From NCBI RefSeq assembly GCF_032854445.1, contig NC_088306.1, forward strand, positions 1,738,501-1,802,500: 64,000 nucleotides of DNA. The letters are read 5' to 3'. Of this stretch, positions 1 through 64,000 are shown one piece after another. Position 1 is the stretch's first letter; the number at the start of each line of letters is the position of its first letter. Both the position numbers and the translations under genes were made by a program. This DNA comes from Liolophura sinensis (taxonomy: Eukaryota; Mollusca; Polyplacophora; Chitonida; Chitonidae). The notes beneath the pieces are model-generated. The model worked only from the letters and a program-made list of their open reading frames with translations. It made no database searches and was not told the origin of the DNA.

Positions 1-727
1 TTACTGTTAAGTGATCTGCAGGAATGCACGGAAAGAAATGCTCCTTAGGTAAAGTGCTCAACATTTCACATTTTGTCAAATGACAATAAAGTCAATCCAT
101 CAGACAAAAAGTGTGAAGTATTGAAAACAGTCTGGGGCCTACTGGGATAGAACTAACAGTCCTGATCATCGTGTGTAGTAGTACAGCTTGTTTTAGTGGC
201 ATTTAGAAGTTAGCACAGAAGTACACTAGAGAAGGCATTGCTTATGGATTGAAGACATTAAGCATTAATCAGTACGACTAGAAAGAAATGAAAGCTACAG
301 GAAACCATCCTGATCAAAAGACTGAAGCCCAACCTGAAGAGAGATCAAAGTGTCTGTCTCCCTTCGTGACAATGTGACAATAAACCAAGAAGTTGTAAAT
401 CCATAAGCAATGCCCTGTCTAGTGTGTGTGGCAGTAGTCTGGTTTGACTACACACTCTTTCTAATTTCTTTCTAAAGTGCTTGTAAAGTTATTGCAGTTT
501 TAACATTTATATAGAGAAATGTGTCAAAATAAGTTATTTAGCAAATAAAGTTTCTTTTTATTATAGACATGATAGAGATACAAGTACACGTTTCAGAAGT
601 GATTTGGTGATGCACACAACCAGTGGTAATACAATTTGTCAGTGAACAGGTGAAAATGCTCAGGACTACCTTTGCTCTTTGTTTAAGTGTTGCATAGTGT
701 ATTGTTTTCATGAGTTTGTTGTTTTAG
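1..727. other. Unique AT-rich sequence, no gene recognised
   Basis: No open frame here resembles a known protein and no repeat array is visible. It may be the 3' flank or an intron of a gene lying outside the window; nothing in the sequence decides this. Confidence 0.5.
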
Positions 728-938
728 TGGGGCTGCTGGGAGTTCAAGTCCAGCTCATGCTGGCTACCGCTTCCTCGTTCTTTATGGGAGGGTTTGTTCA
801 AAAGCCTGCGGGTGGTCATGGGTTTTCCCCGGGCTCTTCCTGATTTCCTCCCACCATAATGCTGGCCACCGTCGTATAAGTGAAATGTTCTTGAGTACGG
901 CGTAAAACTCTAATAAAATAAATAAATAAATTTTGTCC
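728..938 (+). mobile_element. 5'-truncated tRNA-derived SINE (family A)
   Basis: It begins inside the tRNA-like head at GGGAGTTCAAGTCCAGCTC, continues through the conserved core (CCCACCATAATGCTGGCC and TATAAGTGAAATGTTCTTGAG) and ends in an AATA-type tail. The A-box half of the head is missing, as expected from incomplete reverse transcription. This is the first of many copies of the same family in the window. Confidence 0.85.
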
Positions 939-1399
939 TGGTGCTTACTTTGCCACTTCAGTGTCAGTAATCCATTTCCTGTATTCTTATTGAAATCTGT
1001 CGCTGTTGTGCTGGTGAAGATTGTGTTCTGACAAAGCCCTATTTTTGACACTTTTTGCATTTCTTGTAAACTGTCATCTTGAAATATAAGTTGTTCAAAG
1101 CGTACCTCATGGGATGCCTTCATTCTGTATATAGTTTTTGTTTTCTTTTGCTGTCTTTAGCATAGAATACTTCTCCGCCTTGATTGGGTCAATCCAGGAC
1201 AACAAATAAAGATGCATGTACAGTAAGAAATCTCCGAGATAGGAGTCGTCCTAAGAGCTTGGAACCTTAAAAATCACAGCTTTTTTTGTTTTTCTCTTTG
1301 TACATGTAGTCAGGCCTGGCAAAACCTAGAAAATGACCATTCACCAAACACGCACAAGGTACAAGTTCAAATCCAGCCTTGGTTACAAGTCACGGTCGA

Positions 1400-1585
1400 C
1401 GCTGCTCGTGCGGTCGGTGGTGCTGTCTGAAGACCACTTGTCTTCCGCCAAATATGTTGTGCACATTTATATGTGACCTGCGTGAAAGTGCACCAGCGAT
1501 GTGCCAAAGGTGGTTTCCACCAGGCACTAGGCTTCCTCCATTCACAAAAACATGAAGTGTAGCACTGAAGAACACACCTTTAGGA
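1400..1585 (+). mobile_element. Decayed copy of a second SINE-like family (family B)
   Basis: Contains the diagnostic blocks ATGTTGTGCACATTTATATG and GTGCCAAAGGTGGTTTCC followed by a CTTCCTCCA motif. Related blocks occur at 38340-38575, 29585-29705 and, inverted, 59925-60055. Its head is not the tRNA-like head of family A, but the downstream part shares a general 'caccaat...aaataa' style tail in the better copies. Divergent and without a clear tail here. Confidence 0.55.
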
Positions 1586-1589
1586 AAAA

Positions 1590-1790
1590 AAAGGTACCCT
1601 ATTTCTTCTACTTTTAAAATTACATTTCTCTCTCAGTAATTTGGGAAAGTCAAAATATGAATATGTTGGTCATTAGATGTACTAACCACGTGAAAAAAAG
1701 AAACTAAATATTCCTGCTACAATTACATGTAAATTGGTTGAAAACAGCAGACCAGGTGTCCAAAAATTGAGAAGAATTAGGGTGAGGATT
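1590..1790 (+). repeat. Dispersed repeat, copy 1
   Basis: About 180 bp that reappears in the same orientation at roughly 38140-38330. The shared blocks include AAGAAACT(AAAT)ATTCCTGCTACAATTACAT and GCAGACCAGRTGTCC. No coding potential is seen and the family is not recognised. In both places it lies next to a family B element, so the two may be parts of one longer composite repeat. Confidence 0.7.
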
Positions 1791-1877
1791 AACCAGGATC
1801 TTGACGGGAAAAAATGCGTTCTGGAACTCTGTCTGACCTGTTGACAGCGCGTACACATTTCTGATTTCATAATGTAC

Positions 1878-2283
1878 GTTTGATTTATTTCACTTGACTG
1901 GTGTTTTATGGCATCCTCTAGAATATTTATTTATTCATTTGATTGGTGTTTTACGTCGTACTTATATTATATTATAATATTTCACTTATACGACGGCGGC
2001 CAGCATTATGGTGGGGGGAACCCATGGCCATCCGCAGGTTGCTGCCAGACCTTCCCACGTACGGCCGGAGAGGAAACCAGCATGAGCTGGACTTGAATTC
2101 ATAGCAACCGTGTTGGTGAGAGACTCCTGGGTCATTACGCTGTGCTAGCACACTAACCAACTGAGCCACGGAGGCCCCAACTCTAGAAAATGTCACTTAC
2201 ATGATGGCAGACAACATTATGGTGGTAGGAAAATGGGCAGAGCCCAGGAGAAACCCACAGCCATCTGCAAGTTGCTGGCAGAC
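1878..2283 (-). mobile_element. Outer SINE (family A) split by a younger SINE
   Basis: The tail half lies at 1878-1926 and the core half at 2181-2283. The core reads ACATTATGGTGGTAGGAAAA and GCAAGTTGCTGGCAGACC. The two halves are interrupted by a complete family A copy. The tRNA-like head is missing beyond 2283. Confidence 0.8.
1927..2180 (-). mobile_element. Inner full-length SINE (family A) nested in an older copy
   Basis: Read on the minus strand it starts with the tRNA-like head GGGGCCTCCGTGGCTCAGTT, has the GTCGCTATGAATTCAAGTCC B-box-like block, the conserved core and an AT-rich tail. It is flanked by near-identical direct repeats CTCTAGAATAT (1916-1926) and CTCTAGAAAAT (2181-2191), which fit a target-site duplication made in the older SINE. 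Confidence 0.85.
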
Positions 2284-2565
2284 CAGTATGTGTTTGTGAT
2301 GTATACATATTAATTCTACTGGTCACACTGGGAAAACTAGTGTCGTATGTCAGCAACTTCTGTTTTAAGTCACAGATTTCGTGGTCGAGTGACTTTGTTA
2401 ACAGTAACTCCGATGTGCAGGATGACTGAGCATGATTGATGGAACAGACTGCCCTTGACCAGGCACCTGACAAACATCCTGACTTTAAGCTCCAAGCTAA
2501 CCAGTGAACACCAGGCCTCATGGATAGATCCTGCCTGCCCGATGACCCAGCAACCCTTCTCCTGA

Positions 2566-2712
2566 TGGCCATATGTGGGAAGGTCTGCCAGCAACCTGCA
2601 GATGGTTGTGGGTTTCCCTTGGCCTCTGCCAGGTTTCCCCTCTACATAGGACTGGCTGCCATCGTACAAGTGAAATATTTTTGAGTACCATGTAAAACAC
2701 CAATTAAACAAA
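2566..2712 (+). mobile_element. 5'-truncated SINE (family A)
   Basis: Starts at GGCCATATGTGGGAAGGTCT and runs through the core to AAACACCAATTAAACAAA. The tRNA-like head is absent. It lies less than 300 bp from the nested pair and in the opposite orientation, so this stretch could pair with it as a hairpin. Confidence 0.8.
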
Positions 2713-3902
2713 CCCTTTTCATGACCATATTGTTTAAATTATTACATGTGACTGTGGCAAGAACTGGAGATTTTCATCAGGAGCAGCCACAGTTGATCCT
2801 TGTACTTTTATATACACAAAGGGATGACTTTTCTTTAGTGTACATAGAAGAACCCATCAGACCTCTTGGCCAGTGATGGCTTCTGGAGTATTGTTGAAAT
2901 GGATGTGAACGCTGCAAGAAAAGGGTTGAATAACCACCAACTCAGAAAAGTAAACAGGACAAGAAAAAAATTCGTTAAATCGTGGCCATATTTCATACAT
3001 GTATTAAGAGAACACGAAAGCACTCGAAGTTCCTATAAATTAGTACAGCAGGAAACTGTAATAAATATCCCTTGTGTGTGGTCAAAATAACCCAATACAA
3101 TAATAACCCAAATAGATACTGTGCATCTATACACACTATCCCTGATCTGTTTGAAATGAGTCTTAACAGTATAGATATAACAGTTGTGGTGTGTTGTAGT
3201 TGTTCTGTATTACAAGTATGTGGCTGAGGCTCACGTTTCAAAATACTACACCCAGCTGTGACAGATCAACAATGATGAGAGTCAGATCTGCTATGTTACA
3301 AAGTACTACACCTAGTTGTGACAGATCAACACTGACGAAAGTCAGATCTGCTATGTTATAGGCCCGACATCTACGGAACTGCCCAGGTTTTCCACCTTGA
3401 AAGCTACGGGTGGGCAGACAAGGAGTTAGTCGAAAAGCAGAAAAGAGGAACAAATGTATCTTTTTTTTTCGTTTGATGGACAAAAACAGTGATGTCATTC
3501 TGTATGTACAATTGACTGTTCCTCTACTTTAAATCTGATAACACAGAGCCTGCAGAGACAATACCAACATTCTGAGATATACGTATTGCAAACAGACATA
3601 GACGTATGTACACAAACATGATATTAATACACACTAGCAAAAATTTCATTGCAGGTCTACATGTATGTAGATAATCACAAACTGGTCAATTCCAATCTTC
3701 ACAAAATGTATCTCTGTTTCTGTGATAAAACACACCAAATTAATCTTGCCACGAAAAAAACAGTCACCACAGTTGCCTTCCTGTAAAGAGTCCATGAGCT
3801 TTGTTCACAAGACAAAGCTTTTAGTTGTCATTGCACCAGCTTGCACGAGTGTCACAATGATACTGTTTCAGATTTAAAGATATCACAGATGTTTACATAT
3901 TG
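2713..3902. other. Unique sequence, probable 3' flank of CEP63
   Basis: No gene or known element was recognised. A short imperfect direct duplication occurs at 3238-3360 (CAAAR-TACTACACC...AGATCTGCTATGTTA, twice). No convincing AATAAA on the minus strand was found between here and the CEP63 stop, so the CEP63 3' end is unresolved. Confidence 0.45.
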
Positions 3903-4371
3903 CCACAGTCTTCCTCCATTAGTCATGTTAACACAGTTGTTCAAATGTGCATTAGAACCAAAGCTCTGTATTAAGTGCCAGTCTTCCTCCATTAGTCTCG
4001 TTAACACAGTTGTTCAAATGTGTATTAGAACCAAAGCTCTGTATTAAGTGCCACAGTCTTCCTCCATTAGTCATGTTAACACAGTTGTTCAAATGTGTAT
4101 TAGGACCACAGCTCTGTATTAAGTGCCACAGTCTTCCTCCATTAGTCATGTTAACACAGTTGTTCAAATGTGCATTAGGGCCACAGCTCTGTATTAAGTG
4201 CCACAGTCTTCCTCCATTAGTCTCGTTAACACAGTTGTTCAAATGTGTATTAGGACCACAGCTCTGTATTAAGTGCCACAGTCTTCCTCCATTAGTCATG
4301 TTAACACAGTTGTTCAAATGTGCATTAGGGCCACAGCTCTGTATTAAGTGCCACAGTCTTCCTCCATTAGG
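3903..4371. repeat. 75-bp tandem array just downstream of the CEP63 stop
   Basis: About 6.3 units start with CCACAGTCTTCCTCCATTAG at 4126, 4201, 4276 and 4351, with one 72-bp unit near 3978. Because 75 is a multiple of three, both strands stay open and produce artefactual 120-residue frames. The array ends 27 bp from the CEP63 stop codon, so it probably lies in the CEP63 3' UTR. Confidence 0.95.
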
Positions 4372-4397
4372 TCTCTAAAGGTCTTTATCTCTCTCCC

Positions 4398-7300
4398 TTA
4401 GCTCACCCACTTCTGAATAACAGCGTCAGTGTCCAATTTCAGATTTTCTATATGCGAGTCAATCAGTTTTTCCAGCTCTCTGGCGCGGATGTTTTCCTCC
4501 GCCAAGAATCGCTCTGAGAATGATACATCACTCTGCTGTCCCTGTGCAGGTAGAAAAAATAGATAATACATATAACAAAATGAATGACAAAAATATGAAA
4601 TAAAAAAAAAAGGGCCAGCATGGCTCAGGAGAAAGATACTTTTGTCAAGAATAATAAACTAAACAGGAATTACGGCCCATTACACAAAGCGACAGTAACG
4701 CTATGCTTATGCAACTACCATGTCAGTGTACATGTAACATCTGCTTGTACAGTACTGGCCAGGCCACTTTCACAGAACTTCATACATGTAACTACCATGT
4801 CAGTGTCCTAGTAATACCTGCTTGTACAGTACTCGCCGGATCACTTTCACAGAACTTCCATACATGTAACTACCATGTCAGTGTACATGTAACATCTGCT
4901 TGTACAGTACTGGCCAGGCCACTTTCACAGAACTTCATACATGTAACTACCATGTCAGTGTACATGTAATACCTGCTTGTATAGTACTGGCCACGCCACT
5001 TTCACAGAACTTCATACATGTAACTACTATGTCAGTGTACATGTAACATCTGCTTGTACAGTACTGGCCAGGCCACTTTCACAGAACTTCATACATGTAA
5101 CTACCATGTCAGTGTACATGTAACATCTGCTTGTACAGTACTGGCCAGGCCACTTTCACAGAACTTCATACATGTAACTACCATGTCAGTGTACATGTAA
5201 CATCTGCTTGTATAGAACTGGCCAGGCCACTTTCACAGAACTTCATACATGTAACTACCATGTCAGTGTACATGTAACATCTGCTTGTACAGTACTGGCC
5301 AGGCCACTTTCACAGAACTTCATACATGTAACTACCACGTAAGTGTACATGTAACATCTGCTTGTACAGTACTGGCCGGGCCACTTTCACAGAATTTCAT
5401 ACATGTAACTACTATGTCAGTGTACATGTAACATCTGCTTGTATAGTACTGGCCGGGCCACTTTCACAGAACTTCATACATGTAACTACCATGTCAGTGT
5501 ACATGTAACATCTGCTTGTATAGTACTGGCCGGGCCACTTTCACAGAACTTCATACATGTAACTACTATGTCAGTGTACATGTAACATCTGCTTGTACAG
5601 TACTGGCCGGACCACTTTCACAGAACTTCATACATGTAACTACTATGTCAGTGTACATGTAACATCTGCTTGTATAGTACTGGCCGGGCCACTTTCACAG
5701 AACTTCATACATGTAACTACCATGTCAGTGTACATGTAACATCTGCTTGTATAGTACTGGCCGGGTCACTTTCACAGAACTTCATACATGTAACTACCAT
5801 GTCAGTGTACATGTAACATCTGCTTGTATAGTACTGGCCGGGTCACTTTCACAGAACTTCATACATGTAACTACCATGTAAGTGTACATGTAACATCTGC
5901 TTGTATAGTACTGGCCGGGCCACTTTCACAGAACTTCATACATGTAACTACCATGTCAGTGTACATGTAACATCTGCTTGTACAGTACTGGCCGGGCCAC
6001 TTTCACAGAACTTCATACATGTATCTACCATGTCAGTGTACATGTAACATCTGCTTGTACAGTACTGGCCGGGCCACTCTCACAGAACTTCATACATGTA
6101 ACTACCATGTCAGTGTACATGTAACATCTGCATGTATAGTACTGGCCGGGCCACATTCACAGAACTTCATACATGTAACTACCATGTCAGTGTACATGTA
6201 ACATCTGCTTGTACAGTACTGGCCAGGCCACTTTCACAGAACTTCATACATGTAACTACCATGTCAGTGTACATGTAACATCTGCTTGTATAGTACTGGC
6301 CGGGCCACTTTCACAGAACTTCATACATCTAACTACCATGTCAGTGTACATGTAACATCTGCTTGTATAGTACTGGCCGGGCCACTTTCACAGAACTTCA
6401 TACATGTATCTACCATGTCAGTGTACATGTAATACCTGCTTGTATAGTACTGGCCGGGTCACTTTCACAGAACTTCATACATGTAACTACCATGTCAGTG
6501 TACATGTAATACCTGCTTGTACAGTACTGGCCGGGCCACTTTCACAGAACTTCATACATGTAACTACCATGTCAGTGTACATGTAACATCTGCTTGTATA
6601 GTACTGGTCGGGTCACTTTCACAGAACTCCATACATGTATCTACCATGTCAGTGTACATGTAACATCTGCTTGTATAGTACTGGCCGGGTCACTTTCACA
6701 GAATTTCATACATGTAACTACCATGTCAGTGTGCATGTAACATCTGCTTGTATAGTACTGGCCGGGCCACATTCACAGAACTTCATACATGTAACTACCA
6801 TGTCAGTGTACATGTAACATCTGCTTGTACAGTACTGGCCGGGCCACTTTCACAGAACTTCATACATGTAACTACCATGTAAGTGTACATGTAACATCTG
6901 CTTGTATAGTACTGGCCAGGCCACTTTCACAGAACTCCATACATGTATCTACCATGTCAGTGTACATGTAACATCTGCTTGTATAGTACTGGCCAGGCCA
7001 CTTTCACAGAATTTCATACATGTAACTACTATGTCAGTGTACATGTAACATCTGCTTGTACAGTACTGGCCGGGCCACTTTCACAGAACTTCATACATCT
7101 AACTACCATGTAAGTGTACATGTAACATCTGCTTGTACAGTACTGGCCGGGTCACTTTCACAGAACTTCATACATGTAACTACCATGTCAGTGTACATGT
7201 AACATCTGCTTGTACAGTACTGGCCGGGCCACTTTCACAGAACTTCATACATGTAACTACCATGTCAGTGTACATGTAACATCTGCTTGTACAGTACTCG

Positions 7301-10300
7301 CCGGGCCACTTTCACAGAACTTCATACATGTAACTACCATGTAAGTGTACATGTAACATCTGCTTGTATAGTACTGGCCGGGCCACTTTCACAGAACTTC
7401 ATACATGTAACTACCATGTCAGTGTACATGTAACATCTGCTTGTACAGTACTGGCCGGGCCACTTTCACAGAACTTCATACATGTAACTACCATGTCAGT
7501 GTACATGTAACATCTGCTTGTACAGTACTGGCCGGGCCACTTTCACAGAACTTCATACATGTAACTACCATGTAAGTGTACATGTAACATCTGCTTGTAT
7601 AGTACTGGCCGGGCCACTTTCACAGAACTTCATACATGTAACTACCATGTCAGTGTACATGTAACATCTGCTTGTATAGTACTGGCCGCGCCACTCTCAC
7701 AGAACTTCATACATGTAACTACCATGTCAGTGTACATGTAACATCTGCTTGTATAGTACTGGCCGGGCCACTTTCACAGAACTTCATACATGTAAGTCAC
7801 ATTTCTCATAACTTTTTTCTGAAAACATGTTGTCTAGGTTATAGGGCCATAAGTTGACGTCATTTATGAGAAAAGTTATGAAACATTGATTCACAAAGTT
7901 TTGTGAAAGTGCCTCCAGGTCGTACTGGGAGTTATGTGTCTGTCACACAATATGCGCTTTGTGAAACCTTTCCTCCGAACACTTAATTCTACATACTGGG
8001 TGTAAAGATTTCCTTAAGACTCGCTGTTTTTATCTCTGCTTGTTACAAACCTGTCCACAGTTATGATGTGAAACATCATAACACTCCCTTAAACAAGAGT
8101 AATAAATACAATATATCAAAACACATTTTCTTTAAATTTCACTCAAAGAAGTGCCTTTCCCGAGCCATATAAAATATTTTGGTGATGAAACTTAATTTTT
8201 CAAGTAACATATCACACTATTTTCAAAACATACCTCAAACACCTTTCTAAGATCAATAGACCTCTCAGAAGAGGACAAAATTTACAACTTAGCAATGGGC
8301 AAAATGTTAGGTTATTTACTGAAAAAATATGAAGCTATTAAAATGAGCCACACTTACATTTTCACTTGCACTCTCCTCGCTCCTGTGATATGCACTGTCC
8401 CTAGACTCCTTGTCATCCTGTATGGAGCTCACCACAGAAATGGAGAGTCGAGAATCCCACAGACCAGGAGAGTTCCGAGATGAGTCTTCTGTGAACGTAA
8501 GTGTCTTGCTTGTGTTGGACGGGCTCTGAGCTCTACCTGGAGTTTACATTATCAGAGAGACATTCAAATTTGTGGTAAAAGTAAGTTCATGTATATGCAT
8601 ATGTATCAAAAAAAAAAAAGGTAAAAGATATCAGGGTTCATTGTCTTACAATGCTTGATTGGTGTTAAGCACAGCACTCAAGAACAGGTATTTTCTGTTC
8701 TGTCTGCACCTCTTCAATTATTTTTCAAGAATCACCAGTTCTCCACTACCTGTTGGTGTATTTTCGTGCGGCAAGATAAAATTAGGATTGCTTTGGATGA
8801 AACACAAAGAAGCACAAAGAATTTGCTCTGCACTGAGCCAAATACCTCTCAGGTAATTACATTAATTACTTAATGATCTCCCAGAAACTCTCTAGTGTAC
8901 ATCATTCTACACACTTCACTCTTGGAGGCAGGTAAACATATTCTTCACATTAACTTCACCAATATGACGATAAGCTGCTTGATTGGCAATGACAAGACAT
9001 TTGCAATGTCATAAAGAAAAATACATAATTTCTGCTGAATTCTTTCCAAATCAGTGTGTTTTTCTAGTGCCAGCAAAGTGAACTTCCACAAGTTTGTTCT
9101 TTAAGACAGTCACCAGTTGAGTTTCTACCTTCATGTATGGATGCGTCTGTCTCGTTGCTCCTCTGCGAAGTCCTCAGTGAAGATGACATGCCTGGTGACC
9201 CACGCATACACGCTCCAGGGGACGCTGACCCCCCGGGGGAAGGTGGGTATTCTAGTCCCTGTACACTGGTAGACATCTCCCGTTGTATGCGATGGATCCG
9301 CTTCTCCGCAGACTTCTCAACCTCCTTGATTTTCCTATAATTGTAAAATGGAGGATAGAATGGATAAGGTGAGTTATGCACTGACACAGGTGGCACAGGT
9401 AAAGTCCTTACCACAGTGCATCAGCTCCTCATCAATCAGGCTGCAGGCTTCAGGGCAGCTCTGGTCATTTTGGCTGCAGGTTAAAGGCTGAGCCCCCTGA
9501 GTAAACTGTCGCGCTTCATCAAGTACGCCACACCTGAACCATCGAGAGCTGAAACAGCCCTGTGGCTAAGCCTCAACCTCTATCAAAGCAGGTGTGTCTG
9601 CTAACGTTCTCACCTGTGCTCCTTCAGCTTGAGCTCCTGCAGGGAGGTGTTGGTTTGCTCCTTGGTCAACCTCAGCTGGCCTTGTACACTCTCCAGGGCT
9701 CCTGTAAACTCAGACTTCAGTTGGGAGAGGTCGTCTTTCAGTCGCTTGTTCTCATCCTAACAGAAAAATCAAACAGTTTCATGTGGAAGGATATCTGTTC
9801 AAAACTGTCTTACTGTTGCTAAGCCTCTTTGGAGATCTTTGCACAAACACAGGTATGTCAAAGGCAATAAAAAGACTTGAGATGTGACCACATGTTTGTC
9901 AATGTTGTACACTTCCTTCGATCCCCACCAATACACGTAATGAGTGTCAACTTGAACAAAGGAATTTTTGTAGAGAAAATCAATGGTCAATTGTCCATAC
10001 ATAGACAGAAATCTTTCACACCTGAGAAGCAGTTGCATTGTCAATATTGCCTACAGGTACCTCATAACTCCAGTATTTCACTGCATTACAAAATCCCCTC
10101 AAAATAAGCAGTAAATCTCAACTACAGTCTACTGTGGTCTTTCTGCAGACACTGTGGTCTTTCTGCAGACACTCACAATGTGCATTTTCTCACAATGGGG
10201 GAATTTCAAACTCTTTTGTCGTTAAAGGTAAAAACAGTCCTACTGTATCAGATGATTTGTGGAAAATGTTAAGCAACGTTTCCTGACTTTAATTTACGGA

Positions 10301-13300
10301 TCAACTATTGCACTGCGTTGCATTTAGGAACTTACTGAGTTCAGTTTTCTCTTTGGTTTGTCTACTTTAAATAACTTTTTGCGAAACCTTTATCAGACTT
10401 CCTGTGCGTTTAGGGATAGAAGAGTTTTGAACTTGAAACTCCCTTATTGGCATCTTGCAATCTCAGCTGACATTTCCGCAGATATTAGTGACCACCATCA
10501 TGACTGATACATCTATACGCACAGATTAGAGAACAATTTCTCTCGCTGCTCTGTTTACCTCTAGCTGGTGTATGTTGTTGTTGTAGGTGTCAGTCATCTC
10601 AGACACACGCCTTTTTAGCCGACTTATTTCGCTCCTCGATTGATCGCTATGTGAAATCTCTTGACGTAACTCGCGATTTTCTTTCCTTAACGTCTCCAAC
10701 TGAGAATTGGCTACCTGCAAAGGTAAAATGATGATCAAACAAATGTTGTAGATTCAGACACGTTATTATTAGTGAATGTCTAGGTCTAAGGATTATACCA
10801 GACTATGGCCAAAACTTGACACAAGGAAAAACAAAAATATAATCTCCAAGGCTAGCAAATGAGAAAATGCTATTTTACTGAAACACAAGAAGGTACTTTA
10901 CATACAGGCAATGCCAAAACTGCATGAGAAAGTGTACACTACATATCTTACAAGTGGTAACTTATTCCTTATGTCTAGCATGGTTTCAGTCAGGTTTATA
11001 TGTTGGGAAAGCAGGCACACTGCATTAACAAACACATTAATATCAAAATTAATTGACTGTAATGCTTCAACCTGGTGTTTATTCAGGCATATTTTGGAGG
11101 CATTTTTCTGTGTTGACTGATAAAATTATACTTTTTGTGTAGCACTTAAAATGGCTAATCCAACCAGTGTACTTTTGCCTCCAAAATGAAAATAAAAATG
11201 TGGCCATAAATGGCACTGAAAGTTGCTCTGTGTGAAAAGGTTGAGAGATTAGGGTAACATGGCAAACATTCCGACAAATAATCTGCATGGCTGGGTAACT
11301 GCTGGATTTGAACTCAGGGTTTCAATGACAAGCCAGTAGTCATAAGTTATGTTAGCATCCACAACCATGTGGTCTTACATAAATTTCAGCGTCTTTCTTA
11401 TCCAGGACAACAGTGCCCTCTCGGAGTTGTCGTTTCATCCCAGCGTTCTCCTCAGTCAGCTTCGTCACAGTTGTTGTACGATCGTGCAGCTCACTCATCA
11501 TGGTGGACAACTCTTTCCTCATACCCTCGAATTCAGACGAGTGCGAACCCTCCAACAAGGCTAGCTTATCTTTTAACTGCCAACAGTCAACAGTTCTCTG
11601 GGTACAAAGGTGCTGTCTATAAGCACATAACTGACACAAATACAATTCCATTAGGAACATTTACAGCACACGACACAACAACAACATCTCCGCACAATAA
11701 TTATTCATATATTTGATAGGTGTTTTATGCCGTACTCAAGAATATTTAACCAATACGACAGCGGGCAGCTTTATGGAGGGGGGAAACTGGAAAGCCCGAG
11801 GGAAACCCACGACCAATTGGAGACCTTCCAATGTACTTCCACAGAATAAAGCTTAGATTTATACCTAAAGTGCTGCAATGCAGGCAAACAGTACTGACAT
11901 GACCGAGTGGTAACTATACCGCGCAGTACAGTTTTTACACAGTACTCAGCTGCTGTCACAAAGTGTTATGTGGGTGCTGTGGCTTATGACCGTACTACAG
12001 CATATGCTACCGCTAATACTAGTACTGACATGACTGAGTTGTAACTATACCATGCTGTACAGTTTTTACACAGTACCCAGCAGATGTCACAAGGTGTTAT
12101 ATGGGTACTGTGGCTTATAACCGTACTACAGCATACGGTATCGCTAATACTAGTACTGACATGAATGACTGGTAATTATACCGTGCTGTACAGTTTTTAC
12201 ACAGTACCCAGCAGATGTCACAAAGTGTTATGTGGGTACTGTGGCTTATGACCATACTACAGCATATGGTACAGCTAATACTAGTACTAACATGACCGAG
12301 TGGTAACTATATCGTGCTGTACAGTTTTTACACGGTACCCAGCAGATGTCACAAGGTGTTATGTGGGTACTGTGGCTTATAACCGTACTACAGCATACGG
12401 TATCGCTAATACTAGTACTGACATGACTGAGTGGTAACTATACTGTGCTGTACAGTTTTTACACGGTACTGAGCAGATGTCACAAGGTGTTATGTGGGTA
12501 CTGTGGCTTATGACCGTACTACAGCATATGGTACTGCTAATACTAGTACTGACATGACTGAGTGGTAATTATACCGTGCTGTACAGTTTTTACACAGTAC
12601 CCAGCAGATGTCACAAGGTGTTATGTGGGTACTGTATCTTATGACCGTACTATAGCATACGGTACCGCTAATACTAGTACTGACATGACTGAGTTGTAAC
12701 TATACCATGCTGTACAGTTTTTACACAGTACTGAGCAGCTGTCACAAGGTGTTATATGGGTACTGTGGCTTATGACCATACTACAGCATATGGCACTGCT
12801 AATACTAGTACTGACATGACCGAGTGGTAACTATACCGTGCTGTACAGTTTTTACACAGTACCCAGCAGATGTCACAAGGTGTTATGTGGGTACTGTATC
12901 TTATGACCGTACTATAGCATACGGTACCGCTAACACTAGTACTGACATGACTGAGTGGTAATTATACTGTGCTGTACAGTTTTTACACAGTACTGAGCAG
13001 CTGTCACAAAGTGTTATGTGGGTACTGTATCTTATGACCGTACTATAGCATACGCTACCGCTAATACTAGTACTGACATGACTGAGTGGTAACTATACCG
13101 TGCTGTACAGTTTTTACACGGCACTCAGCAGCTGTCACAAAGTGTTATGTGGGTGCTGTGGCTTATAACCGTACTATAGCATACGGTACCGCTAATACTA
13201 GTACTAACAGTAGTTGCCACATACCACAGAGCAGATTACAGTATTCTGTATGATCATCTATGACAACATGTTGAGGCCTTTCTGGGCACAGATGCACTTT

Positions 13301-16300
13301 TCAGAGCTGTACAGTACTATCAGGTCTTGACAAAATATGCACCATTTGCACCATTTCCCCGTGCAATTCTGAGAGAAAATGAAATAAGCTTACCCCAATA
13401 TAATACACAATTACTAAAAATTAAACAAGTCTGCATGAAACAGAGGGATTTTTTTCTCGTTTTTTGTTTAGTTCATTTCATCAAAAATTTTTTTAAAAAG
13501 TGGAAACATCTCATGAACTTTCTTCTGCAAACGATGAACCCACGACCCTGCCAGAATGAGACTAACCTTTTTTATTTCTGACCTCAGAGATTGGATTTCT
13601 TTCTGCTCCAGGGACCCCAACTGTTGGGTCTGAAAATAGCAAAGTTACAGTTTTCATACTAGCTACAAGGTTAATTTACAATGATCCGTGGCTATTTTAC
13701 ACTACCCTGGTTCTTCATCCTTTTTGCAGATGAAAGAGAAACTTTCCGACAGAGCGTAATTTTTGCACATTTTTAATTTGATTTTGGAGACAAAACTAAA
13801 CTGGTTGGGTTGGCTAGTTTCAGAATATGCTTGAATAAACACCACGGAAACATGAGACAAGGTTGAAGAATTACAGTACAATTTAAAAAGTGTACATTTT
13901 CCTGAGAGTCATGAGAGCATAAAAAAAACAGTTTCTAGCTTTTGACAGAAAAGTAAATTATGAATACATATGTACGTCTCCTGGCACATGGTCTGTTTAT
14001 GTCAGAAAAAGAAACACAAAAAGAACAGGCTTAGGTCATAAATCTTGGGACAGGTGTGTTACACATCAGCTTTTGTGGAGCCAGTGCTGTGGGTCTTCAT
14101 ACTTGTACCTTATTGGTAAGCTGTTTGCAGATGTCCTCAAAGTCAATCTGGAGCTGCTCGTTCTCTGCTTTCAGAGCTGTGATCGTCTCTAATAGAGACT
14201 TCTCCGAGCGTCTGGAATTCCTAGGTAACAGAGCACCAAGATAGTTTAGCTGAGTTAACCAGAAAAATACACAAGCCCCTGCAACACTACTGGTTCTATG
14301 GACAGTTTCCAAAAATTGCCCTCAGACATTTATTCATTTAATTGGCATTTCTCAAGAATATTTCGCTTAGCAGGCCAGCATTACGGTCATTAGCGTGCTG
14401 GCACAGCTTTATTACCCAGAAACCTCTCCCCAATGTGGCCACTGTGAGCTCCAGCTCAAGTCCTGCTTGTGCTGGGGTCCTCCCACTTCATACATGAGAA
14501 GGTCTGCTACAAATCTGCAGATGGTCATGGGTTTCCCTCCCAGACTCTGCCCAATTTTCTCCCACCATAAAGCCAGCTCTCATCATATGCATGAAATGTA
14601 CAGCGTAAAAAAATCAATCAATCAATCAATAAATAAATCAATCAACTATCATGACTATGGCCAAGCACATTAAAATAGCTTTTTACAAGAATGCTTGACA
14701 TCCATTTCTGAGGATCATGCTAAAGAAGCATTCAGAAAGTATTGCCATACATATTCCCTACAAGTTGGACCCATCAAAATAATAACAGCTGTACATGTAT
14801 GTAAGAACCCATAGCCGAAAAAAACAACAGAGAGAAAAACGGCCATAAACGTAAGTATGCTGAAAATGGTTCCACCAGAAACACGAACTGTTATTTGTCT
14901 TGGTGATGAAGCCATGTGCGAAAAGTCAATCCAGAGTAATGGCCCCTTTTCAAAGAAAGTATGAAAATTGTTTTATAGGTGATAGAGAGACAAGGTAGGG
15001 AGCTAGAGAAAAGTTTGCCAATGTACGCAGATGCTAAATGAATATTTAGCTTACATGACTTCTACTAAATTGTTACCTCCTGTATGACATACATGATGAA
15101 AATGAATATTCATTAGAACCATGTCAGGGTTTGTTAAGACGAGTAGAGATTATAAGAATGTAGAAATCTCACTTGGTTTCTTGGCGTGAATTTCGCAGCT
15201 CCACTTTCATTCTCTGCACCTCCTCTGATTCCTCTTGCCGGCTCGCCTCCGTGAGGGATCTACAACAACAGCAACGTTCACACCACACACAAATCTCACA
15301 AAACATAACACATGCAATATGCTACTTCATGGTATATACAAATGATGGAACTTTATTCGATGCCTGTTGGTCATTTTGGCAAATAAGAGTTTTATTTATC
15401 CTGGGAAAGCATTCTGAGGTTAGTCTGAAAGGTAGAGTGATGCAAAAGTGTAGGCCTAAGTCACGGCACTAAACGTAACACTTTCTGATACTTATTTGTC
15501 TCACAATAGGCACAGTTTTGGGTGATTTATTAGGTCATTTAGTATAGTTTGTTATGTTGGTTTGAAGAAAATAACTGGATATTGTTTGTTTGCTTTCAGG
15601 TTCAACATTTAAACCTGAGAAATAACCTGTCCAATGATTAAATCTGGTTAATCTGGTAAAGTGGTTACTTTAACCCCTCAGCAACTACAGTGTCGTAAAA
15701 ATCAATGAATAATGTCACTTGAATAAAAATAACTCAAAGGTTAACAAAAGTTGGAGAAGGTACCTGTTTTCATGAGTATTACTTTTCTCCGATTCTTTAG
15801 ATATTATGCATGCTCTTAAGAAGAAAATCCTTCTTAACAATCTTTAAAACTTTCTGTGAAGAAAGGAAGGCCAAAAGAGTCACCACCTGCCAAAGGGAGA
15901 TAATCACTAAAGGGGGGTAACTCTATCTGTACCTGATGACTTCATCCTTGTCAGCCAGTGTTTGCTCCATCCTGATCAGATCTTGATTCCTCTGACTCAA
16001 ATCCTCCTCTAACATCCTGATAAAACCCTCCTGGGATTGGACGTCACCCTCAATCTTACATTTACCATCTTCTAGGGTCTGGAGGGGAAAATGTATACAT
16101 GCAGTAAGAAATCAGCTGTACATCAATAGAAGAGCTTCCATGAACAGATGTATGTTTGACTACACATGCTTCTTGTTCACTATTTGAGTACGATAATTCA
16201 AACAAATCATGTTTCAAAATCTCATGAAAATAAGTGTCACTAATTTATTTATTTATTTATTTGATTGGTGTTTTATGCCATACTCTGGAATATTTGACTT

Positions 16301-17019
16301 ATACAATGGCGGCCAGCACTATGGTGGGAGGAAACTGGGAAGAGCCCGGGGAAAACCCACAACCATCCGCAGGCTGCTGGCAGACCTTCCCACGTAAGAG
16401 TGTTACTAATTGCTTCAGTATATGGTGACTCAGAGAAACATTAAACTTCAGTTTAATTTTATGTGTTTATTTTAAATTAAACTTGAACTGAACAGTCACA
16501 ATTTAAAAATACCCCCATCCACCGCTCTTCATTTCTTGAATTATTGTTGCTCAACTCATTAAGTGCTTACTTGAAATAACATCACTAAAACTCTCTAACA
16601 CATAGCATGAATCATCTGAAAACATCACACTTATTATTCTATGTTTATATGTGACAGCTTTGATTTATTTACGCAAAATGATATACAAAAAATCTGTACA
16701 TTTCTGAATTATTGCCAGTTAACTTATTATGCTGAAAAGGGAACCTTTCCTGCCAAAGGTTATTTTGGTATAAGTTGTCCAGTTTTTTGTTCTTTGCCCG
16801 ATGATTTCTGGACAAATTGGTACTATATATACTAATGTATTGCAAGAGAACACTGGTCAAACTAACATTGACCTACACCATTACTGACATTGTACTCACT
16901 CTAATTCTGGAATTAGCTGCATTCAGATCTTCCAGCAGCTTCTCATTCTCTCTCGTCCCCTCTCTCTGTGTAACGGTCATCTCATCAAGAGACGCCTTTA
17001 GTTTGTCTATCTTCTCTTC
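4398..17019 (-). CDS. CEP63: CEP63 coding exons 7-17 (residues 252-768)
   Basis: Exons: 16900-17019, 15933-16078, 15173-15259, 14109-14220, 13567-13629, 11379-11576, 10559-10714, 9614-9756, 9129-9334, 8358-8536 and 4398-4541 (stop TAA at 4400-4398). Phase is continuous across every junction. For exon 11 an upstream GT (CTGAG|GTCAG) would put a stop into exon 12, so the downstream donor AAG|GTTAGT at 13566 was chosen. Exon 12 (MRKELSTMMSELHDRTTTVT) matches the CEP63 'M..EIS.LT.ELHQRDITIA' region. Exon 15 is the Ser/Pro/Gly-rich linker. Exon 17 is the conserved C-terminal helix, separated from exon 16 by a 3.8-kb intron filled mostly with satellite. Confidence 0.92.
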
Positions 17020-17433
17020 CTGTACATCCACATAAAACAAAATATCAGAATACCAAGGAGCAAATACCGCACTGACCTAAACTTTCATCAAATGGCTAAG
17101 ATAGTCATTTAGCTTAGTCCAAGACAAATTTTAATTCTGTTAATTCTTGTTTGGACAGCAGAGTATAAACGCTATGTATTTTTTAAGCCATTTGGGAGAC
17201 TCGAGGGTGATCTCCACAAAAGGTCCAAATGACCGCAGAACGCATCTTTTGTGACACTGCAGTGCCTGAGCACTTCATATATGTTTTCTATGAGCAAGCA
17301 TGCACCGATGATTGTGATGTAATAAAGGAAAGAGCAAAAGGCTTCCCAGCTCTGGATCGTCTTGATACAAGCAGGGAGGAGATTTACATGTTCCCCACTT
17401 ATTAATGCTGGCCAAAATACAAAACTCTGTCAA

Positions 17434-17485
<52 letters not shown>

Positions 17486-20400
17486 CACTTCACCCGAAAA
17501 ACATCAACTGCATTTAAGATCTCTCAACACTTATGCGACTCTCCAAAGCTGATGTCCTATTTTTTAACATTCTGTTGTTTCTGGAAAATATTTGTCACTT
17601 TTGTGACATAACCTACAAATACATGCTGCAAGTCTCAATACTACGAAGGGGCCTCCGTGGCTCAGTTGGTTAGCGCGCTAGTGCAGCGTAATGACCCAGG
17701 AGTCTCTCACCAATGCAGTCGCTGTGAGTTCAAGTCCAGCTCATGCTGGCTTCCTCTCCGGCCGTATGTGGGAAGGTCTGTCAGCTACCTGCGGATGGTC
17801 GTGGGTTTCCCCCGGGTTGTGCCCGGTTTCCACCCACCATAATGCTGGCCGCCGTCGTATAAGTGAAATATTCTTGAGTACGGCGTAAAACACCAATCAA
17901 AAAAAAAAAAAAAAAAAAAAACACCACTACAAGGTCCCACTTATCGTAGTTTCACGCCTTAAGACCTAATCTTGGGTTATGTCATAGTCTCTATTGTGTA
18001 ACAAGGGTGGTAATTCAGATATATTAAAGAATGTTTTCGAGCACTTTGTAATTATGAGTTTTCTTGGCCTTGAAAGTTTTCACAATTACTCACCTGTACA
18101 GCAATGGTATCCTTAGCTCTCTGTAGCTGACCTTCTAACTGTGTGATCTGAGTCTTTAGGTTAAACTCTGAGCTGTCCAGTATTTGTCGTCGTCGGTCTA
18201 GCTGGGACTGATACGTTTTGGACTGTTGCTGTAAACAAAAGCAACACATTCATAGACTGATGGATTTTACACTCTACATATTATATAATACATAATTATA
18301 TATTCTGCCTTGTGGTAAGATGCAGACAGCTACTCAAAAAGCGAATATACAGCGACACTGTATCACTTCAGGTTGTCTTGCAAAATTTGTGTGAATTTAA
18401 GAAATACAGGCCATATGATTCCAGAGTTATGTGCTATATAACAGTCAAAATATGTCTGAAAAAAAAATTTGCCATTTACTAGACCAGCAAATATGTACAA
18501 GGGCAGACAACTCCTAAAAAGGACAAAGTCTGATGTAAGTCTAAGACAGCTTTGTGATTCTGGGGCCAGCGCTGTCAAACAGTAGTAAGTATGCTTTCTG
18601 GAATATAGTGACCGACAAGTTAGAACCACATGTCAGGGTCTCACTCATTCCACAAGCAAACTAAGGGCAAACTACTGGCAGACTAGAGGCTCACTGCAAA
18701 GTTGCCTGTAGAGCATTATTAGCCTGACTTGTACAGTATTAGCCATTACTCCATGACCTACCTGTAGGAAGTCACACTTTTCACTGACAGCCTTCTTCTG
18801 TGCCTCCAGGTTCTCTATCTGGTTGAGGTACGACCTCTGCTGAATCTCCCAGTCACGGCTTTCCTGCTGACACGCCTGGTGAATACAGAGACCAGTGCAC
18901 AATGGTTATCTGATCGGTGTTTTATACCATACTCAAGAATATTTCATTTATACAATGGCGGTCAGCATTATGGTGGGAGGAAACCGAGCAGAGTCCCGTG
19001 GAAACCCACGAACATTGGCAGGTTGCTGCAAGACCTTTCCATGTCCAGCCGTAGAGGAAGCAAGCATGAGCTGGACTTGAACTCACAGCAACCCGTATTG
19101 GTGAGAAGCTCCTGGGTTCTTGCAACGCGTTAACCCCCTCAGCCAAGGAGGCCCTTCACTGTACAAAGTTAGAATGAAACCTAAACTGAGTAAAATTGTC
19201 AGGAGGCCTGATGTAATGTATGACTATTTCCTCACTCTCAAGCTGTCTTTGCTATTCATGCTTGACTTTTATATAGCCAAATCTGCACGTCCAAATTCAA
19301 ACAAATTCTCTGTGAGCTTCAGACAGCTGCATGCCTCACCTCTAGTTTCACTTTCAGTTTCTCCACCTCATGCACTGTCTCCTGGTGATCGTCGGTCACT
19401 TTCTCTTTCTCTCGCTCAGCATCTTTAGAACTTTTCTGCTGCTTCTTCTGCAGCCTGTCGTAATCACGTTTAATTTTCTGAACCTGTTTGTAGACATGAC
19501 AGATGGACTACTATTGAACTATATTGAAAATTCTGACTGATACCCAGTTAACACTTGGTTCACTGTTTGCAAACAATATGCACCTGGCTCTGCCATAAAA
19601 GCACTCTCTCTTACACCCAGTATATGTAAAAAAATAACAAAAAAATAAACAACAGAGAAAGTTTTAAAAACTGCATGCAAAATATTCTCAGCAGAAATCA
19701 TTTATACACATGATTATTAGTGTATGAATGACATGTATTTCATTTACAGTACTTCATTACCATAAAATTTAACTGATTGCAAGAACTACATTTTATCAAA
19801 GGCAAAAGATTTAAATAAGGAAACACCTGCTCACCTCTTTCCTGAGCAGAGTTATCTGCCCCTCGTACTGAGCCACCAGTTCCTCCTGAGCATGGGTCAG
19901 TTCTTCGAGTTTCTCTCTCAGCTCCACCACCTGTATGTGAGGTGGGATTGGGGGGGGAGGAGAAATAAGAACAGATACATGTTACACATACAATTGCTCA
20001 TACCCTTTAGCTCTGTCTTAAGACTTCCATCCATCCAATCACTGTATTGAGAAACGGGCTATTACAGTACAAGTTAATCTTTAACGCTGGCACAGCTAAA
20101 AAATGGCCTGATCAGGTGTAAAACTTTCTATCTGTCAACTGGTTTGACACAGGAGCTTCATACAAGTTGAAAACAGTTGATTAAAACAGAATTCTTGGAT
20201 AAATATCCTGATGAAGCCTTTCAGGAACAATGTCATACAAAGCATATCAATTATTTCATGAACACCTTTTTCATCTGATCTTTATAATGTTTTCTTGACA
20301 GGACACCTAATCTACTGACGTCGAAACCCTGTATGCCCTGAAAGAAAACATTATAAAAACTCCACCCTCCACACAGATTTATGTATAAGCAGTAATGTCC

Positions 20401-22061
20401 TTGAGGTACCTCTCTCTGTTTCTGCTCCAGCATCTTTCGCTGCTTGTTGACTTCTCTGTCCCTGACCTCCAGCTGTGAGGTCACAGCCTTCAGCTCGCGC
20501 TCCCACTCCAGTTTCCGTGTGTTCACCATAATGTCAATCTGCCGCATCAACTCCTGAAGTTCCACCTCACAAGCTGTCGTCAATGTACCTTTAGGGAGCC
20601 TGCCAATGAAATCACACCATGGTGTTCTACAGGGGAGTTGTCTGCTGCCTCATCTATTTTAATTTTTATTTGCTTATTTTATTTATTGGATATTTTGTCT
20701 GATTTGTGATAAATGAAGTATTCAAAAGTGAGATATGCAAAGTCTTCAACATTTGCAGAATGGTTGTCTACCACTTTCTGATGGTATGTTATAAGTTAGA
20801 CTTCAAATCAAAGGGAGACAAACCTTGTGGTTTAAGAAAAAATGATTTTTGTTATCTAGTTTCTGTTGTTCATTTTAGCACAGCAAATGTAACAAGTTCA
20901 AATTTTAAACCACAGTGCCACAACCTACAAAACATGAATACCAGATTGAGGAACAAGATAGCATGGTCTTCCATCAAACTGTGAAATCTCTAAATGATAT
21001 CAACTAGCACAGTACTGTGACATACGTGCACACGTACCAGTCCTTTACCGGAGCAATGAACAATCATACACACCTGTTAATAAATGCCTTAAACTGTTCC
21101 TCCATAACAGTATATTTTCATACCTCTAAGGTAAATTTGCTCCTTGGGACAGTGTCACACAGTCTGTGGCAAGCCTAGGTACTGTGGTATAAATATTCCA
21201 CTATATCCAGTTTGCATGACACCTTTCCGAGGTGTTAACAACATGTGTGATTGTCACAAAACATGAACGAATGGCATCATATGTCACATGTCTGAATGAC
21301 TGTCACTTGTGTACCTGCTTTAATAGCCCCAACAAAACAATGTTGTCACTCAGTCCGACAATCTGACATTATACCAGGAACCAGCTCTGACACCACACCT
21401 GTACATCTAACAATGTTTTCAAACCTTTGTGAACTGTATAACACATGCACTGCTTTCAGAGCTACATGTACCAGTTTGTAATAAACTTTGCAGACAATCA
21501 CCAGGTTGTTCAGCAATATTTACCTTGTCTGTCTTTTGGCAAGAAATATGCAATAAACATGTAAGCTCTTGGATAGTTGGAGAGACTTCTTGATCTTTGA
21601 CTTAGCTAAACAGTCAACCTAGACAGTGTGCAAGTTAAGGCATGTCACAAATAAAGCTGCACGCCTCATGGGGTGTGGTTCTTTTTCTAACACTGCGGGA
21701 GCTTTAAGCACAGTACATGTTTAGATAATATGTATTATACATATATCACTGCAAGGCATGATTTTCAGTGTATTGTTTAATTGATGCACAACATTGTAAT
21801 GTCTCTTTCTGCACTCAGTACTGCTGGCAAATTCACATACATGTAGAATAAATTGCACGAACAACCTACCATGTAAGTAAACTTTACAACTGAGGGCATC
21901 TCAGTGATACCTTGCCTTCAGGCTGTAAATAAATTGTTGTAATTAGAGAACATTGCTAGCCAATAATCTGCTTTGTTCTGGTCCTACCTGTCTGAAGACT
22001 GGAGCTCTTCCCAGAGACAAGACACCCTCTCGATCGAGTGGCTTCTTTTGGGGGACTGCAT
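4398..22061 (-). CDS. CEP63: CEP63/DEUP1-family centriole duplication protein, 17 coding exons
   Basis: Coiled-coil protein of the centriole. In vertebrates CEP63 sits at the proximal mother centriole and brings in CEP152 so that PLK4-driven procentriole assembly can begin; its paralogue DEUP1 does the equivalent at deuterosomes of multiciliated cells. Seventeen exons join in phase to 768 codons (human CEP63 about 700, DEUP1 about 600). Residues 34-50 read ACEVELQELMRQIDIMV, almost identical to the family N-terminus. Residues 732-752 contain RFLAEENIRARELEKL, matching the family C-terminal helix. Between them lies nearly unbroken heptad-rich Glu/Lys/Leu sequence, then a Pro/Ser/Gly linker near 622-650. 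The start at 22061 precedes an in-phase first exon. Several positions look more like DEUP1 than CEP63, so it is best seen as the unduplicated ancestor type. It is divergently arranged with COMMD2. Confidence 0.95.
4713..7796. repeat. 77-bp minisatellite, about 40 copies, in the last CEP63 intron
   Basis: Unit: CTACCATGTCAGTGTACATG, then TAACATCTGCTTGTAYAGTA, CTGGCCGGGCCACTTTCACA and GAACTTCATACATGTAA. Copies are highly alike, differing at recurring sites (TAC/TAT before AGTACTGG, GGCC/GGTC, TCAG/TAAG, AACATC/AATACC). This marks the intron between exon 17 (4541) and exon 16 (8358). Seventy-seven is not a multiple of three, so frames stay short. Small frames of about 60 codons are by-products. 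Confidence 0.97.
11701..11830 (-). mobile_element. Truncated SINE (family A) in a CEP63 intron
   Basis: Tail and core only: GGTGTTTTATGCCGTACTCA, AGAATATTTAACCAATACGA, then a degraded GGGGGGAAACTGG core. The tRNA-like head is absent. It sits about 125 bp upstream (in transcript order) of CEP63 exon 12, on the same strand as the gene. Confidence 0.75.
11891..13207. repeat. 131-bp tandem array, about 10 copies, in a CEP63 intron
   Basis: Unit blocks: GTACTGACATGACTGAGTGG, TAACTATACCGTGCTGTACA, GTTTTTACACAGTACCCAGC, AGATGTCACAAGGTGTTATG, TGGGTACTGTGGCTTATGAC, CGTACTACAGCATAYGGTAC and CGCTAATACTA. It lies in the intron between exons 11 and 12. The unit is rich in GTAC palindromes and in the string CTAGTAC. 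Confidence 0.95.
14327..14640. mobile_element. Two SINE fragments (family A) in opposite orientation
   Basis: 14327-14380 is a minus-strand tail and start of core (CATTTAATTGGCATTTCTCA, CCAGCATTACGG). 14389-14640 is a plus-strand copy beginning within the head (TTAGCGTGCTGGCACAG) and ending in (ATCA)n. They meet head to head with almost no spacer, which suggests insertion of one next to the other followed by loss. Confidence 0.7.
16239..16397 (-). mobile_element. Truncated SINE (family A) in a CEP63 intron
   Basis: Begins with (TTTA)n, then GATTGGTGTTTTATGCCATA and CCAGCACTATGGTGGGAGGA, and breaks off after GCAGACCTTCCCACGTA, before the tRNA-like head. It lies about 160 bp from exon 8. Confidence 0.85.
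17438..17482. repeat. (TA)n microsatellite
   Basis: Twenty-two uninterrupted TA dinucleotides in the intron between CEP63 exons 6 and 7. It causes Ile/Tyr-repeat frames on both strands that should not be taken for proteins. Confidence 0.98.
17648..17922 (+). mobile_element. Full-length SINE (family A) with poly(A) tail
   Basis: Best complete copy: head GGGGCCTCCGTGGCTCAGTT and GGTTAGCGCGCTAGTGCAG (A-box region), GTGAGTTCAAGTCCAGCTC (B-box region), the GGAAGGTCTGTCAGCTACCT block, CCCACCATAATGCTGGCCGC, the tail block AATATTCTTGAGTACGGCGT and about 20 A. The flanks ACTACGAAGG (left) and ACTACAAGG (right) look like a target-site duplication. The tail is still a long pure A-run, so the insertion may be recent. 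Confidence 0.92.
18094..22061 (-). CDS. CEP63: CEP63 coding exons 1-6 (residues 1-251)
   Basis: Exon borders on the plus-strand scale: 21988-22061, 20410-20599, 19835-19930, 19340-19483, 18762-18875 and 18094-18228. Exon 1 ends in phase 2 and exon 2 supplies the third base (AG+G, Arg25); all other junctions here are phase 0. Exon 2 carries the signature N-terminal block. Exon 5 (RDWEIQQRSYLNQIENLEAQ) aligns with the 'DWEKQ..Y..Q..SLEAQ' stretch of CEP63/DEUP1. Exon 6 (KTYQSQLDRRRQILDSSEFN) resembles the SYQTQL...LEDSS stretch of DEUP1. The donor of exon 2 is GAG|GTACCT. Confidence 0.93.
18903..19154 (-). mobile_element. Near full-length SINE (family A) in a CEP63 intron
   Basis: All domains from head (GGGCCTCCTTGGCTGAGGGG) to tail (TATTCTTGAGTATGGTATAA) are present on the minus strand. 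It begins less than 30 bp from the acceptor of CEP63 exon 5 (18875), so its tail side reaches into the splice acceptor neighbourhood. Confidence 0.88.
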
Positions 22062-22574
22062 CGTGATCAGGGTTAGTGGACAGTAGTCTTAGGAATATTT
22101 GGCATCAGACATTACACATCATTCATGTAGGATCAGCTACTGATAGCCACTTCATGACAGTTACAGATCTGCAAAGAGAGATTCAAGATTTACAAAAATA
22201 ATGGAAAAGTTACACACACATGTCGTACTATTTTGTTACCAAGATTTTTGCTGAAATTTCCAGCTTTGGCTTAGAACAAACGTCTTATTTTCTCTGATCT
22301 CTCACGTTACCTGTAATCATACATGTACACAACTATTAAAAAATTTAATTAAATTATTTAGAATGCATATAAGGAACATAAAACTTTGCCATTTCAGGAT
22401 GATTTTCCAATTAATTAATGATCTTTAAGAATGAGCAAATATTAAATATAGTCATACAGCATGCAACAAATAGCCCAAAGATAAGCTGGACATTCCTACT
22501 GTAACGCCCAACTTTGGTTATATAGATTTCCACGCTGACAATTTCACAAAAAAAAACAACCCAGCTTGAACGCT

Positions 22575-22956
22575 ACCTTATTTTTGCTATCCACCAATTC
22601 CCTATAATGCCCGAAATGTTATTTGTCAAAGCCAGCATTGGTAAACCATCTTTCAACAGTAATCCAGCTGTTTAAACTTTTGAATCAAAAAACTCAATCA
22701 ACGTCTGCCATGTTCAGAATTGTTTTACAGGGCATGCAATTCTTAAAGAGAATGTTGGGCAGGATAAAACTGTTGTGGCCCATCACCTTGCTATCGAAGA
22801 AGAAATTCCAAACATTGCAGATGTTGATTTGAGATTTGATTTGTCAGAGTCGATATGTTTAAAATGCTGGATTGCTGTTGAAAGATGGTTTACTAATGCT
22901 GGCTATATATAAGTTATATTTCAGGCATTTTAGGAAATTGGTTGTTAGCTACAATA
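22575..22956. mobile_element. Inverted-repeat (MITE/foldback-like) element in the CEP63-COMMD2 interval
   Basis: Left arm about 22585-22675: CCAATTCCCTATAATGCCCG, GCCAGCATTGGTAAACCATC, TTTCAACAGTAATCCAGC. Right arm about 22857-22946 is its reverse complement with few differences: GCTGGATTGCTGTTGAAAGA, TGGTTTACTAATGCTGGC, CAGGCATTTTAGGAAATTGG. The arms are about 90 bp and the interior about 180 bp. The interior has a 70-codon plus-strand frame without a start codon that continues into the right arm. No transposase was recognised. It lies about 500 bp upstream of the CEP63 start. Confidence 0.85.
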
Positions 22957-23387
22957 GAGTAGGTTTCCAGTCATTGTGTTTAGTGAAATTGCCCACGTGG
23001 AAGTCCATATGATCGCAGCTGGGTAAATAGTAAAATCGTCCAGATTAGCATTGGGCTAGCAACGTTAAACTTTCCTAGTTCTTACTACTGCATTCGTCAT
23101 TCCAAACGGTTAATCTCTACCAAAATAGCTTCAACTTTGTGTGTTTCATCGGTTAGTAACAATTCTCATGTAAGTCTCGCTTAAAGGTTGCATGTACATT
23201 GTAGATGCAGGTTACGACAGAAGTTTGGAAAATTTTCAGTCAACATGGTCAATGCACATTACTCTTGGAAGTACTGAAAACTGAATGTGTAGGGAAATTT
23301 GACCAACCTGGCATGATTAATGATTTGTTCTTAATCCCGACGCAGTGGGATTGTCTTATCGTCGGCGTTGTCTGATCGTGTTAAAAC

Positions 23388-23549
23388 ATGTCTGTCAGTG
23401 TCACAAAATTGGTGAAAAAAACAGCAGCGTCGGTGACAACATCGGAAGCCTGCAGGGCTGTTTTGAGGACAACTCACGCAACTGTCACGAAAACACAGCA
23501 AGATTCAAACAATCCAGACTGCTGTATTTTCTTAGGTGTAAGGTGTTAA
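23388..23549 (+). other. Short ORF with mitochondrial-presequence-like N-terminus upstream of COMMD2
   Basis: ATG at 23388 opens a 53-codon frame starting MSVSVTKLVKKTAASVTT, rich in Ser, Thr, Lys and Arg and with no acidic residue in the first 19. It ends at TAA 23547-23549. A GT within it (TTAG|GTGTAA) would leave phase 1, matching COMMD2 exon 2. It could be an alternative first exon, an upstream ORF in a long 5' UTR, or chance. I do not recognise a homologue and favour chance or a uORF. Confidence 0.2.
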
Positions 23550-23619
23550 AGTCTCAGCAAACACTTCACAAAATAAGAGACATCTTTACGGATTTTCAAA
23601 CAAACCGGGGAAACTGTCA

Positions 23620-23710
23620 TCGTTCCGGAAGTAAACAAAAGGCCCGATTTTTGGTGCCAAAAATCGGGTACAGGCATGCGTATTTTGATAATTTGAAACT
23701 TCCGGGGCGT
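23620..23710. promoter_or_regulatory. Probable COMMD2 promoter: two ETS-type motifs around a palindrome
   Basis: CCGGAAGT at 23625-23632 (plus) and ACTTCCGG at 23698-23705 (the same motif on the minus strand) are canonical ETS/GABPA-type sites, common in TATA-less housekeeping promoters. Between them lies the perfect inverted repeat CCCGATTTTTGG-TG-CCAAAAATCGGG (23643-23668). The local CpG content is higher than in the surroundings. The COMMD2 start codon is about 95 bp downstream. Motif identity is seen; promoter function is inferred. Confidence 0.5.
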
Positions 23711-23798
23711 GATAAAGCAGACGATTTTTGGCTTCACAATTCCTGCGTGATTTACTTACTTACTTTGATCCTATTTCTGTGTATTTGACGGTGTCACA

Positions 23799-26700
23799 AT
23801 GCTTCTGATGTTGGAAGATGAGCACAAAGAACATCTCTCGTTTCTTACTGATGTAAATCTAGACGGTAGGACCATTAATCCTAAAATAATTGCCTAAATA
23901 CGAAAAAAAGCTTTTGTTTAGCAATGATTCAATGAGACTCAGAATGTCTTAAAATCTCTATTTGACAAATTGAAAGATTCATACGAAAAGACCTTCAGTA
24001 AAGAACTGTTCTGTCTATGTGCAGATATAGGTCGAAAATAATAACATTATGTCAGCATAAGAAAGGAACATTATTCGTACAATATCAGATATAGGCCTAC
24101 ATTATTCCATCCCATTGATTATTATGTCATAGCTGATTTGCTCCCTCCTGCTTTTCTGTTTTAACCCGCAGTTGTGAGAGAGTTCTGTCGGATATCCTTG
24201 GAATTCATAAAGAAGGGAACGAACACAAAAGTGTACCAAGGGGCAGCACGTATGTAGATGCCTTTCCAGATGTGTTGACTTTGTTTTGTGTGGAATCCAA
24301 GAGGACTTGTAATTGTCTTAATCATTTAATGTCTGCTAAGCTCATTTGTCTGCACTATGTCTTCATGAAGTTGATTATCAATGGGGAACTTGTAAAGCTC
24401 CTTCCAGCCTGTAACAAGACGGTCCAAAGCTATGAACTGGTGTTCTTTCCTTCATCACATCACAGTGATCGGATGGGTGTTGATGAGTGCTTATAAAACA
24501 GATGTGACATAGGGAGGCATTGCCATGTCAATTGTCTCACTTAATCGCTGAACTACACTTACATTTGTTGGTGAATCGTGTGGAAATTACTTATAAGTGA
24601 TGATATGCTCCAGACTTAATTAGGGTCTGAAATTGTTTTTGACCTAGCTGCCTGAGCCTAAGTGTTCTTAAGAGTTGTTTTAGTTTCAGTTTTCACACAT
24701 GTACATCAACATGTATGTATAAATGATTTTAAATTTGCGGTCCTGTATTATTGTGGATTTAATAACCATATTTATTGTATGACACTTATTTGAGCTGTAT
24801 GGTAGTTACTTGCTTTATGTTGTACAAATAAGTGTAATTTTTGGTTAGTTTTACAAATATGTGTTAAAATTGATTTGAGCAAGAAACACTAATTGGTAAG
24901 TATCAGGTTTGAACTCTTTAATTGCTTAGGTAAAAACAGTCCTACTGTACCAAATATTGTTGACATTAATTTACCCATCACCTGTTTCTCTATATTCTGA
25001 AGGAACAAATAATACCTGTGTCCTACAGGAACATCTGAAGTTCAGAAACATTCAATTCCCCAGTGTTCTCCATTGATTGTCTTCTCTGAATATGTGTGAA
25101 ATTTGTTTCAGATGCCCATGTTATAATAACTGTAATCCAGAATAGGTGCCTGACATTTCTGACAGCTAACATGATAGTGTAGGACTTTTTTATGTTTAAT
25201 GATAGCAAAGTTTAAACTTGAAACTGCCCTATTGGTTCTTTAAACCATTCTTTATGAAGTGTATATTGTGAGAGAGACTCCTCTTGGGTTTCAGAAAAAC
25301 TTGGCGTATCCCCAGAAAAAGTCCACCATGGTGTTGAAGGGTTGATGTATCTGCTGACAGAGAGCTCCAAGCTCATGGTAAATAGTATGTCAATTCTGAA
25401 GGAATTAGTATTTGCAAATTGTGGTTCATCATTTTAAAATCTGCGGTCGCTGGGAGTTCAATTCCAACGCATGCTGGCTTCCTTCGTGGGGAAATGCGTA
25501 CAAGTAAACTGTGGACAGTTGTGGGTGTTCCCGGGGTTCTGCCCAATTTCCTCCCACCCTAATGCTGGCCGCCGTGGTGAAATAAGCTTTAGTGTGACAT
25601 GAAATACCAGTCAAATAAATAAATCATTTGAATATAGTGCTAGAATTTTTCGTTTCTGTTCATTGGAGCTCAGCTACATTGTAAGATTCCTCCATCTGAA
25701 AACCTTACCGTTGTCTTTTAAGTGAATAAATGTTTACTGAGCACAGTGTGAAACTGATGAAAATCTTAACCAGAGTATTTGATATGTAGCGATCATCTAG
25801 TCTTTGTTTTTTTCAGCTGAGCGAAATTGACTTCCAGGACTCCATCTTGACGTTAGGATTCTCAGAGGAGCTGAGATCCGAGTTGCTGACGATGTATTTA
25901 GAGAACAGACGGAGCATCAGATCCATCTTGTCTGAGATGTCCATGGGCTTGCCTCATTATCATAACTTAGAGTGGAGATTTGATATCAGGGTAAGGTCAT
26001 TAATTTGCAATCATTCAGCTATCAGGAGAGTGCACATGAACCTGCAAACTTGTGTCAGTGAAATGAATAACATCACCATATATAACAAAGACAGATAAAA
26101 CAAAGCTTGCCAGTTTCTCTACTGATTGTTTTCAGCTTTAATGTTTACTTCACATGGAATTTCTTGAAAGGTAGAAAAATCACTGCTGCAGACTTTGGAT
26201 AGTTAAAAATTATTTCTCTCTGAAGAAGTTTTTCACCATGGGTGAAAAGCACAAGAAAGGCACTTTGAGAGGGCAAAATGAAACACAAATCCTCTTTGTT
26301 ACATGTTATGATGAAAGGTCAACAAAATTTAAATCTTCAGTGACTTGATATGACATGATATTTGCCTGGGCCGCTGTGGTGTAGATAGTGAAAGCACAGT
26401 TTCTCCATGACCATTATGTCATTTACCAATTAGGTCATATGTTTGAATATAGCTCTGGCTGTTTTGGCTGTGACTTTGAGTGAAGAGGTTTGTCAGGCAC
26501 ATGGAGAAAGTTGGCAGTTTCCTCAACCAGTAGTCCCATAAGCCTGGCAACAGTTGTGGAATTGAAACATTTTTGATTACTGCATTGAACCTAAAACAGT
26601 TAAATATATGAATGTTACTAGATATATAAGCAATATCTACCTCCAAGCTGGAGGGAATTTGCCCTTAGTCTAGTCAAGGCCTCCATGGCTCAGGAGTCTC

Positions 26701-27378
26701 TCACCTATGCAGTCACCGTGAGTTCAAGTCTAGCTCATGCTGGCTTTCTTTCCAGCCATATGTGGGAAGGTCTGACAGTAACCTGTGGATGATCATGGGT
26801 TTCCTCAGCTCTGATTGGTTTCCTCCCTCCATAAAGAGTAAATCAAATAAATTTAATTTAGTGATAGAAGCGTGGACTCCAAATCCAGAGATTCCTGGTT
26901 CAAACCCCCAGCTGGTAGGCTTTGATGGTTTGGTGGACCCTATGTATGTTGGACCCCTGCTTTCCTGGGTAGTCACGAGGAATTCACGAGGAAAACTGGG
27001 GGTGAGTGTATTAGTCTAGTGGTAGAAGTGTGGATTCCAAACCCAGAGATCACTGCTTCAAATCCCCGGCTTGTAAGCCACATCACATTAATAAAATAAC
27101 ATATATTGGGGAAATTTGATTTATTAATCAATCATTTATCAGCTTCATTCAATGGAGTCACCCATGACCTCTGATTTCAGTTGGCAAGTCGCTGCCTCAG
27201 GTACCAGGTTAATCCCATAATGCTCATGAAGCTCCACCTGGACAATGGGGGAAAAAGGGAGACAACTGTACTACAGGCTGACCCTGTCAATCTTGTTCAC
27301 TTGACAAATGTCCTAGATGGCGCTTTGCAAGAAATGAAATCAGCACATTGTCGGAGGATAGTACGGAACATCAAGTGA
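23799..27378 (+). CDS. COMMD2: COMM domain-containing protein 2
   Basis: COMMD proteins form the ring-shaped core of the Commander (CCC-retriever) complex that recycles membrane cargo from endosomes. Five exons: 23799-23865, 24172-24249, 25295-25377, 25817-25990 and 27181-27378; phases agree at every junction and give 199 aa, the same length as I recall for human COMMD2. The N-terminus (EDEHKEHLSFL) and the block HHGVEGLMYLLTESSKLM (residues 59-76) match the family closely. The C-terminal COMM domain starts around residue 123 with the hallmark PHYHNLEWRFD (Trp129) and ends in HCRRIVRNIK. Exon 2 ends in phase 1 at GCAGCAC|GTATGT, so the residue after GAA is Gln where human has Arg. Divergent from CEP63; probably constitutive. 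Confidence 0.97.
25433..25626 (+). mobile_element. 5'-truncated SINE (family A) in COMMD2 intron 3
   Basis: Starts at TCTGCGGTCGCTGGGAGTTC, continues with CGCATGCTGGCTTCCTTCG and CTCCCACCCTAATGCTGGCC, and ends in AAATAAATAAATC. The A-box half of the head is missing. Confidence 0.8.
26677..26852 (+). mobile_element. Decayed SINE (family A) in COMMD2 intron 4
   Basis: AGGCCTCCATGGCTCAGGAG shows the head with an internal deletion of the anticodon region. GTGAGTTCAAGTCTAGCTCA and TATGTGGGAAGGTCTGACAG follow. The core after TTTCCTCCCTCCATAAAGAG is degraded. Confidence 0.75.
26858..27080 (+). mobile_element. Duplicated tRNA-like (SINE head-type) sequence
   Basis: Two related stretches about 158 bp apart: GTGATAGAAGCGTGGACTCC with GGTTCAAACCCCC (from 26861), and GTGGTAGAAGTGTGGATTCC with GCTTCAAATCCCC (from 27019). 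They resemble the A-box, a CCA anticodon loop as in tRNA-Trp, and the B-box. The acceptor stems do not pair, so they are not functional tRNA genes. Probably heads of another tRNA-derived SINE. Confidence 0.5.
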
Positions 27379-27716
27379 CGAAAAGACATCGTTGACTTGT
27401 GTATCATACTTGTTTATTATGTAAATGTATTATGTAAATGTATTATGTAAATGTATGACTGTTCACACAATTCCATTGTATTCTTGTTCTGTGAATGCAG
27501 CTAACAGATACCCTTGAGGACATCAGGGATCACAAAGCAATCTTGGACTGAATACTTCAAATCACTTTAAAATTGTTATCTCTTATGTAACAGCATCAAA
27601 ATATTTCACCGTAACGGAAATTCTTGGTAGGCTATTGTAAGACAAATTTCAGCTAAAATAACCAAAACGGAAATGAAAAGCTTAAAATTTGTAAATTGAC
27701 TGAAGTCTAAGATCGC
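27379..27716. other. COMMD2 3' UTR / downstream flank
   Basis: Starts directly after the COMMD2 stop. Three direct copies of TATTATGTAAATG occur at 27418-27459. No canonical AATAAA is visible on the plus strand here, so the polyadenylation site is unresolved. Nothing else was recognised. Confidence 0.5.
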
Positions 27717-28300
27717 TTCATGATACAAGGGCCAGTGATGTGGCCAAGTCTAAACAGGGCTATGGGCATTGCACAGACTCCATGATCCCGGGGCCAGTGA
27801 TGTGGCCAAGCCTAAACAGGGCTATGTGCATTGCACAGACTCCATGATCCCAGGGCCAGTGGTGTGGCCTAAACTGAACAAGGCTATGTGCATTGCACAG
27901 ACTCCATGATCCCGGGGCCAGTGATGTGGCCAAGCCTAAACAGGGCTATGTGCATTGCACAGACTCCATGATCCTGGGGCCAGTGATGTGGCCAAACCTG
28001 AACAAGGCTTTGTGCATTGCACAGACTCCATGATCTCAGGGCCAGTGGTGTGGCCAAAACTGAACAAGGCTATGTGCATTGCACAGACTCCATGATCCCA
28101 GGGCCAGTGGTGTGGCCAAACCTGAGCAAGGCTATGTGCATTGCACAGACTCCATGATCCCGGGGCCAGTGATGTGGCCAAACCTGAACAAGGCTATGTG
28201 CATTGCACAGACTCCATGATCCCGGGGCCGGTGATGTGGCCAAACCTGAACAAGGCTATGTGCATTGCACAGACTCCATGATCCTGGGGCCAGTGGTGCC
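27717..28300. repeat. 62-bp tandem array, about 9 copies
   Basis: Unit: GACTCCATGATCCCGGGGCC, AGTGATGTGGCCAAACCTGA and ACAAGGCTATGTGCATTGCA with CA. It is more GC-rich than the surroundings. Located between the 3' ends of COMMD2 and SMCO4, which converge here. The minus-strand frame of about 80 codons is a by-product. Confidence 0.95.
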
Positions 28301-28884
28301 ATACTTGTCAGGCCATACATTAAAGCGTCAGACTAATAAACTAATATAATTTAAGATGTACAGCCCAAAGAGCAGGACTAGAAAAACGACAGTGTGATAG
28401 CTGGCTGATGGTCACAAGTAACTGGTGAAATACACCCTCTTGTCAATTTACCTCACAAGGTTTCATTCTAACTGTTCATGTAAATGCATAAATAGTAGCA
28501 GAAAACGATTGTAATGATGTTAACTGCCATTTATTAGATGTCACAGGTCTAGAATTACTCAAAATGCTGTGTTAGACGGATCCTCTGGTTATATTTATAG
28601 ACATGCCTCACTGTAATTTATGCCAAAGAGAGACTCTCAAGGCCCCAGGCATTTACAGTGTATGGACAACAGTTAACCAGTACTTCACACATCCCCATTC
28701 TGATCATTGTGAACTAAAACAGAGCGCCAATTTGAACATTTTGGCAAAACCAAGCATCCAGGCTTTAATCCACGTGTCTTACTTTAATCAAAACAAGACG
28801 AAAGTCCTAAACCCTCTAGTAAGATTCACTGGGAAACAAAGCAGTACACAGAAATCTACATTTCTTTTAAATACATTTAAAAAC
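28301..28884. other. Spacer between COMMD2 and SMCO4 3' ends
   Basis: Mostly unique AT-rich sequence. A 96-codon plus-strand frame at 28603-28893 resembles nothing known, lacks a splice or promoter context and is antisense to the likely end of SMCO4; it is treated as chance. Confidence 0.45.
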
Positions 28885-28890
28885 TTTATT
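28885..28890 (-). terminator. SMCO4: Candidate polyadenylation signal of SMCO4
   Basis: TTTATT on the plus strand gives AATAAA on the minus strand, about 2 kb beyond the SMCO4 stop. This implies a long AT-rich 3' UTR. Other AT-rich motifs nearer the stop are possible; this is a guess from position. Confidence 0.3.
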
Positions 28891-29024
28891 TAAAGCACAG
28901 GAGTTGAACAAAGGGCAAGTTTTTTTCTTATATTTACACACATGTAGGCTGAACCATATAATGTATTAAACAGTCACAATCATCTCGATGTTGTTGGGTG
29001 TTTGCATGGTGGCTGAGTACATTA

Positions 29025-29215
29025 TGTAATGTGTGCATTACTGAGGTAATGCATATATTGAGTATATCTACAAAATGAATACATTATTGAGTAAATGTAC
29101 AATATGAATAAATTTTTGAGTAAATGTACAAAATGAGTACATTATTGAGTAAATGTACAAAATGAATACATTATTGAATAAATGTGCAAAATGAATCCAT
29201 TATTGAGTGCGTGTT
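29025..29215. repeat. 29-bp tandem repeat, about 6 copies
   Basis: Unit approximately GAGTAAATGTACAAAATGA with ATACATTATT. AT-rich, imperfect, in the probable SMCO4 3' UTR region. Confidence 0.85.
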
Positions 29216-29248
29216 CAGACTGTTTATCAAAGTAACAATAATATGTGT

Positions 29249-29482
29249 AGGGCCTCTGTGGCTCAGTTGGTTAGCGCGCTAGCACAGTGTAATGACCCAG
29301 AAGCCTCTCACCAATGAGGTCGCTGTGAGTTCAAGCCCAGCTCATGCTGGCTTCCTCTCTGGGAAGGTCTGCAGCAACCTGCGGATAGTCGTGGGTATCT
29401 GCCCAGTTTCCTCCCACCATAATGCTGGCTGCCATCGTATAAGTGAAATATTTTTGGGTAACACCAATCAAATAAGTAAGTT
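29249..29482 (+). mobile_element. Nearly full-length SINE (family A)
   Basis: Head AGGGCCTCTGTGGCTCAGTT and GGTTAGCGCGCTAGCACAGT, B-box block GTGAGTTCAAGCCCAGCTCA, and core CTCCCACCATAATGCTGGCT. The segment corresponding to CCGGCCGTATGT is deleted, and the tail is short (AATCAAATAAGTAAG). Confidence 0.9.
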
Positions 29483-29584
29483 TAAGTGTATATTATGTGT
29501 AAAGCTGAAATAATGTCACCAGACTAAAACCGATTTGCATGATCAAGCTGTGATGGATGTGACATTACACATTCTCAGGAACTT

Positions 29585-29710
29585 AGGATTTACTCCGGGC
29601 ACTCTGTTTTCCTCTACCAATAAAACTGACCTCCACCGTATGCACAAAAATTTTAGGATGTGGTAAAAAAAATTTATGGCATTAACCAAAAATCAATTAA
29701 ATAACGATCA
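29585..29710 (+). mobile_element. Fragment of the second SINE-like family (family B)
   Basis: CTCCGGGCACTCTGTTTTCC, TCTACCAATAAAACTGACCT and a tail with CCAAAAATCAATTAAATAA. It keeps only the 3' half of the element as seen at 38340-38575. Confidence 0.5.
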
Positions 29711-30946
29711 TATGGCACAAGTGTTTTAAAGGAAAAGACCTGTAAAAATCAAAGCAGGCATCACCAAACAGATAGCTTAAAACTATCCACAAGTATACTT
29801 TCATTTTTTTCTATTTTTTTGAAAAGAGTTCAAGGCTTTCAAGCATTTGTGGGCTTTATGGACCATACTATCAGGGTTTAGGAACTCTAACGTCACAGAA
29901 AGCTTTTCAAACTCTATTTACGACACTGAATGTTGGAATAACTCCTTTTACCCATGAGTATAACAATTAACATTACTGAAATAATGTTCCCAAAAATTTG
30001 TTTCCTCTGGTGAACATCAGGAAAGAAGATGATGTGATGAGAGAGTTCTCAGATACCGCCAGTAGAGCTTGTGAAGCCCACATAACATTCAAATATTTGA
30101 ATGCCTTTCAACACTCTTAAACAATTCTAAAAAAATAAATGAAAGTATTTTAATGCATAGTTTTCCATAGTGAAACCAGAAGATTTGCAGCATTTCCACA
30201 TGCAGCATACTGCAGGTGTTTCGACACCTGAGCTAAAAACATATTTGTAGAAGTAGACATTAGTGATTCATGAAAAAATAAGTTGAAGTTATCTGCATGT
30301 AAAAAAATATACATGTATGAACGCCAGTTAAAACATGACTGTCAAATATATTTATAGCCTACACTTGAAGGCATACTGGTTGTTATTTCATTTAAAATTT
30401 CATTTTGCAAACAAATCCCACCTTGTTCGATCTTTGGGCGTGTGATATTTTACTAAACGGTATTGTCGTTATTAACACTTTCTGAATCTATATGAAAATT
30501 CTGTGACTAGTCACATGACATGTTACACGCTTTGGAAAAGCAACGGCATCACTGCATGGCAACAAATCAAGGCAAGTCTTTCTTCCCCTTGCAGGCCTCT
30601 TAAAGGAGCAATCAGCTGCAAATCCAAGGCATTAGAGCTGTAAAATTCGATGTCTTCACTTCCAAACAGGCTGACACACCATCTAATATTCATTTACAAG
30701 TACAGGTTGTTTCCTTGAACAGGTTAGCATGAACGTGATGAAGAGCACACCATAAGTGTAAAAGTTTTCCATGTGATTGAGAGGTCTCCCAATATACTGT
30801 GTGTAAAAAGAAACACTCTAACATATCAGATCTGATAGATACATAAACGCATTTATATAAACACACATTTCTAATGCTATCAAACAGTTCCCTGAATAGT
30901 ATGATTGCTTCTGCTGTTCTTTGCATGTCAACTTGACCCTGATGGA
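29711..30946 (-). other. SMCO4: Probable 3' UTR of SMCO4
   Basis: No coding frame stands out in this AT-rich stretch that directly follows the SMCO4 stop in transcript order. It is assigned as 3' UTR only because of its position and the lack of splice-like borders; a shorter UTR ending earlier is equally possible. Confidence 0.35.
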
Positions 30947-31120
30947 TCATTCTCCTTTTGGACGTGTTTTGACGTAGATGTAGGCTACTAGCATGGCTGC
31001 CAGAATGATGAGAACGGGCAAGGCTATTGTGAAAAACTGATTCTTGCTGCGTACATTTTCCAGCTTCCTTTCACGTTTTTCCTTCCTTGATTCTTTCACT
31101 TTTCCTTTTAGCTGCCTCAT
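30947..31120 (-). CDS. SMCO4: SMCO4-like single-pass membrane protein, 57 aa
   Basis: Start ATG at 31120, stop TGA ending at 30947. The protein opens MRQLKGKVKESRKEKRERK, a basic helix that matches vertebrate SMCO4 (MRQLKGKPK...KKERK). A single membrane segment follows at about residues 29-50 (FFTIALPVLIILAAMLVAYI) and a short tail with KTRPKGE, close to the family's 'YVATRP'. Vertebrate SMCO4 is 59 aa. The function of the family is unknown; the layout suggests a small tail-anchored or type II protein. The whole coding region lies in one exon whose acceptor (TTTTCAG) is at 31157. Its upstream exon and promoter lie toward CEP295. Confidence 0.92.
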   Translation of the reverse strand: MRQLKGKVKESRKEKRERKLENVRSKNQFFTIALPVLIILAAMLVAYIYVKTRPKGE

Positions 31121-31156
31121 TTTGGAAACTCACTTCCTTGTCTCTGAAGAGAGGAA
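31121..31156 (-). other. SMCO4: 5' UTR part of the SMCO4 coding exon
   Basis: On the minus strand GTTTTTGTTTTCAG|TTCCTCTCTTCAGAG precedes the start codon, a clear pyrimidine-rich acceptor. It implies at least one upstream non-coding exon. A strong donor (GAAGT|GTAAGT) at 31762-31757 makes 31763 the best candidate for the end of that exon. Confidence 0.55.
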
Positions 31157-31763
31157 CTGAAAACAAAAACATCATTAGTGATTTATTTATTCCTTCTTAT
31201 TTATTTATTTATTTATTCAACTGTTGTTTAAAGCCTTACTCCAGAATTTTAACTTACACACAGCGAGAACTGTGGAACAAAAGACAGACTAAGGAACCAA
31301 TATAGAGTCTGATGGAAGTTTGAACCCAGAGGTCATGCATGTAATCTAATCATGTGTCTATGGAGAAGCACATGCCTGTGTACCAAATGACAAAGCTAGT
31401 TGGCCTATAGTAAAATCAGTGAATGTGCCATCTGAGCTCCCCATTCATTTTTTTTTTTTTTAGCCAAAAAACATCAGTAAATGCACGTGACCGTGGGAAA
31501 ACAAATGACATCGAAGGGCACGTGGAATGCTAGGCGTAAATAGCAATGTAGTATTTACAATTCCATTAAATGCCCTTAGTTTGACTTGTCTGATATCAGC
31601 CTCAGCACACATCGCCACTTCGCTCGTACATGTACATATTTGGAATTTAAGACCTGTCCAAAAGCTCATGAAGATGATCGAACGAGAATAATATTCCTTA
31701 TTCTGATCACAACCTCAAGTCAGGGAGATTTGGGAAGACTGCCGGAGACATCAGTTACTTACA

Positions 31764-32290
31764 CTTCAGTAAATTCACAGAAAGAGTCAAATAGTTCAGA
31801 TTTCTCTCTTGCAGTTTACACTCATCACTTTCTAACGTCAGACATGTTATTTCAAAACGCCACGTGTGACACCACAACGATTTTGTTATGTAAGGGAGGA
31901 AACTCGTTAAACATCAACAGCATTACCTCCCTTGACCATAAATATTATCCGCTTGAAGCTGCAAGGAACAGCTTTCCCTCCCACAAGCAACGCTTGTGTG
32001 ATTATAACATAAATCAGAAGTATCGTCTGTATGAAAAGAACGTATATTAAGTAGTTTTGTCCAAAAGTTCAGAAGAAATTTTGTTTATCAAAGAAAAAAA
32101 GCACCAGGCGGAAAGTCCGATTCCATAACATTTCCTTAGGTGATACACATTTACTTGATGTCGTAAAACAGTTCGAACCATGTCGCAAAAGCTGCGCGCG
32201 CAAACAGGAAGCGGCCTTTTCAAAACGTTGTTTATGTTCGGACTTGTCAGGGATTTAGCGGCATGACCACGTAAAGTTTTTGGTTATCTG
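31764..32290. promoter_or_regulatory. Divergent promoter region of SMCO4 and CEP295
   Basis: The two genes face away from each other. The interval holds a short GC-rich stretch at 32188-32216 (GCTGCGCGCGCAAACAGGAA) with an ETS-like CAGGAAG, unlike the AT-rich surroundings. A shared promoter is inferred from position; no TATA box or initiator is convincing. A 154-codon plus-strand frame (31586-32050) overlapping it has no recognisable similarity. Confidence 0.4.
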
Positions 32291-32343
32291 TCACGATTTG
32301 ACTGATTTCCACAGAACAATAAACGAGGATGAAGACATAGCTG
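32291..32343 (+). other. CEP295: Candidate non-coding first exon of CEP295
   Basis: ACATAGCTG|GTGAGTATA at 32344 is a near-consensus donor, and the next good acceptor in the right place is TTTTTCAG at 34884, directly upstream of the first coding exon. The left limit (transcription start) is not known. Assigned by position only. Confidence 0.4.
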
Positions 32344-34884
32344 GTGAGTATATCAGGGAAGACATAACTCTTGTTACAAAATATATAATTTAGTACTATG
32401 TGTTAATTTTCGGCTTGATCCTTTCAGTTTTCTCTCCAAATTTTGGATTATTTCTTTCTCGATTTGGCAGGCAGTAGGATGACAGCTGCAAGTGAGACAA
32501 AGATGGCATGGGCATGTGCCGTTTATGTGATTTGGACCACAAATCCAAATTAACTTAAGCTGAAAGAAGAAAATGAAATGGATTATGACATCTTCGAATA
32601 GGCAAAATTTGTACATGATTTATTTATTTATTTAATTTATGGTCTACATGTAGGTCTATAAATCTTTTTGATTGATGCTCAAAGCCATACTCAAGAAGCC
32701 TATGAACTTCCAACCTTTAGGAAGTTACTTATGAGCTTTCCCATATGTGACACACCAGTGTTTACAACACCTGGCTGGAACACAAGCCATCTTTAATAAT
32801 ATCATTATACTGTGCGACTAGTCACATAGTCTGAGTGCACTGGCTGTTGCTTGAGAAATGTTTGGATATGCCACATTCATGGCTGCTCAACCTACAGCCA
32901 GATACAAGCACCTTTGTTGGGAAGAGGTGGCAGCCTGAACAACCACTCCACGTACCCATGGAACATGGGTGCTCATTTCTGACTGTCACAAGCATTGGAG
33001 TATAACATATCCAAATATTCCTCAACAAACAGTCAGTATACTTGATCTGAGTACGTGAGCAACGTGCGCATGGTCGTAGGTTTCCCCAGGGCCATGCCGG
33101 TTTCCTCCCACCATAATGCTGGCCGCTATCGTATAAGTGAAATATTCTTGAGTACGGCGTAAAACACCAATCAAATAAATAAATAAATACTTGAACTAAG
33201 GCCCCTCAATCAGTGACAACTGTGAGTTCTATGTGAGTTTTGAACCCACACCTAGTGTGTCAGATTTGAGCAAGCTCCATTTCAAAACCTTCTTCGGTTG
33301 GCAAAGCAGTTATTCAAGGTGCTATAGACAAAAATTACCTGTCAAATAAGTTTCCACTAGAATGCATGTAAGTCTGTTGTCACTTTCATTATTGTCCATT
33401 GATTTAATGGAAGTGTATCACCTTTCCGTGATCATTTCTCTTTGGTAATGATCAGTGTAAAATGCTGTATCAACGGCCTCAACCTGCTGTGATTGACAAG
33501 GGCAGGTATCTGCATCATATTTTTATATGGTGCACTCACCATGTTCAGGTGAATGTTTGGAGCATTCCTAGTCTTAACAAAAAGTTTGCCCAAGCTATCA
33601 GCAGAGCAGTCTCAGACTTAAATGAACATTTTCAATCTGAACACCTGCAGTGCACTTAGCTAAAGTGTTACTGTGCAGTTTGCAGTGAGAGTCTCTAGAT
33701 TCTAAAGAACACAGTTTTTTCAAGTCAGATTTTCTCATAAAAGTGTGTTTCCTTACCTTGCAATATTGCATTGTTGAAATGCATCTGAACTTTTACCAGG
33801 TTTGTTGGTCTTCATTGCTAAGACCCCTGAGTCTGGTCATCCTTAGTGCTAGACTACTTTTGCCAGTCATGTTTTGCTTCTGCGACTTGACAACAGTCAC
33901 GTTATGTTAACACTGTACATACGTGCAGATCTGGCAACCTGCTGGCACTCTCAACATTTTATTGGCATTTCCCTGATGCCATCTCAACCTGGCCTGTGTT
34001 GAGGCAGGTTGTGATTAGGAACCTTAATCAAGGTATGGGATTAATCCAGAGGTTAATCCTTTAATCCCTACAGTCAGTTCTGTACACGTAATTCTGGTTA
34101 CATTCTTACCTAGAACAGCTGTGAAAAGGTCAACCAGACTGTGTTGGTTGTGGGCCTTGTTATACACAGACACATTTCAAGTTCTCTGATTGACTTCATT
34201 GTGTTGGTTTTACCTGAGTGTGAAAACAGTATCGCAGTACAGCATGATCCATGTACAAGTTATGATAAATGTACTGTAACATTAAGACGATGCATTTGAA
34301 GCTTCAGCGATGGTAGGAGAGCAGTATATTCTCTGTAATACTGGGCTCGGAGTATATGCTTATGAAACTTGATCTGTGTGGATGTGTTTACCGTGGTTTT
34401 GTGTGAGTCCTCGTGTAAACTAAACATGGTGAGTTCTGTGGGCCATTGTCAGATTGTGGATTCTGTAATCTATCTTCACGTACATGTATGTGCAAGTGTC
34501 TTGCTTCTGTGCATGCTGCTGTCTCCATGTGATACATTAACTAATACAATCATTGTTCTGTGATGCTGCGACCATGATATGGCTGTGATATTGCTGATAT
34601 TCATGCACATAAATAGACATCATTAATACATTCATTTCAGCAGACTCTGCACAAAGTCAGAAGTTGCCTGATAATTATTTTGCGAAAAATAATGATGATC
34701 CATCAAGTTTTCCCTGAAAGCTATGAATTTTTAAATTCTCTATCTTCTGACGGGTTGCTTTGTGCATAACTTAAATATATATATATATAGACATCTAGAA
34801 TTTAGATATAGACATATAGCAAATCGTGTCAGTTTTCAGGAGAGATTTGTTTTTGAACATGTTTGTCTTTCTGGTGTTTTTCAG
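32344..34884 (+). other. CEP295: CEP295 first intron (non-coding)
   Basis: Contains a decayed SINE tail at about 32615-32760 and a truncated family A SINE at 33050-33190; otherwise unique sequence. A frame of 65 codons at 33462-33659 shows no family resemblance. Confidence 0.4.
33050..33192 (+). mobile_element. 5'-truncated SINE (family A) in CEP295 intron 1
   Basis: Only the 3' half: GGTCGTAGGTTTCCCCAGGG, CCTCCCACCATAATGCTGGC, AATATTCTTGAGTACGGCGT and the tail CAATCAAATAAATAAATAAA. The tail sequence is close to consensus, so this copy may be young despite its truncation. Confidence 0.88.
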
Positions 34885-34929
34885 CCACACGTAAGTTATG
34901 TGTATGAAGGGAATTTGAGGCCTCTGAAG

Positions 34930-37900
34930 ATGAAGTCCAAACATGCCAAAGGTATACGGTGTAACGGGTATCGCCTTAGCCCTAATGAGGAGGCGAGGAT
35001 TCTCCAGGAGGAGACAGAGAAGAGGCGGAAACTGCGGCTTCTGCAGGTGAGGGCAGGTGTACTTATGAGGGCAAAGGTCAAACGGATTACTCACATCTCT
35101 ATGATATATGTTCTCTTCTATTTGCCTTCAAATTTGTCAGAAGAAATAAATGTTTAGAGGCAGTTAAATGTCATTAGATATTACTCTTGGTGCTGAAACT
35201 CACAAATTTTCAGTAGGTTGTCATGTTACCTTCCAAACAAGCCTCCAGACTCCTTCACTAAGATGAGGAATCAGTATTCTGAGAATAAGGGAAACTGATC
35301 AACTTACGGGACATGTAGTCATGGTCAAACTTTTGGGTTGTGAATTTCCATTCAGATGTCCGAAGACAGATTTTGGACTTTGGTCTTTTTGTTTTTTGTT
35401 TTTTTTTTTCAGAATTTACAAAACCAAATAAGTTTGTGCAAAACCTTGAATCTTGCTTGAACTGTTTAGAAAGGATCAGGTACACAGATCTGTATATATG
35501 CTGTGGATGGAAATTCTGACTGATGTATTTCATCAGCCTGTTGTCACATATAAAAGGTTTTCTTATTTGTCTGCACAGGTATAACAGTACATGTGCATGT
35601 GTCCATATCCAAATTCCCTGGTAGAATATTGTTGGAATTAAACATGTCCATGATACAAGTGAAATATTCCAAATTATGGGATACACATACATGCATGTCA
35701 AACACAAATCAAACAGATAAGTACATGTAAAATGAATATGGTTTGGGGTTTTTTCTGTAATCTATGAAATATGCTTGATGGGTATCCAGGTGAGAGAGCT
35801 TTCCAAACGCAATGCAGCCAGCATACGACAGTCCGTGAAAGCGGAGAAAGAGCAGCAAATACAGAAACTGGCCAAGAAACTAGAGGTGAGATTCTAAAGA
35901 TAATATTGTTCAATGGACCGAGAGACTGGAGCTTTGTGCCACTCTCTAACAACACTATGGGCATCAAGGTGGAAGTGGTTTCAGTTATATTCTTAAAAAG
36001 AAAGAAACTGTACATTTGAAGCTAGCTTCAATTTAAAGATCCTTGAAAACACGTGTGTCTGAAAATACCTTTGCTAATTTTATTAAATACAGTCTTATAT
36101 TGGGAATGTAAGGTGGGTTTGACGTACCCTATTGTTAGTGTACGTTATCATTGATGTCACGCATCATTGTCTGTACCTTAGTGTTCAGTGAGTGAGTGAG
36201 TGACTTAGGGAGTGAGTGAGTGCTTGGGGTTTAACATCGTACTTAACAATTTTTCAGTCATGACAATGAAGGAATCCTGAGAGTGCATGTAATGTACCCC
36301 CTTGTTGCTAGTGTTCAGTGCTGAACAAAATCTGTATGAACTGTAGGCTTGCAATTTGTGTGCTTGGGGTTTTCGCTTGCAATTTGTGCCTGTGGAAGAA
36401 AAGGCAAACATGTATCTGGTATTAAATACTTGTTCTAGGGCCGGGAAAAAGTTGAGACAATGGGTCGAATTGGGAAAGGGTCTTGGGTGCACTGGTGCAA
36501 CCAGTACGTGCATCCTTAATTTCAAAGTGCTTCACGCTCAGCAGTGAGAGGTTAGAGCAAGGAAATAGGACTGGTTGGACTGGTGTCAGTATAATGTGAC
36601 TGCATGGGTTTCGGGTGCACTGGTGCAACCAGTACGTGCATTCTTAATTTCAAAGCGCTTCATGCTCAGCAGTGAGAGGTTAGAGCAAGGAAACAGGACT
36701 GGTTGGACTGGTGTCAGTATAATGTGACTGGGTGGGGTGTTATGTCTGGTGTCTTCAGCATGATACTTCAGTGGTGGCAGCACTGTGCCACAAGGAGACA
36801 CAGTATATGTACACACCCCTAATGGCTTGTCGTCGTGATATAACGTGAAAAATTATGAAGTACAACGTTAAACCCCAAGCATTCATTCATTCATTTTTTG
36901 TTTGATTTCCAAGCCTAGTACTCCATTACCATAAATCATTATGTGTGCAAGGATTGCTGACCACAAAAAGAGATAAAGCTATATTGTGAATACATTGTTA
37001 TTACAGAAGAACTTAGCATCTGTGAAGGAAGAAAAACTGAGGAATCTTGAGGCGAGATATGATAACAGTATGCGGACCATCGGGATAGCCCACAAGGAGG
37101 CTGAGCAACAGGTATGTCTGTGTGCCCAAGAAATCAGGATGAGGCTTGTGACGTGTGTTTCAAGCAGGTGCTTGTAGTGATCAGTTGTCTTGGCTGTATC
37201 ACGTCACAACAAATTGTCACCCTAGAACAAATTACACGTCACCCTATGTGTAATGAGTGGAAAGGTTTGTCACCAGTAGCATAAGGAGGGATATTTGGCA
37301 ACATTTACAGCCCTCTTATATACAGCCATGACTGCGGTTGTGTTTGTCTGAGACGGCTGAATGATCAGAGTGTTGGTCTCAGAATTCAGAGAGGCATATT
37401 CTCAAGTCTTCACTCAAGTAGTGCCTGAATATACTAATAATGACATTACTCAGAGACTGAGTATTGAGATGGATATCTTTGCACTGTTCCCCCGTACATG
37501 TAGCTAATAACCTACAGATGGTCATTTGGTTCCCCTAGGCTATGCCCAGTTTCCACTCACCACAATGTTGGCCACCGTCATATAAGAAGTGAAATATTTG
37601 CGAGTGCCATGCAAAAGACTTAATCTGATAAACAAATAAATATTGTAACTAGACATTTGCATCTGCAGGAGGACAAAACTGAAGAGTTACTAGCCCTTGC
37701 CGAGGAGAATACCAGAAAGGCAGAGCTGCGGTATAAAACAGCTCTGGATGCGCTTCATGTGGAGCAAGAACAGCAGCAGATGGAGGAGAAATATCACATA
37801 CTGGCGAGGTGAGTGACCAGGCTTTGTGGCCTCGTGCTAGCATACATTGCTCTCAGGCAGGGGCAACTTTTCCAAAACTTCATATATAATACTTCTTGTA

Positions 37901-40900
37901 ACTTTTTGTGTTAAAGACGTCATCATTTACGAAACAAGTTGTCAAAAATTAATTTTTGTGAAAGTGGGCCCTGACTCTCCTTTCTCATATAGTGAGGATG
38001 TCATCTCAGGTTCAAACCCAGCTAAGGGCAGGGAATTTGTACACATACTCTCTATCACTGCTTGTAGGGCCTTGGTGACAGTAAGTAGTATATACCTTAA
38101 TTCTTCTCATTTTGGTGATTAGTATTAGTGGTGATGAAAGCAGAAGAGTACATTTCTTTCCCAGCATTTTGGAAAAGTTATGACATGAGTATGTTGTTCA
38201 TGATGATCTAACCATGTGAGAAAAAAGAAACTATTCCTGCTACAATTACATATGTATATATAGGCTAAAAAAGAGCAGACCAGATGTCCCAAAAGTTAGA
38301 AGAAATAGGGTCTGCTCATGTGGCCATTTGAAGAGACTAATATTGGTTGAAAACCACTCATCTTTCTCTAACATGTTGTGCATATATGTACGTCACAGGT
38401 GGGAAAATTCTTTGTTAAATTGCCAAAGGTCAGTGGCACTGTAGTTTGCTGCACCCATGGAAGTGGTATAAGTGGAAAATTTCTGGAGTGTAACAGTAAA
38501 CAGCAGACAAAATCAAATCATCAAATCAAGTTGTGCTTCTACACCCCAATCAGATAAATAAATAAATAAATATATCAGTGCTGAATGAAAGCTACCTTAA
38601 GTTTTGTCTGACTATATTTGTGAACAGTTTTAGTACAGCTGTGTACTTTAACTGTGTTTAAAATGATAGTCAATGAAGTTAGTAACATTTTGTGATTTTC
38701 AGAAAAGCAGCTTTGGAAATGGAAAGAATCAGAGCCAATCAGATTGCATCTCTTCCTCCTCCTCCACCCGACCCGACATTAGACATCGGCAAAGCTAAAC
38801 GTAAGGATACGCATAATTATCAAAATGTTTTGCATGTATGCTTCATATTAAAATTTACCATCTCTGTTTGACATTTATTTTACTTTAATCATTGCCATAA
38901 AATGTTTGGTAAATTTGCTTCACTGATCTGATATTGGTACTACTGTGTGCATACATTCTGACCATAAATACATATGATATTTGGGTGTAAAAGCTACATT
39001 TTATGGAAAAATAGTTTACCTGGTGTAATAATTGAGCTTCACTATATGACATTAATCTATGCCTTTCGTCAGGTAATCCATGTATGAGTATTGCAGTTTA
39101 GTTCTCCTAAAGCTGTAGTTCAGTAATTGGATAATTCCACCACCAGTAAGGTCTTGGGTTCAAATCCAGATGATCATGTACTTGTAAGTCTGCAAATTGC
39201 AATTTTTGCCATGCTGAACTTGCCTTGGCGTCTGTCTTATGCTTGAAATGTTTCGAAAAAAAAAAAATGTAACAGAACTCGAATAATTGTCAGTCATTGT
39301 TTTTAGATAAACCTGTGAAGATGACAGATGCAACAGCTTTCTCTCTGACACATTTTCATATGGCTCAAGATATTGCTGTGGAGAAGGAAAACCCAGAATT
39401 ACAGGTAGAGTTAGCTCCCTTGTTTTGTTTTTTCTTTAATCTTTTTTTACTGAAATATATTAGTAAATAGAAGCATTGTTAGAGCATATTTTGCAAACAT
39501 TTGCCCCTATAATTTCAGTCTTCTTCAGTAGGGTACATGGACATTAGAAACTCCAGAGCTGAAGGAATCCATAAACCTTTCTGAACTCTCAGTCAAATAC
39601 TATCATAAATGCATTTAACAAGTCATAGCCAAATATTCAGCGTTTCTGTGACACGGTAGTGTCAGGGTGGGGAAGCAGCACATTTTCAATCCTGTGTAGC
39701 AGTGCCAGTATGAAGAGGGGTGAGAAGAGACATTGTTACATAAAAAACTGATTGCAACAACGTATCAGTTTCTGCTGTCATGATGTATGTAATATGGTGA
39801 GCAGTGAATTCTGCTCCAGGCCATTTGCTGGGTTCCCATTTCTTTAATGTATTGGAATGAAATGAGAAGTTGTTACAATAAGAGTTGGTGGGACATCTGT
39901 CCAGTATGTGATTAAGTCTGGTTCATAGCATGCGTATAATGTTGGCGTAAAGGTTAGCAAAAGATGTATGACAAATCTGCATTCGATATTTTGAATTTTT
40001 TTTTTTTTATCTACCTGGTGGTACTTACCTGTATGATGCTGATAAATGCAAGTACATATTTAAAGGAAGTTGGGTAACTTTTGTGATTAGAACAATAACA
40101 AATTTTTTCTCTCAACCACGCAGGCTGATGCCAGAGTATTGGCTGTCGATGAAGAGGAGAGAATCAAAGAAGAACAGCGGAAGATTGAGCAAGGGGAGCA
40201 GGAGAGGCGAGAGAGAGCACGAGTGCGACACAACCTGGCACGGGAGAAGGAACTACTCAAACAGGTAAACCATTGAGTGGAAAAAAGGTAACCCTGTGAG
40301 GGAGAAAACAGGTAACCCCGTGAGGAAGAAAACAGGTAACCCTTTGAGGGAGAAAACAGGTAACCCCGTAAGGAAGAAAACAGGTAACCCCATGAGGAAG
40401 AAAACAGGTAACCTTGTGAGGAAGAAAACAGATAACCCATTCAGGGAGAAAACAGGTAACCCTGTGAGGGAGAAAACATAACCCAGTGAGGAAGAAAACC
40501 GATAACCCCGTGAGGGAGAAAACAGATAACCCAGTCAGGGAGAAAACAGGTAACCCTTTAAGGGAGAAAACAGGTAACCCCAGGAGGGAGCAAACAGGTA
40601 ACCCCTTGAAGAAGAAAACAGATAACCCCGTGAGGGAGCAAACAGGTAACCACGTCAGGAAGAAAACAGATAACCCAGTCAGGGAGAAAACAGGTAACCC
40701 CGTGAGGGAGAAAGCAGGTAACCCTGTGAGGGAGAAAACAGGTAACCCTTTGAGGAAGAAAACAGATAACCCTGTGAGGGAGAAAACAGGTAACCCTGTG
40801 AGGGAGAAAACAGGTAACCCCGTGAGGAAGAAAACAGATAACCCAGTCAGGGAGAAAACAGGTAACCCCGTGAGGGAGCAAACAGGTAAACCAGTCAGGG

Positions 40901-42060
40901 GAAAGCAGGTAATCCCATGAGGTAGCATACAGGTAAACAAGTCAAGGGAAAACAGGTAAACCAGTCAGGGAGAAAACAGGTAACCTCGTGAGGGAGCAAA
41001 CAGGTAAACCAATCAGGGAAAAACAGGTAAACGAGTGATGAGGAAAGCAGATAAGCCAATGCATGTATATATATGTACATCTGTACATTGTGTTGTTGTT
41101 GTAGGACTATGAGCACATGCTCCATGACCTCAGTGACCTCCAGAGGGCAGACATGTACAGACGACAGAAAGTTGTGGCAAATATCCCGGTAAGTATCACA
41201 CTCTATCAAAGAGGTTTTACTACTTGACCAATATCTGTAATAAGTGACCTATTTTGCCCATGGTGTCCCATTAATCGTGGAAAGGTGTGTTGAGGTTTGT
41301 TTGGAGGTAATATGTCATGTTTGCCTCTAAATGTGTATCTTTTTGGGGGAACATCTTTAGGGCAAATACAATAACCATGTGTTCACATTTTCCAAGTTTT
41401 CAGTTTATCGTATTTAAAAAGAATGGGTTTTTATAAGATCTCTTGAGATCAGGGTAGGTATGATTTATAATACTGAAGTTAAATGGAAATACTGTAAATA
41501 CTGTACTTATAATTCACTGGAATTTATCTTTGCTGATTTACTCCTAAAACATGTTCGCGTGAATTAATTTTCATGTATTTAATCAAGGGAATACTGAAAA
41601 AAAAATCTTAAAAGTGTTTAATTATCCCAGTTGTAACGTGGCTGAAATTACTCAAGCACGTCAAACAGGTTGTATAAAGGTTGCCATTGGTCCTCCTCTC
41701 TTGCCTGCAGTGTCACTAAACACCTTATTTCTTAGAATGTTGTCTGTCGCACACCTTAACTCAGTCATGAGAGTGATTCTCACACAGTATACTGAGTTTT
41801 CATTTGATGTAAAAAATGTTAGAAATTTACAAATCTTATCTCCAGTCATTTGTGACAGCCAGTTGTTATAAAGTCTACATGCATGCCCCCGTTAAAGCAT
41901 TGGTACAGTTTTGTCTAATTCTGTTTATGTTCCCTTTTCCCTCCCACCACCTGCTAACAGAAGCAGGTGTTTGAGCCCCCTCACCGCCGCCTGGAGCACC
42001 GCCGGGACAGACAGCGCACCATGGAGCAGGCATTTGAGGATATGTACATGAAGGCTACAG
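34930..42060 (+). CDS. CEP295: CEP295 exons 2-10: conserved N-terminal helical region (residues 1-326)
   Basis: Coding exons: 34930-35046, 35790-35885, 37007-37111, 37669-37808, 38703-38800, 39307-39404, 40124-40264, 41105-41188 and 41961-42060. Junction phases 0,0,0,2,1,0,0,0,1 agree throughout. The region is rich in Glu, Lys, Arg and Gln, as expected for a long single helix. Exon 10 ends with QAFEDMYMKAT, matching human 'FAFEDMYNADRK'. The small exon count and sizes follow the human gene closely as far as I recall. Exon 8 ends at CAG|GTAAAC, next to a tandem array of similar sequence. Confidence 0.93.
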
Positions 42061-45000
42061 GTGAGCTAGGGAGTTAACTCCATAAGGTCACTGTGCTGTA
42101 CTGAAAGATCGATTTGTGGTTTGCTTGTGGTTGCTTAAGTATTTAACATTCTCGGGGTTTGACTCAGTACGAAACTCTATGGTACACAACAAACAAAAAG
42201 ACGAAGGTCCTAAGGTAAATTCTGCCTCCAAAAATGAAGAAAATGGCATATTTCAGGCATCTCTTTCTGTGGTTCTCTTTCACTTTTTCCACAGAGGTCA
42301 TGCATTTTAGACCAATCAACACTAAGCTTAGGACATTGCAATTAACCTAGATACTACAGAGCTGTGTTTGTATCACGTGCCTTATTGTGGTGACTAAAAC
42401 TTTGCTGTACATTTGGGTGTGAAATATCAAAAATGTTAAAACAAAGTGAGCGATAGATCTGTAAACTGTGCTAAGTAACACTTTGATCACTGAATTAAAT
42501 TCCTATAGTTCGCCTTTATATATATTATTATTTCTTATCATAAAAACAAATCTAACAAGTAAATAAATCCAAATTCTTTTATTTGTAGAAATAAACAGCA
42601 TGAACTGATATTATTCTGGGAGGTAAACACACCGGCCAGTGTTTTGCTGGATGTTTGAAAGGTCATCTCTATTCATTGTGTATTTGTACACGGCCCACAA
42701 ATAACAGCAGGGCAGAATTACTGATGATTGATGTTATTCAAATACCACAGCAAGCCTTACACTTACACAAAGCTGTATTATTTTATACCCTCTCTGGCAT
42801 GTCGTGTATGGTAACAATTTTAGATTTTATGAAGAGCTTGTAAATTGATCATTTCAACTGCTATATTGTTTCTTGTCCAAAATTAAGATTAAAGCTGAGA
42901 TTCCTTACATGCGGTAGCGGTATACGGTACGCGGTATGCGGTACGCGGCAAAAAATCGAAATAGTTAAAATAAGTTGCAATGATTCCATAGGTATGGTCG
43001 CGGATCCGTTTTTTAATGCGGAAACGTATACGGCAAAATCAATCGCACCAATTAGCGATCGGTGCGGTATGCGTTTTCAAAACCGGACAGGGTATCCCAA
43101 GAAATGACGTCACTGGTGGGGTGTTTCCCCGACACGTGGTCGGAACTTGTTTGAATTGTTCTCTGGTTAGACGAAAGTACTGTTGGAATTTTTCTCCATC
43201 CAGCTGCAATTCCAAGACCAAGTTTTCGGAAAGCTCCCTGCTGAGCTCTTTGCCGCAAAATACTGTGGACCCACCATCGGTGTTTTCTCTTTTTACGCTT
43301 CTTTAGTTGCAACAACTTATATGACATTGCTATTATGGCAAGGTCTGAATCTTGCTCTAAAGCCACACGTCGTGAAATGGAGGAATGCGACATGTTTGCT
43401 CTGATAAAAACGCACCATGAATGAAAGAAAACGCATAGGTTACCGCATAAATGGAATCAGAGAAAGCGCACACCGCATGACGTATCCGCGTACCGCGTGC
43501 CGTATACCGCAAACCGCATACCGCGTATATGGAATCTCAGCTTAATTATGCTGAACATAGTTTGCTGCTTTATGTACAGATAGGTTGGATGACACAACTT
43601 TATGTGGTTACATATACATGTTCCTGACACAACTGCATGTGGATGCATATACATGTTCCTGATACGACTTCATGTGGTTGCATTTACATATTCCAGACGC
43701 AACTTCATGTGGTTGTATGTACATGTTCCTGAAACAACTGCATATGGATACATATACATGTTCCTGACACGACTTCATGATGATGCATATACATGTTTCT
43801 GATGCAACTTCATGTGGTTGTATGTACATGTTCCTGAAACAACTGCATGTGGATACATATACATGTTCCTGACACGACTTCATGACGATGCATATACATG
43901 TTTCTGATGCAACTTCATGTGGTTGTATATACATGTTCCTGAAACAACTGCATGTGGATACATATACATGTTCCTGACACGACTTCATGATGATGCATAT
44001 ACATGTTTCTGATGCAACTTCATGTGGTTGTATGTACATGTTCCTGACACAGGTTTATGTGGTTGCATGTACATGTTCCTAGCATATCTCCATTGTGTGT
44101 GTTTTACAGATTACACAGGTGATTTGAGCCTGGCCCTGGACCCTTACCCTCAGATGGACACGCCATCTGCCACAGAAGCCTCAGAGGTGTCAGCCACATC
44201 AGATGCTGACCAAGCCCATGATCTGTCAACCACCCAGACAGACAGGCCTCAGCCCCTCCCACCACCCCCTCGCTCAGAGACCCTCAAAGATGTCACCAAT
44301 GTTGCTAAAGATTCCAGTGGACAGAGCCCTAAGAAATCAGGTTAGAATTACTGTATTTGATCTAAAATTGTGACGTTTAGAAGGTAGGATGATATTCTAT
44401 TGAAAAAATTAAGTTTCAGCACTAAGATATTTTGTGACCTTATTTACTTCTAAAAATGCACTTTTTGGAGGCCAATTTTTAGAGCAAATGCAAAGGTGTC
44501 GAAAAACCAGCCATCACAGCTTTGAGCGTAATATTTTCACATTTCGAAGGCATTAATTTATTCCCTCACTTATTATTTTCAGAATAAAAGAAGGCTGTTT
44601 TATGAGGTTTAAACACTAAACAACACAATGTTTTTAGCAAATTTTAGGGACAGAAATGATACGATTGCCTCTTTTGTGATGCCAAATGAATGATAAGCAA
44701 AGTAGAAAGCTGATACTCATGCTCTTGGACCTTCAAATTATATTCTTCCATCTGTAATTTGAGTGAGTGAGTGAGTGAGTGATTGGGGTTTAATGTCATA
44801 CTTAATCTTTAATTTGAGAAGATGTGTTTGTTAATTTATTTTTTTGATTTCATTGGAGTTTTGTGCCATACTCAAAGATATTTCACTTACACGACTGCAA
44901 TCAGCATTAGAATGAGAGGAAACTGGGCAAAGCCCGGGGGGAAACCCACGGCGATCTACATGTTTTGCTAGCAGACCTTCTTCTTGAGGAAGGACGCATG

Positions 45001-48000
45001 CGCTGGACATGAACTCACAAAACTGGCGTTGGTTAGAAGCTCCTGGGTCATTTTGCTGAGCTAGCATGCTGACCACCAGGCCAGTTAGGCCCCCAATAAT
45101 AAAACTAATATAGGTAACAACGGTACATTTCAGTTAAACATAGAATTTAATTTTCATAAACTTTCTCTTATTGCACCAGTATGTTGCTCTTACAATTTTC
45201 ATTTTTGTTATCAGAGACAGTCCTGAAGAAACTTCTGAATCAAATCAAGAACCAGCGAGATGATTGGATAACCAGGTCCAGTCAGGAGGCCCCGGAACCT
45301 GAAGACGTCCTGTCCATGTCACCTCAATTGTTCAAGAAGTACCAAAGAGAGAAGGAGTGTCCAGTAGCTACCCTACCTAAGACAAATCAAGGTAAGATAA
45401 ATGAGTGTTTTCTCAACCTCTTACTGGTGGTATTTGTCAAGTGCCATTCTTTTGTTGTCAGTTTTGTGTGTTGTTGTTGATGCTCTGATCTCTAACACTG
45501 TAATGTCAATAGTTAGGCAAGTAGCCCTACAATGTCTGATCTCTAACACTGTAATGTTAATAGTTAGGCAAGTAGCCCTACAATGTCTGATCTCTAACAC
45601 TGTAATGTCAATAGTTAGGCAAGTAGCCCTACAATGTCTGATCTCTAACACTGTAATGTCAATAGTTAGGCAAGTAGCCCTACAATGTCTGATCTCTAAC
45701 ACTGTAATGTTAATAGTTAGGCAAGTAGTCCTACAATGTCTGATCTCTAACACTGTAATGTCAATAGTTAGGCAAGTAGCCCTACAATGTCTGATCTCTA
45801 ACACTGTAATGTTAATAGTTAGGCAAGTAGCCCTACAACGTCTGATCTCTAACACTATAATGTTAATAGTTAGGCAAGTAGCCCTACAGTGTCTGATCTC
45901 TAACACTGTAATGTCAATAGTTAGGCAAGTAGCCCAACAATGTCTGATCTCTAACTCTGTAATGTTAATAGTTAGGCAAGTAGCCCTACAATGTCTGATC
46001 TCTAACACTGTAATGTTAATAATTAGGCAAGTAGCCCTACAATGTCTGATCTCTAACACTGTAATGTTAATAGGCAAATAGCCCTACAATGTCTGATTTC
46101 TAACACCATAATGTTAATAGTTAGGCAAGTAGCCCTACAATGTCTGATCTCTAACACTGTGATGTTAATAGTTAGGCAAATAGCCCTACAATGTCTGATT
46201 TCTAACACCGTAATGTTAATAGGTAGGCAAGTAGCCCTACAATGTCTGATCTCTAACACTGTAATGTTAATAGTTAGGCAAGTAGCCCTACAATGTCTGA
46301 TCTCTAACACTATAATGTTAATAGGCAAGTAGCCATACAATGCCTGATCTCTAACACTGTAATGTTAATAGTTAGGTAAGTAGTCCTACAATGTCTGATC
46401 TCTAACACTATAATGTTAATAGTTAGGCAAATAGCCCTACAGTGTCTGATCTCTAACACTGTAATGTTAATAGGCAAGTAGCCCTACAATGTCTGATCTC
46501 TAACACTGTAATGTTAATAGGCAAGTGGCCCTACAATGTCTGATCTCTAACACTGTAATGTTAATAGGCAAGTAGCCCTACAATGTCTGATCTCTAACAC
46601 TATAATGTTAATAGTTAGGCAAGTAGCCATACAATGTCTGATCTGTAACACTATAATGTTAATAGTTAGGCAAGTAGCCCTACAATGTCTGATCTCTAAC
46701 ACTATAATGTTAATAGTTAGGTAAGTAGCCCTACAATGTCTGATCTCTAACACTATAATGTTAATAGTTAGGCAAGTAGCCCTACAATGTATGATCTCTA
46801 ACACTATAATGTTAATAGTTAGGAAAGTAGCCCTACAATGTCTGATCTCTAACACTATAATGTTAATAGGCAAGTAGCCATACAATGTCTGATCTCTAAC
46901 ACTATAAAGTTAATAGTTAGGCAAGTAGCCCAATGATGTCTGATCATAAAATACTATCATGTTAAAAGATAGACAAGTAGCCCTACCATGCCGTAAACAT
47001 TTCTTTGTAAATTTAAATTAGCTCTACATGCACTTGTATTTGAAGTTTAATTAACATGTTGGTGTTTGTACAGACAACCACGTCCCAGATACTTTGGCGT
47101 CTCCTCCCCATGCGTTAACTGACATGCCATCAGAAAAGGCTTTTCCATTGGGAAGAGAGCAAGGTCGTCATCAAAAGTTGTCTCCCCCTGTCAAGGACCA
47201 ACCAAGTCAACATGTGACAAGCGATAGGGAGCCTGTTGGAAAGGTGCCTGCTGGGGTTGCAGAGGTCAGTTTACATGTTGCTTCATTTAGTGCTGCTAGA
47301 CTGTTCATTGGAAATTCTGTATTTGTGAAGCACTGATTTGCCAGTCTTCATGGTTTGCACTTCCTGGTTATTTTTACGTACGCATCGGTGTTAAACACCA
47401 ATGCAGTCAGGTAGGTAAATAATTCAATAGAACCTCAGAGGATTTCAAAGTCATCATTGTGGTTTACAGGTCATGGATTTCCCCCAGGCTCTGCTCGGTT
47501 TCCTGTCACCATAAAACTGGCTGCCATTGTATTCAGTGTACGGCGTAAAAACAAATAAATAAATGTGCTTTACAAAGCTTGTCTTTACTAAAATTCAGCC
47601 TATGAAGGCATTAAATCCTTAATATTCATTTAAATTTAAATTAAGTTAAAATTAATAACACAGGGAAAGGTATGTGTTGAATACAGTTTGGAGTGTTCGT
47701 CTAATAATTTTATGTATTTTGGAAGGTGATTTTTGGTGGTTTGTTGATCATGTTGCCATCTTGTCAGCAGGACTCTCATGAACGTTGTGTGGAGGAAGCC
47801 AGAAGGGAGCTACAGCAAATACAGTAAGTACTAACGTGTCAGATCCCACTCAAGCCATGGTTTGGGTGGAACTGACACGGTACAGGACCTAAAATTTCAC
47901 CCGTCACCGAGGTGCAGCCTGATTCTGAGTTCCTGTAATCTTAGAAATGTGTTTTGAGGCTTGTTTGAAAGGTAAGGTGATATCCTAATGGAAAAAGATG

Positions 48001-51000
48001 AGTTTCACCAACAAATGTAATCTTTTATGACATTTAATGGCCTCTAAAAAAAATCACTTTGTTGGGCAAAAGTTTAGGTTGTTTGTCGTATTTACAGTGT
48101 AGAAGATATTTACACTGTTCTAGTGAAAGGTGAAACTGATAATAGAAAAAATATTTGCACTGTTCTAGTGAAAGGTGAAACTGATTATAGAAAAAAAATA
48201 TATATGCATGTATGTTTTCAGGCCACACATGGCACACCACTGCAGGTTCCCTTGAACTTCCTGATAAAAGAGCTCTCCATTCATTCACATGCCATGAGAT
48301 GAAGATTTGAAGCTTCAGAAGGGTTATTGTTTTCAGAAATGTCTTAAGAAAAGTATTTATCACCTGAAAATGTAACTGGAGTATTGTATTTAAATCTCTT
48401 TTGACTCATCCTGAATGCCCCAGCTTGGTGTGAGGGCTCATAATCAGTTAAACAGTTTTGATTGTATCCTGGTTTTTCTTTACAGAGAGAAGAAAGCCGC
48501 TTTGGAAGAAAAACTGAGACAGTATGCTGTACAGCAACAACAACAGCAGCACAAGCAGCAGATGGAAGAGTCTGTCGTCACGAGGTCTAAAAATGTGCTA
48601 GGTAACCTTGACAACCAGCTACAAGATCAACATTTGTATGTAGCAAGAAATCTCAAGGATATTGATAATGCTGATCAAGTGATATTTGCTACTAGTGCCC
48701 TTCCACCCGGAGCGGAATCCACACAAGAGGGTCAGAAAACTTTAGACGATGATGTTTATCCAGAAAGTTTGGCAATAGTCAGAGGACAGACTGGAATTAA
48801 AACAGCAGACCAACAAGATAGCGAGCAATTGCGAGGAGAGCCTGCTGGTTTGGACCTGAATGTCTTGTCCGAGGTGTTGGCGGGTAACACTGAATCAGAC
48901 CATGTGCGTCGAATCAGGGAATACCAGCAGCGTTTGCTGGAGCGACACAAGAGCTGGAAGATGTTGGCTGAGACGAGGTCTGATATTGAGCGACGGCGCA
49001 TTGAGCTTCGTCAGCGTTATCCTCAGCTTAACATTCCGCAGATGGAACCTCTGCCAACTTCAGGCTCATTAAGTCTCCTTAATGCACCAAGACCTTTTCC
49101 TCCAACGTCATCGGTACTCCCGTCACAAGACCCACTCGTGACTGCAGAACCCTCTCTGGCTCAGCCTGTTTCAGCCATCCACAACATAAATCCAAACCCC
49201 AAAGAACAACCAAATACATTTTCTCTTCAACAGTCTAATGGTGTCTCAGCAACCATTTTTCCTCCTGCATTGCCATCTGGTGTTGTTGCCATGCCAACCA
49301 CTAGTTCAACAATTCTTCAGACTAATGGTTTATCAGATAAAGGGGCCCTTGCTTCCAAAGTGGAACAACCCAAAATGGACAATGTTCGTAAGCAACTTCT
49401 TTTTGATTCAGAGACACCTAAAACTAGCCCAGAGAAACAGAAACCCAAAAGCCCTTTGACAGGGAGAAGAGACATGAATCGAGTTGTCCATTCGGAGAAA
49501 AACGAGCTACCACCAAACGCTGCAGTCAGTGATTTTGCTACAGCAGTTCCGCTCGGTCAGTCAAGAGTGAGGAAGAAAATCCAAGTCTCTCCAGCAAACA
49601 TTTCTCCAACAGAAGACCAGTCTTTGGACCATTCAGGAATTGATCCTATCCTGGCTCTCACAGAAGCAGCCAAGGAACGGAAACTTTATTTTGAAAAACG
49701 ACAGAGGCAACTGACGCAGCAACTTGAAGAGATTCAGAACCAAAAGGCTGCATACCTGAGCCAGCATGAAGACAGTCAAAGGAGACTGCAAGAACACCGC
49801 CAACGTGTTCTGCGAGAACTCATTCAAGGCTTTCCTTCTGAAACCTTGGACGATGCTATAACTCGTGAACAGCCCTTAGAGGTTCTGAGATCATCAAATT
49901 CTGTGGCCAAGCCAGAAACTGGAACCAGGCATCCAGATTCTTTGCAGAATGTTTCTTTTAAATCATTGAGTTCGGTTGGTCGCAAAACCTGGGCAGACCT
50001 TCTTCACGACGCAACAGAAAGTGCTGACTCAGCATCAATAGATCCAGTGTCACTTCTGAATGGCAGCCAGGCATCTGCGCCCGACTCCCATCAACCACAC
50101 GAGCTGAGCACTATTCTGGAGGTGGACACGCCCCCACAGAGCAAGAGTCTGTCGACAAGCCGGAGAAGAAGTGAGGGACAGGATGACGCTGATGGTCTTG
50201 TCATTGGACCACCTTCCCATGGCAACAGCATCTCCGGTGCTGAAATAACAGATGACAGATTTTCATCTCAGGTGAGCCATTTTCTCCTTAGTCCCACATG
50301 TATTTATGATGTTTTAACATGGCATTTCCAATCTACATGTTTAGACTGTGATTTATTTTTGAACCAGTGCTTATACGCTCTGACTGAGTGGAGTTGTCCA
50401 GCCCTGTACATAGGGAACAAATACTATTACTCAGCAGTGCCCTTTACCTGCTTGAATAATAATGTCAGCTTACATCAGTGCCCTCTACCTGCTTGAATAA
50501 CATTGTCAGCTTACATCTGTGCCCCCTACCTGCTCGAATAACAATGTCAGCTTACATCTGTGCCCTCTACCTGCTCGAATAACAATGTCAGCTTACATCA
50601 GTGCCCTCTACCTGCTTGAATAACATTGTCAGCTTACATCTGTGCCCTCTACCTGCTCGAATAACAATGTCAGCTTACATCTGTGCCCTCTACCTGCTCG
50701 AATAACGTTGTCAGCTTACATCTGTGCCCTCTACCTGCTCGAATAACATTGTCAGCTTACATCTGTGCCCTCTACCTGCTTGAATAACATTGTCAGCTTA
50801 CATCTGTGCCCCCTACCTGCTCGAATAACAATGTCAGCTTACATCTGTGCCCTCTACCTGCTCGAATAACAATGTCAGCTTACATCAGTGCCCTCTACCT
50901 GCTTGAATAACATTGTCAGCTTACATCTGTGCCCTCTACCTGCTCGAATAACAATGTCAGCTTACATCTGTGCCCTCTACCTGCTCGAATAACGTTGTCA

Positions 51001-54000
51001 GCTTACATCTGTGCCCTCTACCTGCTCGAATAACAATGTCAGCTTACATCAGTGCCCTCTACCTGCTTGAATAACAATGTCAGCTTACATCAGTGCCCTC
51101 TACCTGCTTGAATAACATTGTCAGCTTACATCAGTGCCCTCTATCTGCTTGAATAACAATGTCAGCTTACATCAGTGCCCTCTACCTGCTCGAATAACAA
51201 TGTCAGCTTACATCAGTGCCCTCTACCTGCTCGAATAACAATGTCAGCTTACATCAGTGCCCTCTATCTGCTTGAATAACAATGTCAGCTTACATCAGTG
51301 CCCTCTACCTGCTCGAATAACAATGTCAGCTTACATCAGTGCCCTCTACCTGCTCGAATAACAATGTCAGCTTACATCAGTGCCCTCTACCTGCTCGAAT
51401 AACAATGTCAGCTTACATCAATGCCCTCTAATATAGTTAATCATATGCATGTACATAGAGGCCACAGTTGTTTTATGTGTTGCAAGATTAGCCTCCCCTA
51501 CATAACATTAAATGTAACGTTTAATCCAAAGCAAACAAATGAATGTAGTTTTAGGATATGTATTAATTTATAAAAGAAGTTATTGTGTGTGTTTGCAGAG
51601 GATTTCAATGCTGCCACCACCCGGTTATGAAGATGTAACCAGAATAAGAGATGGTTTGGATGAGGATGGTTTGTACCGTTTGTTGGGTTTTTTTCCTGAG
51701 TTACAAGAGAAGATACAAAATACAAAACTACACACACTGTAAACATGTATTGGTTGTTCTGAGAGTTTATAGAACAATATGCACCCTTGTTATGCATGAG
51801 CATGTTAAAACATATCTTAGTTTTTGAGAGCTGCTGTCATGTAAGTGAAATATTACAGCGCAAAATTCAAATCAAGGTAATAAAACAAACATTTTTTTGG
51901 AGAAATCATGTCAACAAAATAACACATTTTCTTTGAGGCTGAAAATTGAAAAAGTGATCACATCTAAAGTTTAATCAGGCTTTGTTCTCATTCAGCAAAT
52001 TTAGAAGCTGTATGTCAAATGGTTCTGTGGGCCTCCATGCAAGCACAGCACAGCACAATGGCTGAGGAGCCTCTTACAAATATGGTCGTTGTGAGTTTAT
52101 GTCCAGCTCATGCTGGCTTCCTCACTGGACATGCACGGCGAAGTCTTCCAGCAACCTGCGGATTGTCGTGTGTTTACGCTGGGCTCGATTTCCTCCCAAT
52201 ATAATGATGGCCAGGGTCATATATGTATAAGTGAAATATTCTTGAGTACAGTGTAAAATACCAGTCAAAGAAATTCATAAATCAAATAGTTTTTGTAGAA
52301 ATCATATCCACAAGCATGACAAGGAACACACACACAGACAGATGGGTGCAAATCAAGATCCATTTCCAAAGGTGAATAAAAATACACTAGGAGAATGTCA
52401 TTTTAAGGGTCAGTGATATTCCTAGAATCTAGTATTAATTCATTACATTTAAACCTGAACAACTGATCATCTCATTTATTGTCTTTGTAGATTTTGAAGA
52501 AGGTTACGAGCCATTTGCTACTGGACTGGTGTTGAGAAAGTCTGATGACATCACGCTGAAAACAGTCAGCGAAGCCTCAGCGGCAGTGGCTAGAGCCCAC
52601 CAACTCTTAGCCCAAACGGCAATCCCTCTGCTCACAGGTTCCGATACAGACGCACATCTCTACGACAACCAGTCGTCTGGAAGCGATTTAGTCAGTGCGA
52701 TTTCAGGATCACAGAGCCACGCATCTGCCGAGTTTTGCGGCGCAGAGTTGCTGTTTTCCAAACGTGACCAGAAGGAGAGCTCAAACAACAGCTCTGTGTG
52801 GAGATCGCCTGATATATATGAGGGGTCTTCCCCGCATAGCTCAGAGGTAACCCAGTATTCTGCTCCTTCTGAGTCTGCTCGGTCAAACGGCTCTGAGGCA
52901 ATCAAGTCAACGGAAAGTCTCACTCAGTACATGGCCTACAGCAATGGTGAGAAATGGGGTAATGGCACCATGTGGATGACCAAGGATCGGCAGCTCTCTC
53001 CCTCAGGGGTATCAGAGGTAACTCAGTACTCTGGGGCGTCGGGGGTATCCCAGGACTCCACTGGGAAAAGATTGCACTCCTCGGAAGTTTTGGGAGATTC
53101 AGGAAAAGTCAGGGAGATGGGATCAGCAGAGATGAAGGGTAGAATTGTGGACAAGGTCGCGACCTTCAACTCACCTTCAGAACTAGAGCTGACCCAGTTT
53201 TCTCACAATTCAGAAAAAACGTCCAGTCAGGATAAGTCTTCCACTCTGTTTATAACGAGCAAGTCTCAGGTTGATGAAGAAACCATTCCTGGTTACCACG
53301 GCAACGATCCGTTGACAAGCCACACAGAAATTGCAGAGTTGCGTCCGAAATCTTCAACCAGTGTGTCTGCCACAGAAATAACGCAATATTCGTGCTCCCC
53401 AATATTAGAATTAAATACAGAACTTGAAGTTAAAGGCGGAAAATCGACTGAGACAAAAGAGTTGACACATGCAACATCACCTAGCATGCCTGGTATTGAG
53501 GAAGGCACAAACATTCCAGTCACAACCGAGTCCCAAATCCTGGAAAACGCCTCGTCACAGATGGAATTGACAAAAAATGTTCTCAACAAGCAGAGTTTGC
53601 ACTCTGCCAAGTCTTTGACTGAAAGACGTGCAGTGACATCAAGCGAGAATGTCTGGTCATCTGATCTTACTGAGTGTTCGGCCACTTCAGTTGGAGAAAG
53701 TTGTCAGAGAAACAACAAAACCTATCCGCAGAAAAACTCATCTCTGAGGGAAGTGTCAGACATAGGAGACATGACTTCCTACAGTTCAAGTCCTGCTGAT
53801 CACAGCACACCTGCTCAATCAGAACTAGGGAGAGATGTGAAACAAATGTCTAACTCAGAATCACAAAAAGAATCACTCCCTTTCCTGGATTTGTCACAGA
53901 AATCCAAGGAAAACCAGAGAGATATTTTCCGAGCCGTCAAAGTTTTCATAGAACCCCCAAACAGCCAGTCGTCTCCTCAAGGAACGGAGCGGTCGGGAAG

Positions 54001-57000
54001 GGATCGCACGCAGGGATCGTCAGTATCACAGGGCGTTGGCATAGACGTGCAATCAGGCCCTTCAGAGAGCAGTAGTTACATGACTCTGCCTGCCATGAGC
54101 AGAGCAAATCCCCTGGCCATGACAGACTTTTCTGCCTTCAGCAGCCATGTTAATGGAGACTTCCACTCCAAGACAGACTCTTTCGAAACTTTTGGTAGCT
54201 CCGGGTACCAGCCTCTTTCTGAAGATTCCTGGAAAACGCCGGGTATGACCTCACATCACGAGGACTCCCTGGCCCTGGACCTTCACAAGTGGAAGGAGTA
54301 TTTGCAGCTGGGTAGCCCTGATAAGGTGAGAATGAAAGAAAAGAATCCAATTTTCTGATATGTCGGTCAACTGGAAATTCCCTGACAGATTGAAATACAG
54401 GTATGGTCTTGATGAAACTGGTTACATGTGTTTGCATAAGTGCGATGTGTTTGTACAGCATTGTTCACATTGTTCAAATTGTGCTGACAGTGTACACGTC
54501 ATACGTGGTTGTTTGACAGTGTACACATCGTGTGTGGTTATGTGACAGTGTACACATCATATGTGGTTATGTGACAGTGTACACATTGTATGCGGTTATG
54601 TGACAGTGTACACATCGTATGCAGTTATGTGACAGTGTAACATCGTATGTGGTTATGTGACAGTGTACACATTGTATGTGGTTATGTGATAGTGTACACA
54701 TTGTATGTGGTTATGTGACAGTGTAACATCGTATGTGGTTATGTGATAGTGTACACATTGTATGTGGTTATGTGACAGTGTACACATTGTATGTGGTTAT
54801 GTGACAGTGTACACATTGTATGTGGTTATGTGACAGTGTACACATTGTATGTGGTTATTTGATAGTGTACACATTGTATGTGGTTATGTGACAGTGTAAC
54901 ATCGTATGTGGTTATGTGACAGTGTACACATTGTATGTGGTTATGTGACAGTGTACACATCGTATGTGTTTATGTGACAGTGTAACATCGTATGTGGTTA
55001 TGTGACAGTGTACACATTGTATGTGGTTATGTGATAGTGTACACATTGTATGTGGTTATGTGATAGTGTACACATTGTATGTGGGTATGTGACAGTGCAC
55101 ACATAGAATGTGTACATGTATGTTAGGATTATTGTATTTCACCCAAAGGTTGGCTTGTAAAAATGTACTTTCAAGTTGCACATATTGTGCTTTAAATATA
55201 TTATAAACAATATTATTGATGCCAGCGCTAAAGTTTTTCTGATGATGAATTAATGCAGCTTCACAAGAATTTCTTAAGAGGCCATTTACATGTAAGGTGG
55301 ATAAATCAATCAGAATTGAGCAAAATGTTTCCCTTGAAAAGACCAACTAAACTTAAGGTGATACAGTATGTATAAATATAACTATCATGAGTGTCATCTT
55401 TCACATCAGTGAGATGAGTGTCATTTTTGATGAAGGTTGTTTTCAGATAGTTCATTTCAAGCAGAGGGTTAACAAAAAATGTGAAAAAGGGTGTCCAAAC
55501 AGCTTTTCCTGAAGCTTTTTTATTTCAACAGAATGTTCAGATTTTCGAACAGTGCAGAAAATACATTAAGCAGAATTAAACGTCAACCAAGGAAAGAAAC
55601 ATTTCTTAAAGAACAAGGCGAACTATGCCGAACCTGTAACTGTTCAATCTTTTTGAAAAGTGATATTGCATTTTTGTGTCAACTGAAGTGGTTTTAAAGT
55701 TGCCATGCCAATTTAACCACAGCTTCATTTTAATAACACGTTTTAACTCCAATGGTCAATAAATGTTGCTTTTGTTGTTGTTAGTCGCAGATCTCCCTCT
55801 CAGAGCCTGGCATAATGGAGGAGGCTGAATTGACATTGGTGTCATCTGCATCAATAACCAGTCCATCCCGACTGCACGACAGCCAATCGGAGAGCTTGGT
55901 GTCATTTGAGCGTCACGAGGCCAGTGTGGATGACATCGGAGTGCTGACTCCCCGGCAGAAGTCAGACCAGCGTCATGACGACATCATGCTGTATTTGGAA
56001 CCTGGTGAGTTAGCCCTCAGTAGATGACTTCTGTGTTGTTGTTGTTGTTGTTAGGAGAAAAAATAGTGCCGGTGATAAGATTCATATTATAATCCATATT
56101 TGAAAATCTTTCAAAGACATGCTGATATACATACATGTATACGTGTACATGTGTTCAACCTGGAAATGGCAAACATCCTAAATCTTCTACTGGAACCGTT
56201 GCTGGTCTAAAGGACTGTATGTGGCTTCATAGCCTTTCTTTGCCTTTGACCAGTGAGGTCACGTGTTCAAATCCGGCTCGCTGTTTTGGCCACAGTTCTA
56301 TGCCAGGACGTTTGTTTGTTTTGTTGCTTTATTTTGTTGTGTTTGGCATAAATGTACCCACTGTACATTTGCATTCAATGCCAGCGGCACCCTGTTTTAG
56401 TGGCTATTTTCAAAGGTCATAGTGAATTGCCCCCGTGTACATGTCACTTTTTTTTTTGTCATTTATTTATTTCATTGATGTTTTATGCCATACTCAAGAA
56501 TATTTCACTAAGACGGCGGCCAGCATTATGGTGGGTTGAAACCAGGCAAAGCCCGAGGGAAACCTACGACCATCCACAGGTTGTTGGCTGACCTTCCCAC
56601 GTACAGCCGGAGAGAAAGCCAGCATGAGCTGGACTTGAACTCAATGTGACCGCATTGGTGAGAGACTCCTGGGTCATTATGCTGTGCTGTGCTATGATCT
56701 TGTCAAACTTGGAGTGTTTCACCACTGTGATACACTGCTCTCAATGTTGTTTGGCAGGAGACAAGATGAGCTCAGAAAAACGAGGCATGACATTACAAGA
56801 TGCATTCCTGGCCAAGAAGAAGGGCTTTGCGACCGCGTCAGAGAAGAGGGTTCTGGAAGCGAAAGAGAAAGCGCTTGGGCTCAGTGCCAAAGAAAAACCT
56901 CATGTGGAACCAGCTCAATCTGGTCTGACCAAAATGCTCGCATCATGGAAAAAATCTAGAGGCATTAGAGGTACAAGATTTAATATTGCTTCTGTGTCTG

Positions 57001-58669
57001 CTGTTTTTGTCTTCATGTGTTTTTTTCCCTCTGATAAGTGTTTTATGCTGAACTAACAGAATTTCGCTTGCATCCGATAGCATCAAAAATGACCTTTTTT
57101 GTAACCCCCCGTCTTTCTCATTTAACATGTTGGATGTCACATGTGAAGTACAACCCAGACTATGTCATTCATTGTATTTGAGGACAATTTACGTACTCGT
57201 TTCATCAGAATGTCTTTTCTCTTTTTTTTTGCCTTAAGGTTTCTCTGGTATAATTACGGTGATCTTCGGTCGATATGAACTGACAGATTGTTTATACAAT
57301 CAGAAATAATACTGTAAAACAATTCTCTTCCTATTATTTCAGCTCCCTCAAAGCCTTCTCCTGGCAGATCACAGCTGACACAGAAAACCAAGACGACCCC
57401 AGATCGTAAAAAACAGGAGAAAGAGAAAGTGGAGAGGACAAAGAGGTAAGGGGAGATAACCGTGTGTATCCAGCTTTTTCATGTCAAATTTTAGGAAAGT
57501 TATCACAGGCACTTTGGTTTCCATAAAACTGGCTGTTAGTTAAAAATTCCGGAGGACAGCATTTAACAACAATCAGATAAATAATGCATGTGTTTACATA
57601 AATTCTTAACCTTGTTACTACATTGAGAAAACTACATTGATTGGATTGGCCAGTGTCATGGCGTCTCAATGAGTATAATATTATCAGTCAACACAAAATA
57701 ATGCCATCAGAATATGCTTGAATAAAAATGTTGTGGACTTGTGAAGCGATTGAAGAACTACAGTATGTCATGTGCATTGTGTGCTGACCACTGTGGTGTT
57801 TGCTGATCACTACTTACTGATTCTCTGTGAAAGTTTTGAGGCCTTCTCATTGGTCAGGTTGTACAATCAGCTGGAGGAAGTGAAGGAGAGAAACCTCATA
57901 AAAGAGAGAGAAAAACAGTACGCCGCTAACAGAGACAAAGCCAAACAGTATCACAAGGTATGCACCAAAACCTCAACTACAAGTGGCTCTGGATCCCATT
58001 GTTCTAGGTTGTCCCTGTACCGAGAATTATGGTCTACCGTATTTCACCTTAAGTTTGGCGTATAAAACTATAAAGCTGCTGTTTTCAGGAGCACATAAAG
58101 GCCTTAAAATGATACTTCTGATATCAACATTGTTTTTGATAAGAAATTTATCAAACTTTACAAAATTTTTTTAATTTTATTCTTCAGATAAATCCCCATA
58201 TACCTCAACACACTGTTAACACGTTTTTCTGAGCATTGGTATTAAATAGAAATTATTTCTGCACACATGTGAAGCTGAGCTGTAAATTCAAGTTATTTTA
58301 AAGTTCATACAAAAGGTCTCAAATGTTGTTATAAAATTGGATGAATAAGTCAGAATCAAGCAATATGTGTCACCTGAAATGTGCCAAACCCCTCGTGAAA
58401 TACGGTACCTGTGTATAGCTGGCTGTGAACATGTTGGCTATCTTAAAAGTATTCATTTCTCCTCCTGGATCATGTCTTTTGCTTTGTGCACTGGACCATA
58501 TAGTTCTTTAATTGTTAGAGATCCAACATGGCCGCAAGTACATGTAGATGTGAGGTATACAGCAATAGTTTTACACATTTGTAGTGTATATTACTGTAAC
58601 TGTAAGATTTTTTTATTTTTGCAGAAAATGCAAGAAAACCTGAAGAAGAAGAGAGCATCAAAGAAATGA
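34930..58669 (+). CDS. CEP295: CEP295 (KIAA1731/Ana1-type) centriole protein, 21 coding exons
   Basis: CEP295 acts at the proximal centriole: it is needed to turn new centrioles into centrosomes and helps recruit CEP152 and CEP192; the fly protein Ana1 bridges CEP135 and Asterless. The phase-consistent exons give about 2000 aa (human about 2600). The N-terminus, MKSKHAKGIRCNGYRLSPNE, aligns with human MKRK...LRLSPNEEA, and is followed by a basic helix KRRKLRLLQVRE. Residues 169-177 contain the conserved run SLPPPPPDP. The C-terminus is the ALMS motif shared with ALMS1 (LYNQLEEVKERN...). The middle is low-complexity, Ser/Thr-rich and poorly conserved. The first ATG in frame after the acceptor at 34884 is 34930. 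Shares a divergent promoter region with SMCO4. The human middle part has a longer array of repeats than is seen here. Confidence 0.95.
36190..36900. mobile_element. Inverted-repeat element with internal duplication in CEP295 intron 3
   Basis: Left end: (GAGT)n then GTGCTTGGGGTTTAACATCG, TACTTAACAATTTTTCAGTC. Right end, reverse-complemented: (AATG)n then ATGCTTGGGGTTTAACGTTG, TACTTCATAATTTTTCACG. The arms are about 45 bp. The interior contains a 122-bp direct duplication (from 36485 and from 36607, GGGTGCACTGGTGCAACCAG). No transposase frame is seen. A solo end of the same family lies at 44763-44815. The end sequence is one I associate with mollusc repeats, from memory. Confidence 0.7.
37500..37642 (+). 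mobile_element. 5'-truncated, diverged SINE (family A)
   Basis: CTACAGATGGTCATTTGGTT, CTCACCACAATGTTGGCCAC and CATATAAGAAGTGAAATATT retain the core and tail blocks with many substitutions. It ends 27 bp before CEP295 exon 5. Confidence 0.7.
38135..38335 (+). repeat. Dispersed repeat, copy 2
   Basis: Same unrecognised repeat as at 1590-1790, same orientation. Shared strings include AAGAAACTATTCCTGCTACA, GAGTATGTTG-TCAT and GCAGACCAGATGTCC. It lies in the CEP295 intron between exons 5 and 6. Confidence 0.7.
38340..38575 (+). mobile_element. Second SINE-like family (family B) in CEP295 intron
   Basis: ACATGTTGTGCATATATGTA, CGTCACAGGTGGGAAAATTC and AATTGCCAAAGGTCAGTGGC form the head side. The tail reads CCCAATCAGATAAATAAATA. 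This is the least truncated copy of the family in the window. Confidence 0.6.
40265..41045. repeat. 24-bp minisatellite starting at the CEP295 exon 8 donor
   Basis: Unit GGTAACCCCGTGAGGGAGAA with AACA, about 30 copies, with a common variant ATAACCCAGTCAGGGAGAAA. The array begins at the exon-intron border (AAACAG|GTAAACC) and the unit resembles that border. Because 24 is a multiple of three, open frames arise on both strands (up to 227 codons on the minus strand) and are by-products. Confidence 0.96.
42893..43542 (-). mobile_element. PIF/Harbinger DNA transposon remnant, 650 bp, intact ends
   Basis: The termini are AGCTGAGATTCC and, inverted, GGAATCTCAGCT, with a 3-bp TAA duplication on each side (42890-42892 and 43543-43545), as in PIF/Harbinger insertions. 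Behind each end are clustered TACGCGG/TATGCGG motifs. On the minus strand, a frame within 43393-43220 contains RKHRWWVHSILRQRAQQGAF and the next part, in another frame (43221-43150), contains LQLDGEKFQQYFRLTREQF. Together they resemble the N-terminal part of Harbinger/HARBI1-type transposases, but a frameshift separates them and the catalytic DDE part is absent. It is a deletion derivative, not an active copy. It lies in CEP295 intron 10. Confidence 0.87.
43590..44075. repeat. 35-bp tandem array with 105-bp higher-order period
   Basis: Base unit about CATGTGGTTGTATGTACATG with TTCCTGACACAACTT. Three slightly different 35-bp units form a 105-bp block repeated from 43706, 43811, 43916 and 44021. 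The array ends only about 35 bp before CEP295 exon 11, so it makes up most of that acceptor's upstream region. Frames on both strands are by-products. Confidence 0.93.
44110..47823 (+). CDS. CEP295: CEP295 exons 11-14 (residues 327-543)
   Basis: Exons: 44110-44340, 45215-45391, 47074-47264 and 47771-47823. Exon 11 is acidic and Pro/Ser-rich (QPLPPPPRSE). Exon 12 holds a conserved block, TVLKKLLNQIKNQRDDW, aligning with human 'KVLFKKLLNKIRSQKSLW'. Exon 13 is low-complexity. Exon 14 begins after TTGTCAGCAG, a NAGNAG tandem acceptor, so transcripts may include or omit one Gln. Exon 14 ends ATACA|GTAAGT in phase 2. Confidence 0.9.
44763..44815. repeat. Solo end of the inverted-repeat family seen at 36190-36900
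   Basis: (GAGT)5 followed by GATTGGGGTTTAATGTCATA and CTTAATC. It matches the left end of the 36190 element; no right end follows. Confidence 0.6.
44830..45094 (-). mobile_element. Full-length but diverged SINE (family A) in CEP295 intron 11
   Basis: The minus-strand head (GGGGGCCTAACTGGCCTGGT), B-box region (GTGAGTTCATGTCCAGCGC), core and tail are all present with many changes, so this is an old copy. It lies 120 bp before exon 12. Confidence 0.8.
45483..46975. repeat. 51-bp minisatellite, about 29 copies, in CEP295 intron 12
   Basis: Unit GATCTCTAACACTGTAATGT, TAATAGTTAGGCAAGTAGCC, CTACAATGTCT. Several units share an 8-bp deletion (TAATAGGCAAG). The unit is 17 codons long, so 226-codon and 218-codon frames appear on opposite strands; neither is a gene. 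It begins about 90 bp past exon 12 and ends about 100 bp before exon 13. Confidence 0.97.
47462..47566 (+). mobile_element. Short SINE (family A) 3' fragment
   Basis: TTTACAGGTCATGGATTTCC, CCCAGGCTCTGCTCGGTTTC and GTACGGCGTAAAAACAAATA. The TATAAGTGAAATATTCTTG block is deleted. Confidence 0.7.
48486..50271 (+). CDS. CEP295: CEP295 exon 15, large central exon (residues 544-1139)
   Basis: A 1786-bp exon between TTTACAG (48485) and TCTCAG|GTGAGC (50271). It starts with KKAALEEKLRQYAV and a short Gln run (CAA/CAG codons, 48529-48563). It includes the conserved segment HVRRIREYQQRLLERHKSW (about 48900-48957), which aligns with human 'HRQMIRNYQHQLLQQNRLHRQS', and a second helix, LYFEKRQRQLTQQLEEIQN. 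In between are long disordered Pro/Ser/Asn-rich stretches. The frame stays open 225 bp past the donor, so intron retention would extend the protein by 75 residues. Confidence 0.93.
50430..51431. repeat. 41-bp minisatellite, about 24 copies, in CEP295 intron 15
   Basis: Unit AATAACAATGTCAGCTTACA, TCAGTGCCCTCTACCTGCTC, G. Variants alternate ACAATG/ACATTG/ACGTTG and CATCAG/CATCTG in blocks, so multi-unit duplications built the array. It fills almost the whole intron between exons 15 and 16. Confidence 0.96.
51599..51668 (+). CDS. CEP295: CEP295 exon 16, small exon with a weak donor
   Basis: Acceptor GTTTGCAG at 51598 is good. The frame RISMLPPPGYEDVTRIRDG follows exon 15 in phase 0. Exon 17 needs an incoming phase of 1. 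The two GT sites that give this, GATG|GTTTGG (51650s) and GATG|GTTTGT (51668), are both poor donors; the second was chosen because the joined product stays acidic and open. An unseen further exon between 51670 and 52490 is also possible. Confidence 0.6.
52030..52285 (+). mobile_element. Near full-length, diverged SINE (family A) in CEP295 intron 16
   Basis: Head TGGGCCTCCATGCAAGCACA with disrupted A-box, then TTGTGAGTTTATGTCCAGCT, CATGCTGGCTTCCTCACTGG and AATATTCTTGAGTACAGTGT. It lies 200 bp before exon 17. Confidence 0.8.
52491..54325 (+). CDS. CEP295: CEP295 exon 17, large Ser/Thr-rich exon (residues 1163-1774)
   Basis: An 1835-bp exon from TTTGTAG|ATTTTGAAG to GATAAG|GTGAGA. It begins FEEGYEPFATGLVLRKSDD and is then disordered and rich in Ser, Thr, Glu and Gln, so probably a phosphorylation-prone linker. 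A short motif, E-V/L/I-T-Q-Y/F-S, recurs at residues 1281, 1338, 1395 and 1458, with weaker versions near 1306, 1554 and 1589. The end (LALDLHKWKEYLQLGSP) is again helical. No counterpart to this motif series is known to me in vertebrate CEP295. Confidence 0.92.
54485..55100. repeat. 29-bp minisatellite, about 21 copies, in CEP295 intron 17
   Basis: Unit CAGTGTACACATTGTATGTG and GTTATGTGA, with 28-bp variants (CAGTGTAACATCG). It starts about 160 bp after exon 17. Confidence 0.95.
55785..58669 (+). CDS. CEP295: CEP295 exons 18-22 with C-terminal ALMS motif (residues 1775-2000)
   Basis: Exons: 55785-56004, 56758-56970, 57343-57445, 57858-57957 and 58625-58669 (stop TGA 58667-58669). Exon 18 carries GIMEEAELTLVSSASIT, nearly the same as human 'GIMEEPELTLVSTTDTS'. 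Exons 19-22 form the ALMS motif: LQDAFLAKKKGFATASEKR, then LYNQLEEVKERN and NRDKAKQYHKKMQENLKKKR. The acceptor of exon 18 is doubled (GTTAG at 55784 and CGCAG at 55790), both in phase, giving an optional two-residue difference. In ALMS1 and CEP295 this motif targets the centriole. Confidence 0.94.
56458..56697 (-). mobile_element. SINE (family A) 60 bp upstream of CEP295 exon 19
   Basis: Tail (TTTATTTATTTCATTGATGT), core (CCAGCATTATGGTGGGTTGA) and head up to AATGACCCAGGAGTCTCTCA are present on the minus strand. The 5' end of the head (GGCCTCCGTGGCTCAG) is missing. The exon acceptor follows 60 bp downstream, so the branch point may lie just outside or at the edge of the SINE. Confidence 0.88.
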
Positions 58670-59890
58670 ATTTCAGCATGTAATACAAGACCATGAAAAA
58701 AAAAATCCTTCCTGTTTTAAATGTTAATAGTGCTTTTATTAAACAAGATATGAGATCACACATCGAGTAGTGTAACACCAATCATCATCAAGGATATCGC
58801 CACTCTTCAAAACCACCTCTCTGGCTCATTTACCAATGTGTTATTGCCGCAGGTGATTGCCCCGGCATCTAAATCACAGACTTCATTCCACCTGCAGATG
58901 GTATTTGTGTTGGTGTTGAAAGGTACCTAGCATTCATGTTTCATTCTTGTCACTTTTCCACTGTTATCTTACTTATGTTGTCTTAAGAAAACACTAAACT
59001 TACAAAATTCAAACGTGAGGATTGCCTAGGATCAAACTGCCCACAGCCATTGCTCAGTTGACAGCGTCTGCTACCTCTAGCAGAGCAGGGATTAACAGAG
59101 TTGTGATAATCCAGGAAGCAGTGTCAGAATCATTAGTCTATGAATGGTGATTACGGGAAGTTATCTCTTTTATAAACTGAAACAGTACATAAATGATGCC
59201 TGTGTACTTTGTATTGACGAATGCTAAAAAAAAAAAAAAATAGACTTATTTGCACCTAAGTACCAGTCAGTAGTTCCAAGACACCCGTGTGTCAGGAGAT
59301 CAAGAGGTCGACACTTGTCAAGTGTCTACTGTAAGAGATGTTCAGCTATGTTAACTCAGAGAATGCAGTATCGAAATTTTTCAGGACTAAATAACTGCAT
59401 GCATGCTTGAGGTTTAACCCTTGAATAATTCTACAAGCGTATATACTGCCCAATTTGCAAGGTAATTAGGCCAACTGGTAAAATGTAAATTTATGTGTGT
59501 AAAATTGATCAGTTACCATTTGTTGTATTTACATAAGGTCTTTACAGATAACAAGTTTATGGAGGCTTGCACGAACATGTATATATGTACAGGGACCAGT
59601 TTTGAATGAGCTGATTTACTAATTGTAATTACAAAGGGTAACAGCTGTTACTTACATCTATTACTCTTTAAGTGTAAGTAACATGATTAGTCTAACCTGA
59701 GTATTACAAAGAACCATTACTTTCTGTAATGAATGGGTCATATCACGTTTCTGTAACACAGAAGAAATATACGTTGATACATTTTGCCATGTACTCTCAA
59801 AGTAATTTATTGTACAAATGTACATACAAATATGTTACCTTCTATCTATTTATTTTGCTAACAATAAATCTGTGCTGTTATATTATGTAA
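58670..59890 (+). other. CEP295: Probable CEP295 3' UTR
   Basis: Directly follows the CEP295 stop without convincing splice sites. ACAATAAATCTGTGCTG with AATAAA at 59863-59868 is a good polyadenylation signal candidate and would give a 3' UTR of about 1.2 kb. It contains no repeat array. Confidence 0.5.
59863..59868 (+). terminator. CEP295: Candidate polyadenylation signal of CEP295
   Basis: AATAAA followed by TCTGTGCTGTTATATTATGT, a U/GU-rich downstream context. First canonical hexamer on the plus strand after the stop that has such a context. Confidence 0.45.
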
Positions 59891-59924
59891 GTTGTCATGT
59901 TATTTATCTCATGCAAGCCATAAT

Positions 59925-60060
59925 CTAGAGACATATACGATGGTGGTCAAATTTAGTAGGAAAGTGCCTGGGGAAAACCACTGACCTTTGGCAAGTTTCT
60001 TGCATAGCTTCCACATATGCACACCAAATTGGTGGAAAACAGGTGATCTTCAATGAATGT
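59925..60060 (-). mobile_element. Fragment of the second SINE-like family (family B), inverted
   Basis: GTGCCTGGGGAAAACCACTG, ACCTTTGGCAAGTTTCTTGC is the reverse complement of the GCCAAAGGTCAGTGGTTT block seen in the other copies. Old and incomplete. Confidence 0.5.
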
Positions 60061-60189
60061 TGAAGAGAGCAAACAAATTTATTTGTCTTTGGCTGGGTTT
60101 GAACCCATACCTAATGTTTTATAGTGAAAGGCAAACTCAAGTTCTCATAACATTACAAGCGTACATGTACAACATTTACCACTGGTCGT

Positions 60190-63100
60190 GATGTTTCACC
60201 TTCAATATGTACGACATGTATCAGTGATAGTGATATTCCACCTTCAGTATGTACGACATGTATCAGTGGTAGTGATGTTCCACCTTCAGTATGTATGACA
60301 TGTATCAGTGGTAGTGATGTTCCACCTTCAGTATGTGTGACGTATCAGTGGTAGTGATGTTCCACCTTCAATATGTACGACATGTATCAGTGGTAGTGAT
60401 GTTCCACCTTCAGTATGTACGACATGTATCAGTGGTAGTGATGTTCCACCTTCAGTATGTACGACATGTATCAATGGTAGTGATGTTCCACCTTCAGTAT
60501 GTGTGACATGTATCAGTGGTAGTGATGTTTCACCTTCAGTATATGTGACATGTATCAGTGGTAGTGATATTCCACCTTCAGTATGCACGACATGTATCAG
60601 TGGTAGTGATGTTCCACCTTCAGTATATGTGACATGTATCAGTGGTAGTGATATTCCACCTTCAGTATGCACGACATGTATCAGTGGTAGTGATGTTCCA
60701 CCTTCAGTATGTGTGACATGTATCAGTGGTAGTGATGTTCCACCTTCAGTATGTGTGACATGTATCAGTGGTAGTGATGTTCCACCTTCAGTATGTGTGA
60801 TATGTATCAGTGGTAGTGATGTTCCACCTTCAGTATGTACGACATGTATCAGTGGTAGTGATGTTCCACCTTCAGTATGTACATGTATCAGTGGTAGTGA
60901 TGTTCCACCTTCAGTATGTACGACATGTATCGGTGGTAGTGATGTTCCACCTTTAGTATGTACGACATGTATCAATGGTAGTGATGTTCCACCTTCAGTA
61001 TGTGTGACATGTATCAGTGGTAGTGATGTTCCACCTTCAGTATGTGTGATATGTATCAGTGGTAGTGATGTTCCACCTTCAGTATGTACGACATGTATCA
61101 GTGGTAGTCATGTTCCACCTTCAGTATGTACGACATGTATCAGTGGTAGTGATGTTCCACCTTCAGTATGTACGACATGTATCAGTGGTAGTGATATTCC
61201 ACCTTCAGCATGTACGACATGTATCAATGGTAGTGATGTTCCACCTTCAGTATGTGTGACATGTATCAGTGGTAGTGATGTTTCACCTTCAGTATATGTG
61301 ACATGTATCAGTGGTAGTGATGTTCCACCTTCAGCATGTGCGACATGTATCAGTGGTAGTGATGTTCCACCTTCAGTATGTATGACATGTATCGGTGGTA
61401 GTGATGTTCCACCTTCAGTATGTACGACATGTATCAGTGGTAGTGATGTTCCACCTTCAGTATGTACGACATGCATCAGTGGTAGTGATGTTCCACCTTC
61501 AGTATGTACGACATGTATCAATGGTAGTGATGTTCCACCTTCAGTATGTGTGACACGTATCAGTGGTAGTGATGTTCCACCTTCAGTATGTGTGACATGT
61601 ATCAGTGGTAGTGATGTTCCACCTTCAGTATGTACGACATGTATCAGTGGTAGTGATGTTCCACCTTCAGTATGTACAACATGTATCAGTGGTAGTGATG
61701 TTCCACCTTCAGTATGTACGACATGTATCAGTGGTAGTGATGTTCCACCTTCAGTATGTACGACATGTATCAGTGGTAGTGATGTTCCACCTTCAGTATG
61801 TGTGACATGTATCAATGGTAGTGATGTTCCACCTTCAGTATGTGTGACATGTATCAGTGGTAGTGATGTTCCACCTTCAGTATGTACGACATGTATCAGT
61901 GGTAGTGATGTTCCACCTTGAGTATGTACATGTATCAGTGGTAGTGATGTTCCACCTTCAGTATGTGTGACATGTATCAGTGGTAGTGATGTTTCACCTT
62001 CAGTATATGTGACATGTATCAGTGGTAGTGATGTTCCACCTTCAGAATGTACGACATGTATCAGTGGTAGTGATGTTCCACCTTCAGTGTGTACGACATG
62101 CATCAGTGGTAGTGATGTTCCACCTTCAGTATGTGTGATGTATCAGTGGTAGTGATGTTCCACCTTCAGTATATGTGTCATGTATCAGTGGTAGTGATAT
62201 TCCACCTTCAGTATGCACGACATGTATCAATGGTAGTGATGTTCCACCTTCAGTATGTGTGACATGTATCGGTGGTAGTGATGTTCCACCTTCAGTATGT
62301 GTGACATGTATCAGTGGTAGTGATGTTCCACCTTCAGTATGTACAACATGTATCAGTGGTAGTGATGTTTCATCTTCAGTATGTACAACATGTATCAGTG
62401 GTAGTGATGTTCCACCTTCAGTATGTATGACATGTATCAGTGGTAGTGATGTTCCACCTTCAGTATGTACAACATGTATCAGTGGTAGTGATGTTCCACC
62501 TTCAGTATGTGTGACATGTATCAGTGGTAGTGATGTTCCACCTTCAGTATGTGTGACATGTATCAGTGGTAGTGATGTTCCACCTTGAGTATGTGTGACA
62601 TGTATCAGTGGTAGTGATATTCCACCTTCAGTATGTACATGTATCAGTGGTAGTGATGTTCCACCTTTAGTATGTACAACCTGTATCAGTGGTAGCGATG
62701 TTCCACCTTCAGTATGTACGACATGTATCAGTGGTAGTGATGTTCCACCTTCAGTATGTGTGACATGTATCAGTGGTAGTGATGTTCCACCTTCAGTATG
62801 TACGACATGTATCAGTGGTAGTCATGTTTCACCTTCAGTATGTACGACATGTATCAGTGGTAGTGATGTTCCACCTTCAGTATGTACGACATGCATCAGT
62901 GGTAGTGATGTTCCACCTTCAGTATGTGCGACATGTATCAGTGGTAGTGATGTTCCACCTTCAGTATGTACGACATGTATCAGTGGTAGTGATGTTCCAC
63001 CTTCAGTATGTGCGACATGTATCAGTGGTAGTGATGTTCCACCTTCAGTATGTGCGACATGTATCAGTGGTAGTGATGTTCCACCTTCAGTATGTACGAC

Positions 63101-63262
63101 ATGTATCAGTGGTAGTGATGTTCCACCTTCAGTAAGTGTGACATGTATCAGTGGTAGTGATGTTCCACCTTCAGTATGCCAACATGTATCAGTGGTAGTG
63201 ATGTTTCATCTTCAGTATGTACAACATGTATCAGTGGTAGTGATGTTCCACCTTCAGTGATG
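60190..63262. repeat. 42-bp minisatellite, about 73 copies, 3.1 kb
   Basis: Unit TCAGTGGTAGTGATGTTCCA, CCTTCAGTATGTACGACATG, TA. The variable dinucleotide TAC/TGT before GACATG and rare variants (TTTCACC, ATATTCC, CATGT) mark sub-blocks. Three frames stay open because the unit is 14 codons: a Cys/Ser/Pro frame on the plus strand (up to 472 codons), a Val/His frame in another plus frame and a His/Thr/Gly frame on the minus strand. With no start context, splice sites or flanking coding sequence, I treat all as non-coding. Confidence 0.97.
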
Positions 63263-64000
63263 TTCTTCCTTGGTGTAGGAAGCATTATGGCTTGTACAGC
63301 CATTGCTGTACCTTTTTTCAGCAAAAAAAAAAGGAAAATACAAATCACAATTAAAGTGGAATAAATTTAATGGCAGCTCAACAAAATGAAGGCCCATGCA
63401 CACACGTGCACTGTAGACTGTGAAGCTCATAAAACTAATTTGCATCTATGAAGAATACAAAGCAGGACATCCCAAATCATGGCCTTTTGTGCTGAGATAG
63501 TCAACCAATGGCGTTACCACTTTGAAATTGCTTTCGACTTGCCTGCTTGAAGTTGGTGCCAGCTAAGACCTTTCCACGGGTTCAGCCATGACTTCAAGGA
63601 GTTTCGTAAGATAAAGGGCCATGTGTTGCAATTTACTGTGGACTGATAAAATTTTGTATGTTTTCTGCATGTATTTATTGGCTTTCAGAGAGACGTACAC
63701 TTTCTCCATACTCCGTTCAGTGTCACATATCGTGTATACATAGCTAAAGATGCTTTATTATAGTCCTGTCAGTTACATACTATATAAGGCATATATAAAC
63801 AGGTGTTTTAAACACCAGCCCCGGTTGTTCCAAAGTGTATTTGTTGATACCAGTACTAAGCTTTATTACATACATGTATGTAATCAGTACAATTGTAAAT
63901 AAATCAAATGGCACAGCAGCATATTTAATTCATATTTAACATGCTGATGTGCAATAATGTTTCGGCCAAGTATGAACTTATGAACCGGTTTGTACATGTG
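63263..64000. other. Unique sequence after the 42-bp array, no gene recognised
   Basis: AT-rich, with no convincing frame. It could be the 3' UTR of, or spacer before, a gene beyond the window. A perfect ACATACATGTATGT palindrome is present near 63870; such TACATGTA strings are common throughout the window. Confidence 0.45.

Follow-up and report, generated by a model that had tools for sequence, protein, structure and literature searches.

The analysed window is a stretch of 64,000 nucleotides from the chiton Liolophura sinensis (positions 1738501-1802500 of contig C12, scaffold_8). This contig is 31,077,156 bp long and makes up 5.1% of a genome of 609,464,459 bases in 632 contigs. Four genes were located in the window by tblastn with human protein queries, and their exons were modelled from GT-AG sites and reading frame (Table 1). 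Their order and strands are CEP63/DEUP1 (-), COMMD2 (+), SMCO4 (-) and CEP295 (+), giving two head-to-head pairs, CEP63/COMMD2 and SMCO4/CEP295, whose start codons are 2.7-3.8 kb apart (2.7 kb for CEP63/COMMD2). A first-pass annotation had proposed these genes, in this order, between positions 4398 and 58669. The splice models, Pfam, PDB and tblastn confirmed it, and the two end positions proved to coincide with the final stop-codon nucleotides of the CEP63 and CEP295 models.

Table 1. Features modelled or recognised in the window (positions are those of the window).
Feature	Position	Strand	Description
CEP63/DEUP1	21105..4398	-	Splice model, 17 coding exons, 768 aa; stop at 4398
Last CEP63 exon, predicted CEP152-binding coiled coil	4398..4541	-	PF25771, 4.5e-9 on the exon ORF
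Tandem array	4709..7795		77-bp x 40, inside the last CEP63 intron
CpG-retaining segment, probable shared promoter (putative role)	23351..23750		Between CEP63/COMMD2 starts; o/e 1.09, third-highest among separate 400-bp windows
COMMD2	23799..27378	+	5 exons, 199 aa; complete
SMCO4	31120..30947	-	Single coding exon, 57 aa
CpG-retaining segment, probable shared promoter (putative role)	32001..32400		Between SMCO4/CEP295 starts; o/e 1.27, second-highest among separate 400-bp windows
CEP295	34930..58669	+	Provisional 20-exon draft, 1984 aa

The modelled CEP63/DEUP1 protein begins with MEEQFKAFINR. Two first exons were considered, and donor score and phase favoured this one; its peptide agrees in length and end with MEALLEGIQNR of the human protein. 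The N-terminal CEP63 coiled-coil domain (PF17045) was matched at 1.5e-54, with 186 bits against a cut-off of 33, over profile positions 2-263 of 263. At the C-terminus, the predicted CEP152-binding coiled coil (PF25771) was matched by the whole protein at 7.1e-8 (32.3 bits, cut-off 21). Among PDB entries, the protein matched human CEP63 (9i7q_B, 4.9e-12), and its last exon weakly matched another human CEP63 entry, 6csu_C (E 0.08). With both family domains above cut-off, the gene is, on sequence grounds, a member of the CEP63/DEUP1 family.

We then asked how many such genes the genome holds, using a query without the first 11 residues. Sixteen of the 17 matches (E 0.0051 or better) fell inside the window and represent one gene, and the 17th was on contig C6 with an E value of 0.28. 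No second CEP63/DEUP1 copy was found in the whole chiton genome with 41/41 candidates scored, a search that a very divergent copy could escape. Partial genome duplication has been reported for this chiton species, and a second CEP63 copy derived from it was considered and set aside, as the genome search yielded none. A second DNA match, on contig C4, corresponds to window positions 20184-20297, which overlap no CEP63 exon, and is a putative repeat.

The other three models were identified as follows. COMMD2 has the same length as its human counterpart, which was also its best PDB match (8f2r_B, 2.6e-78; next COMMD5, 1.2e-7), and it carries the Pfam domains COMM_domain (1.5e-11) and COMM_HN (1.9e-5). 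SMCO4 matched DUF4519 (PF15012) at 3.6e-24 over residues 1-55 of 57 and the human sequence at 3.4e-12 in tblastn, and has one membrane helix as judged by eye. The N-terminus of CEP295, of the conserved type LSPNEEA...RRRKLRLLQVR, was identical to human CEP295 at 23/35 residues (66%, 2.3e-7). Its C-terminal ALMS motif (PF15309) scored 26.3 bits (E 1.1e-5) over profile positions 4-132 of 133, just below the cut-off of 27. Exon borders of the CEP295 model, which includes three weak splice sites, are provisional, and the ORF at 51518..51742 might be a missed exon.

No further conserved gene was recognised between the four among listed ORFs of at least 70 aa, ten chosen ones of which were scanned with Pfam; this agrees with the first-pass annotation, although short or lineage-specific genes may be missed by a scan of ten ORFs. 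The ORF at 14715..14972 (-), within a CEP63 intron, had no Pfam match. In the flanks, ten ORFs within 100 kb on each side were scanned, and matches above cut-off came from a CUB protein, BRCC36 (two exons) and a DUF229 sulfatase-like gene; no additional human 3q or 11q neighbour was found among them. BRCC36 is the next recognised gene beyond CEP295. It is X-linked in human and uninformative as a neighbourhood marker.

The comparison with human takes as background the exact adjacency and strands of human DEUP1, SMCO4 and CEP295, with SMCO4 and CEP295 divergent as in the chiton. It likewise takes as background the positions of the test genes, among them AMOTL1, YAP1, CWC15, SERP1, EIF2A, SELENOT and RNF13, and that 3q22.2 and 3q25.1 are without SMCO4 or CEP295. 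On these strands, DEUP1 is oriented opposite to chiton CEP63, the chiton gene thus being inverted with respect to SMCO4-CEP295. Published positions place DEUP1 at 11:93.06-93.07 Mb, with SMCO4 at 11:93.27 Mb (PMC13371021), and both CEP295 (printed as CP295) and DEUP1 in one 2-Mb region at 11q21 (PMC9296550). These two sources bear out the co-location of the three genes at 11q21 that the first-pass annotation had stated. In sheep, SMCO4 and CEP295 lie inside one 0.53-Mb interval (PMC8472390). Human CEP63 is listed at 3q22.2, at about 134.4 Mb, with AMOTL2, ANAPC13, EPHB1 and KY (PMC9803250), and COMMD2 at 3q25.1 in the local order TM4SF4-WWTR1-COMMD2-ANKUB1, with WWTR1 at 149.2-149.5 Mb (PMC4567323). 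CEP63 and COMMD2 are therefore both on 3q, as had also been stated, and by these positions about 15 Mb apart.

Human 11q21 thus resembles the chiton block in having DEUP1, SMCO4 and CEP295 in one region. It differs in that COMMD2, which lies beside SMCO4 in the chiton, is placed at 3q25.1 (PMC4567323). Its neighbour C11orf54 is on contig C10 in the chiton, and the next gene recognised beyond chiton CEP295 is BRCC36. Human 3q22.2 and 3q25.1 hold the counterparts of CEP63 and COMMD2, and chiton AMOT and YAP are on the block's contig; however, the two human genes are far apart, and ANAPC13 is on chiton contig C1. The cross-species comparison sets one invertebrate, the chiton, against human. Since the window is from a mollusc, an order common to it and human bridges protostomes and deuterostomes.

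We give practically no credence to coincidence or an assembly artefact as the source of this common order. A single assembly was used, and its order matches that of human in part only, but SMCO4 and CEP295 would both fall within three genes of CEP63 with a chance of ~5e-8 when 28,010 genes are shuffled (a rough estimate). Moreover, the window is free of any N and lies inside a 31-Mb scaffold.

The position of the chiton gene at the DEUP1 address could also mean that the CEP63/DEUP1 duplication predates vertebrates, so that the chiton gene would be orthologous to DEUP1 and lie at that gene's own locus, and CEP63 would have been lost in molluscs. The C-terminal 45 residues of the chiton protein were slightly nearer DEUP1 (16/41 identical) than CEP63 (13/41). 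Overall similarity, however, was balanced. In a three-way alignment, 74 sites were shared by the chiton protein with CEP63 only and 69 with DEUP1 only (no difference, P 0.74), while 87 were shared by CEP63 and DEUP1 only, a weak and non-significant excess (P 0.085); these counts are a comparison of three sequences, two of them human, rather than a rooted tree. In BLASTP, the chiton protein scored higher with CEP63 (254 bits) than with the shorter DEUP1 (202 bits), and, as described above, a second gene was not found in the genome search. A review citing Zhao 2013 states that DEUP1 split from CEP63 during vertebrate evolution (PMC6210342). A duplication before the vertebrates is thus very improbable, and the chiton gene, approximately equally similar to both human paralogues, fits an outgroup gene as far as its sequence goes.

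To see how much of the wider neighbourhood is shared, we sought 19 human genes of 3q22-25 and 11q21-22 in the chiton genome and placed 18; the list was chosen with prior knowledge of the AMOT and YAP 3q/11q pairs. Seven of the 18 (AMOT, YAP/WWTR1, CWC15, SERP1, SELENOT, EIF2A and RNF13) lie on C12, placed partly from 32 of 94 candidates scored (SELENOT, with SIAH, UBA5, DBR1, COPB2 and FAIM) and from 34 of 48 (EIF2A and RNF13, with C11orf54, FAM76B and DCUN1D5). At a 5.1% share of length, this corresponds to a binomial P of 1.7e-5. The excess persisted when the neighbour pairs SERP1/EIF2A and FAM76B/CEP57 were each counted once (6/16, P 9.0e-5), when AMOT and YAP were left out (5/16, P 9.4e-4) and when both were done (4/14, P 0.0045). 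None of five controls (TBP, PCNA, TPI1, EIF6 and PSMA1) was on C12. The only AMOT match in the chiton genome is on this contig, and SERP1, found there at E 0.0013 in the first search, was firm in a later one. MED17 had no match in the genome, in a search unable to show absence, and is outside the count of 18.

The other 11 genes, again partly from these candidate subsets, are off C12. ANAPC13, MRE11 and CEP57 are on C1, a contig of 96,433,062 bp. From the 32 of 94 candidates scored, FAIM was placed on C1, SIAH on C6, UBA5 and DBR1 on C4, and COPB2 on C9; FAIM also had a second, weaker match on C12. From the 34 of 48 scored, FAM76B was placed on C1, C11orf54 on C10, and DCUN1D5 on C8, the last of these also matching C1 and C12 more weakly. 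By human band, the share on C12 was 5/6 for 3q25.1 (WWTR1/YAP, SERP1, SELENOT, EIF2A and RNF13 on it, SIAH2 off), 3/8 for 11q21-22 and 1/6 for 3q22-23, AMOT and YAP each counting in two bands. Among the six genes of 3q22-23, AMOT alone supports the CEP63 end.

These placements indicate that the 3q25.1 block with COMMD2 and part of 11q21-22 derive from the window's chromosome. As 11 of the 18 genes are elsewhere, human 3q22-23 and 11q21 are composites, with genes of C1 and C10 also incorporated into 11q21. For each of three C12 genes, CEP63, AMOT and YAP, human has one relative in 11q21-22 and another in 3q22-25. The presence of AMOT (AMOTL1/AMOTL2) and YAP (YAP1/WWTR1) on the same contig makes a block or genome duplication look likely, and genome doubling followed by reciprocal loss would best explain the 11q and 3q relatives of all three genes. 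The gene sharing fits a single ancestral chromosome that underwent doubling early in vertebrate history.

The full order CEP63-COMMD2-SMCO4-CEP295 may itself be ancestral; COMMD2 would then have disappeared from the 11q copy and, on 3q, have become separated from CEP63. COMMD2 and five of the six tested 3q25.1 genes (not SIAH2) do share the contig of CEP63-SMCO4-CEP295, and chiton CEP63 and COMMD2 are divergent, with start codons 2.7 kb apart and one CpG-retaining segment. However, CEP63 was seen adjoining COMMD2 in the chiton alone, and gene shuffling within chromosomes is frequent. Because the two human genes are about 15 Mb apart, a later within-chromosome move explains the position of COMMD2 equally well. 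Human COMMD2 lies beside WWTR1 (PMC4567323), and the gene listed with human CEP63, ANAPC13 (PMC9803250), maps to C1 in the chiton. A four-gene ancestral order is accordingly a tentative proposition, to which we would give somewhat less than even odds. Of the first-pass claim that the chiton order is the state before the duplication, what stands is a single CEP63/DEUP1 gene, about equally similar to both paralogues, beside SMCO4-CEP295; that COMMD2 already separated CEP63 from SMCO4 in the ancestor does not follow. That the duplicate staying with SMCO4-CEP295 became DEUP1 agrees with the single chiton gene adjoining this pair, as DEUP1 does in human. The companion claim, that the other duplicate became CEP63 on the COMMD2 side, holds insofar as the human neighbourhood of COMMD2 maps to C12, the two human genes being about 15 Mb apart.

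We next considered what may hold these genes together. The window is CpG-poor (median CpG o/e 0.38), and one CpG-retaining segment lies between the starts of each divergent pair. The highest value, 1.61 at 42801-43200, belongs to a transposon-like stretch in a CEP295 intron and not to a promoter. The same arrangement recurs elsewhere: SERP1/EIF2A on C12 and FAM76B/CEP57 on C1 are head to head in the chiton, as they are in human, with CpG peaks of 1.49 at the SERP1 start and 1.05 at the FAM76B start; within EIF2A, the stretch of the first pair shows another peak, of 1.38. Since these two pairs join genes of unrelated function, promoter sharing suffices for conserved pairs. SMCO4/CEP295 and CEP63/COMMD2 resemble the general class of conserved divergent pairs with shared promoters in being head to head with one CpG segment each. 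Bidirectional promoter pairs are usually defined by a spacing of less than 1 kb, whereas the chiton start codons are 2.7-3.8 kb apart. With one CpG-retaining segment in each of the two divergent pairs, shared promoters are likelier than functional linkage, and would most probably be what kept SMCO4/CEP295 and chiton CEP63/COMMD2 together, rather than a joint role with CEP152.

Motif scans of the promoter segments bear on the same point. The window has just two ETS-type SCGGAAGY sites, both in the CEP63/COMMD2 segment and within 23100-23860, and the scanned promoter segments have four CHR-like matches, compared with 80 in the window. No X-box (RFX), E2F, NRF1, NF-Y, YY1 or CRE site was found in 23100-23860 and 31900-32500. 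We rejected an argument for functional linkage from the ETS-type and CHR-like sites as unsupported, since these are not centriole-specific.

The first-pass annotation had further suggested that the linkage may be functional as well, since CEP63 and CEP295 both feed CEP152 recruitment; on this view, the two genes would be kept together for co-regulation. We know of no centriole role for SMCO4 or COMMD2, which leaves two of the four genes in the block without one. In this respect the block differs from the MCIDAS-CCNO-CDC20B cluster, another conserved neighbourhood with centriole-amplification genes, which is reported for human, mouse, frog, coelacanth, some bony fish and a cartilaginous fish and is broken in Otomorpha (PMC8470418); the chiton block links a mollusc to human. 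The roles stated for CEP63 and CEP295 did hold up: according to a review, CEP63 recruits CEP152, and CEP295 acts via CEP192 on CEP152, as fly Ana1 does on Asterless (PMC7349492). Three of the four genes are also together in both mollusc and human. However, CEP57, which anchors CEP63/CEP152 according to the same paper, is on C1 and was dismissed as a member of the linked block. Neither promoter segment has an X-box or E2F site, human CEP63 lies away from the block (PMC9803250), and the pairs of unrelated function described above show that promoter sharing suffices. The functional explanation thus fared poorly, and we consider it very improbable.

A stronger version of the history is also conceivable. 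DEUP1 is said to be the paralogue that split off from CEP63. If DEUP1 sits at the ancestral locus, CEP63/DEUP1-COMMD2-SMCO4-CEP295 could be a two-promoter unit of bilaterian or older age, whose two CEP152-feeding genes were expressed together until vertebrates divided the roles between cycling and multiciliated cells. Taken as a whole, we regard this version as unlikely.

Our preferred reading, to which we assign a probability of about 0.8, is that the block is a remnant of an ancestral bilaterian neighbourhood that was doubled in early vertebrates, with DEUP1 at the old address and the promoters of divergent pairs as the glue. In the ancestor, a single CEP63/DEUP1 gene would already have been beside the divergent pair SMCO4-CEP295, and the same chromosome would have held COMMD2, AMOT, YAP, SERP1-EIF2A, SELENOT, RNF13 and CWC15 too. 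Genome doubling in early vertebrates would have produced two copies of that chromosome. The copy at human 11q21-22 would have retained DEUP1, SMCO4, CEP295, CWC15, AMOTL1 and YAP1, and that at 3q22-25 CEP63, AMOTL2, WWTR1, COMMD2, SERP1, EIF2A, SELENOT and RNF13, the losses being reciprocal between the two. Among the matches listed in the open-licence literature, neither the genome-doubling mechanism nor DEUP1 at the old address appeared, which is weak evidence of absence.

The placements point to a physical origin of the CEP63/DEUP1 split in the duplication of a chromosome block, common to AMOTL1/2 and YAP1/WWTR1, and not in a lone gene duplication. They also suggest which copy moved: because the 11q copy retained DEUP1-SMCO4-CEP295, the multiciliated-cell gene DEUP1 would keep the old address and its neighbours, and CEP63 would have lost them. 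For other animals, this predicts CEP63 beside SMCO4-CEP295, which may aid in finding divergent CEP63 genes where sequence search fails.

The two head-to-head gene pairs found elsewhere in the chiton genome, one on the contig that carries the window (C12) and one on another contig (C1), are listed together with the repeats, reading frames and downstream features of the region in the table below.

Features in and around the window and at the two divergent pairs
Feature	Position	Strand	Context
Tandem array, 77 bp x 40	window 4709-7795		inside last CEP63 intron
ORF with possible membrane segment	window 14715-14972	-	within CEP63 intron
SINE-like interspersed repeat	window 17648-17924 and many other places	both orientations	
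Transposon-like CpG-rich stretch	window 42801-43456		within CEP295 intron
Tandem array, 42 bp x 74	window 60165-63263		beyond CEP295
BRCC36	C12:1803920-1804750	-	first gene recognised beyond CEP295
Block of ORFs resembling those of mobile elements or DNA viruses	C12:about 1867000-1880000		
SERP1 and EIF2A	C12:18087886-18105974	SERP1 -, EIF2A +	head to head
FAM76B and CEP57	C1:59866462-59872102	FAM76B -, CEP57 +	head to head

Copies of the SINE-like repeat were 74-91% alike, with aligned stretches mostly of ~100-280 bp. The CpG-rich stretch looks Harbinger-like by eye, and its tested ORF gave no Pfam match. A Pfam scan of the ORF in the CEP63 intron likewise returned no match, and this ORF may be a chance reading frame. 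Within the ORF block on C12, one ORF resembled a type-B DNA polymerase by eye.

At the SERP1/EIF2A locus, a CpG peak was located at the start of SERP1; in human, both genes lie at 3q25.1. The start of FAM76B carried a CpG-retaining segment, and the gap between the matched segments of FAM76B and CEP57 was ~1.8 kb. These two genes are arranged likewise at human 11q21. CEP57 is another centriole gene within a conserved divergent pair, on a chiton contig different from that of the window.
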